Part shown: in pieces, positions 1 through 39,699 of the stretch
How positions within the stretch are numbered: position 1 is the first letter of the stretch
How the letters are laid out: each line of letters opens with the position of its first letter
Source of the DNA: Okeania sp. KiyG1
Lineage (GTDB): Bacteria > Cyanobacteriota > Cyanobacteriia > Cyanobacteriales > Microcoleaceae
DNA length: 39,699 bases
NCBI RefSeq assembly: GCF_014132355.1
Contig: NZ_BLZO01000127.1
Location: 1-39,699, forward strand
Direction: 5' to 3'
The notes under the pieces: model-generated
Databases searched by the model: none
Told to the model about the DNA's origin: nothing
What the model saw: the letters and a program-made list of their open reading frames with translations, nothing else
Translations under genes and position numbers: made by a program

Positions 1-799
1 AAAAAATTCATCGGTTATTAAAAAAACATCCAGAGATTAAAACACCAGATTTTATTGTTCCTGGTACTTTAGGTTATGACAAATAAAATTACCGAAGAAT
101 TAATAATTAAATAATTAAATAATTAAATAGTTCAGGTTTAAAGCCTCCCCTTTCAAGGGAAAAAAGCGGTCGAGGGATGGCGAGGAAACCTGCGCCATAT
201 CCAATCGACCAAGAGAATAATTTTTCCTTTGAGTCAATCCTATCCGTTTTAAAAGAGGTAATTATTAATTATTAATTGTTAATTGTTAATTGTTAATTGC
301 TGAAATTAGTTCTATATTTACTTAAGATTAGAGAATTTTTTGGGCAATACCGAGGCGATCGCGATTTTTCAAGAATTTAGAATTTAGAATGCGCGAATTT
401 AGAATTACCTCTCCTTGAAAAGAAGAGGATTGACTAATCATGAAAATTTTTATTTATTATCCCCTTAAAAGGGGAGGCTTTAAACCACAATATTTCGTTC
501 AATAATTGATAATTGATAATGGATAATTGATAATTACCTCTCCCTAAAAGGAAGAGGATTGAATAAAAGGAAAAAATTTATTCTCTTGGTCGATTGGATA
601 TGGCGCAGGTTTCCTCGCCATCCCTCGACCGCTTTTTTCCCCTTGAAAGGGGAGGCTTTAAACCTGAACTATTTAATTATTTAATTATTTAATTATTAAT
701 TCTTCGGTAATTTTATTTGTCATAACCTAAAGTACCAGGAACAATAAAATCTGGTGTTTTAATCTCTGGATGTTTTTTTTAATAACCGATGAATTTTTT
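1..799. repeat. Large imperfect inverted repeat (arms 1-242 and 551-799)
   Basis: Position 1 pairs with about 799 and the arms stay nearly complementary to about 242/551. Each arm holds the ORF tail, an AT-rich run of TTAATTA units, a palindrome around AAGCCTCCCC, and one copy of a module that runs from GCGGTCGAGGG to CAATCGACCAAG. The spacer of about 300 bp contains further short AT-rich repeats. The left arm may continue outside the window. Confidence 0.85.
3..86 (+). CDS. C-terminal tail of a gene cut by the window edge
   Basis: The reading frame is open from the window edge to a TAA at 84-86 and encodes a 27-residue tail ending PDFIVPGTLGYDK. I do not recognise the family. The same tail is repeated inverted at 713-799, where an extra T in a homopolymer breaks the frame, and again in part at 803-892 on the minus strand. 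It may therefore be debris carried by repeats rather than the end of a living gene. Confidence 0.25.
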   Translation, partial: KIHRLLKKHPEIKTPDFIVPGTLGYDK

Positions 800-802
800 G
801 AC

Positions 803-892
803 GAATATACCAGGAACAATAAAATCTGGTGTTTTAATCTCTGGATGTTTTTTCAATTTATAGAGATATATGCCATTGTCGCCAAAAAAAAA
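803..892 (-). pseudogene. Third copy of the ORF-tail fragment
   Basis: On the minus strand this stretch encodes GDNGIYLYKL followed by the KKHPEIKTPDFIVPG segment that also ends the ORF at 3-86. The upstream part is disturbed by a run of about nine A/T bases, and there is no start codon with a ribosome site. It looks like decayed coding sequence; the family is not recognised. The rest of 893-1120 shows no gene. Confidence 0.35.
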
Positions 893-1120
893 GAATGGTT
901 TGAGTCGAAATTTTAAATTTTTCCCAAGCGATCGCTAATATTATGTCCGTTTAAATATACACACTCACTCTTAGGCATCAAATCTTACAGAAAATATAGT
1001 AATTTGTCTAGATTAACCCGCCCTACATTTTTGATATTCTCTTACTGTATAATCAAAGATAATTATACTTAAATATTATAACGTTTCTCAGACTAATGAG
1101 GTACACCTATCTTTATTTCT

Positions 1121-1168
1121 ATTCTATTCCCTATTCCCTATTCCCTGTTCCCTGTTCCCTGTTCCCTA
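1121..1168. repeat. Heptanucleotide STRR (TTCCCTA/TTCCCTG units)
   Basis: About six tandem 7-bp units of TTCCCTA, then TTCCCTG. Short tandem heptamers of this kind are known from filamentous cyanobacteria. Confidence 0.8.
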
Positions 1169-1276
1169 AAACAACCCAATTTTGTACTTCACCAATATGG
1201 GAATTGCTATATCAAAATTATGGTAGAGATATTTAACAATTTATCATCAAATAAAAACGTCAAAATAAAATTTACT

Positions 1277-1385
1277 AGTGCAGGATGGCAGAAATAACTG
1301 ACCAGTTACAAAATCCTAAAACAATTACAAATCAATACTTTTGACTTTTGACTTTTAACTTTTAACTTCCGCGTAGCGGCACTAG
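1277..1385. repeat. Dispersed repeat, family 4 (AGTGCAGGATGG...GCGGCACT)
   Basis: The unit begins AGTGCAGGATGGCAG, continues through CAGTTACAAAATCC, contains tandem CTTTTGA/CTTTTAA heptamers, and ends in TAGCGGCACT. The outermost AGTGC and GCACT are inverted. Related copies lie at 5000-5137, 5270-5381 and, reversed, at 7901-8075. Confidence 0.65.
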
Positions 1386-1433
1386 ATAATTAATAGAAAT
1401 CATCGAACAAATATCAACAATTTTAATTCCCTC

Positions 1434-2780
1434 ATGTCTGCTAAAGTAAAACTTACTATTATCCAAGGAAGTATGATCGGCAAAGAATTTATCTTTGAAG
1501 AACGAACTACCTGTATTATGGGTCGTCATCAAGACTGTAGACCCAGACTACCTAGTGATGAACAACATCGTACAATTTCTCGTTATCACTGTCTACTTGA
1601 TATTAATCCTCCAGATATACGAGTGCGTGATTTTGCCAGTAAAAATGGTACTTATGTTAATGGTAAAAAAATTGGGCAACGTCAATCTGAGCATCTCCCT
1701 GAAACAACAACAAAAAATAATTTTCCTGAATATGAATTAAAACCAGGAGACCAAATTCAATTGGGAAATACTATTTTTCAGGTTAGTCTTGAAGAAGAAA
1801 CAGAGATGCCTCCAGAAATGCTTGAGGAACCAAAACCTTGGCAAGCAAAAACAGTTGAATTATCAACTTTAGCACCAACTTTAGGAGATTCTACTATAAC
1901 TACAATTGCTGGTTATACTACACTTAATTTATTAGGAAAAGGTGGCTGTGGAGAAGTTTATTTAGCTAGAAATAATCATACTCAAGAGTTAATAGCTTTA
2001 AAAACAATGTTGCCAGAAGTCACAAATAATCCTAATGCTATAAATCGTTTTTTGAGAGAAATAGAAAATACTAAAGCTTTAAATCATCTAAATGTTGTCC
2101 AATTGAAAGATTATCATTATAGCGATCGTCTATTTTTTTTCACTTTAGAATATTGTAATGGTGGTAGTATTTGGAACTTGATGCAGAATCATGGTTATCG
2201 GTTATCTGTTGATGTGGCAGTGCCAATTATTTTACAGGCTTTAGATGGTTTAGAATATGCTCATAATGCAGAAATTCCTTATGTAAAAAAGGCAGATGGT
2301 AGTTTGAGTATAGGGCGAGGTTTGGTTCACCGCGATATTAAACCAGCTAATATTTTTCTGAGTAATGTAGATAATTCAACAGTAGTAAAAATAGCAGATT
2401 ATGGGTTAGCAAAAGCTTTTGATTTAGCAGGTTTAAGTGGGCAAACAATTACGGGAAATAAAGGTGGTACTTTTCCTTTTATGCCAAGGCAACAAATGAT
2501 TGATTTTAAATATGTAAAACCTGAAGTAGATGTTTGGGCAATGGCAGCAACTTTATACAATATGTTAACTGGTGTATATCCTCGTGATTTTGTTGGAAAA
2601 GACCCAATTTTAACTGTATTGCAAACTAAACCTGTGCCAATTAGACAAAGAAATCTTTCTATTCCTAAATCTTTAGCAGAAGTAATTGATTTAGCATTAA
2701 TTGATGAGCCAGAAATTTATTTTAAAACAGCTAAAGAATTTAAACAAGCATTATTAAATAGCGATCGGCATTTTCCGTAA
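1434..2780 (+). CDS. FHA domain-containing serine/threonine protein kinase
   Basis: This is a predicted cytoplasmic signalling kinase of 448 residues. An N-terminal FHA domain (about 24-118) shows the phosphothreonine-binding pattern G30-R31, S49-R50-Y51-H52 and N71-G72-T73. A linker of about 40 residues leads to a Hanks-type kinase domain (about 160-445) with the glycine loop GKGGCGEV (168-175), Lys190, catalytic HRD (299-301) with K303 and N306, and DYG (322-324) in place of DFG. The usual APE motif is degenerate: GTFPFMPRQQ. I see no transmembrane or C-terminal sensor segment. The substrate is unknown; an FHA-kinase fusion suggests binding of its own or a partner's phosphothreonine (inference). 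The first ATG is used, without a strong ribosome site. It stands alone, flanked by repeats. Confidence 0.9.
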   Translation: MSAKVKLTIIQGSMIGKEFIFEERTTCIMGRHQDCRPRLPSDEQHRTISRYHCLLDINPPDIRVRDFASKNGTYVNGKKIGQRQSEHLPETTTKNNFPEYELKPGDQIQLGNTIFQVSLEEETEMPPEMLEEPKPWQAKTVELSTLAPTLGDSTITTIAGYTTLNLLGKGGCGEVYLARNNHTQELIALKTMLPEVTNNPNAINRFLREIENTKALNHLNVVQLKDYHYSDRLFFFTLEYCNGGSIWNLMQNHGYRLSVDVAVPIILQALDGLEYAHNAEIPYVKKADGSLSIGRGLVHRDIKPANIFLSNVDNSTVVKIADYGLAKAFDLAGLSGQTITGNKGGTFPFMPRQQMIDFKYVKPEVDVWAMAATLYNMLTGVYPRDFVGKDPILTVLQTKPVPIRQRNLSIPKSLAEVIDLALIDEPEIYFKTAKEFKQALLNSDRHFP

Positions 2781-2856
2781 CGGAATGCTCTGCAAACAGC
2801 ACTCAGCTTTCAGCACGCTAATCAAAAGCTTAAAATTCAGACAACGCTAGATATTC

Positions 2857-2988
2857 CTTCTTCCTTCTTCCTTCTTCCTTCTTCCTTCTTCCTTATTCCT
2901 TATTCCTTCTTCCTTATTCCTTATTCCTTATTCCTTCTTCCTTCTTCCTTATTCCTTATTCCTTATTCCTTATTCCTTATTCCTTCTT
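2857..2988. repeat. Heptanucleotide STRR (CTTCCTT/ATTCCTT units)
   Basis: About 19 tandem heptamers in which CTTCCTT and ATTCCTT units are interspersed. It is preceded by AAAAGCTTAAAA...CAGACAACGC, a flank also found before the run at 7262. Confidence 0.85.
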
Positions 2989-3025
2989 CTGCCGATCTCT
3001 GACCTCACGTCACAACCAAAATCCC

Positions 3026-3187
3026 TTCAATAATTGATAATTGATAATGGATAATTGATAATTACCTCTCCCTAAAAGGAAGAGGATTGAATAAAAGGAA
3101 AAAATTTATTTTTTTCCCCTTGAAAGGGGAGGCTTTAAACCTGAACTATTTAATTATTTAATTATTTAATTATTAATTCTTCGGTAA
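3026..3187. repeat. Direct copy of 498-710 lacking the internal palindromic module
   Basis: The stretch repeats the sequence from TTCAATAATTGATAAT to TCTTCGGTAA found at 498-710. It lacks the internal block of about 52 bp that contains CTTGGTCGATTGG and CGACCGC. The two copies therefore show presence and absence of that module. A short palindrome, GGGCGAATGGCCATTCGCCC, follows. Confidence 0.75.
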
Positions 3188-3243
3188 GGGCGAATGGCCA
3201 TTCGCCCCTACTTTGTTCTACCGAAATGACATTAATTTAATTA

Positions 3244-3477
3244 GGGGTTGCTGATTAAATTTAAAAGCATTGACAGATAAAGGTTGAGCGCATTTTTTTG
3301 TCTAAAAAAGTACCAGCTTTTCAGCGGAAGAAGCTCATTCATGCTAGTATTTTGGGACGATTATGGCAGAAAAATCATTCTTACAATTGTTACTCCTACC
3401 TCCTCGCTCCCGACCCTTTTCTCCTGTCTCCTGTCTCCTGTCTCCTACCCCTACTAAAAGACTTTTTCAGCAAACCC
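3244..3477. mobile_element. MITE, family 5 (ends GGGGTTGCTGA/TCAGCAAACCC), TSD TAATTA
   Basis: The ends are imperfect inverted repeats, GGGGTTGCTGA and TCAGCAAACCC. Both are flanked by TAATTA (3238-3243 and 3478-3483), which reads as a target duplication containing TA. The right duplication contains the stop codon of the desaturase gene, so the element sits exactly at that gene's 3' end. No ORF is inside. The relative at 30599-30880 has a visible empty site elsewhere in the window. Confidence 0.7.
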
Positions 3478-3480
3478 TAA

Positions 3481-4608
3481 TTAGTTTGAAGATTGTTTCC
3501 AAGGTGATTGATAATATACCTGAGAACCTTTGTCTGAGACAAAATGACAAGCCAAATAAGAGTTGATGAAACTCTTCCATATAGGTTCGCTTGACTTGTG
3601 ATAATATTCACCCAAAATAGGTTTTATTGCCTCCGTAGCTGTCTTTAAATGATAGTGTGGCATACCCAGAAAAATGTGATGAGCTACATGAGTACCAATA
3701 TCGTGATGAATGGAATTGATAAAACCATAGTCGCGGTCAATGCTAGACAATGCACCTTTAAGGAAATACCAGTCATCTCCACGATACCAGGGAATATCTG
3801 CTTCAGTGTGGTGTAAGAAGGTGACTAAATCTAGCCACACAACAAATATTACATAAGGAACTAAGTAATATTTTACTAAAAATACCCAACCAAACTGATA
3901 GGTGAGCCATCCCAGAAAACCTACCATTAACATCCAGAGTGCTGAACTTGTTAAGACATCCCACTTTTCAGAAGGACGAAATAATGGACTGTTGGGCAGA
4001 AAGTGAGAGCCAGCACGATTAGGCGATCGCCTAAATAAATACAGTGGATAAGCTAATAATGGCAGATAAAACCGAAATAGCTTTTCATACCAAGGCATCA
4101 TATTATACTTACTTTCAGAAACAGGATACCAACTTTCATCAGTATCAATATTTCCAGTATTGGCATGATGGGTTCTATGACTAATGCGCCAACCGTGGTA
4201 AGGCACAAGAATGGGAGTGTGAGACAAATGTCCAATTAGGTTATTAAACCATTTATATTTGGAGAAAGAGCCATGACCACAGTCGTGTCCCACTACAAAT
4301 AAGGCCCAAAACATAGTTCCTTGCATTAACCAGAAGATGGGAAAAAAGAACCATGAATCTAAATTATAGGCGATTGCATATAGACCAGCAATAATGCCAA
4401 TATCAAGAAAAAAGTAGCTCAGAGACTTCCAGAGGGAAGGCTCAAAACAGTGTGGAGGAATAGCTGCTTTCACTTCTTGAAGAGTAAAGGGTAACTCTAT
4501 TTTTGAGGGAGTTAAGTTTGTATCAGTTGCTTGATTGATAACAGTGTTTGATTGCACTAAATTTTTAACTTTGTGTAATATGACTGATATTTCATCTTCA
4601 CAAGTCAC
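3481..4608 (-). CDS. desB: Acyl-lipid omega-3 (delta-15) fatty acid desaturase
   Basis: This membrane di-iron enzyme introduces the omega-3 double bond into acyl chains of membrane glycerolipids. The 375-residue protein has the three histidine boxes HDCGH (108-112), HRTHH (144-148) and HVAHH (307-311), plus the isolated HH at 266-267, with hydrophobic helices between them. The stretch PYHGWRISHRTHHANTGNID and the SSIDRDYG...HHDIGTHVAHHIF block match the DesB type rather than the delta-12 DesA type, as far as I recall the families. The start is GTG; no in-frame ATG lies upstream. The stop codon lies in the target duplication of a MITE. In many cyanobacteria such genes are cold-induced, but nothing here shows regulation. 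Confidence 0.88.
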   Translation of the reverse strand: MTCEDEISVILHKVKNLVQSNTVINQATDTNLTPSKIELPFTLQEVKAAIPPHCFEPSLWKSLSYFFLDIGIIAGLYAIAYNLDSWFFFPIFWLMQGTMFWALFVVGHDCGHGSFSKYKWFNNLIGHLSHTPILVPYHGWRISHRTHHANTGNIDTDESWYPVSESKYNMMPWYEKLFRFYLPLLAYPLYLFRRSPNRAGSHFLPNSPLFRPSEKWDVLTSSALWMLMVGFLGWLTYQFGWVFLVKYYLVPYVIFVVWLDLVTFLHHTEADIPWYRGDDWYFLKGALSSIDRDYGFINSIHHDIGTHVAHHIFLGMPHYHLKTATEAIKPILGEYYHKSSEPIWKSFINSYLACHFVSDKGSQVYYQSPWKQSSN

Positions 4609-4817
4609 ATTTTGCAGATTTAGCTTCCATCAACTACCCCTAACTCTTCTGAACTAACAGAGAGAAATGGGGTATAAATTTATGGAACTTTCACTACATT
4701 AGGACGAATCTCATCAGCTATGGGACAAAAGCTAGTGATAGATGAAACGACCACTATTGTATATTATCTAGAGCTAGTTTTTCACAAAAAGTTTATATTT
4801 CTAGGGCAGGATGGCAG

Positions 4818-4994
4818 ATTATTAAGATAGTAGGGGAGTAGGGGAGTAGGGGAGTAGGGGAGTAGGGGAGCGGAGGAGTAGGGGAGCGAGGGAGTAGGGG
4901 AGCGAGGGAGTAGGGGAATAGGGAAAATAGAAAGATTTACTGTTGAAGCACTCATGATAAGTTTTTTCCAGATCGCTCTTATCCGGACATGATA
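4818..4994. mobile_element. Truncated copy of the TATCATGTCCG MITE family
   Basis: The right end CGGACATGATA is intact and followed by TAA. The body, with AAGATTTACTGTTGAAGCA and ATCGCTCTTATC, matches the complete copy at 25947-26103. The left terminal repeat is missing and replaced by GGGCAGGATGGCAGA. An STRR of GTAGGGGA/GCGAGGGA type units fills 4827-4920. The space 4609-4800 upstream of desB shows no gene or clear promoter. Confidence 0.7.
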
Positions 4995-4999
4995 TAATC

Positions 5000-5137
5000 A
5001 GTTACAAAATCCTAAAAGCCTTAACAATCAATACTTTTGAGGGCGTTAGCGGCAGCTCTGCGCTAGCCAATGCCATTTGCTTCGCATAACTATCGTTAAC
5101 GCCCCTACGACTTTTGACTTCCACATAGCGGCACAGT
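5000..5137. repeat. Family 4 repeat copy
   Basis: It shares CAGTTACAAAATCCTAAAA, CAATACTTTTGA and CATAGCGGCAC with the copy at 1277. A palindromic insert around GGGCGTTAGCGG...TAACGCCC has split the heptamer run. Confidence 0.55.
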
Positions 5138-5269
5138 GCAGGATGGCAGAAATATAGTGCTGTACACAGGCAACAGCTCATCTGGGGGAATAAAAAACCG
5201 ATAATATAAGACTTTTAGCTATTGGACAGTTCTTGTCATTTGTACATAAGCCAGCGCATATTACTATAA

Positions 5270-5381
5270 CTAACCAGTTACAAAATCCTAAAAGCCTTAA
5301 CAATCAATACTTTTAACTTTTGACTTTTAACTTTTAACTTTTAACTTTTGACTTTTGACTTTTGACTTCCAGGTTGCACTA
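5270..5381. repeat. Family 4 repeat copy abutting the ilvA stop codon
   Basis: It has the same start (CAGTTACAAAATCC) and a long run of CTTTTAA/CTTTTGA heptamers. Its terminal GCACTA contains, on the other strand, the TAG stop of the threonine ammonia-lyase gene. The 5138-5269 gap has no recognisable feature. Confidence 0.55.
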
Positions 5382-6890
5382 GGCTAAAAATAGCTTATAG
5401 GCTGGGTTTTGGCTTTCATCCCAATAGCGATAACCGAAATTATGGACAAAACTTTGCCATTCGGCCATCTCCTCAGGGGGGACTTGCATTCCGACCACAA
5501 TACGTCCATAATCTGACCCATTATTACGGTAGTGGAAAAGACTAATATTCCAGTTGGGACTCATGGAGGCGACAAATTTCATTAATGCCCCTGGCCTTTC
5601 GGGGAACTCAAAACGATAAAGTAGTTCGTGGTGGGCGAGGGGGGAACGACCCCCTACCAGATGGCGCAGGTGTAGTTTTGTCAGTTCGTCGTCGGTTAAA
5701 TCTAGGGTTTTCAAACCTTGAGCTTCAAAAGTTTCTACTATTTTGGCCGCATCAGCGCGGTTTTCTATTTGTACTCCTACGAAAATGTGTGCTTCTTTTT
5801 CCTCAGCAATGCGATAGTTGAACTCAGTAATATTACGTTTGCCAAGACAGTCACAAAATCTACGAAGACTACCTGGAGTTTCAGGAATAGTAACGGCAAA
5901 TATGGCTTCGCGACGTTCCCCAAATTCTGCTCTTTCAGCCACAAAGCGGAGGCGGTCAAAATTCATGTTGGCACCACAGGCAACGGCGATCAGGGTTTCA
6001 TCTTGAATTTTTTCTCGCTCGACGTAAGCTTTTGCACCAGCGATCGCCAATGCGCCAGCAGGTTCTACAATGGAGCGAGTATCTTCAAATACATCTTTGA
6101 TGGCCGCACAAATATCATCTGTTTCGACGAGAATAATATCATCTACATATTGCTGACATAGACGAAGTGTTTCTTCTCCTACTTCTCGTACTGCAACACC
6201 ATCGGCAAATAATCCCACTTGAGGTAAGCGGACTCGGTGTCCAGCTTTGAGAGACTGCGACATAGCATCAGCATCAACAGGTTCAACGCCAATAATTTTG
6301 ATTTCCGGGCGCAACCGTTTGACATAAGCAGCAATACCGGAAATTAAACCACCACCTCCAATAGCGACAAAGATAGCGTGAATGGGTTTTTGATATTGGC
6401 GGAGAATTTCCATTCCTATTGTCCCTTGTCCGGCGATGACGTAGGGGTCATCAAAAGGGTGAATAAAAGTTAAACCTTTTTCTGTTTCCAGTTGATGGGC
6501 GTAACTACAAGCTTCATCGTAGGTTTCGCCATACAAAATAACTTCGCCTCCTCTAGCTTTGACAGCATTAACTTTTAGTTGAGGGGTAGTTACAGGCATG
6601 ACTATGATGGCGCGAGTGCCGAGGCGACCTGCGGCTAGGGCGACACCTTGAGCATGGTTTCCAGCGGATGCTGCGATGACTCCCTGGGAGAGAATTTCTG
6701 GAGGCAGTTGAGCCATTTTATTGTAAGCTCCGCGTAATTTGAAGGAGAATACTGACTGTAGGTCTTCTCGTTTAAGTAGGAGGTTGTTCTGGAGGCGTTT
6801 TGAAAGGTTGGGAGCTGTTTCGAGTGGTGATTCTTGGGCAACGTCATAGACTCGGGCAGTGAGAATTTGTACTAGGTAGTCGCAATACAT
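5379..6890 (-). CDS. ilvA: Threonine ammonia-lyase, biosynthetic (threonine deaminase)
   Basis: The enzyme deaminates L-threonine to 2-oxobutanoate, the first committed step of isoleucine synthesis, using pyridoxal phosphate in the cytoplasm. From the ATG at 6890 the protein has 503 residues, close to the E. coli enzyme. The PLP lysine is K51 in FSFKLRGAY, SAGNHAQG (75-82) follows, and the glycine-rich phosphate loop is GGGGL. Two ACT-like regulatory domains follow: IPETPGSLRRFCDCL... and FPERPGALMKFVASM. This double-ACT form is the isoleucine-inhibited biosynthetic type. A TTG at 6941 would add 17 residues unlike the family, so I chose the ATG. Its stop overlaps a dispersed repeat. No operon partner is adjacent. 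Confidence 0.95.
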   Translation of the reverse strand: MYCDYLVQILTARVYDVAQESPLETAPNLSKRLQNNLLLKREDLQSVFSFKLRGAYNKMAQLPPEILSQGVIAASAGNHAQGVALAAGRLGTRAIIVMPVTTPQLKVNAVKARGGEVILYGETYDEACSYAHQLETEKGLTFIHPFDDPYVIAGQGTIGMEILRQYQKPIHAIFVAIGGGGLISGIAAYVKRLRPEIKIIGVEPVDADAMSQSLKAGHRVRLPQVGLFADGVAVREVGEETLRLCQQYVDDIILVETDDICAAIKDVFEDTRSIVEPAGALAIAGAKAYVEREKIQDETLIAVACGANMNFDRLRFVAERAEFGERREAIFAVTIPETPGSLRRFCDCLGKRNITEFNYRIAEEKEAHIFVGVQIENRADAAKIVETFEAQGLKTLDLTDDELTKLHLRHLVGGRSPLAHHELLYRFEFPERPGALMKFVASMSPNWNISLFHYRNNGSDYGRIVVGMQVPPEEMAEWQSFVHNFGYRYWDESQNPAYKLFLA

Positions 6891-7009
6891 AGGTTTTATT
6901 GGGTTAGTAAATGCTTGATTATTAGAACTTACACAGTACAAGGTATTTTTGTCATTGCGACCGACAGGGAAGCAATCTCAAATCCTAGTTTTTTGTACCT
7001 TATGGGTAA

Positions 7010-7166
7010 TATCATGTCCGGTTGAACAGTTATAAATAAACTACTCAGAATTCAGAATTCAGAATTTCCGTTTGTCATGCTCCGCAAACAGAATTCAGAA
7101 TTCAGGAGGGAAGAAAGAAGAAAAGAAGGAGAAAGTTTTTTTATCACTAATTATCCGGACATGATA
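7010..7166. mobile_element. MITE, TATCATGTCCG family, 157 bp, TSD TAA
   Basis: Perfect terminal repeats TATCATGTCCGG and CCGGACATGATA enclose a non-coding, purine-rich body with AATTCAGAATTCAG units. TAA at 7007-7009 and 7167-7169 forms the 3-bp target duplication. The joined flanks read GGGTAAGTCC, like the end of a second MITE family (TGCGTAAGTCCT). Between 6891 and 7009 I see only short repeats. Confidence 0.85.
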
Positions 7167-7261
7167 TAAGTCCTAATTATCTTAGCATTACCCAAGTTTT
7201 TTTTTAATATAGCAGTCGAAGCAAAGGTTAGGATAGATAAAAAGCTTAAAACCCAGACAAC

Positions 7262-7346
7262 GCAAAACTTTTCCTTCTTTCTTCTTTTTTCTTCTTCCTT
7301 CTTTACTTCTTCCTTCTTCCTTCTTCCTTCTTCCTTCTTCCTTATT
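7262..7346. repeat. Heptanucleotide STRR (CTTCCTT units)
   Basis: Tandem CTTCCTT-like units with some decay at the left end. The run lies 10 bp beyond the stop codon of the following minus-strand gene. Confidence 0.8.
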
Positions 7347-7355
7347 CCTTCTTCC

Positions 7356-7742
7356 TTACTCTTTAGGTGCTGTCAAAACATCCCAAGCTGCTTGACCTGC
7401 TTTAACTAAGCGATCGCCAAAATCTTGGACTTCTTTTACCATAGTCTCCCAGTTATTCTCAATATCTTTCTCTATATTCTTGCCAGCTTCTTCTATTTTT
7501 TTTGGATCGATCAGTCTGATCCTTTCGATAGTTTCCCTAGCTTGTTTGACTGCTTGAATATAACTATCACGAGTAAACTCTCCTGCTGCTTCCATTTCTG
7601 AGTGAGCCAACCTTTTGATTGCTTCTACTAATTCTTCGGTTTCTTGCTTAGGGTCAGGACTTTCAGGAGTGGAAGTAATTTTATTTGAGTCTGTCTCGAC
7701 TTCTACAATTGCTCTTTCTTTTGGTACATTTGGTTCTGTCAT
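7356..7742 (-). CDS. Hypothetical helical acidic protein, 128 aa
   Basis: I do not recognise a named family. The first 40 residues are rich in Pro, Ser, Thr and acidic residues and are probably disordered. From about 35 to 125 the sequence is predicted to be long amphipathic helices with heptad-like Ile/Leu spacing. No signal peptide or membrane segment is visible. The start is well supported: an AGGAGG ribosome site lies 8 bp before the ATG. It appears to be single-gene, with an STRR after its stop and a structured repeat before its start. Confidence 0.75.
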   Translation of the reverse strand: MTEPNVPKERAIVEVETDSNKITSTPESPDPKQETEELVEAIKRLAHSEMEAAGEFTRDSYIQAVKQARETIERIRLIDPKKIEEAGKNIEKDIENNWETMVKEVQDFGDRLVKAGQAAWDVLTAPKE

Positions 7743-7773
7743 AATTTTTCCTCCTAAATATTAGACATTACAT

Positions 7774-7900
7774 TGACATACTCCCGACGTTGCGCTTACG
7801 CGACACCGCAGGATTCTTCAACTCGCAAAGGAGTCGCTGTTTATACAGAGGTGATGCTCTCCCCCTTATGTTCATAAAGGTTGCCTCCTGTTAAGGTCAA
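7774..7900 (-). ncRNA. Orphan omega-RNA-like / IS200-IS605 right-end remnant
   Basis: Read on the minus strand the segment starts TTGACCTTAACAGGAGG, passes GGGGGAGAGCATCACCTC and ends GAAGAATCCTGCGG...CGGGAGTATGTC. This terminal layout, a GAATCC hairpin closed by GGGAGTATGTCA, resembles the right end and guide-RNA scaffold of TnpB-type IS200/IS605 elements as I recall them. A second copy at 28697-28815 keeps the skeleton but differs in paired positions. No tnpB lies next to either copy. The call is inference from end motif and structure. Confidence 0.45.
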
Positions 7901-8075
7901 TAGTGCCGCTACGCGGAAGTCAAAAGTCGTAGGGGCGAATGGCCATTCGCCCGTACAAAAGCGAGTGTGTAATTCTGAGGTCCCCTCAGAATGTAAGACA
8001 CACTCAAGACAGTCAATCATTTTTGATTGGTAAGGCTTTTAGGATTTTGTAACTGGTTAGTTATTTCTGCTATGA
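7901..8075. repeat. Reversed family 4 repeat carrying a 50-bp hairpin insert
   Basis: It reads, reversed relative to 1277, from AGTGCCGCTACGCGG to GGATTTTGTAACTGG and GTTATTTCTGC. The palindrome GGGCGAATGGCCATTCGCCC and the hairpin at 7961-8010 interrupt it. From 8076 to 8364 I see only AT-rich sequence with no gene. Confidence 0.6.
7961..8010 (+). repeat. 50-bp hairpin element, copy A
   Basis: The element is GCGAG...CAAGAC with an outer stem GAGTGTGT/ACACACTC and an inner stem ATTCTGAGG/CCTCAGAAT around a TCC loop. A second 50-bp copy at 17712-17761 keeps both stems with compensatory substitutions. Confidence 0.75.
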
Positions 8076-8364
8076 TATTTTTTTCATTGTAGCTTTTACT
8101 ATGGATTTACTTGTGGTCGGAAATCCTAACAAAAGGTTCGGTTTTTGTGACATTTTATAGCTATTAATACTCAGGAGTTAGTTTTCTTCCTAACCATTAA
8201 TTTAATAGAGTACACAAATAGCTTGCTTTAATTTTTTTTGTCAAATCATAAATATTTTTATAGATTTTTTCAGTCTTATCTATTTTGTCAGTTCCAGAAA
8301 AATGGTAATAGTTAATAACTTTAAATAAATCACTTATTTTTCCTAAAAGCTAATCAGTTATTGC

Positions 8365-8694
8365 TTATGCAATTTGAAAATGATAACTGGCATGACTGCC
8401 ATTTGGATATAAAAAAGTACAGACTACAGCAACTTCTGGATTGTAATTATCAATCAAATTTCCTAAACCAGCTTGTTGCCAATCACTAATCATTGTTCCT
8501 ATTTGACTCATCGGTTTAAACTTAACTTGCCACTCTGCTAAAACGGTACTATTTTCTTCTAACTGTCTAAAAATTATTACTGTGCCTTTTTCAGAAAGTA
8601 GTTGATATCCTTGATGGGCGATCGCTGCTATTTTTTCAGCATTTGCTTCTATTACTGCTAGTTGTTGTGTTTTAGATTCTAGAACATTTTCCAT
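8365..8694 (-). CDS. Hypothetical protein, 109 aa
   Basis: No family is recognised. Residues 1-35 look helical (ESKTQQLAVIEANAEKIAAI) and the rest is a mixed alpha/beta stretch ending CTFLYPNGSHASYHFQIA. There is no signal peptide. The ATG has an AGAGGA site about 8 bp upstream. Its 3' neighbour, downstream on the minus strand, is the repeat-rich gap before the 128-residue protein, so the two are not clearly one operon. Confidence 0.7.
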   Translation of the reverse strand: MENVLESKTQQLAVIEANAEKIAAIAHQGYQLLSEKGTVIIFRQLEENSTVLAEWQVKFKPMSQIGTMISDWQQAGLGNLIDNYNPEVAVVCTFLYPNGSHASYHFQIA

Positions 8695-8831
8695 TCTTTT
8701 TATCCTCTTTTTCTAGTTGATTTTTTCTAATTTATCATCTTTTTAATTTATGTTCAATAGAAATATCCAAAAATCAAAAATCAAATCAATTATTACCCAT
8801 AAATTATCAATTATTCCCCTCCTGGGAGGGG

Positions 8832-10130
8832 CTAGGGGTGGGTTCCCTGTTCCCTGTTTCCTGTTCCCTCTTTTCTGGAGATGTTCAATATTAATTCTTG
8901 AGCCACAGCTTTAACCACATTAATACTCACAGAATTACCCAGTTGATAATAAGCCTTATTATCATTGTGATGCAAAATAAAATCATCAGGAAAACCTTGT
9001 AATCTTGCTGCTTCCCTAGGAGTAATTTTCCTGACTCTATTTTGATGATAAATTCCCAATCTCTTAGCATCACTTGCAACTAAAGTTACAGCAATTTTAT
9101 CCGGGTCTAAAAACTTATAGACTTCAAAGGAAAAATTCCCCGCAACGGGTTTATATTTTGACTCAACTATTTGCAGATAATTTTTACTAACTAAAGAATT
9201 GAGCAATTTTTCTAACTTAGGATGAGGAAAAAAACTAGCTATTTGCTCATTGCTCAACAATTTACCATCTTGATGTTTACCAAATTGACTATTTCTACGT
9301 TTCAAAATCAAACAGTTCATTAATTCTATTTCCTCAGCACTGCATTCTCCTCTCAACCCTAACTCCCAAGAATGAATAGAATTTCCACCACGATAATCAA
9401 TTAACCTCATGCCATGTAATTTACTTAAATCTCCATTTAATCTCTGTTTTAACGCTGCCACAAATTCTTCCGAACAATTATATTTTTCCTCTGGATTATC
9501 TTCCAAAATATCCGCCACAGTTATAGATTTTTTCAGAGGGTAAAATAAAGATAATTGTTGTGGGTGGTAAGAATGAGAATCTTTCGGACCAAGGTCAGAA
9601 ATTAAATTAAATTTTGGCGTACTATCTAAAACTCCCAGGATATAAATTCGGAGACGATTTTGGGGTAAATCAAAATTCGCGCTATTCAATAAAAATATGT
9701 CAAAACTGTAGCCTCTGCTTTTAATTTCATGTTTAATCGTTGCAATTGTTCTACCTTGGTCATTAGTCAGCAAACCACGGACATTTTCAAAGATAAAAGC
9801 TTGGGGTTTATATGTATCTATTAATCTGGTAATCTCAAAAAAAAGCGTACCCCTAGTATCCCCAAATCCAGCTTTTTTTCCAGCATAAGAAAAAGATTGA
9901 CAAGGAAATCCTGCTAATAATATTTGATATGGTGGTAACTTTTCAATTTTGCGGATATCTCCTAAAGGAAATTCAGTAAAATTTTTTTCATAAACCAAAC
10001 CAGCGTCTGGATTTATTTCACTACTTAATACACATTCAGTTTCAATGTTTAAATATTCGGCAGCTTGTTCAAAACCTAATCTCATTCCACCAATGCCAGC
10101 AAATAAGTCAATAAAGCGAATTTTAGTCAT
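8832..10130 (-). CDS. DNA (cytosine-5-)-methyltransferase (Dcm family)
   Basis: The enzyme transfers a methyl group from S-adenosylmethionine to C5 of cytosine in a specific DNA site. The 432-residue protein shows motif I FAGIGG (10-15), motif IV GFPCQSFS with catalytic C77, motif VI ENV (115-117), motif VIII QNRLR (157-161), a long target-recognition region (about 190-350), and motif X GNSVSINVV near the C-terminus. The recognition sequence cannot be read from the protein. No restriction endonuclease or second methyltransferase is adjacent, so it may be solitary. The last ten residues (GTGNREQGTHP-like) are encoded by a GGGAACA tandem repeat, so the native C-terminus was probably replaced when the repeat arrived. 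Confidence 0.92.
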   Translation of the reverse strand: MTKIRFIDLFAGIGGMRLGFEQAAEYLNIETECVLSSEINPDAGLVYEKNFTEFPLGDIRKIEKLPPYQILLAGFPCQSFSYAGKKAGFGDTRGTLFFEITRLIDTYKPQAFIFENVRGLLTNDQGRTIATIKHEIKSRGYSFDIFLLNSANFDLPQNRLRIYILGVLDSTPKFNLISDLGPKDSHSYHPQQLSLFYPLKKSITVADILEDNPEEKYNCSEEFVAALKQRLNGDLSKLHGMRLIDYRGGNSIHSWELGLRGECSAEEIELMNCLILKRRNSQFGKHQDGKLLSNEQIASFFPHPKLEKLLNSLVSKNYLQIVESKYKPVAGNFSFEVYKFLDPDKIAVTLVASDAKRLGIYHQNRVRKITPREAARLQGFPDDFILHHNDNKAYYQLGNSVSINVVKAVAQELILNISRKEGTGNREQGTHP

Positions 10131-10141
10131 TTTATATTTGT

Positions 10142-10684
10142 TATAAATAGTATCATTTCGTAGGTTGGGTTGACGTTAAGGAAACCCAACAATAAACTGG
10201 TATTTGTTGGGTTGCGCTGCCGCTTAACCCAACCTACTATTCTTCCCTCTTCCTTCTTATGTTAGAAAGTATTATCTTAATCAGGAACGCAAATTGACTT
10301 TTCAACCAACATTTGTAGGGGCGTTAGCGGAGCTTTGCGCTAGCAAATGGCATTCGCCCTCCCTATATGTAGAGTCTCTACGTAAGTCCTGTTAATATTA
10401 TAAATAGTATCATTTCGTAGGTTGGGTTGACGTTAAGGAAACCCAACAATAAACTGGTATTTGTTGGGTTGCGCTGCCGCTTAACCCAACCTACTATTCT
10501 TCCCTCTTCCTTCTTATGTTAGAAAGTATTATTTGGATATTATTAATAGTATTATTTTGTAGGTTGGGTTGACGTTAAGGAAACCCAACAAAAAACTGGT
10601 ATCTGTTGGGTTGTGCTGCCGCTTAACCCAACCTACTATTCTTCCCTCTTCCTTCTTATGTTAGAAAGTATTATTTGGATATTA
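10142..10684. repeat. Triplicated promoter and 5' end of the antiporter gene
   Basis: Three copies of a block with the palindromic pair GTAGGTTGGGTT...AACCCAACCTAC begin at 10160, 10417 and 10559. Each is followed 99 bp later by ATGTTAGAAAGTATTAT (ATG at 10259, 10516 and 10658). Copies 2 and 3 are exactly 142 bp apart. Only the third ATG opens the full antiporter gene; the others are vestigial starts. Between copies 1 and 2 lies a short block ending CTACGTAAGTCCTG that resembles a family 2 MITE end. Confidence 0.85.
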
Positions 10685-12319
10685 TTAATAGGTTTTTTTG
10701 TCGGACAAATAGCCTTTAGATTAAAAGCACCGCCACTGGTGGGAATGGTATTAGTCGGAATATTATTAGGTCCTCAAATTAGCAATACCATCGACTCTAG
10801 CATTTTACAAGCTGCCGACTCTCTACGCACGATCGCTGTTATGGTCATTTTAATGAAAGCAGGGTTAGGGTTAGACCGAGAAAAATTAGCACAACAAGGA
10901 AGTGTTGCGATACGGTTAGGTTTTCTCCCAGCAACCTGTGAAACTTTTGTCATCGCCCTAGCAGCTATGTGGTTACTTGAGTTTGACTTTGCCACTGGGT
11001 TGTTATTAGGTTGTATCATCGGTGCTGAGTCTCCCGCAGTTATCGTTCCCGGAATGTTGCGTCTCAAAAGTTTGGGTTGGGGTGTAGCTAAAGGTATTCC
11101 TGATGCAATTTTGACAGGTAGTGCTTTGTCAGATGTTTTGCTGTTGTTGATTTTTAGTTTACTACTGGCATTCTTATCCCAGGGAACAACCACTGTAACT
11201 TTACCAGGTGGCATCACTCTCAGCGCATTACAACTATTACCATTTCAAGTAATTTTACAAATTATTCTGGGAGTTATCGCCGGGTTGCTGACAGCACGAA
11301 TATTAGTATTGCTCCTAGTCCAACAAAATTGGACTCAAAATACCACCCAGGATACTTTGGTTGCCGCAAGTTTTGCTCTATTGTTAGTTGTCTTAGCAGA
11401 AAAATTTCCTATATTTTCCGGTTATTTGGCAGTTATGGCAACAGGATTTTTTATCATCGAATTTGATGCACCCCTAGCGCGACGGTTGCGAAATAGTTTT
11501 GATACTTTGTGGGTGGTGGCGCAAATAATTTTGTTTGTCTTACTCGGTGCAAGTATCCCGTTGCAAGTGCTGGAAAATGTCTTGTTGGTGGGGTTGTTAA
11601 TTTTAGCAGTCGGTACTTTAGTCGGGCGAATGTTTGGTTGGTATCTCTCCACTTTAGGCAGTAACTGGAATTGGCAAGAACGTCTATTTTTGCTGCCCGG
11701 AAATTCTGCTAAAGCAACCGTACAAGCTGCCATTGGAGCAATTCCTCTAGCAGCAGGTATTGAAGGAGGAGAAACAATATTAGCGATCGCTGCCCTATCC
11801 ATATTAGTCACAGCACCTTTAGGAGCTTGGGCAATACCTACCTTTGCACCCAAACTACTACGCAAGGGAGAAGTAGATCCAACCAAAGTAGCGATCGCTC
11901 GCCGTATTGTATTGTTAGCTGCTGTTGATACTTCACCCCTTGCTGTGGATGTGTTGTTAAAAGTTGCGGAGTTGGCGAGACGTTGTGATGGGGAAGTTGT
12001 AGTGTTGCACGTTATTCAGTCTGAGGATGGAGAAAGTATTGCGCAACTGCGACAGCAAACAAAGCAACTTTTAGCAGATATTCGGTATCGGTTTGTCACT
12101 GTTGCAGGTGTGGTATCCGAGGAAATAGTTTCTGTTGCACAAGAGTATGGAGTAGCAGAAATAGTTATGGGGAAAAGGGGGCATCGTTTATGGGAGAATG
12201 TGTTAGTTGGTTCCGTTTCTCAAGCAGTTTTGGAAAAGAGTTTAATTCCTGTGGTGGTAGTTGAAAAAAAAATATATAGCGGTTTTCAGTCTGGTGATAA
12301 ACATCAACGATCCCCCTAA
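10658..12319 (+). CDS. Cation/proton antiporter with C-terminal universal stress (UspA) domain
   Basis: This is an inner-membrane transporter predicted to exchange Na+ or K+ for H+. From the ATG at 10658 it has 553 residues. About 12 hydrophobic segments fill residues 1-400, with typical APPLVGMVLVGILLGP near the start and a CIIGAESPAVIVPG stretch in the core. A hydrophilic C-terminus (about 415-540) is a UspA-like domain with GKRGHR and GSVSQAVL, the spacing of an ATP-binding loop. A GTG at 10613 would add 15 residues encoded by the repeat, so I prefer the ATG. The last residues (HQRSP) and stop come from an inserted palindromic repeat. Fragments of this gene recur at 17578, 18060, 22022 and 22617. 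Confidence 0.9.
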   Translation: MLESIIWILLIGFFVGQIAFRLKAPPLVGMVLVGILLGPQISNTIDSSILQAADSLRTIAVMVILMKAGLGLDREKLAQQGSVAIRLGFLPATCETFVIALAAMWLLEFDFATGLLLGCIIGAESPAVIVPGMLRLKSLGWGVAKGIPDAILTGSALSDVLLLLIFSLLLAFLSQGTTTVTLPGGITLSALQLLPFQVILQIILGVIAGLLTARILVLLLVQQNWTQNTTQDTLVAASFALLLVVLAEKFPIFSGYLAVMATGFFIIEFDAPLARRLRNSFDTLWVVAQIILFVLLGASIPLQVLENVLLVGLLILAVGTLVGRMFGWYLSTLGSNWNWQERLFLLPGNSAKATVQAAIGAIPLAAGIEGGETILAIAALSILVTAPLGAWAIPTFAPKLLRKGEVDPTKVAIARRIVLLAAVDTSPLAVDVLLKVAELARRCDGEVVVLHVIQSEDGESIAQLRQQTKQLLADIRYRFVTVAGVVSEEIVSVAQEYGVAEIVMGKRGHRLWENVLVGSVSQAVLEKSLIPVVVVEKKIYSGFQSGDKHQRSP

Positions 12320-12380
12320 ATCCCCCTTTTTAAGGGGGACTTCCAGTTCCCCCCAACTCATCGGGGGGTTAGGGGGGATC
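12308..12380. terminator. Palindromic repeat at the antiporter 3' end, possible terminator
   Basis: GATCCCCCTAAATCCCCC pairs with GGGGGGTTAGGGGGGATC, with a second small hairpin (CCCCCTTTTTAAGGGGG) inside. The antiporter stop codon lies in the left arm. It is a common type of cyanobacterial repeat and could terminate transcription, but no clear U-run follows. Confidence 0.5.
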
Positions 12381-12521
12381 TCCAGCACTGTACCTCACAA
12401 AGGGTGAGAAATGCTATAGTTTTGTACGAAAAGAAACAGCTATTTTTTCAAGACACACTTAAAAACTTGTTTTTTCTGTTAAAATTACATGATAAATTTA
12501 ACCAAAAATTAGCTATTATTA

Positions 12522-13060
12522 ATGAAACTATATTTAGATACTAGCGCATTGAATAGAATATTTGATGACCGAAAAATTTAGGTCTCAAGCCTCCCCTTTT
12601 AAGGGGATAAAAAAGAAGATTCCCTATTTCAAGCCTCCTGTTTCAGCAGGACGTACTGATAACTGATAACTGATAACTGATAACTGAAATGACCAATCTC
12701 AGGCAAGAATATATTTAGAATCAATGTCAATGACTCTTATTTTTTTGCTAATTGAAAATAAAACAGTGGAAATTGTTTCATCAGAAGCTTTAGTAGCAGA
12801 AACTAATAATAACCCATAAAACGAGCGACGGATTTTTGTTGAAAGTGTTTTACGGGAGGCTAAGTCTTTTCAAAATATGAATGAAAATTTGCTGACAAGA
12901 GCGGAATAAATAGAAGCAAATATGGGAATTAAAGGAATGGACTCATTACATTTGGCTTGTGCGGAAAAGTTGGGAGTAGATTTTTTTATTACTTGTGATG
13001 ATCAACTAATTAAAAGGTATGAGGGAGCTATAATAGTTCAAATTCTACAATTTTTGTTAA
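12522..13060 (+). pseudogene. Broken PIN-domain (VapC-like) toxin gene
   Basis: Removing the insert at 12571-12694 restores one frame that begins MKLYLDTSALNRIFDDQSQA and runs on through SSEALVAE and KGMDSLHLACAEKLGVDF to ITCDDQLIKR. These carry the spaced acidic residues of PIN-domain ribonucleases (D6, E in SSEAL, D in GMDSLH, D in CDD). Besides the insertion, two in-frame TAA stops at 12817 and 12907 break it, each one substitution from a sense codon. The original stop is lost as well, so the end runs into the next small gene. PIN toxins cleave RNA and are normally paired with an antitoxin; the downstream 66-residue gene may be that partner (inference). Confidence 0.85.
12571..12694 (+). 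mobile_element. Small element, family 3, inserted in the PIN gene
   Basis: The 124-bp insert begins GAAAAATTTAGGTCTCAAGCC, contains the hairpin CCCCTTTTAAGGGG, ends in tandem AACTGAT units and is bounded by ATGACC on both sides. Excision with one ATGACC restores codons D-D-Q-S-Q of the PIN protein exactly. Relatives: 25499-25816, 29840-30380 and 35871-35981, three of the four bounded by TGACC-like sequence. No ORF is inside. Confidence 0.85.
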
Positions 13061-13098
13061 CAATATCGTTAGTTCTTTTTAGAGGGGTAAATTTAGAA

Positions 13099-13299
13099 AT
13101 GAATCAAAAGTTAGTTGTGCCGGAAATGGCATTAGTTAGAAGTGAAAGTGTACAGGCAATTATCAATAGTTTGGGAATTGCTAAAGCTGCATTTTTCTGT
13201 CGGGAAAATATGTCGCAGTCGGTGGATTATTTGGAGTTAAAAGAGAAGATATTTGGGGAGAAAAGTGCGAGGGAAATTTATGAGGAGGTTAAAAAATAA
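13099..13299 (+). CDS. Small protein, possible antitoxin partner of the PIN toxin, 66 aa
   Basis: The protein starts MNQKLVVPEMALVRSESVQA and ends EIYEEVKK; it is mostly helical and basic-acidic mixed. I do not recognise a named family. Its position directly behind the PIN gene suggests a toxin-antitoxin pair. If so the antitoxin outlived the toxin. A longer in-frame reading from 12922 merely fuses it to the PIN remnant because the PIN stop codon is gone. No strong ribosome site is seen before 13099. Confidence 0.55.
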   Translation: MNQKLVVPEMALVRSESVQAIINSLGIAKAAFFCRENMSQSVDYLELKEKIFGEKSAREIYEEVKK

Positions 13300-13304
13300 T
13301 TGCT

Positions 13305-13392
13305 CTTGTTAGAAGGAGGACGCGATCGCCCTTTTTCTCAAAAGCGATCGCTCCTCAATCCAACCTACAACTTCTGCTATCGTACTAGGATT
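13305..13392. repeat. HIP1-flanked repeat, copy A
   Basis: The unit runs from TTGTTAGAAGG to CTGCTATCGTACT and contains two GCGATCGC octamers around a 14-bp segment. It matches 18122-18207, where that 14-bp segment is in the opposite orientation. Confidence 0.8.
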
Positions 13393-13440
13393 ACAGTTAT
13401 TCCTTTAACAATTGCGGTTCTTCCTTTAACAATTTAAGAA

Positions 13441-13719
13441 CTAATGTCTCAAATTCTGCAGCACCAGGGGGGGGGCGAATAGTTCTCCCCGAGTATCTGC
13501 AACAATTGTGCAGTATGGTTTTTTTACATTCAATAAGACAGCATATTCGCTTGTATGCTGATACCTTGCCTGTTTCATAAAGGTAAGTAACTCATAAACA
13601 AACTGCTTCAAAGACTGTTTTTGTTCTAGATTGAGGGATGAAGTATTTTCAACATCATGGGATAAATACCGCTGAAGTTCGGGATCTTTGAGGATTTTAT
13701 CTTCTAAGTCCTCTATCAC
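13441..13719 (-). CDS. Small hypothetical protein or detached lipase tail, 92 aa
   Basis: The open frame encodes a hydrophilic helical N-terminus (EDLEDKILKDPELQRYL) and a C-terminal stretch YAVLLNVKKPYCTIVADTRG. No family is recognised. The frame stays open upstream past the GTG start, through the lipase stop codon, into a run of nine G (C on the coding strand) at 13779-13787. A one-base slip there would fuse it to the lipase. It is either a separate gene translated from GTG or the displaced C-terminus of the lipase. Confidence 0.5.
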   Translation of the reverse strand: MIEDLEDKILKDPELQRYLSHDVENTSSLNLEQKQSLKQFVYELLTFMKQARYQHTSEYAVLLNVKKPYCTIVADTRGELFAPPLVLQNLRH

Positions 13720-13739
13720 CTGAGATAATTCCTCATCGA

Positions 13740-14756
13740 CTACAGATGTTGAATTTGAGGAACCTGGTGTCTTGCATAGGGGGGGGGTGTTGATGGGTTG
13801 ACTGTACCCTCTAGTCCGGTTGTTCCAGGTAAGATTTGAGTATATTTTCCGCGAAAAGCTAATCCTTCGGCTATCAAAACAAGAGACAAGACAGCCAAAT
13901 TAGGTTTAATTTCAGGTTTATACAGACTTGGAATTTCAGAAAGCATTTTCTCATTCCAACCATGAGGAACAATATCAATGTCATTCCAAATTCGCGTTGT
14001 AGAATTTCCCAACTGAGAGTCATAGTAAGTCGAAAAATCTTTATTTCCTGGTGTTGGTCCTGCTGAAGGATAAACAGAAATTTTTAAGGGCTTTTCTCCT
14101 GCCCATTCACTTTTTTGATCTAAGGCTGCCAAAGCTAGTGCAGGACTTAAAGCTCCTCCTAAACTGTGTCCCGTAAAAATAATTTCGACCTCATCATCAG
14201 AATTTTCTACGGTTTCCCCTAAAAACTCTAACACCGTCTTACCCGATGATTTCATGTCTTGCAGTAGATGATTCAAACCTCGAGAGGTTCCCATAGAAAT
14301 CTTAGGTTCAAGATTTGGTGGTATATCGCCATAAGTCCAACTCACCTGCTTCTTAACACTGAAATCTTCTAAAAACCAGTCGTAGAAAGAGCTAGGGTTA
14401 GTTCCTGCGATCGCAACAACATATTGGTTACCATTCTGAGCAACGTACATTGCATTGGTGGCGTATTGCTCTCTCTTGACTTCATAAATAACTGGCCCCC
14501 AAACAACATCCCAGTTGCCAATATCTTCTTGTATACTTGGCGTTTCCAAGACCTTCGTGACTCTTGCCTTCAAAAGCTCTTGTAACTCTTCCTGACTCCC
14601 CGGTTTACTTGAAGCAGAATTTGAGAGTATGGAGAGTAAGAATACCTGTTGTTCTTTATCCAGTGATGGGCTGGCCATTGCTGTCGATGGCATTAAAGTA
14701 GTTATAAATAATACCAGTGCCAAACATAATGACAATAACTTAGTTACCATTTTCAT
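13740..14756 (-). CDS. Secreted lipase, class 3 (alpha/beta hydrolase)
   Basis: The 338-residue protein is a predicted exported triacylglycerol or phospholipid esterase. A Sec signal peptide is clear: K-rich start, hydrophobic LCLALVLFITTLM, cleavage after AMA (about residue 28). The nucleophile elbow GHSLGG has S198; D261 in NDIDIVPH fits the catalytic Asp; a C-terminal His (RHQVPQ) is the likely third member. The upstream leader at 14758-14820 is shared with the P450-like gene. Its last 16 codons follow a nine-C run, so the C-terminus may be altered by slippage. The other hydrolases of the region (patatin, alpha/beta hydrolase) are different families. Confidence 0.85.
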   Translation of the reverse strand: MKMVTKLLSLCLALVLFITTLMPSTAMASPSLDKEQQVFLLSILSNSASSKPGSQEELQELLKARVTKVLETPSIQEDIGNWDVVWGPVIYEVKREQYATNAMYVAQNGNQYVVAIAGTNPSSFYDWFLEDFSVKKQVSWTYGDIPPNLEPKISMGTSRGLNHLLQDMKSSGKTVLEFLGETVENSDDEVEIIFTGHSLGGALSPALALAALDQKSEWAGEKPLKISVYPSAGPTPGNKDFSTYYDSQLGNSTTRIWNDIDIVPHGWNEKMLSEIPSLYKPEIKPNLAVLSLVLIAEGLAFRGKYTQILPGTTGLEGTVNPSTPPPYARHQVPQIQHL

Positions 14757-14757
14757 G

Positions 14758-14820
14758 TCTTTGAGATTCCTTATTTTTCAAAATGGAATTTTTCCTGGGT
14801 TAAATAGGTAGGCATAAATA
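14758..14820 (-). promoter_or_regulatory. Leader shared by lipase and P450-like genes
   Basis: Read on the minus strand, TATTTATGCCTACCTATTT leads through AACCCAGG and a CCATTTTGAAAAA stretch to GGAATCTCAAAGA just before the lipase ATG. About 60 bp match 21746-21804 upstream of the P450-like gene with few differences. TATTTA or CCTATTTAAC could be a -10 region, but I cannot assign the start point. Confidence 0.5.
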
Positions 14821-14910
14821 ACCTAAAACCTGAAAAACCAGATTAATTGCTAAATCAGACTTACAACTTTTAGTAGTGTTAATTTAATTACGCCCACCTA
14901 CTTATTAGCT

Positions 14911-15325
14911 TTATTTTGCTGCTGACAAAGATTTAAGTTTCATATCAAGATCAGCCAATACATTTGCTAATGTTTCAGCATTGTGACGGCTTCCTCTGAA
15001 GCTTTCATCGAGAATGGTGCATGAGAAAAAGGATTTCTTCGCCACAGCTTTTACATGAAAACTTAGGGTCTCTTGATTGCATTGCCATTGTGAAATAATA
15101 ACTTCAACTTTGGCTCCTTTGAATTCTTCCTGTATCGTTTCGTTTCCCTTAATTTCGATATCGAAAGAACCAGAACCCAAATTGGTTTGAGCAGTTATTC
15201 GTACAGGAAATACTTCACTGCCATCATCGTAGACATCTCCTGTTATAGTGCCATTGACTGCACCCAAAAAAACAAGAAAATGAAACTTGCTTATGTATGA
15301 TAAGAGCCCTTTTATTCTTGAACAT
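14911..15325 (-). CDS. Small hypothetical protein, probable frameshift near the 5' end
   Basis: The reading frame ending at 14911 has good coding character from GAVNGTITGDVYDDGS onward (about 118 residues of beta-rich sequence with two Cys). It can be extended upstream to a TTG at 15468, but that N-terminus is K-rich and has no ribosome site. A better start is the ATG at 15325, preceded by GCAGGAG 8 bp away. That frame meets the conserved one only if one base is gained or lost in the T7 run at 15266-15272. It is therefore either frameshifted or a sequencing slip. A candidate ECF promoter lies just upstream (15362-15387). The function is unknown. Confidence 0.5.
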
Positions 15326-15361
15326 TTTATATACTCCTGCTTATGTAAGCTTTCATCTATA

Positions 15362-15387
15362 AGACGTTTCTCAGAACCAATTCCTGA
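15362..15387 (-). promoter_or_regulatory. ECF-like promoter motif before the small protein gene
   Basis: On the minus strand it reads TCAGGAATT, 12 bp, then CGTCT. TCAG begins 21 bp before CGTCT, as in the motifs at 17419, 18843, 21848 and 30889. It is 37 bp upstream of the ribosome-site-led ATG at 15325. The flanks differ from those of the other copies, so it is not a simple duplicate. Confidence 0.45.
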
Positions 15388-15641
15388 CTTTTTCGAGTTA
15401 GAGATGTTTTTTTTCTCAATTTTTCGCCAACAACTGAATAGGTTTAGTTCAACGAAAGCAAAACTCAACTATTTCAAGGTAATAGAAGGTGGAGATAATG
15501 TGGGGTTACTCTGCATTACCTGTTTTCCTGTTAGCTTAGAGCTACGTTGAAAAGCCTAAATTAAGCAATTGTCAATATGCAATAAGATTAGCCAGGACAA
15601 CTTTATCAGCAGGGTTTTTCTGATCCCACAACGAATCTGAA

Positions 15642-16019
15642 TTAACAAAGAGCGTCCCATACTGTCCAATAATTGGCATCAGTTCCATCTGCTGTCGCCA
15701 CAATACCTACCATAGGAGCACAGTTAGAGTTACAACCAATGTCGGATTTGCTATCGGAAGTTGGGCTGAGATTCTTTTCAGAAAATTTAACTCCTGAAGC
15801 TGTTACTGTGACTTTAAATATTCCTGATAAATTGGGTGTTTGTAGTATTTGCTGGGGATTGTCAGATGTGATAATACCTGCCCAATTGTTATCGATTGCT
15901 TCAATCTTTACTGTCCATTTAGTAACTACATTTTCTGTATCATTTTGTGGTGATACATAAGCCCAAAATTGCGCTCCCTTTCCTGAATGTTTTGCAACAT
16001 TACCAATCATTTTGCTCAT
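15642..16019 (-). CDS. Small hypothetical protein in the sigma-factor operon, 125 aa
   Basis: The ATG at 16019 has a clear AAGGA ribosome site 7 bp upstream; a longer reading to 16073 lacks one. The protein is beta-rich, has four Cys (two in GCNSNCAP) and ends YWTVWDALC. I see no signal peptide or membrane helix and recognise no family. It follows the sigma-factor gene by 69 bp on the same strand, so it is probably cotranscribed. Whether it acts on the sigma factor is unknown; it does not look like a membrane anti-sigma factor. Confidence 0.7.
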   Translation of the reverse strand: MSKMIGNVAKHSGKGAQFWAYVSPQNDTENVVTKWTVKIEAIDNNWAGIITSDNPQQILQTPNLSGIFKVTVTASGVKFSEKNLSPTSDSKSDIGCNSNCAPMVGIVATADGTDANYWTVWDALC

Positions 16020-16088
16020 AGGATTATCCTTTATTACTCGTTTGTGCACCTTAAACACGATTTTGGTCACCACTTTCTGAATTTTTAC

Positions 16089-17129
16089 TCAAAAAAAAGT
16101 CACGATCGCCCCTCCCGTATCCCCCAATGTCCGATCCCACATTTGCCGAATATACTTTGATGAGCAATGAGCAATAAAAGATAATTTGATGTTTTCAATA
16201 AAAGGATTTATGAACTCATCTGTAGTATTATCCTGTATCCAACTCAGCAATAAAACAGGCAGCCTAAATATTTTCTTGGGGGACATCAAAAGCGATCGCC
16301 AGAGGTAGTCATATCTCAATAACTCTCTAGTGCATTCGACAACTTCAGTAATAGTATGTCTTACAAGTTCCCTTGACTCTACAGAACCATCTACAAATTC
16401 AGGTATTTCTGCCTTTACTTCCTCAAAACACTCTTCTGCTGATACCATCCCTGTTTCCTCAAGAGTCTGGTTCGCGAGTTCCGTTAGTTCAACATAACCC
16501 TCCACAAACTCAGGTGTTTCCCTTTCTTTCTTAACCTCCCTTGTCTCCCTGACTTTCCCATCAGTTTCTCGAAAATAGCTGCTCAACCTCTCTTTAAGCT
16601 GTTTGCGCGCCAAAGATATCCGCTTGCAGACATTATCATAAGATATCCCTTGCTGTTCGGCAATTTCTTTATGAGAAAGCTCCCGATAAAAATGCAAAAT
16701 AAACGTCTCTCGACACTTTTCTGGTAACTCAGCGATCGCTCCTCGTATCCGATCGGATATCTCCTCTCTCTCCAGAACAGACTCTGGACATTCAACCGTT
16801 CCTGTAGTAATAACTTCCTCAGTATTACCCACCCATTCAATACTTTCAACACCCACAGCAGCACAAGAACGTTGGCGAATAAGATCAATACAAAAATTAC
16901 GAGTTACCTGATACAACCAAGCCTTTAAATTAGTAATTTTTTCTCCAAACTTTTGCACCTTTTCCCAAGCTTTTACCATTGCCTGACTCAGAGCATCCTC
17001 CGCATCCATTCGGTTAGAATTCATTATCTTGAGACAGCAGCGATAAAGCTGGTCTCGACTTTCTTGCCATTGCTGCCAAAACTGAGAGATTAGATGGGAG
17101 CGATCGTTCTCTGTTGCAGCATTTTCCAT
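16089..17129 (-). CDS. ECF-type RNA polymerase sigma factor with long C-terminal extension
   Basis: It directs RNA polymerase to a dedicated promoter set. From the ATG at 17129 (346 residues) region 2 lies at about 17-88 (LYRCCLKIMN...DAEDALSQAMVKAW...AWLYQVTRNFCIDLIR) and region 4 at about 134-182 (LPEKCRETFILHFYRELSHK with the helix-turn-helix EIAEQQGISYDNVCKRISLA). The 164-residue extension is unusual for an ECF factor: acidic repeats of the type ETPEFVEGYVELTELA and EIPEFVDGSVESRELV, then a more hydrophobic tail. An ATG at 17165 is an alternative start. A candidate ECF motif lies upstream at 17419, which suggests autoregulation. Small genes follow on the same strand. No anti-sigma gene is recognised. 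Confidence 0.88.
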   Translation of the reverse strand: MENAATENDRSHLISQFWQQWQESRDQLYRCCLKIMNSNRMDAEDALSQAMVKAWEKVQKFGEKITNLKAWLYQVTRNFCIDLIRQRSCAAVGVESIEWVGNTEEVITTGTVECPESVLEREEISDRIRGAIAELPEKCRETFILHFYRELSHKEIAEQQGISYDNVCKRISLARKQLKERLSSYFRETDGKVRETREVKKERETPEFVEGYVELTELANQTLEETGMVSAEECFEEVKAEIPEFVDGSVESRELVRHTITEVVECTRELLRYDYLWRSLLMSPKKIFRLPVLLLSWIQDNTTDEFINPFIENIKLSFIAHCSSKYIRQMWDRTLGDTGGAIVTFF

Positions 17130-17394
17130 TAAGTTTCGTCTTGTATTTGTAGTTCTGGAGGTCATAAAAAATGAAATTGGTTTTGTGCTTTTGATACAGA
17201 TAGGTATTTTTGAGATGCTTCCTGACTTTATAGAAGATTGCAACCTGGCATAGATAGACTATTAGAGAATGTAGAGCTTTTCCCCAAGCTCTCTTATACA
17301 AGGAGAGAAAGGCACAGCTATTCTCCCCCTTCTCTAATAGGGAAAGGGTTTCCATAGATTACAATGGGGTTGCGTGGCGGACTTTTTTAATGCC

Positions 17395-17620
17395 ACCGTT
17401 TTTTGCTTTCCAAATACTAGACGTTACTCACCATGATTTTCTGAACTTTTTTTCCGAAAAAATAAATTGCCTGACTTCTTACTTTTGTTAGGGAGACAAT
17501 GGCTTATCCTGCTGTCTCTCCCACTATCAAACTTGACTAGAAAACAAACTGTCTCGAACAAGGGCGTTGGCGGTATATCGCTGCCCTATCCATATTAGTC
17601 ACAGTACCCTTGGGAGCTGT
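17395..17620. repeat. Duplicated cassette, copy A
   Basis: The stretch from TTTTTTGCTTTCCAAATACT through AACTTGACTAGAAAACAAAC to an antiporter-gene fragment (CTGCCCTATCCATATTAGTC) is repeated at 21828-22075. A third copy of its beginning, at 30575-30914, is interrupted by a family 5 MITE. It is non-coding apart from the fragment. Confidence 0.8.
17419..17444 (-). promoter_or_regulatory. ECF-like promoter motif upstream of the sigma gene
   Basis: Minus strand TCAGAAAAT, 12 bp, CGTCT, with an A-rich run upstream (GGAAAAAAAG). It sits about 290 bp before the sigma ATG, inside a cassette repeated at 21828. Confidence 0.45.
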
Positions 17621-17649
17621 TGATTTATTTTCTGGAGATGTCTAATATT

Positions 17650-18057
17650 TTTTGAGTCTATTTGATTCAGTTTTCAGGCAAACTCTTCTCTTTCTTGATA
17701 ACCATAGGTTTGTCTTGAGTGCCTCTTTCATTCCGATGAGACCTCGGAATTAGGCACTCGCTTTTTTTTCGAGTCAAACCAAGTTTTTTTAAACTTCTAC
17801 TAATAGTAAAACGACTACAATTTCCCCAGTTGGCAGCCATTTGACCCATGAGTTTGATCATAATTAGTATCCACAAATTTCTCAAATTATTCCCAGTCTT
17901 TAATTTTAGATACTTGAGGAGGAGGTACACTGGTTAATGGGACTGTTGAACCTGTTAGTAAATATTGGTCTCGCCATTTATGAAGAGTAGGGGACTTATA
18001 TTTAACAGACGACTCACATGATTGATAGACATACCATTATCACCATATATTGGAATG
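17650..18057 (-). pseudogene. IS630-family transposase remnant
   Basis: On the minus strand, in several frames, one reads GMSINHVSRLLNIS, KIKDWE...FVDTNYDQTHG, and MAANWGNCSRFTISRSLKKL followed by GLTRKK and TYGYQERE. This is the helix-turn-helix half of an IS630-type transposase. Frameshifts, in-frame stops and a 50-bp hairpin insert after LTRKK inactivate it, and the catalytic DDE half is absent. No terminal inverted repeats could be assigned. Confidence 0.8.
17712..17761 (-). repeat. 50-bp hairpin element, copy B, inside the IS630 remnant
   Basis: Minus strand GCGAG...CAAGAC, with outer stem GAGTGCCT/AGGCACTC and inner stem ATTCCGA/TCGGAAT. Removing it joins LTRKK to TYGYQERE of the transposase, so it is a discrete insertion. 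It shares ends and stem geometry with 7961-8010. Confidence 0.8.
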
Positions 18058-18058
18058 A

Positions 18059-18207
18059 AGTGATCGCTCGTCGTATTGTATTGCTAGCTGCTGTTGATAC
18101 TTCACCCCCTGAGAAATAATCGTTTTTGTTAGAGGAAGGAAGCGATCGCTTTTGAGAAAAAGGGCGATCGCTCCTCGACCTAACCTACAAGTTCTGCTAT
18201 CGTACTC
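18059..18207. repeat. Antiporter-gene fragment plus HIP1-flanked repeat, copy B
   Basis: 18059-18107 matches the start of the antiporter UspA domain (GATCGCTCGTCGTATTGTAT...TTCACCCC). 18122-18207 matches 13305-13392 except that the 14 bp between the two GCGATCGC sites is inverted. Confidence 0.75.
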
Positions 18208-18271
18208 GACTTAAGTTTCCTCCCTTGTTCTTTGAATAATATAGCTGGTTGAGGTCGAGCGTCTTCTTGTC

Positions 18272-18751
18272 TTATTCAAAGCAAGGAATCGATGTTGCTG
18301 GAACTGGTCCAACAAATTTAAAGTCGTCAAATCCCTCGCGATACCCGTAGATAGCTGCACCAGACTGATTGTCTTTGGAGAGCAACATCCGCAGTTCCAC
18401 ATTGGACGGAATAACAGGACCAATTCCTGCCTGAGGCGGCCAGTCAATATCTGGATAACCAGTAGCCTTAATTTCATTAGCAATCTTTCCGCTCTTGTAA
18501 GCACCCAATAATTCTGTTTGAATGTCTAGGGGTGGACTGACGGCTTGAAAGATTTCACCCTCACCCGTTACCTTACCCCTGACGGGGTCAACTAACAGTC
18601 GAACGTCAAAGTGTGGAGCCCCTAAAAGGTTGGAGCCAATGCTATAACAAGCGGGAAATAAGCCGACAGCTTTTTCTGCTGCCATAGCAGGAGAGACAGC
18701 CATAACAAACACGGCCAATATAGCCGCTACTGTTGCCAATATCTTTTTCAT
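18272..18751 (-). CDS. Small secreted protein, DUF1842-like, 159 aa
   Basis: A Sec signal peptide is evident: MKKILATVAAILAVFVMA, with cleavage after AMA at about residue 24. The mature part begins AEKAVGLFPACYSIGSNLLG and holds VTGEGEIFQAVSPPLD, a pattern I recall from DUF1842 proteins; that assignment is from memory and moderate. It would act outside the cytoplasm; no enzyme motif is visible. The ATG has a GGAAAAAAAG site. A candidate ECF promoter lies 92 bp upstream (18843-18868), so it may belong to the sigma factor's regulon. Confidence 0.75.
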   Translation of the reverse strand: MKKILATVAAILAVFVMAVSPAMAAEKAVGLFPACYSIGSNLLGAPHFDVRLLVDPVRGKVTGEGEIFQAVSPPLDIQTELLGAYKSGKIANEIKATGYPDIDWPPQAGIGPVIPSNVELRMLLSKDNQSGAAIYGYREGFDDFKFVGPVPATSIPCFE

Positions 18752-18842
18752 CTTTTTTTCCGTTAAGAATAGAACAATGTGTAGGTTAAAGGCATTTTCA
18801 GTCTTCTGTTTTATGAGAACGCCCTTTTTGCCTACATCTTAC

Positions 18843-18868
18843 AGACGATGCTAGCGAGGATTTTCTGA
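18843..18868 (-). promoter_or_regulatory. ECF-like promoter motif before the DUF1842-like gene
   Basis: Minus strand TCAGAAAAT, 12 bp, CGTCT, preceded by a run of ten A. The 12-bp spacer (CCTCGCTAGCAT) and flanks differ from those of the 17419 copy, so conservation is limited to the two boxes. Confidence 0.5.
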
Positions 18869-19005
18869 ATTTTTTTTTTTGCAGAACGGCTTTTTCTTAA
18901 TATGCTATGATTATTGAATAATGGGAAAGGTGTGCGCCTATAGACCCTCTGTGAACTCTGTGCCTAGTGTGGTTCCATTTCAGATATTTCACAGTAACTC
19001 TCCCT

Positions 19006-19095
19006 ATGCCAGTTCCACCTACATTTTGTAAAGAAATACAAAAATTTGCCCACGCACTCAGCAGTTTACATTCCTCTCAACTAGCATCGGTGTAA
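19006..19095 (+). pseudogene. Short ORF remnant, 29 aa
   Basis: An ATG-led frame reads MPVPPTFCKEIQKFAHALSS and stops directly before an STRR. It might be the N-terminus of a transposase cut by the repeat, but I cannot assign it. The rest of 18870-19320 has no other gene. Confidence 0.2.
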
Positions 19096-19098
19096 TTA

Positions 19099-19158
19099 GA
19101 TGGGGAGATGGGGAGATGGGGAGATGGGGAGATGGGGGGATGGGGGGATGGGGGGATG
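19099..19158. repeat. Tandem GGGGAGAT/GGGGGGAT repeat
   Basis: Eight-base purine-rich units in tandem, about seven copies. It is another example of the strand-biased runs found in most gaps here. Confidence 0.8.
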
Positions 19159-19321
19159 GAGAAATATTTGGTAATCGTTGAAGATGAAACATTTTTTATA
19201 CCGAATTAAACGGATTTGATATGAAAAGCGCTGTAGGAAAATTGCTATTTTTCGCCCAATCCCGAAACAAATAGCAGGCAGCGAAAACGGCCCATACAAA
19301 TAAAGCCCTCCTAATAACTCA

Positions 19322-19446
19322 TATCATGTCCGGTAGCACCGTTTGTGTATAGAATTAAGTTTCAATTGACACAAACCCTTCTGCCTTCTGCCTTCTGCCC
19401 TCTGCCTTCCTTCCTCCAAAGTATAAGTATTCAAGCGGACATGATA
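19322..19446. mobile_element. MITE, TATCATGTCCG family, 125 bp, TSD TCA
   Basis: Terminal repeats TATCATGTCCG and CGGACATGATA, with TCA at 19319-19321 and 19447-19449. The body holds CTTCTGC heptamers. It is directly followed by a second copy that shares the TCA. Confidence 0.9.
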
Positions 19447-19449
19447 TCA

Positions 19450-19606
19450 TATCATGTCCGGTAGCATCGATATTGTATAGAGAAGGTAAGGAAGAAGGAA
19501 GAAGTAGGGGCGATTCGCGAATCGCCCCTACAAGAGAAGGAAAAACCTTATATGGCGCTAGATATTTCCCCAACTTTATACACAAACGATACCAACGGAC
19601 ATGATA
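19450..19606. mobile_element. MITE, TATCATGTCCG family, 157 bp, tandem to the previous
   Basis: The order is TCA-element-TCA-element-TCA. Its body with GGGGCGATTCGCGAATCGCCCC is the reverse of the copy at 32417-32573. The empty site for the pair is at 26655-26670 (CTAATAACTCAGAAGG). Confidence 0.9.
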
Positions 19607-19609
19607 TCA

Positions 19610-19907
19610 GAAGGCTCAAAAAAAGGCGAGATTGCTCCAAGGCGCGCAGGAGAATCGCTCCCATAAAAAAAGCGATCGCGCTTCCATAAAAGAAGCGAGA
19701 CGCTTTTTCAAAAGCCCAAAAGGCCGAATGCTAAAATTAGTTATTGGCGATTGCTCAAAGGAACAAGACCATGCTATTGGAGCTGAAGCGATCGCTCTGT
19801 CCCCAAAACATCAGACACAATGATCTCAACTTGCGCTCTATAGCGGGCAGATATCAAACTTCTCCAGCACCAAATCAGCAGTTTCTAACGCGCCTTCTAC
19901 CCAACTC
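19610..19907. repeat. Duplicate of the 3' end and downstream region of the flavin amine oxidase gene
   Basis: The segment matches 26663-26953 at high identity. It includes, on the minus strand, the last 24 or so codons (WVEGALETADLVLEKFDICP) as a detached fragment. With 19302-19318 it defines a duplicated block that the two MITEs have split. From 19908 to 20090 nothing further is recognised. Confidence 0.85.
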
Positions 19908-20090
19908 TGGGAAAACGCCGATAGATATAGCGTTTCTCAAATAAGCGTAATCAAGGAAACGTAGGGGTGACAGCAACAAGAGCGACTATCTCTTAGCCCC
20001 TACCAGAACCCCGCACTCTCGTTGCTTCGCCCCAGATGTCACATCAATTTGAGAACCGCTATAAAAACTGCTTTTTAGCGCTTTTTACAA

Positions 20091-21674
20091 CTATCGGTAA
20101 GTAAATCCGAAGACGTCTGGAACTACTGTCGCCGGCCCTACAGGAACATTTTTCGGGTCTGCTATATCCAGTTTCTCAAACTGGATGCCATCGTTCCATA
20201 CTTTGCGGAGGAAATCCTTGATGACATCAATGGTGAAAAGTTCGCCAGGGCAGCGACGGTATCCGAAACCGAAGGGCGCGTAGCCGGCATAGTCAGCCAC
20301 AGGAAATGTTTGGTCGTCGGTAACGTTGTAAACAGTACCAAATGTGCTATTGGTGATGTTAGTATCTCGACCATCCTTAGCCAGGAATCCCGTCTTGTGG
20401 AAGGGGCATTGGGCAAATCCGATTTCCTCGCATTTCTCGGCGTTAACTTCGTTGCTGGTCGGTACTTCTATGTAGCGATCGGGGTTAAAAATCGTCGGTT
20501 TTTTCCAATTTACATAATATTCGCTGGTTTCCTTGTGCGGAGTAACATAGTAGTTGTACCTATCGTAAATAGGCTCTCGCACTTCCTCCACCTTGGATAT
20601 GCTACCACTGTTGGGCGAAATTGTGCGGAATAACTCCATCACGAAGCGATCAAGGGGGGTAAACGGCTCGCCATTCGCTTCGTCATAGTCGCCGCTCATT
20701 GTTTTTTCAAACCAGGATTTGACAACAGGATTGCCCGCGTTTGTACTGAGCAAAGACATGATGTTGTAAATAGTATTGCCCCACTGACTAAAGGCAACAA
20801 AGTTGTGGAAGCACTCGAAGATAATATCGTCGCGTTTAAAATATGGAGATTTGCCACCATTACTATTTTCAAGCCAGTAATATACAAAAGTCTTGTCGGA
20901 ATCGCTTATATTATCCTCGGCGATATCGTTGACCTTTTGAGCGATCCATTTCTCTAATTCAGGGCGTATTTGGCGCACGTTCATGTAGTTTTCATACGTG
21001 ATTTCTTGGAGCGGATCTACATAGGCAAGGACTGTATTAAAACTCGTCCCTATCTTCGTGACATAATCCGGAATATCATCGCCCGTAACACCAAGATGTA
21101 AGTCCCAATAGAGGTTGAAATAGCTATCTAGGTACTTGCTCATCAGTGGTTGGCCGACGTTGGTCTCGCTCAATAGATTGTCGAAATAGCCAACCACCTT
21201 CTTCTGATAGTTGAAGGGATAGAGATCAGGGGTAAGAGCTGAATAGTAAATCCTTTTTTTACGATTATCTGGGCCCCGGTTTTGATAACCAGTGAGAAAT
21301 ACCGTGGTTCCTTCCTCCGGTTCAGGTTGCCAATTCTCGTATAACAAACCCCAAAACTGATAGGGTAGGGCATTCTGCTTGCTGAGTTTTTCGTCGTCGA
21401 GTAGCGGCAGAGTCAGGCGCGCTCCTTGATTGAGCCTTACTAAAAATAAGGATGTCAATATCACATGACGAATGTATTCTAGGTCGGTAATGTGAGAGGG
21501 TAAGTCACGAAACAAGTCTGGGGATATCTTCTCTCGCTTATCGATCTTTTCCTTTAGATCCTTGAGGCGCGATTGGGCATCATTGTTTTCAAGCAAAGAC
21601 TTGATTGATTTTGGAATAGCAAAGATATTGTACATATCAGTGAATACTTGATTAGGTGGATAGTTCGGGAGCAA
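20091..21674 (-). CDS. Divergent cytochrome P450-like heme protein, possible peroxygenase
   Basis: The 527-residue protein carries P450 landmarks: ExxR as E347-L-F-R350, FNPDRY (396-401), and a heme loop FGFGYRRCPG (468-477) with the axial ligand C475. The I-helix region (about 283-308, FHNFVAFSQWGNTIYN) lacks the acid-Thr pair used for O2 activation. RCPGELFTIDVIKDFLRKV resembles the H2O2-using CYP152 fatty-acid peroxygenases as I recall them. An extra stretch of about 65 residues lies between FNPDRY and the heme loop. No membrane anchor is seen. The start is TTG at 21674, with GGGAG 4 bp before it, or ATG at 21635. Its substrate is unknown. Its own leader, an ECF-like motif and flanking oxidase and phospholipase genes suggest oxidation of lipids with locally made peroxide (inference). 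Confidence 0.75.
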   Translation of the reverse strand: MLPNYPPNQVFTDMYNIFAIPKSIKSLLENNDAQSRLKDLKEKIDKREKISPDLFRDLPSHITDLEYIRHVILTSLFLVRLNQGARLTLPLLDDEKLSKQNALPYQFWGLLYENWQPEPEEGTTVFLTGYQNRGPDNRKKRIYYSALTPDLYPFNYQKKVVGYFDNLLSETNVGQPLMSKYLDSYFNLYWDLHLGVTGDDIPDYVTKIGTSFNTVLAYVDPLQEITYENYMNVRQIRPELEKWIAQKVNDIAEDNISDSDKTFVYYWLENSNGGKSPYFKRDDIIFECFHNFVAFSQWGNTIYNIMSLLSTNAGNPVVKSWFEKTMSGDYDEANGEPFTPLDRFVMELFRTISPNSGSISKVEEVREPIYDRYNYYVTPHKETSEYYVNWKKPTIFNPDRYIEVPTSNEVNAEKCEEIGFAQCPFHKTGFLAKDGRDTNITNSTFGTVYNVTDDQTFPVADYAGYAPFGFGYRRCPGELFTIDVIKDFLRKVWNDGIQFEKLDIADPKNVPVGPATVVPDVFGFTYR

Positions 21675-21745
21675 TTTGCTCCCTTGAAGTCAGGAACCCG
21701 GAGTGGGAAATAGGGCAACGGGCAAGGGACGGGGAATCTTCAAAT

Positions 21746-21804
21746 CTTTGAGATTCCTTTTTCCAGAATGGGATGTCCCCTAGGTTAAATAGGTAGGCAT
21801 AAAT
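21746..21804 (-). promoter_or_regulatory. Leader shared with the lipase gene
   Basis: It is nearly the same as 14758-14820 upstream of the lipase. Here it ends 72 bp before the TTG start, whereas at the lipase it abuts the ATG. Confidence 0.45.
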
Positions 21805-21827
21805 ATTGGACTTTATACTTCCACTAT

Positions 21828-22075
21828 TTTTTTGCTTTCCAAATACTAGACGTTACTCACCATGATTTTCTGACTCTTTTTTCCAAAAAAAATAAATTGC
21901 CCGACTTCTTACTTCTGTTAGGGGGACAATAGCTTCTCCTGCTGTCCCTCCCACTATCAAACTTGACTAGAAAACAAGCTGTCTCGAACAAGGGCGCAAT
22001 TCGGAGCAAGTGCGGCAGCTATATCGCTGCCCTATCCATATTAGTCACAGCACCTTTAGGAGCTTGGGCCTACAA
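21828..22075. repeat. Duplicated cassette, copy B, ending in an antiporter fragment
   Basis: It matches 17395-17620. The last 50 bp copy the antiporter coding sequence (CTGCCCTATCCATATTAGTC up to GGAGCTTGGGC). Confidence 0.8.
21848..21873 (-). promoter_or_regulatory. ECF-like promoter motif before the P450-like gene
   Basis: Minus strand TCAGAAAAT, 12 bp, CGTCT, about 175 bp before the start codon. It lies in the duplicated cassette also found before the sigma gene, so it is not independent of that copy. Confidence 0.4.
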
Positions 22076-22079
22076 TCAA

Positions 22080-22567
22080 ACCTAAAAAGCGTCGGGAGGA
22101 AGTACGCAGCGCCCGTTTTAACGGCTGTTTGAATAACGACACGCGGGTAATAAAGCGGAGTAAAAGTCTGGTATAATAGAGGAATAAGGAACAAGGTTTG
22201 TCGCCATGACATGACCGTGCTTTGCGGTGAAATTCCGGTGGACAGGAGACGGGGAATTAACTTCCTACGACGGCTGTTAGCTCCGCATTCGGCACCGAAA
22301 AGCAAGTAGGCAGCTAGAGCAGCGAGAAGATTGCTCCAACCAGTGCGAGTAAAACCACTCGTGAAAGCTAATAAAAAAAAAGTAAACTCACAGCTAGATT
22401 TCTGTCTATGCCGAGGAGTTTAGGAGTCTGCCCTTCAGGCTTTAAGCAAATGTGGATTTATGAGGGGCTGCGTGCGGAAATAAATTCCGCACATTTATTC
22501 GCCCCGTCCCAAATGGGGGTGGACTAACCACAGAATCCAGGGTGTTTCAACCCCTGGAGATGTCAAT
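22080..22567 (+). ncRNA. Structured IS200/IS605-like right end (omega-RNA-like), no tnpB
   Basis: After a short open frame (KPKKRREEVRSARFNG, stop near 22177) come a TATAAT box and a long structured stretch. It ends CACAGAATCCAGGG...CCCCTGGAGATGTCAA, a hairpin closed by GGAGATGTCAA that resembles TnpB-element right ends. It is unrelated in body to the copies at 7774 and 28697. The tnpB gene itself is absent. Assignment is from the terminal motif only. Confidence 0.35.
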
Positions 22568-22616
22568 TGACCATAAAATGGACTGTCTCAATTGAGGGCC
22601 TTGGGGGACTAAGTGT

Positions 22617-22745
22617 GGCAGCTATATCGCTGCTCTATCCATATTAGTCACAGCACCCTTGGGAGTTTGGGCAATACCTACTTTTGCACCCAAACTATTA
22701 CGCAAGGGAAAAGTCGATCCCACCAAAGTAGTGATCGCTCCTTCT
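22617..22745 (+). pseudogene. Fragment of the antiporter gene
   Basis: About 125 bp match antiporter codons for ALSILVTAPLGAWAIPTFAP through KLLRKGEVDPTKVAIA, with several changes. There is no start and no full domain. A near-palindrome with GCGATCGCTCTG and CAGAGCAATCG follows at 22795-22850. Confidence 0.8.
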
Positions 22746-22898
22746 CGTCCTTTCCATCCCACAATCAAACTTGGCCAGAAAACACCACCTTAAAAAGCGA
22801 TCGCTCTGCCTGCTATTGTAGAAAGTGACAGAGCAATCGTTTTTCTTGAGATATAGGAAACCAAGATTTCGGCTGATCTCATCGGGTTACTAAGCCGC

Positions 22899-22916
22899 AA
22901 GAGCGCGATCGCTCTT
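22899..22916. terminator. Hairpin after the patatin gene
   Basis: AAGAGCG and CGCTCTT form a 7-bp stem around CGAT, 18 bp past the patatin stop. There is no U-run, so terminator function is only possible. Confidence 0.3.
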
Positions 22917-22934
22917 AGACAATATGCTTGGTGT

Positions 22935-25115
22935 TTATTTCATATTCCATTTATCTAGCCAAAGATTCTTAAGTTTTTCAATTGTGCCTTCCTTGTCTCC
23001 CACTATCTCTTCCCAGCCTTTTCGGATCGCGTCCTTTTCCTTCTTTGTTAGTTTCCATGAGAGTGGTGGTTCGTATTCACCTTCTTCGCTATAAAATGAG
23101 AAGAAGATGGGGTAATATTTAATTTCTACCTTTTTATGGACTTCCCTTGCGTTCTGCCATTCCTGCAACAATTCTACCTCAGTTAAATTGCGGGAAGTAA
23201 GAATTGGCTTGCGAACCTTGAATAAGCCTAGCAACGGACCAATAGTTGCCATAAACAAACCTCGCTTCTTTTCCTTTTTAGGTTGCTCTTTAAGTTTGCT
23301 TTCAGGAAAAGAATTGATTTGTAAGATCAGAATTCTTTTGATTTCTGGGGTAGTTTCTTCACCTTTTTGGGTAGGTTTTTCACGAAGAAGGTCCTCAAGC
23401 CATTCTAATGCTGTCACAAAACCAGAATTGTCGAAATAGCCACCATCAGCGACGTGATAATTTTCTATCTTGGGATCTTGACCATCAGCGACGCGATCGT
23501 CGGCTCGACAAATGGGAGATATGTAAGGGAACGTGGCAGAAAGTCTTGCACCTGTGACAACATCAATATCTTTTCCTGGATAAAGACGATTAAAGTCGAA
23601 GAATTTTTTCTGATCGGGATTAGGAAATTTCGCTGGTGTAATTAGCAACCGCAAGCCATTTTCAACCAAAGTAGCATTCAATACAGGGAGCGGAATATTA
23701 CCTTCTTCAACTTCCGCTCGCCAGTCGGCTAAGGTTTTTGGAGACTCTGGGGTTTTCATACGTCCTTGCCAGTCCTTCTCTATTGCAATACCTCGATCTC
23801 TGATTTTGGGAGTGAGAATGTCTGGTAGGAACGGGAGGAAAATCATGCGCCACAAGTCAGGATAGGCTAATCCCCAACCTACTGCATCTAAACTGTTGGC
23901 GGTAGCGCCCTCAAATATTTCTTTTGATTCTGAAGCCGGTGGAAAACCTTTATCTGTAAAGCGATCCAGATAATACATTGCACCTACTGAGCCACCAGAA
24001 ACGGAACTAATTAATCCAATTGCTTTAGTAAATGATTCTCCTAACTCTTCTTGCAGGCCAATCAATACTTGAGCCGTCCATCCAGCGGCTTGAATTCCAC
24101 CTCCACTAGCACAGACAACAACTACAGTCTGTTTTGCAAGAGGCTCTTCCAGATCTTGTTTGTCCAGACGCTTTTGTAATAAGGCCGTCAAATTTTTTTG
24201 CTCTTCTGGCTGTTCTGGAGCGTCCTTTAATGTAAAATAGTGATCGACATTCAAAAGCCTATAGAGCGCTACAGCAATCAGCACCCAGAAGAACAAGACA
24301 GAAATACGCGAGTAATCGAAGAAGAAGGTAAGACAGCCCAACAAAAGCACCGATACGGAAATTAACAACATTACATATAAAAGTGCTGGCGGTTCTTCTC
24401 TCTTCTGATCGGGGGGCAACGAACTTGGCATAAAAAGCTTAAATGCGATCATATAGATAGCAAAAAGAACGATGAAAAAAACAAGAGCGTCAAAATGATT
24501 GTCGTTTAAAATACCATTATCGATATAGCCTGCTGCTTTGGAAGAGTGTTTGGTCAAAAAGGAAACTGCTTTCACCAACCCCTCATTAAGACCGGGAACT
24601 TTATCGACCGAGAGAAAGTTTCGAGTCAGTTTGAAAAGAAACAAAAAGATCAGGCCACATGACACCCCAAAAAACAATCCAGACCTTCTTTTGTTATTAT
24701 CCATTTCTTCCTTGGATAATTTAAATACTGTCCGGGTGGTCGGTAATGCTAGGGCGATCACTAACACATATTTATACCAAACTTTAGAATAAAAAACTCC
24801 TGGCAGTTCCGGAACCCCAAAACGAGCTGGCGCACCACCAAGGATTATTGCAACGACAAAGGTTACGGCCATTCCCGCCACAGTTGCACCCAAAATTGTC
24901 AACGCAATTTGAACAGCGTTACGCAGGACAAAAAGATTCTTGAGTATAGATTTCAGGGCACCTGTTGCGAGGAAAGGGAGCGCAATCAGCAATACGCCCA
25001 TGAGCAGAGGTATGCGTAGAAAAAAGACATACTGCCAAAAGGCGCTAGGCAGTAGGAGCCATCCCGTAACTACTACCGCTACAAGCCCCAGCCACCTAAT
25101 AATTTTTTGAACCAC
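22935..25115 (-). CDS. Membrane-anchored patatin-like phospholipase
   Basis: The 726-residue protein is predicted to hydrolyse acyl esters of phospholipids at the membrane. Residues 1-290 contain about seven or eight hydrophobic segments, including AVQIALTILGATVAGMAVTF and ALVFFIVLFAIYMIAFKLF. The patatin domain follows (about 328-640): oxyanion loop SGGGIQAAGW (337-346), nucleophile motif GGSVG with S376, and the dyad aspartate in DGG (557-559, VADGGYFDNSG). The start is GTG with AGGAGG about 11 bp upstream. A family 2 MITE ends about 50 bp before the start, so the promoter is probably inside or beyond it. Released fatty acids could feed the neighbouring P450-like protein (inference). Confidence 0.88.
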   Translation of the reverse strand: MVQKIIRWLGLVAVVVTGWLLLPSAFWQYVFFLRIPLLMGVLLIALPFLATGALKSILKNLFVLRNAVQIALTILGATVAGMAVTFVVAIILGGAPARFGVPELPGVFYSKVWYKYVLVIALALPTTRTVFKLSKEEMDNNKRRSGLFFGVSCGLIFLFLFKLTRNFLSVDKVPGLNEGLVKAVSFLTKHSSKAAGYIDNGILNDNHFDALVFFIVLFAIYMIAFKLFMPSSLPPDQKREEPPALLYVMLLISVSVLLLGCLTFFFDYSRISVLFFWVLIAVALYRLLNVDHYFTLKDAPEQPEEQKNLTALLQKRLDKQDLEEPLAKQTVVVVCASGGGIQAAGWTAQVLIGLQEELGESFTKAIGLISSVSGGSVGAMYYLDRFTDKGFPPASESKEIFEGATANSLDAVGWGLAYPDLWRMIFLPFLPDILTPKIRDRGIAIEKDWQGRMKTPESPKTLADWRAEVEEGNIPLPVLNATLVENGLRLLITPAKFPNPDQKKFFDFNRLYPGKDIDVVTGARLSATFPYISPICRADDRVADGQDPKIENYHVADGGYFDNSGFVTALEWLEDLLREKPTQKGEETTPEIKRILILQINSFPESKLKEQPKKEKKRGLFMATIGPLLGLFKVRKPILTSRNLTEVELLQEWQNAREVHKKVEIKYYPIFFSFYSEEGEYEPPLSWKLTKKEKDAIRKGWEEIVGDKEGTIEKLKNLWLDKWNMK

Positions 25116-25166
25116 GATATTGCTTTCCTCCTAGAACGTTTAACTCAGCAAGACTTTACATTCACT

Positions 25167-25255
25167 GGACTTACGCTTTCAAGTCGGTTCTTAAGCTACA
25201 TGTAGTTTCCGGTGCGCGGTGCGGCACTATACAAGTAGCGTCTTTGCGTAAGTCC
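25167..25255. mobile_element. MITE, family 2 (GGACTTACGC/GCGTAAGTCC ends)
   Basis: Inverted ends GGACTTACGC and GCGTAAGTCC enclose 69 bp without an ORF. Relatives are at 32291-32580 and 37785-37873. Confidence 0.7.
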
Positions 25256-25376
25256 CGATTCATCAAAAACATGAGGGGCTTACAGACTAAATATCTTCCC
25301 TCAAATCAGACAAATAGCGATCGGTGCTACTCGGTCAGGAATCAGCTATAAGCGGTCGAGGTTCAGCTATAAGCCG

Positions 25377-25435
25377 TTAGAGCGGGTCTCGACCTTCTTC
25401 CCATTGCCGCCAAAATTGCGCTATTAGATAGCCCG
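25377..25435 (-). pseudogene. Fragment of a second ECF sigma-factor gene
   Basis: The minus strand reads YLIAQFWRQWEEGRDPL and a stop. It matches HLISQFWQQWQESRDQL at the N-terminus of the sigma factor at 16089-17129 with clear divergence. It is therefore the trace of a paralog, not a fresh copy. Confidence 0.6.
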
Positions 25436-25498
25436 AGGCGGTTCCCGTAGCAGCTCCGTCCCTATATTGTCCCGTTTTGCACGGGGAGACATCATAAT

Positions 25499-25816
25499 TT
25501 TTGACCAAAAAATCAGGTCTCAAGCCTCCCCTTAGCTGCGCCGCGAGCTACCGCTCTACAAGGGGATGAAAAAGCGGTCGTTTGCGGAGCATGACCTAGG
25601 ATGGGATGGCGAGGTCCCCTCGCCATATCCAATCGACCAAGACAGCGGTCGTAGCGGAGCTTCCCGTAGGGTGGGATGGCGCAATTCGGAGCGGCTCTGA
25701 TAAGAGCGGGTTTCCTCGCCATATCCAATCGACCAAGAAAAAAATCAACTTCAATATTTCAAGCCTCTGACTTTAGGCAGAAGTACTGATAACTGATAAC
25801 TGATAACTGATATGAC
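25499..25816 (+). mobile_element. Family 3 element with two palindromic modules
   Basis: It starts with TTGACCAAAAAATCAGGTCTC, ends in AACTGAT tandem units and TATGACC, and contains two copies of a module running from AGCGGTCG through GGGATGGCG to CCATATCCAATCGACCAAG. Open frames inside follow the repeat and are not genes. Confidence 0.75.
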
Positions 25817-25946
25817 CCAGCAGCTAGGGCTGGTTTTCGTTATCCTTGCCATCCACTATAGCATATAGTACGCCAAATCCCTAGGGTCAACTCCCAACAC
25901 CTTTTTTGGCTTCAAAACACCACCTTTTTTTGGTTTACCTGCATAA

Positions 25947-26103
25947 TATCATGTCCGTTTGAATACTTATAATTAAGATAGTAGGGAATAGGGAGTGGGG
26001 GAGTAAGGGAGTAGGGGAGTGGGGGAGTAGGGAAAATAGAAAGATTTACTGTTGAAGCACTTATGATAAGTTTTTTCCAGATCGCTCTTATCCGGACATC
26101 ATA
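25947..26103. mobile_element. MITE, TATCATGTCCG family, 157 bp, TSD TAA
   Basis: TATCATGTCCG and CGGACATCATA ends (one mismatch), with TAA at 25944-25946 and 26104-26106. The joined flanks read GCATAAGTCG. The body is the complete version of the truncated copy at 4818-4994. Confidence 0.85.
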
Positions 26104-26250
26104 TAAGTCGTACAATTTGTCAATCAACCCAATTCCACCTTTTTTGCTCGAATTTTCCTCGAATGCATAAATCAAAGGATTTATCAATCCACCTTTTTGC
26201 CATTTTTTTTGCCTGAAAACACCACCTTTTTTGCCCAGGCCCGCTATTTA

Positions 26251-26382
26251 GGGTCTGCTGAAAAAATTGGTTGGTGGGGTAGGACACGGGGACGCGGGGA
26301 CGCGGGGACGGGTCGATTTGTGGGTAACAGGCAATGGTTTCGGCTATTTTATGTGAATAAATTTTCTTGAATTTCAGCAGAC
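26251..26382. mobile_element. MITE-like element, family 5 (GGGTCTGCTGA...TCAGCAGAC)
   Basis: Imperfect inverted ends resemble those at 3244 and 30599. The body has three GGGACGC-type tandem units. The target duplication is not clear here. Confidence 0.5.
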
Positions 26383-26417
26383 AATTTCAGTAAATTGATG
26401 CAAATAAGAGCCAATAA

Positions 26418-26556
26418 TATCATGTCCGGTTGAATACTGATAAATAACGATGGAGGAGTCAGGAGTCAGGATTCAGGAGGAAAGAAAGAAGAAGGAAGAG
26501 GAAGAACAGGAGAAGAGGAAGAAAGTTTTTTTATAACTGATTATCCAGACATGATA
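26418..26556. mobile_element. MITE, TATCATGTCCG family, 139 bp, TSD TAA
   Basis: Ends TATCATGTCCGG and CCAGACATGATA, with TAA at 26415-26417 and 26557-26559. The body is rich in AGGAGTC and GGAAGA units. Confidence 0.85.
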
Positions 26557-26642
26557 TAACTAGGAGATAAACTGAATATAAAAAGTTCCATACTTCTAGT
26601 AATTATAGAATTATCAACATATACTATATAACCGGATTCTAT

Positions 26643-26953
26643 ATAAAGCCCTCCTAATAACTCAGAAGGCTCAAAAAAAGGCGAGATTGCTCCAAGGCGC
26701 GCAGGAGAATCGCTCCCATAAAAAAAAGCGACCGCGCTTCCATAAAAGAAGCGAGACGCTTTTTCAAAATCCCAAAAGGCCGAATGCTAAAATTAGTTAT
26801 TGGCGATCGCTCAAAGGAACAAGACCATGCTATTGAAGTTGAAGCGGTCGCCCTGTCCCCAAGACATCAGACAAAATGATCTCAACTTGCGCTCTATAGC
26901 GGGCAGATATCAAACTTCTCCAGCACCAAGTCAGCAGTTTCTAACGCGCCTTC
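26643..26953. repeat. Source copy of the duplicated block, with the MITE empty site
   Basis: It matches 19302-19318 plus 19610-19907. CTAATAACTCAGAAGG at 26651-26666 is uninterrupted here. It includes the 3' end of the flavin amine oxidase gene. Confidence 0.85.
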
Positions 26954-28504
26954 TACCCAACCCTGGGAATTTGAATAGGCTTCGCCGCAGATGTAGAGAG
27001 GGCAATCCTCCAAAGGTTTGACGATCTTAGGAATAACTTCCGAACTTTGGACGCCAATGTTCCAACTATTCCAACCGCCGCCAAACGGGTCGTCGCCCCA
27101 GTCGCGAAATGCGGCATTCTGAACTTCTGGCGTGTAGCTGAGATCGTGGATTTTCGCGAGTTGGCGTGCAACTTCTGCAACCATCGGTTTCGGCGCTTGG
27201 TATTGAAACCAAGGATTACATTTCCGTTCTTCCTCGCTGCATTCTCCCTGAAATGGATTGATAATTTCTGCGATTTCCAAACCCTTTTTCCATGCCTGAC
27301 GTCGCTGCGGGCGCAGACCATCCCAAAAACCCACATTTGTGCCATCATCGTAGCTAGCCATCAGCATAGATGGACCTTCTGTTGCGGGAGTGCCGTCATC
27401 TTTCGGCCAGTAGTATGTCTGTCGCACTGGCAGATCGGTCACGGTTCGTCCGGACTCAACGGGTACGAAATTCCCTTCAGCATCTGTATAGCCAGCAGCA
27501 CGCCACCAAGGGGAAGTATAGGTTGTGAATAACTTGAAAAGAGGACGTGGCGTAACGCTGGAGATAAGGGACTGAATTTTGTCTCCCCGAAGCATTGGGC
27601 TGTTGGGGGCTAAAAGATCTAGGGAGCGACGAGGCATGGCGAGAATCAATGACTCGGCAGCGATCGTTTCCCCCTTAACTGACAACAGGAACTGGTCGCC
27701 AATCCGTTCAAAACCATCCACCTTGCTCCAGAGGCGAATTTCACCTCCAATATCCTTAAAAAGCATCGCTACAGACTCCGGCACCTGCTGAAATCCCTTT
27801 TTAAAGCCCTTGTATTCTGGGTCAATACCAAAATCGGAGAGATACCAAGGAATTGCATCTGCTGCGTTCCAGTTCGTCAGAGTAGAATTGTAGCCACCGG
27901 CATCGACACTGAGTTCGTAAGCCTCCCCAGTGATGATGCGCGCCAGCACGTTCCAGAAACCCTGCTCGTAAAGTTGCCTTCCAGCAAATTTCGCCTCCCG
28001 TGCCATGTCTCGGCGCTGTTCTTCACTGAGATCGGGGCTTGTAATACCGGGAACAATTTGCTCGATCGCATTGACGATAATACCGCCAAGTTTTATGCCC
28101 CGTTCCAGAAAGGAAAGGTTATAGGGCACCTTATCGGGTTGGTCGGTAAAATAGGAAAGCCGCAGGTAGAAGCCCCGCAAATAGGCAATATTTTGTGGCT
28201 CGTCAACTGGAAAGTCGTAGAGTTCTATCTTATCGTTGGGAGCTAGTTGCCTGTTTAGTTTCTTAATGAGAGCCACAATCCGGTATTGCGTATTTTCGAG
28301 AATGCGCATTCCACCCAGCTCTGCAACCATATTATTAATACCGGGCGGCTTGACTGAAAGCAGTCGCCCGCCAATATGGTTGCTACCCTCGAAGAGAACG
28401 ATCTTTTTCTGGGGGAACTTTTGCTTGAGCCGCCAAGCACAATATACTCCCGATACTCCGCCACCTACGATAGCAATATCAATGTTTTCGTTTCCATTAG
28501 TCAT
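26894..28504 (-). CDS. Flavin amine oxidase (L-amino acid oxidase type)
   Basis: FAD-dependent oxidases of this family convert amines or L-amino acids to imines, which hydrolyse to keto acids or aldehydes, and pass electrons to O2 to give H2O2. From the ATG at 28504 it has 536 residues. It has the Rossmann motif GGGVSG (14-19), an acidic ribose-binding residue in VLFEGSNHIGGR, and the C-terminal FAD contact GWVEGALETAD. A GGAGG ribosome site 10 bp upstream supports this start over one 12 codons earlier. There is no signal peptide. Its substrate cannot be read. The 3' end has been duplicated at 19.6 kb. About 2.4 kb of nested mobile elements separate it from the LodB-like gene upstream. Confidence 0.88.
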   Translation of the reverse strand: MTNGNENIDIAIVGGGVSGVYCAWRLKQKFPQKKIVLFEGSNHIGGRLLSVKPPGINNMVAELGGMRILENTQYRIVALIKKLNRQLAPNDKIELYDFPVDEPQNIAYLRGFYLRLSYFTDQPDKVPYNLSFLERGIKLGGIIVNAIEQIVPGITSPDLSEEQRRDMAREAKFAGRQLYEQGFWNVLARIITGEAYELSVDAGGYNSTLTNWNAADAIPWYLSDFGIDPEYKGFKKGFQQVPESVAMLFKDIGGEIRLWSKVDGFERIGDQFLLSVKGETIAAESLILAMPRRSLDLLAPNSPMLRGDKIQSLISSVTPRPLFKLFTTYTSPWWRAAGYTDAEGNFVPVESGRTVTDLPVRQTYYWPKDDGTPATEGPSMLMASYDDGTNVGFWDGLRPQRRQAWKKGLEIAEIINPFQGECSEEERKCNPWFQYQAPKPMVAEVARQLAKIHDLSYTPEVQNAAFRDWGDDPFGGGWNSWNIGVQSSEVIPKIVKPLEDCPLYICGEAYSNSQGWVEGALETADLVLEKFDICPL

Positions 28505-28696
28505 GTTGTTCGATCCTCCTTGGAGCGGCCATCGTCGCATTTACATTGGTTTACAAATTGTTTAACTTTCCTGGCGGGAAGTCCCGCGCTCTCTTGAAAA
28601 GGAGCGTCCTATGGGAAAGCCAGGGTCAATAGTCGGATACCTCCACAAATAAAACGTTCCGCTCCCTTTGACAAGTAGGAGATATTTTGTTGTAAT

Positions 28697-28815
28697 CAAG
28701 GTCAACAAAACACAGGGGGAAGACATCACCTCACACGAAACAGCGGTCAGGGTTTCTCTGGCTGAAGAATCCTGCGTTCGTCATGTCGCGCAAGCGCAAC
28801 GTTGGGAGTATGTCA
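28697..28815 (+). ncRNA. Orphan omega-RNA-like / IS200-IS605 right-end remnant, second copy
   Basis: It runs from GGTCAACAAAACAC through GGGGGAAGACATCACCTC to GAAGAATCCTGCG...GTTGGGAGTATGTC. It shares the skeleton of 7774-7900, with differences placed in both halves of predicted stems (for example GACTC/GAGTT there, TCAG/CTGG here). No tnpB is near. Confidence 0.45.
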
Positions 28816-28820
28816 TTTTA

Positions 28821-29839
28821 TATCATGTCCGGTAGCATCGGTCTTGTATAGCAAAGGTAAGGAAGAAGGAAGAAGGAAGAGGGAAGAAGGAAGAGGTGCG
28901 ATTCGTTTGGCTAAACAAGCTTCTATGTAAGTTAGCCAGTCTCAAAAAAGGGATAACTCTAGTAGTCATGCAGGTTGAATTCCTGCCCTCTGGGATGTAG
29001 AGTGACTCTGAAGTTCAGGATTCCAAGGTAACAACTTGGTCTCTCAGTGCATGGACTTAAAGCCTTAAAACTAGAAGGTTTTTTCTGGTTATCGTGGCCA
29101 AGGGAGTTACATAAGGTTAACGCACAGTCAATCTAGTATAACCGCTCGTCATCTTCGATTGGTGAAATTAAGCCTGATACACCAAACCCAAAACGGGAAA
29201 CCTCACATAACTGGTAACGTAGTTCTTCGGCGTTATCACATCTAGTTGGAGGTCGGACGACACTAGGAGCCTAAATGTAACGAGAAATGATACTAGGGAA
29301 CGAAGTAACCCCCTTAAGACTCTCAGACCTTAACCTCTGAGTAGGAAAAGTTTAACCAATGTCTTTTAGGGATAAGGAAACTCCTGCGAAGCAAGCCTGG
29401 AGTAATGTTCAGGATATGCAGACGTGGGGAGGCACTGCAGGTAGCCGTGAAACCGAAATTGTATTAAGCCAAAACGCATTCGCCGGGGTAAGTAGGCTCA
29501 AGTCGAGAGTAGGAGACTCATGCCCGTGAAAAATCTCCAGGTATCCAAGCCAAAGAGTAGTGAAAACCGAGGCCAACAAGCGTTGACAAACCTTGAAATA
29601 TTAGGTGCGAGAATAGGTGTAACCAACCTTGAAGAATCCTGCAATGTTAGGAGCCGTATGAGATGGAAACTCTCATGTACGGTTTTGGAGTAGAGGTGAG
29701 GGATAGCGATATCCTCATCGACTACATCGGAAGAAGGAAGAGGGAAGAGGTCCGAAGGCTACCCTCGCAAGAAAAAAACCATTATTTCCTGTAGATATTC
29801 ACCCTTGGGTTTACACAAACGATATAAACGGACATGATA
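28821..29839. mobile_element. MITE, TATCATGTCCG family, carrying a group II intron
   Basis: Ends TATCATGTCCGG and CGGACATGATA are 1019 bp apart. Without the intron the element would be 189 bp, similar to its relatives. The flanks (TTA left, TCA right) do not match, perhaps because it sits at the junction of two other repeats. Confidence 0.8.
28896..29725 (+). mobile_element. ORF-less group II intron, about 830 bp
   Basis: The 5' end is GTGCGATTCG, the group II consensus. Domain V is GAGCCGTATGAGATGGAAAC through CTCTCATGTACGGTTTT (29651-29686). Domain VI is the hairpin GTGAGGGATA/TATCCTCATC with ACTAC at the 3' end. The stretch between is a long structured domain I-IV with no reverse transcriptase frame, so it would depend on a maturase made elsewhere. 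It lies inside a non-coding MITE between GGAAGAAGGAAGAG and ATCGGAAGAAGG and interrupts no gene. Confidence 0.85.
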
Positions 29840-30380
29840 TCAGTTATCAGTTATCAGTTATCAGTACCTCTGACTTTAGGCAGAGGCTTGAAATATTGAA
29901 GTTGATTTTCTCTTGGTCGATTGGATATGGCGCAGGTTTCGGAGCCATCCCACCCTACGGGAAGCTACGCTACGACCGCTGTCTTGGTCCATTGGATATG
30001 GGGAGGGGACCCGCTCTTATCAGAGCCGCTCCGAATTGCGCCATCCCACCCTACGGGAAGCTCCGCTACGACCGCTGTCTTGGTCCATTGGATATGGCGC
30101 AGGTTTCGGAGCCATCCCATCCTAGGTCATGCTCCGCAAACGACCGCTTTTTCATCCCCTTGTAGAGCGGTTGCTCCCGGCGCAGCCAAGGGGAGGCTTT
30201 ATATCATGTCCGAACGCAATCGTTTGTGTAAAAGTTAGCGTAAATATCTACAGGGAATTTAAGTTTTTTTCTTGCTTTTTCTTAAGTTTTTCTGTCTATT
30301 CCCTATTCCCTATTCCCTACCTTTGCTATACAATACCGATGCTACCGGACATGATATGAGACCTGATTTTTTGGTCAAGA
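29840..30380 (-). mobile_element. Family 3 element with three modules, interrupted by a MITE
   Basis: Reversed copy of the 25499 element: AACTGAT units at the left, TTGACCAAAAAATCAGGTCTC at the right. It holds three CTTGGTCSATTGG...CGACCGCT modules (29912-30150). The MITE at 30202-30356 splits GGTCTCA from AAGCCTCCCC. Three overlapping open frames here follow the repeat and are not genes. The stretch 30381-30592 shows no recognisable gene. Confidence 0.7.
30202..30356. mobile_element. MITE, TATCATGTCCG family, 155 bp, nested
   Basis: Ends TATCATGTCCG and CGGACATGATA. The flanks are TTA and TGA (TAA/TCA on the other strand), one mismatch from a perfect TNA duplication. It lies inside the family 3 element. 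Confidence 0.85.
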
Positions 30381-30598
30381 AAGATAGGGCAGATTTGCAG
30401 TTCTGCTAAACTTACCCAAAATGATATTAGCAGCTCTGGCAGCTTAGTTCCTGCTTTGGTGATGCAACGCTGCGCGAACGCTGAGAATCACGCTCCCACA
30501 GTCTGTAACTCATTCTCAACAGCAGCCTTGAAATCGCTTGAATTTAAAGCTACTTTTGGTGAACTTTAGGTTTCCACTGTTTTTTTGCTTTCTAAATA

Positions 30599-30880
30599 GG
30601 GTTTGCGCTCATAAAGTCTTTTAGTAGAGGTAGGAGACAATCCACCCCTCGCCCCTCCCCTCCCAACCCACCCCTAACCCCTCCCAGGAGGAGGGAAGAC
30701 AGGAGAAATCGGAATTTACAGGAGGTAGGAGCTAAGTTTTGTCCCTTAATTTTTCTACCCAAATCTTGACCAAAATCCGCTCCTAATTGAACAATTACCA
30801 CTTAAAACCTCGAACTTTTTGATACTTAAAAAGGCAATTACCTTTATCTATAAAGACTTGGATATTTAATCAGCAAGCCC
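30599..30880. mobile_element. MITE, family 5, TSD TAAATA
   Basis: GGGTTTGC...GCAAGCCC ends with TAAATA at 30593-30598 and 30881-30886. The uninterrupted site GCTTTCCAAATACTAGACG exists at 17405 and 21835. An STRR-like CCACCCCTC/CCCTCCC block is inside. Confidence 0.8.
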
Positions 30881-30888
30881 TAAATACT

Positions 30889-30914
30889 AGACGTGACTCA
30901 CCATAATTTTCTGA
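30889..30914 (-). promoter_or_regulatory. ECF-like motif downstream of the LodB-like gene
   Basis: Minus strand TCAGAAAAT, 12 bp, CGTCT, in a cassette copy 12 bp beyond the LodB-like stop. The next gene in that direction is the flavin amine oxidase, 2.4 kb away across mobile elements. Confidence 0.3.
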
Positions 30915-30925
30915 CTCCCTCTTTT

Positions 30926-32113
30926 TTAGATTGACGCATAAGCAAGAAGATTGGCCTTTTCCAAGCCAGTTCTTTCCTGACGTCGCTGCCAAAAAGGAGA
31001 AGCAGGCCATCGTTGTTCCATTTGGTAGAAGTAATTGCGCTGAGTCAAATAATTATCAAATCGAGAGGCAATCAGAGATTCGTACTCCTCCAGACCCCCA
31101 CTATCTCCATGCAAATAGGAAGCAATAGCCTTCCCTGCCTTCAGACTGTCCCAGAGCGCCTTATAAATACCCTGGGAGGAAATCGGATCGAAAGCCGAAG
31201 CCGCATCTCCTACAGCCAGCCAGCCATTTCCTGTAGACTGGTCTAACCGGAATGAAGGCGCAGTGCAAACCATTATCTTCGGTACTTTGGCCTGCGGTGT
31301 CGAAGAGACTGAAAGGCTGTCGATCGCAGAACAATCGGCCAATTCTTTTGAGATGTGCTTGGTTTCTTTCAGGTAGGCCAGCCAGTTTTCCATCCGGTGC
31401 AGTCCAGTATCTTTGATAATTGATGGTTCGCTAGCTACTACCGTTGCTAACCTATTGTTAGGAAGCTTGGCTACATACCACCAGCCATATTCTACCGCCT
31501 CTAACAGAGTTAGTTTGGAAAAATGGGAGTCAGGAGGAAGGTCGAAAAAAGCGATCGCGCAAATCAGTCGGTCGAGAAAAAGTTTTCTCGCTCCCAAACT
31601 TCTGGCAAAACTGCCTCGCGTTCCGGTTGCATCTACTAAAAAACTTGCTGTTACCGCTCGTGTTTGCTTGTCTTCTCCCATAAGCTGTAACTGGAAGCTT
31701 TCAGGATGGGTGCGATCGCAATTCCGAACTTTCGTCCCACAAAGCAGCTCTACCCCCCTTTCCATTGCTTTCTGGGCTAGAAAAGCATTGAAACGCCTCC
31801 GGTCTAAATGCCAGCCGTTACCATAGGGATTACACAAAAAGTCATTGTATCCCAGGGTGTCACTTCCCCAGGAAGAGCAACTACCAAAACAGGTCTCGTG
31901 GTTTTCCTGAAGAAAATCCTCCAATATTCCCAGTTCGTCCAGAAGAAGACGGGTATCTGGTGGAATGCTCTCGCCGATGCGAACAGTTTCATAACGACCA
32001 GACTCTACAACCAAAATTTTGGAAATTCCTTGTTGTTTGAGAGCGAGAGCAGTGGCGCAACCCGCAGGTCCTCCACCGATAATGGCTACATCATATTCAC
32101 TAGAAAGTTTCAT
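30926..32113 (-). CDS. LodB-like FAD-dependent oxidoreductase (CTQ maturation partner)
   Basis: LodB and GoxB flavoproteins are needed to form the cysteine tryptophylquinone cofactor of their LodA or GoxA partners. The 395-residue protein has the FAD motif GGGPAG (13-18), GESIPP (about 48-53) and the second FAD motif GDAASAFDPISSQG, the pattern of the tryptophan-halogenase-like flavoprotein group. GWWYVAKLP resembles but does not equal the halogenase GWxWxIP. ATG start; no signal peptide. It follows the LodA-like gene at 32608 on the same strand, as expected for the pair, but nested MITEs lie between. A role for both LodA-like proteins is possible (inference). Confidence 0.85.
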   Translation of the reverse strand: MKLSSEYDVAIIGGGPAGCATALALKQQGISKILVVESGRYETVRIGESIPPDTRLLLDELGILEDFLQENHETCFGSCSSWGSDTLGYNDFLCNPYGNGWHLDRRRFNAFLAQKAMERGVELLCGTKVRNCDRTHPESFQLQLMGEDKQTRAVTASFLVDATGTRGSFARSLGARKLFLDRLICAIAFFDLPPDSHFSKLTLLEAVEYGWWYVAKLPNNRLATVVASEPSIIKDTGLHRMENWLAYLKETKHISKELADCSAIDSLSVSSTPQAKVPKIMVCTAPSFRLDQSTGNGWLAVGDAASAFDPISSQGIYKALWDSLKAGKAIASYLHGDSGGLEEYESLIASRFDNYLTQRNYFYQMEQRWPASPFWQRRQERTGLEKANLLAYASI

Positions 32114-32290
32114 TTTTAATCAGATTAATTGTTGTAAAAAAACACCCTGAGACCATACCTGAATAAGCCAATATTGATATCCCTCTCAGGGCAGATTATT
32201 GTGAGGCTGGAAATTTCTCATACACTTAATTACAGTTTTTTGACATAGCGATCGCACCTATGTAGAATTGCCTCTATTTATAACTCGATC

Positions 32291-32580
32291 GGGGCTTACG
32301 CAGAACCACTATATCTGGTAGGAGCGTTACGAAGTATGCGAAGCAAACGGCCGTTTGCTGGCGCAAAGCTGCGCTAACGCCCCTACAAATGGTGTATAAT
32401 TTCATGTTTTGCGTAATATCATGTCCGTTGGTATCGTTTGTGTATAAAGTTGGGGAAATATCTAGCGCCATATAAGGTTTTTCCTTCTCTTGTAGGGGCG
32501 ATTCGCGAATCGCCCCTACTTCTTCCTTCTTCCTTACCTTCTCTATACAATATCGATGCTACCGGACATGATATAAGTCC
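32291..32580. mobile_element. Family 2 MITE split by a TATCATGTCCG MITE
   Basis: The left end is GGGGCTTACGCAG. The right end GCGTAAGTCCTG is split after GCGTAA by the insertion at 32417-32573. It occupies most of the gap between the LodA-like and LodB-like genes. Confidence 0.75.
32417..32573. mobile_element. MITE, TATCATGTCCG family, 157 bp, TSD TAA, nested
   Basis: Perfect ends, with TAA at 32414-32416 and 32574-32576. Its body is the reverse complement of 19450-19606 with very few differences. Confidence 0.9.
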
Positions 32581-32607
32581 TGTTGATATAACTATCTTTA
32601 GTTTTAA

Positions 32608-34506
32608 TCACAACCCCTGAGGAAAACGATTTATTTTTTCGATGTATTCGTCGAACTCATTGACGGTAGCAAGAGGGTCTGCACCAGCCAAATCAATTGT
32701 TTCATCTGCTTCAGGTGCATCTAAATCTCGTACTTCAACTTGTATTTTTGCTGGGAAATCTGAAACATCTGTGGGACCGTCAAAAACCTCAACAATACCC
32801 ATGCGATCAAAATAAGCAATCATATTATTGAGCTTTGATTCATTGTTCCCGTTACCTAAAGTCCGAAACCAGTTAGAGCGCTTGTAAAATGCCTGACGCC
32901 GTACCTCTAGGGATCGAGATTGATCCATAACAATATCGTAATCAGGTCGAGATAGCACTTGATTGGGAACTCGTGCCGGCCAAAATGTAGGCAGATAAGG
33001 ATCGTATTTTTTCCCGTAACCCGCATAGTATGCAAATTTGCAACTAGCAGTATCGGTTTGCCAAGGAACCGCCATCCAGCGCGTGATGTCCCCAGGACTT
33101 TGTGCGTATAGAGGTCCGACTTCCGACAGACAAACTACTGGAGTCAATTGCGAGCCATAATCTATCGGTTTTTCGCTCTCTGGACGATGCCGAATCCGGT
33201 ACGGAGACATATACATAGTTGCATGACGCATCGGCCAAGTCATTTCACAACCGGGGTGGAAAGCATCCGCCAGACAAAAATCCAAAGCAGCGCGATCGAG
33301 CATTGCTGGCTGCTCATTTAGAGGTACTTCTTGGATGAAAGCGGGAGGAGTGGCAGTGGGATTGTAATCGTTAATAAAATTACCATCTGCCCAACATTGT
33401 AGCATATTTAATTGCGTATCCGTCAACTTGGCGTTTTGACGTGGTGTATTCGCTGGAGGTACGTTCATCGCATCCCCATACAGCCAAGGCCAGGGTTGGG
33501 GGGCTTTGCCGTCCCGATGATATTCGCGAAACATATTAGCGAGTTGCTGGCGTAGCTCTTTTTGCAAGTCGGATGTACTTGCTAGAGTTTCGATCCATTT
33601 TGAGTCTTGAAAATAATAGGGACTCTCCCAACCAAATTGAGCTGCAAAGCCTTTATTCACCCACTCCAGATTGCTCATGCGCAGGAAAATGGGGAGGATA
33701 TCTTGAGTGAAAGAAATAGTTTCTGGTAATGGCATTCTGCCTGCCTGAATATAGACATCTGTCATCAAATCGTACATCGTTCGCACTGATTTTTGCATCG
33801 GTCCATAGTTAGGCGGAGCCACAACAACCCAGGCAGGATCGACAGGAATCGACTGACCGTCTATTGTAACTGTTGCAGTTATCGGTCCATCACTGGTATC
33901 GTCGTACCAACCCTCGTTATTCGCGTAGGTTGTAGCTGGGGTACCATCCTTTGATTCCGACTTGCCACGTCCTCCTAATACTACTAATCGACCGCATTCA
34001 TCAGTTCTGAGCTCGCCGAGGTAAACTTGCTTATTGAAGAATTTTCCTTTATCAAAGAAATAATTGCAGCCTTGTGTATTTGCTCCAGAAATAGAGATGC
34101 TACCTGGGTCAATAACTAGCAGCTGTCGAGCTGGCCCTTTAACCTCAGCATTTCGCCGCTTACTTGGGAGTGCTTTTATAGCTTCAGGGATGTCTAGAGC
34201 TAGTTGAAACTCATACCAAGCTGCTTTTTGGTTGACAAGATGAGCAGACCAGGTTATTTCTGCATTTTCTGTTGTCAGCTCCCGAACTACTTCTCCGGTA
34301 GCATTGTAACCATAGATGCGAAAACGAGCTGCTTCACGCTTCAAAGCTCCGGTGCTGTCGCGGTAAAAGCCTGGTTTTTGAGCTGGTGGATCGGTAACTT
34401 CTGGGGCAAAATAATATTCGTTTTCGCTGTTACCAACGCGGGCGATGCCAATACCGGGGTGGATAGCTGCCCGGACAATGGTGTTGTCATTACTGTTTTC
34501 TGTCAT
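32608..34506 (-). CDS. LodA/GoxA-like quinoprotein amino-acid oxidase
   Basis: Characterised members (lysine 6-oxidase LodA, glycine oxidase GoxA) oxidise amino acids with a cysteine tryptophylquinone built from a Cys and a Trp, releasing H2O2 and ammonia. The 632-residue protein has the family N-terminus IHPGIGIARVGNS (15-27), GRLVVLGGRGKS (172-183), WYDDTSDGP, and the cofactor region CLADAFHPGCEMTW (411-424) followed by VPWQTD (480-485) and a WPAR motif. C411 or C420, with W482, are candidates for the crosslink; spacings of 71 and 62 compare with 65 in LodA (C516-W581). No signal peptide; export by a partner is known for some members. Substrate unknown. LodB-like gene follows. Confidence 0.87.
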   Translation of the reverse strand: MTENSNDNTIVRAAIHPGIGIARVGNSENEYYFAPEVTDPPAQKPGFYRDSTGALKREAARFRIYGYNATGEVVRELTTENAEITWSAHLVNQKAAWYEFQLALDIPEAIKALPSKRRNAEVKGPARQLLVIDPGSISISGANTQGCNYFFDKGKFFNKQVYLGELRTDECGRLVVLGGRGKSESKDGTPATTYANNEGWYDDTSDGPITATVTIDGQSIPVDPAWVVVAPPNYGPMQKSVRTMYDLMTDVYIQAGRMPLPETISFTQDILPIFLRMSNLEWVNKGFAAQFGWESPYYFQDSKWIETLASTSDLQKELRQQLANMFREYHRDGKAPQPWPWLYGDAMNVPPANTPRQNAKLTDTQLNMLQCWADGNFINDYNPTATPPAFIQEVPLNEQPAMLDRAALDFCLADAFHPGCEMTWPMRHATMYMSPYRIRHRPESEKPIDYGSQLTPVVCLSEVGPLYAQSPGDITRWMAVPWQTDTASCKFAYYAGYGKKYDPYLPTFWPARVPNQVLSRPDYDIVMDQSRSLEVRRQAFYKRSNWFRTLGNGNNESKLNNMIAYFDRMGIVEVFDGPTDVSDFPAKIQVEVRDLDAPEADETIDLAGADPLATVNEFDEYIEKINRFPQGL

Positions 34507-34639
34507 ATAAACTATCTGTTGGTATTTACTAATTGATTTTTTACTGTAGTCTGTTCTACTAAGCTTAAGTTAGCCGTTCCCAGAAATCTACAAAAATCTA
34601 AAAACATTAAAAATCGCCCCGTGACTCGAAAAATACATT

Positions 34640-34712
34640 CTCGCGATCGCCTTTAAGCTGAGTTAGGAGGCGATCGCTCAAAAGTCGAGTTGGGAAAGCG
34701 ATCGCTTTTTCC
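34640..34712. terminator. HIP1-rich hairpins between hydrolase and LodA-like genes
   Basis: Three GCGATCGC sites occur in about 60 bp. GGGAAAGCGATCGC and GCTTTTTCCC fold into a hairpin just past the hydrolase stop, with a T-run on the transcript side weak or absent. It is probably a terminator or HIP1-carrying repeat. Confidence 0.4.
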
Positions 34713-34713
34713 C

Positions 34714-35808
34714 TTAAGGATTACTTGAATCCAGAAAAACCTCAATCCCATGCACGGGTTGACCATTAGACCAATTACCCATATCGAAGTTGAGCAAGTC
34801 GGCTCGCTCCCCATAGCGAATGACACGATCGAGGCCATACCAGATGTAACGCCAATTCAAATCATTTTCCACTCCTACGCCGTCGAGAACTGTTAGAGCC
34901 AAAAACGTATCAAAAAAGCTAGTATTCACCGTCGCTTGTTCGTGGTTCGCATACATACCCGGACAGCCACGATCGTCGGTGAAAGACAAGAACATTTTCT
35001 TTTGTTCTGTTTTAATATAAGTAAATGGTTGCTTCCATTCATCTTTAGGTACAACCCAGTCATCATCGCCATGCAAAATAGCCACAGGCATCGTTAAGGC
35101 AGCCCCAGTTACTTGAACATCCACATCATCGGTAATTTTCTTAATCAAATCCCCCAATGGCCCCGGTATATTAGCGACATTGGTATTGGGAAGCGGATCA
35201 GCCACAAGTACCTGCTGGGGTAACAGGTTCTCAGGAAGATGTTCTTGTTCAATATAATAAGCCCAACTCAGGGCAAACAACCCACCTAAAGAATGCCCAA
35301 AGAGATAAGTATCCACCGGAACGTTCGCTAAATTAGCTGCTTGGTAGGCGGTGCTAACGCTTTTTAGTGCATTTTTCAGCCATTTCTCTTGGGAATCAAT
35401 CAAACCATCGCCAACCAATTCCTCTGCCAGTTCGAGGGCGGTTTTCCAGGCCGAATTTGGGAAAGAACAAAACCCCGTTTGAAAGTTGGGATAAAAGACG
35501 TAGTAGCCTTGTTTAACTAAATGTTCCAGGTGAGAGCGATAAATTTCCGAGGCTCCTAAGTCAAAACCATGTAAATATATTACTGCTTTTGGTTGGCTAT
35601 TTTCTCCTAAAAACGGCGTTTCTGGCACATAAGTTTCAATGTAAGATCCCTGCTTGCATTCTCCTGCTTTTTTGACCTGGTACTTGGGGGAGGTATAAAT
35701 ATCGCTATAGTCTGGTTTGGTTGGGGCTTTGGGACGGAAGCTATGGGTCAGGCGACACCAAAAGTTTGTTAAATAATACTGAATGGTAGAGGTAATAATG
35801 TTTGACAT
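34714..35808 (-). CDS. Alpha/beta hydrolase, lipase-like
   Basis: From the ATG at 35808 it has 364 residues; a TTG 6 codons earlier is an alternative start. The fold is recognisable from YLHGFDLGAS (oxyanion strand-loop), the nucleophile elbow GHSLGG (S173) and HGDDDWVVP, which holds the acidic residue; a His in ANHEQATV may complete the triad. There is no clear signal peptide. The substrate is unknown, perhaps a lipid or ester. It lies between the two LodA-like genes on the same strand, so cotranscription with either is possible, though terminator-like hairpins stand on both sides. Confidence 0.8.
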   Translation of the reverse strand: MSNIITSTIQYYLTNFWCRLTHSFRPKAPTKPDYSDIYTSPKYQVKKAGECKQGSYIETYVPETPFLGENSQPKAVIYLHGFDLGASEIYRSHLEHLVKQGYYVFYPNFQTGFCSFPNSAWKTALELAEELVGDGLIDSQEKWLKNALKSVSTAYQAANLANVPVDTYLFGHSLGGLFALSWAYYIEQEHLPENLLPQQVLVADPLPNTNVANIPGPLGDLIKKITDDVDVQVTGAALTMPVAILHGDDDWVVPKDEWKQPFTYIKTEQKKMFLSFTDDRGCPGMYANHEQATVNTSFFDTFLALTVLDGVGVENDLNWRYIWYGLDRVIRYGERADLLNFDMGNWSNGQPVHGIEVFLDSSNP

Positions 35809-35845
35809 GAGTAGCAATAGAAGCAAGTCTGGCGGAGAAATTTGC

Positions 35846-36012
35846 TTGGCAAGGGGAAAGGGGAGTATTTGACCAAAAAATAAGGTCTCAAGCCTCCCCT
35901 TTCAAGGGGATTAAAAAAAACGATTCAGTATTTCAAGCCTCCCTATTCCATTGAGGTAGTGATAACTGATAACTGAAATGACGTATCCATGGAAAAAGTT
36001 TCCCCTTGCCAA
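35846..36012. terminator. Hairpin past the second LodA-like gene, loop filled by a family 3 element
   Basis: TTGGCAAGGGGAAA (35846-35859) and TTTCCCCTTGCCAA (35999-36012) are perfect 14-bp inverted repeats. Between them sits a family 3 element (35871-35981: TTGACCAAAAAATAAGGTCTC to AACTGAAATGACG). Without it the loop would be about 30 bp, a likely terminator for the gene ending at 36046. Confidence 0.5.
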
Positions 36013-36045
36013 CCCTATGAGATTAGGACTTGGGTTATTTCTGAG

Positions 36046-37593
36046 TTAGGATTCTCCATTGATAGGTCGGCGTTCTGTTTCAACGTATTCGTTACCCTGT
36101 TCAACAATGAAACCTAGATCGGACCAGTGCTTCACCATCCCGGAATAACCAATAATTCCCCTGGAATAGTCCTTGAAACTGTCACCCACCTTGACGGAAA
36201 CGGGTCGCTGGGCAGGCCACCAAAAGTTACCGCAATCGTTAAAATCAGCTTGCCAGGGCAAAGCCATATTTTCTGTCAAATAGCCCGGTTTGTGGCTGGG
36301 ATCGATCCGAAAGGGAGCGCTGTAGGTTTCAGGCAAGGTCATCAGGTAGGTGGTCTCAATACCAGGGAAAAATGGCCCGCCAATGCAGGCTTCCAAGGCG
36401 GCTTGGGTGAGAGCATGGGGTTGCTGCTCTCGTGGAAGCTTGTCGAAGGGTATTGGGTCAGGCTCTGAGCCTGGCCAATCCGCATCAAAATCTCCATCTT
36501 TCCATTTTTCCATTTGCAGATATTGGTGTTGGGTCAAAGATGGGAAAATATACGCGCTTAAGGGATTACTAGGCTCGACTCCTGAAAACAACTTTGGCAT
36601 ATTTGTAGGATAGGATGCCAGTTGTTGCGGTTCCGGGGCAGAGCTATTTGGCTTAATTAGACGGTCAAAAACTCTTTCGCGCTGTGGTTTGTTTTCGTCA
36701 GAATTATCGTTGAGCTGACTTACTTTAGCTATAAAGTCTCCCCCAGTACCGGTACCATGTCCGCCCCGAGCAGATGGACTCACCCATTGAAGAAACACAG
36801 TTCGCTTCAGGATGGGATAGATGTCTTTCGTAAAGGAGGGACGAGCCAACTTCTGATGCGGATGAAAATAACTAGCGTCAACGTTGACAGCTTGATCGTA
36901 CCAGGTCATCATATTATCTATCCCTGGGGCATAGGCTGGTGCCGCCACAACCACCCAAGCTGGGGTTGCATCGAACGTTTCGTTGCCAATCTTAATAGTG
37001 GCAGTCACAGGACCGTCAGATACGTCATCGTACCAACCATCATTGTTGGCAAAGCTGACCATTTCAGAGCCCAAGGGAGAGGCGGACTTTCCATGACCTC
37101 CTAATACAATAAGACGCCCTACATCATCTGTTTTAAGATCGCCGAGTTTCACATTCGCACTCGCCTTTATCTTAGCTTCTTCGATAAAAGTAATATCACC
37201 TTCTAAAGGACCAACAGCTTGATGTTTTCCACTAATCGTATACTTGCCCCCATCAATAGTTAGATCGTCGCGATCGTATCCAGAATTACGATCTTGGTTT
37301 AAGCGCGAGGGAAATCTTTTACCTGCTGCTTTGCTGTTAACTAGATGCACAGACCAATTAATTGTCGCATCATTAGCTGTAACTTCACGTTGGATAGTTG
37401 CCTCGCCATATTGATCTACCTCATACTCATAGATTCGGAAACGGGCACCCTGACGCTTAATTTGGCCTTCATTATCCCGATATTTTCCTGGGGGAACAAT
37501 GCCAGGAGCCTCTGGACCGATGAAATATTCATCGGGGCTATTGCCCAAGCGAGCAATACCAATACTAGGGAAAATTTTGTAAATTTTTGTCAT
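36046..37593 (-). CDS. Second LodA-like protein, altered at a candidate cofactor cysteine
   Basis: The 515-residue paralog shares IFPSIGIARLGNS (8-20), GRLIVLGGHGKSA, WYDDVSDGP and LPWQADFNDC (445-454) with WWPAQRP. The cofactor region reads CIGGPFFPGIE (403-413): C403 aligns with C411 of the neighbour, but I412 replaces C420. W447 is kept, 44 residues after C403. If the crosslinking Cys is the second one, this protein cannot make the quinone in the usual way. It is about 115 residues shorter, mainly between motifs. GGAAA lies just before the ATG. A weak ECF-like motif lies at 37736. Function may be oxidase or catalytically altered partner. Confidence 0.85.
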   Translation of the reverse strand: MTKIYKIFPSIGIARLGNSPDEYFIGPEAPGIVPPGKYRDNEGQIKRQGARFRIYEYEVDQYGEATIQREVTANDATINWSVHLVNSKAAGKRFPSRLNQDRNSGYDRDDLTIDGGKYTISGKHQAVGPLEGDITFIEEAKIKASANVKLGDLKTDDVGRLIVLGGHGKSASPLGSEMVSFANNDGWYDDVSDGPVTATIKIGNETFDATPAWVVVAAPAYAPGIDNMMTWYDQAVNVDASYFHPHQKLARPSFTKDIYPILKRTVFLQWVSPSARGGHGTGTGGDFIAKVSQLNDNSDENKPQRERVFDRLIKPNSSAPEPQQLASYPTNMPKLFSGVEPSNPLSAYIFPSLTQHQYLQMEKWKDGDFDADWPGSEPDPIPFDKLPREQQPHALTQAALEACIGGPFFPGIETTYLMTLPETYSAPFRIDPSHKPGYLTENMALPWQADFNDCGNFWWPAQRPVSVKVGDSFKDYSRGIIGYSGMVKHWSDLGFIVEQGNEYVETERRPINGES

Positions 37594-37735
37594 GTTTTTC
37601 CTACTTCACTGAAATTGAACAACGATCGCTTCCCTACGGGGTAGTTATCCCGCAAGTGCGAAACGACTCCAGATAACGAAGTTCTTCTTTTATTTGATTT
37701 CCTCAAACTTCTGTTGTCTGTTGGTCATAAAAATA

Positions 37736-37760
37736 AGACGTTTCCAAAGCAAAATTCAGA
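37736..37760 (-). promoter_or_regulatory. Weak ECF-like motif before the second LodA-like gene
   Basis: Minus strand TCTGAATTTT...GGAAACGTCTTAT; GAAACGTCTTAT matches the box at 15362, but the upstream box is TCTG and the spacing is one base shorter than in the other copies. Confidence 0.25.
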
Positions 37761-37784
37761 ATTTTTCAACTGGATAACTTTTTC

Positions 37785-37911
37785 AGGACTTACGCAGTAA
37801 CGCTATATATAGCTCTCAAAACTATTGGACAATAGTTATTGAACTCTATAAATAGTGTCTTTGCGTAAGTCCTGTGGATAACTTTTTCAGGACTTACGCA
37901 GTAACGCTATA
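37785..37911. mobile_element. Family 2 MITE and adjacent partial copy
   Basis: A complete element spans 37785-37873 (AGGACTTACGCAG to TTGCGTAAGTCCT). A partial copy of its left end with flank (TGGATAACTTTTTCAGGACT) follows at 37875-37911. The remaining 37912-38085 shows no gene. Confidence 0.75.
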
Positions 37912-38085
37912 TGTCGTTGAGCGTCATCTGATCAAATCCAGCAATAAATACTGGAAATAAATAGACGAGTTAGCATTCAAGTCAAAGAACTTATATAACT
38001 TGTCCAATTATTACTGTCACCAACGATTCTTTGAGATAGGTAGGTCATTATCACTTACCGACCTTTATTAGCTCTTAGGCTAAAG

Positions 38086-39699
38086 TTATCGGACATAAGC
38101 AGGCAGAGTTGCCCAAAATGCACCTTCCACAGTCAAGCGCGTATCTGGAAGGAGGTCAATATCAGGAACGCTATACATTGGATCGCAGAGCTGACAGACT
38201 GCATTTAGAGCCGAAGCAACTGCACCCTCTTGCCAACCCGTTAGGTGAGAAAGCTGGTCGCCAACAATATAAAAATTTTGGTCGCCCTTAACCAAGGTGT
38301 TAAAGTGAGTTTCTTTATTCTCAACGGTACTCCATTGTGCCCATCCACCTTTTTGGTGAGGTATATTTTGCCAGGCAATAGCCAGACCATGCTTCAACCC
38401 ATCAGCGAAGTCATCACCTCCAAGGTTTCGCCCTCCCTCCCTAGCTAATTCAAGGCGCTTCTCAGGTTCCAGATCGCCCCATTTTTGGGCAACAGCACTA
38501 AAATTGTAAGCTCCAGTAAGCACGCCTAACTCTGCGTGGTATTCCTCGGAAGGATACCAGATTTGAGCTATTTCGTCGCTGCTCCAGGAGATACCCCCAT
38601 AAATAGGAACATCACCAGCACCTTCTGCTTCTTGCCATAGACGACGTTCTGCCTGCCAACCAACTTTCGTTGTGTCTGCTAGAAACTTGCGACGGTATCC
38701 ATCCTGCTCTTCTACTCCTACATTTTGGGCTTTGTACACTGCATCTAACGCGGCTTGAAAGCTCGGCGAAAAATGATTTGGCTGCAATACCCCTTGAAGT
38801 AGAGGCATGGGGACATTGCTCAAGCAGTAATCCGCTTCTATTGTGTAGGTTCTTTCCTCTTGTTTATAAGAGATGGAATACTTTCCATTGATGTACTCAA
38901 TATTTTCAACTACAGCATTCAGTTGTATTTCACTCCTTGCGTCAGGTTCTAATTGTTCCTTGAATGCATAGACAATTTTATCCATTCCTCCCACAGGTTG
39001 AAACAATGTAGGTTGCCACAGAAAGTCTATGGGTTGATAGAAACGTGTTTTGCTCCAAAACTCCGATCGCAACAGTTCTTGGAGAGATTGAGGCTCTGTA
39101 ATCTCCCCTGGTCCAACTCCTGGTAAAACATTGTAACCTGCGCGATCGCTACCCTCATACATACCCTCTTCGTTTAGATTTCCAAACACCTGTAGAAACT
39201 GCTTGAATTTTTCGATATCTCCAGCAGACATATCGGGAAAATTATCAGGGTTTAAAAGTTGTTGGTAAAGTTCTTGAGCAACCCACCCTTGCATATTATA
39301 AGCTGGCTGACGGTAGGGCACTGATTGGTTTCCAAAATGGTTTTGTACGTATGTCAGGTTGGAATCGCTCGCCATCACATAGACTTCCATTGGCACCGCG
39401 AACTTTTTCATATAGCTCAAAAGCAGCTTATGGGAGGAGGGAATTCGCCCAGGCCCTGCATTGAGGTAGGGAGGATAGGGTTCTCCAGCTTCACTCTCAA
39501 ATTTGCACTTCTGAAAGCCATACTTATCCTCTTTAATAACATTTCCGGGACGAACGGTGTAAGAACGGCCACCAATACGATCATTAGCTTCCAGAATGAC
39601 ACAACGACTTAAATTAATATCTTCATTATTTAGCAGTTCGTAAGCAGAAGTGAGACCCGCAACTCCAGCTCCAATAATGACTGCCGTTTTTCCCTGACC
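38086..39699 (-). CDS. Second flavin amine oxidase, 5' end beyond the window
   Basis: The frame is open from the window edge (537 codons visible). It begins at residues just before the FAD motif IIGAGVAGL, followed by VILEANDRIGGRSY with the ribose-binding acid, and LNAGPGRIPSSH. The C-terminal FAD contact is GDQLSHLTGWQEGAVASAL. This is the L-amino acid oxidase/monoamine oxidase superfamily; the reaction gives an imine and H2O2. A TTG at 39420 is not a real start, because conserved sequence continues upstream. It differs strongly from the oxidase at 26894. It is followed by the second LodA-like gene after 490 bp that include two MITE copies. Confidence 0.87.
   Translation of the reverse strand, partial: GQGKTAVIIGAGVAGLTSAYELLNNEDINLSRCVILEANDRIGGRSYTVRPGNVIKEDKYGFQKCKFESEAGEPYPPYLNAGPGRIPSSHKLLLSYMKKFAVPMEVYVMASDSNLTYVQNHFGNQSVPYRQPAYNMQGWVAQELYQQLLNPDNFPDMSAGDIEKFKQFLQVFGNLNEEGMYEGSDRAGYNVLPGVGPGEITEPQSLQELLRSEFWSKTRFYQPIDFLWQPTLFQPVGGMDKIVYAFKEQLEPDARSEIQLNAVVENIEYINGKYSISYKQEERTYTIEADYCLSNVPMPLLQGVLQPNHFSPSFQAALDAVYKAQNVGVEEQDGYRRKFLADTTKVGWQAERRLWQEAEGAGDVPIYGGISWSSDEIAQIWYPSEEYHAELGVLTGAYNFSAVAQKWGDLEPEKRLELAREGGRNLGGDDFADGLKHGLAIAWQNIPHQKGGWAQWSTVENKETHFNTLVKGDQNFYIVGDQLSHLTGWQEGAVASALNAVCQLCDPMYSVPDIDLLPDTRLTVEGAFWATLPAYVR

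Follow-up and report, generated by a model that had tools for sequence, protein, structure and literature searches.

The locus described here raises the question of whether eight genes lying together on one strand in an Okeania-type reef cyanobacterium, four of them amino-acid-oxidase-family genes within 13 kb, form a single system. The window, that is the whole 39,699-nt stretch of DNA that was analysed, corresponds to one entire contig. An earlier note on this DNA had proposed that two FAD amine oxidases and two LodA/GoxA-like quinoproteins, lying with a LodB-like partner, supply H2O2 to a P450-like protein that would act on fatty acids freed by a patatin phospholipase and an alpha/beta hydrolase. 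All eight ORFs were confirmed between positions 20091 and 39699, each on the minus strand, and the same-strand grouping is therefore real: it comprises two FAD L-amino-acid-oxidase homologs, two CTQ quinoproteins, a LodB-type maturase, a patatin-like protein, an alpha/beta hydrolase and a P450. The set probably extends to a class-3 lipase gene, LIP3, since this gene adjoins the patatin gene in Okeania SIO3B5. The features are as follows.

38086 to 39699, minus strand: AO2, FAD L-amino acid oxidase homolog, N-terminus lost at the contig end (Amino_oxidase 4.2e-28)
36046 to 37593, minus strand: GOXA2, short LodA/GoxA-type CTQ quinoprotein (LodA_N 6.7e-67, LodA_C 3.8e-31; Cys454/Trp459)
34714 to 35826, minus strand: ABH, alpha/beta hydrolase (Hydrolase_4 7.3e-08)
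32608 to 34506, minus strand: GOXA1, LodA/GoxA-type CTQ quinoprotein (LodA_N 6.7e-87, LodA_C 4.6e-44; Cys489/Trp509)
30926 to 32113, minus strand: LODB, LodB-type flavoprotein maturase (NF038171, 294 bits)
29649 to 29727, plus strand: group II intron domain in the LODB-AO1 gap, outside the oxidase set (Rfam RF00029, 53.7 bits)
26894 to 28504, minus strand: AO1, FAD L-amino acid oxidase homolog, probable start at M13 of a 548-aa ORF (PDB 8jhe, 839 bits)
22935 to 25115, minus strand: PAT, patatin-like hydrolase with a hydrophobic N-terminal part (motifs by eye)
20091 to 21674, minus strand: P450-like heme-thiolate protein (ExxR, Cys475 loop, Thr301)
19607 to 19913, no strand assigned: duplicated fragment with the AO1 3' end, directly downstream of the P450 gene (96% to 26662-26969)
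13740 to 14756, minus strand: LIP3, class-3 lipase with a signal-like N-terminal stretch by eye (Lipase_3 1.3e-15)

Both FAD enzymes match the Amino_oxidase domain of Pfam and are homologous over their full length to solved L-amino acid oxidases, the best PDB matches being the ancestral enzyme 8jhe for AO1 (residues 17-543) and 2jae for AO2 (156 bits), so that this assignment of the earlier note holds. The AO1 start was placed at M13 because stops precede the M13 codon in SIO3B5, where the protein is 97% identical, and its dN/dS of 0.13 was computed from M13, excluding the 12 upstream codons. The AO2 ORF runs past the contig end at 39699, and a search for a contig adjoining this end found none; the orthologous ORF of SIO3B5 (contig G422:C736; 581 aa, 96%, dN/dS 0.17) is longer by 45 N-terminal residues. 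A PADLOC search with AO1, AO2, PAT, ABH, P450 and LIP3 as input matched only AO1 (6e-5) and AO2 (1e-8), to a desaturase-type model; we read this as a shared flavoprotein fold and rejected a role in anti-phage defence.

The two LodA/GoxA-like quinoproteins were likewise confirmed. LodA_N and LodA_C exceed the Pfam cut-offs in both, and the CTQ cysteine and tryptophan are invariant in all 94 aligned rows of the family, a few repeated Okeania rows included, with C489 of GOXA1 aligned with C516 of LodA. GOXA1 (632 aa, dN/dS 0.20) is 66% identical to a protein of a gammaproteobacterial MAG, and GOXA2 shows 67% to a homolog in genome G143. A tandem duplication was rejected, as the two share 36% identity over 484 columns and are not sisters (AU p 9e-6), and we therefore consider that they were gathered rather than duplicated.

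The LodB-like partner was recovered by matches of LODB to the LodB/GoxB models, all of them below the cut-offs (NF038171, 294 against 400 bits), and its gene lies about 495 bp downstream of the lodA-like GOXA1; on these scores we file it as LodB-type and not as a LodB equivalog. One further clear LodB-type gene was found in a search of the genome, on contig C59. Placement of LODB in the partner lineage of GOXA1 was rejected (AU p 0.009), while that in the partner lineage of GOXA2 was not (AU p 0.275); because several rows of the tree are long branches, we limit its placement to "not GOXA1-side". LODB thus falls outside the lineage with which GoxA1-type proteins are paired in other genomes. It has been suggested that LodB-type maturases may each be specific to their partner (PMC4417212), and the present locus makes such specificity directly testable, having two unrelated quinoproteins and a single maturase, which is foreign to the lineage usually paired with one of them.

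The motifs GGGIQ, SGGSVG and DGG can be read by eye in the PAT translation, in keeping with the patatin phospholipase of the earlier note, but a Pfam search gave no match at 1e-3. The PAT ORF is intact in four genomes, with dN/dS of 0.62-0.99 and low dS across genera, and it seems to move independently. ABH is conserved in SIO3B5 (96%, dN/dS 0.12), and its relatives or remnants neighbour vanadium bromoperoxidase-type genes in three other genomes (G418, G421, G430). LIP3 forms the end of the syntenic series and shows 88% DNA identity in SIO3B5, where it is truncated by the contig end (dN/dS 0.29 over 264 codons).

In Okeania SIO3B5 six of the genes are collinear with those of the window and share their orientation (lipase-3, patatin-like, AO1, LodB, GoxA1 and alpha/beta hydrolase), and this order persists despite insertions. 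Values of dN/dS between 0.12 and 0.29 for AO1, GOXA1, LODB, ABH, AO2 and LIP3 indicate purifying selection on five members of the six-gene core and on AO2. The grouping thus goes beyond chance; the core is known from only two genomes of one genus. The earlier note had proposed, as a check, a search for neighbourhoods sharing at least four of the families. The outcome is divided: one was found, in SIO3B5, of the same genus, whereas in the 79 non-Okeania loci only GoxA1 with LodB recurs, patatin, alpha/beta hydrolase and P450 being detected in none of them (tblastn, 1e-5). GoxA1 and LodB occur together in 76 of 80 loci. These counts were taken from tblastn because ORF picking missed genes at some loci (e.g. 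L034, L047, L151).

Around this core, gene content varies among all Okeania relatives examined. The accessory genes are the P450 and GoxA2 in the window, a ferritin-like protein, a third LodA, a CxxCH-motif protein and a GMC oxidoreductase in SIO3B5, and vanadium haloperoxidases in other strains. Genome G420 has a methyltransferase/antiporter block in common with the window (92-95% DNA identity in the three longest pieces) and, on the same contig, the patatin and another LodA/LodB, and genome G431, of another genus, carries the patatin and a 94% AO2 fragment on one contig. Mobile elements and repeats occupy the intergenic gaps, and the fragment duplicated downstream of the P450 gene encodes AO1 residues 524-548 at 92%. 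The genes on the left are separated by 1.3-2.4 kb with repeats and the intron, and are therefore unlikely to form one transcript; scans for promoters (28 sites, 29.3 expected) and terminators (26, against 19.5 expected, sd 4.3) were uninformative. With its core kept in a close relative and the P450 and other parts coming and going, the locus is a genuine but shuffled island of genes and not one demonstrated pathway.

We favour, with a probability of roughly 55%, a mosaic peroxide-generating oxidase island of the marine genus Okeania, with an amino-acid/amine-oxidising core and exchangeable accessory enzymes. Its core would unite two CTQ quinoproteins that are unrelated to each other with a single LodB-type maturase and with FAD L-amino acid oxidases of two types. 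From the chemistry known for these families, the enzymes are predicted to convert amino acids to ammonia, H2O2 and either a keto acid or an aldehyde. The lipase, patatin-like and alpha/beta-hydrolase genes would be co-inherited neighbours, and accessory redox genes would be gained and lost around the core. Family membership, synteny, selection and mosaicism are seen in the sequences, and we infer enzyme activities, peroxide release and an ecological role. The most likely use would be either to harm competitors or grazers with peroxide or to obtain nitrogen from amino acids. The LodA already characterised works extracellularly, but by eye the four oxidases show no obvious signal peptide (the contig lacks the start of AO2), and this makes secretion as an antimicrobial less probable. 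Release of H2O2 is described for LodA-type enzymes, several of which have antimicrobial action (PMC4417212; PMC4699246). Our searches of a PMC collection found no paper joining an Okeania gene cluster to an amine oxidase or Okeania to an L-amino acid oxidase, and none on a gene cluster combining amino acid oxidase, haloperoxidase and hydrogen peroxide, and none of the related papers, judged by titles and abstract openings, appears to describe the Okeania set.

The alternative that survives best, although we hold it clearly less likely, is that an insertion hot spot has gathered functionally unrelated genes, the oxidases having separate jobs and no joint function. The repeats and mobile elements in the gaps, the different gene content of each Okeania relative examined, the patatin that seems to travel alone and the restriction of recurrence outside Okeania to the GoxA1-LodB pair are all what such a hot spot would give; the six genes kept in order and strand in SIO3B5 argue against it, as does the thematic narrowness of four oxidase-family genes within 13 kb.

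The joint pathway of the earlier note depends on the P450. The ExxR motif and the Cys-ligand loop are present in all seven P450 relatives. The earlier note had this protein lacking the I-helix pair, of which one half is indeed altered, the acid being replaced by Asn (six) or His (one), but Thr301, which motif alignment rather than structure indicates as the catalytic I-helix threonine, is kept in all seven. The Pfam model PF00067 exceeds its cut-off in two of five members tested, the window member scoring 14.6 against 22.8 bits. CypC (CYP152) is the best NCBIfam P450 model in six of the seven, one having no match, at scores far below its 600-bit cut-off (17.9 for the window protein, 25.2 for the best relative). 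A mark of CYP152 is an Arg-Pro over the heme replacing the acid-Thr pair, and no Arg-Pro was seen in the I-helix stretch of the seven aligned relatives. A single-sequence PDB search gave no significant P450 match, PDB profile matches were at chance level (E 0.06-0.9), and a single-sequence AlphaFold model had a mean pLDDT of 32.5, too low for a usable structure. Two proteobacterial relatives carry TAT signals, a further difference from CYP152. The protein is perhaps distant kin of CYP152, and this branch is a candidate peroxide-using enzyme.

A single lipid-oxidation pathway, with fatty acids released by the hydrolases, H2O2 supplied by the oxidases and the P450 acting as peroxygenase, is improbable in our judgement. 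The CYP152 matches and the Cys loop "RCPGE..T..V", akin to that of fatty-acid peroxygenases, lend the idea weak sequence support, and its odds were raised slightly by one of the six other P450 loci, that of G328 in another family, where tblastn found a 33-residue AO2-type C-terminal remnant some 75 bp downstream of the P450 gene and on the same strand, a trace of a past P450-oxidase linkage; a man-made lipase, oxidase and CYP152 cascade also functions in vitro (PMC7075034). Against it stand the scores far below the CYP152 cut-off, the chance-level PDB matches, the retained threonine and the absence of an Arg-Pro in the I-helix stretch, together with the genomic setting: the P450 was searched for in SIO3B5 and not found, it sits inside a repeat-flanked segment, and at none of the six other P450 loci did tblastn recover an intact member of the oxidase, LodB, patatin or ABH families, so that a maintained joint system including the P450 was not borne out. 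Unlikely, if slightly less so, and likewise raised a little by the G328 remnant, is a natural set of hydrolase, H2O2-generating oxidase and CYP152-kin peroxygenase in which a LodB of the LodA3/GoxA2 side would mature quinoproteins of two other lineages, GoxA1 having apparently been acquired without its own maturase. Overall, the earlier interpretation is partly supported.

In VioA/VioB and RebO/RebD, an L-amino acid oxidase is paired with a PF12902 partner. A remnant oxidative-coupling biosynthetic pathway of this kind, fuller in SIO3B5 and reduced in the window genome, is very unlikely, since PF12902, although adjoining LodA3 in the SIO3B5 island, with genes of its type also neighbouring LodA in G402, Azospirillum and Hymenobacter and a fungal lodA (PMC4417212), matches nothing in the window's genome (5 of the 14 genomes searched have it), and AO1 scores 839 bits to the ancestral L-amino acid oxidase against about 24 bits to VioA.

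The mosaic oxidase island that we prefer can be compared with several known systems. AO1 and AO2 resemble ancestral and bacterial L-amino acid oxidases (8jhe; 2jae) over their full length, with the difference that here two types neighbour CTQ oxidases. The P450 shares with CYP152 fatty-acid peroxygenases its best model and a similar Cys loop, but differs in its low scores and retained I-helix threonine. The artificial cascade of lipase, alditol oxidase and OleT (PMC7075034) follows the same logic as the earlier proposal but is engineered. Long ORFs are frequent in the GOXA family (50 of 91 collected ORFs over 450 aa span 942-1136 aa), and in L055, the one that was tested, PF00199 matches the N-terminal part (E 1.5e-4, under the Pfam cut-off), as in the catalase-like fusions of LodA group III (PMC4417212); GOXA1, which we infer to belong to this group, differs in having no such N-terminal domain. 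Compared with known LodA, GoxA and LodB, the Okeania proteins score under all three equivalog cut-offs (GoxA, 750 bits: GOXA1 445, GOXA2 314; LodA, 600 bits: 195 and 221; LODB as given above). The locus shares with the lodA-lodB and goxA-goxB operons of Marinomonas and others (PMC4417212) the LodA_N and LodA_C domains, both residues of the CTQ cofactor (Cys, Trp) and a nearby LodB-type flavoprotein, and differs from them in having one LodB for two unrelated quinoproteins and in the interleaving of FAD L-amino acid oxidases, a patatin-like protein and an alpha/beta hydrolase.

The eight genes described in the earlier note as one grouping at 20091-39699 are indeed found together. The contig is one of 198 in the 11 Mb genome of Okeania sp. 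KiyG1, constitutes the entire window and encodes on its minus strand, from the right end, an FAD L-amino-acid-oxidase homolog (AO2), a LodA/GoxA-type CTQ quinoprotein (GOXA2), an alpha/beta hydrolase (ABH), a second quinoprotein (GOXA1), a LodB-type maturase (LODB), a second FAD oxidase homolog (AO1), a patatin-like protein (PAT) and a P450, with a class-3 lipase (LIP3) further left. Intergenic spacing is about 200-500 bp from AO2 through LODB and 1.3-2.4 kb beyond LODB. The long near-identical repeats among the gaps of this island, the last three pairs listed below, are likely traces of recombination. Features of the window are:

13740-14756 (-), LIP3
16089-17243 (-), sigma-70-like factor gene (by eye), between LIP3 and P450
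17399-17618 / 21828-22064, similar repeats (86%) flanking the P450 segment
22935-25115 (-), PAT
29649-29727 (+), group II intron domain inside the LODB-AO1 gap, where no long plus-strand ORF is listed
19449-19607 / 32416-32574, repeat, 100%, inverted, between island gaps
25522-25738 / 29982-30199, repeat, 93%, inverted, between island gaps
19607-19913 / 26662-26969, repeat, 96%, direct, the duplicated AO1 3' end, just downstream of P450

In another genome, G403, a gene of similar look to the sigma-70-like one is found upstream of an ABH relative.

Both LodA domains are present in GOXA1 and in GOXA2, and the Cys and Trp of the CTQ cofactor are invariant in all 94 aligned family rows, a few of which are the same Okeania proteins repeated. 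Since both proteins score far beneath the LodA and GoxA equivalog cut-offs, no substrate is predicted for either. The two did not arise by tandem duplication (36% identity; sister tree rejected, AU p 9e-6), and the nearest solved structures of AO1 and AO2 are two different L-amino acid oxidases. Members of the LodA/GoxA-type and FAD L-amino acid oxidase families are known to release H2O2, which is a prediction for the present enzymes.

The closest named relative at the locus is Okeania sp. SIO3B5 (GoxA1 95% identical), one contig of which carries, on one strand, LIP3 (truncated at the contig end), PAT, AO1, an interrupted GMC oxidoreductase, a 137-aa protein, LODB, a protein whose THAP4-like match is below threshold, GOXA1, a CxxCH-motif protein, a 97-aa protein, a third LodA-type protein (LODA3), a ferritin-like protein and ABH. 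LIP3, PAT, AO1, LODB, GOXA1 and ABH have the same order and orientation as in the window, at 88-95% DNA identity. The SIO3B5 AO2 (96% identical) is on a separate small contig that terminates, by eye, with the beginning of an RRXRR-like reading frame, and an RRXRR/HNH match lies at the ABH end of the main contig; such sequence at both contig ends suggests, without proving it, that AO2 is near ABH in SIO3B5 as well. The dN/dS ratios between the two genomes are 0.13 for AO1, 0.20 for GOXA1, 0.22 for LODB, 0.12 for ABH, 0.17 for AO2 and 0.29 for LIP3, and from the low values of the oxidase genes we infer that the oxidase core is maintained.

LodB-model matches in the KiyG1 genome are three: LODB itself (293 bits), a gene beside a distant LodA on contig C59 (145 bits) and a weak partial match on C85 (44 bits). 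LODB clusters with the LodB of genomes G431 and G360 at support 98/91, and the LodA partners of those two cluster with LODA3 (94/78); both trees contain long branches, LODA3 among them, and call for caution. Placement of LODB with the LodB of GOXA1's nearest relative was rejected (AU p 0.009) and placement with that of GOXA2's relative was not (AU p 0.275). With the tree grouping, these tests indicate that the maturase accompanying GOXA1 belongs to another lineage; a single maturase appears to act on both quinoproteins. The very distant LodA/LodB pair of C59 (L008) is common to KiyG1, G421, G431 and G420 (L141, L142, L143).

The LodA N-terminal domain occurs in 3 of 386 sampled cyanobacterial genomes, KiyG1 included, and in 6 of 62 genomes of the family. 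Among the best 80 of 157 GoxA1-type loci found, from many phyla and with flanks of at most 10 kb, often shorter, a LodB-type gene is nearby in 76, and three of the other four loci stop about 130 bp or less from the LodA match. Only SIO3B5 itself unites at least four of the eight families; none of the other 79 has PAT, ABH or P450 in these flanks, AO2 being nearby in L076 and AO1 in L058 and, by a weaker ORF-based match, in L074. Five plasmids viewed among 36 records with a GoxA2 match all have LodB-type genes nearby, three (Azospirillum, Hymenobacter, Mycetohabitans) also ferritin-like genes, and none PAT, ABH, AO1, AO2 or P450 of these families. None of four plasmids viewed among 17 with an AO1 match has LodA near it; one, from Flammeovirga, has a weak AO2-like neighbour. 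The check that the earlier note proposed thus shows sharing of four or more families within Okeania, and none in the distant genomes examined. Relatives of the SIO3B5 CxxCH protein lie near GoxA1-type genes at four non-Okeania loci (L056, L063, L081, L088), and chloroperoxidase-type genes at three (L031, L050, L055).

Judged by its motifs, the P450 is a genuine if divergent member of its class: ExxR, the Cys loop and the I-helix Thr301 are kept in all seven members, the acid before the Thr being Asn in six and His in one. Of the NCBIfam P450 models, that of the CYP152 fatty-acid peroxygenases ranks first for six of the seven (E 5.7e-6 to 0.08; one has no match), its scores always falling far short of cut-off. 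The family profile gave eight chance-level PDB matches (E 0.06-0.9), six of them named fatty-acid peroxygenase or P450 152A1. The gene occurs in at least 2 of 386 genomes of the phylum, 3 of 62 of the family (KiyG1 included) and three plasmids; two proteobacterial members carry TAT signals. The corresponding position in SIO3B5 has no P450, and the six other P450 loci (tblastn, 1e-5; stretches of 16-41 kb) hold no intact oxidase, LodB, patatin or ABH of these families. The G420 relative adjoins a ferritin-like PF12902 gene (L175:8841-12732). Against a simple reading of P450 and oxidases as unlinked stands a 33-residue remnant of an AO2-type C-terminus in G328 (L098:4217-4315, minus strand; 58% identity, E 2e-7), just downstream of the P450 on the same strand, in a genome with no intact close AO2 elsewhere. 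In the window the copied AO1 3' end likewise follows directly downstream of the P450. Within the island the P450 ranks as an accessory gene, and there are hints that it has come into contact with L-amino acid oxidases more than once.

PAT is intact in four genomes, which span two genera (the window, L108, L139, L179), and has a dN/dS of 0.91 between KiyG1 and SIO3B5 and 0.62-0.99 over six pairs of the four genomes; its dS is low, 0.07-0.12 against 0.22 in flanking genes (KiyG1/G420). From these rates it looks horizontally spread and fast-evolving.

That the eight genes, the P450 among them, form a single peroxide-to-lipid pathway, as the earlier note proposed, does not follow. We favour, at slightly better than even odds (about 0.55), a shuffled island of amino-acid oxidases that is under purifying selection and whose accessory enzymes can be exchanged. 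Its relatives are mosaic. G420 shares with the window a methyltransferase and antiporter block (92-95% DNA identity in the three longest pieces) and has, on the same contig, PAT, a LodA/LodB other than that of the window and a CxxCH-protein remnant. In G431, which belongs to another genus, a single contig holds both PAT and an N-terminal fragment of AO2 (94%). Next to the broken AO2 and ABH pieces in G418 stands a gene of the vanadium bromoperoxidase type (435 bits to 5lpc), and ABH relatives in G421 and G430 adjoin genes 85% identical to it; the G435 contig with an ABH relative has none. The three genes are:

L110:17409-19238, vanadium bromoperoxidase-type gene
L116:10519-12378, vanadium bromoperoxidase-type gene
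L115:5095-6948, vanadium bromoperoxidase-type gene

In G402, genes for a ferritin-like protein, LodA, LodB and a vanadium chloroperoxidase-type enzyme stand in a row (L138:6964-12713). Peroxide-using or heme partners are a recurring theme among LodA neighbours, also in the literature, where the examples given in one publication include catalase-like fusions, operons with tyrosinase or multicopper oxidase, and fungal ferritin-like neighbours (PMC4417212).
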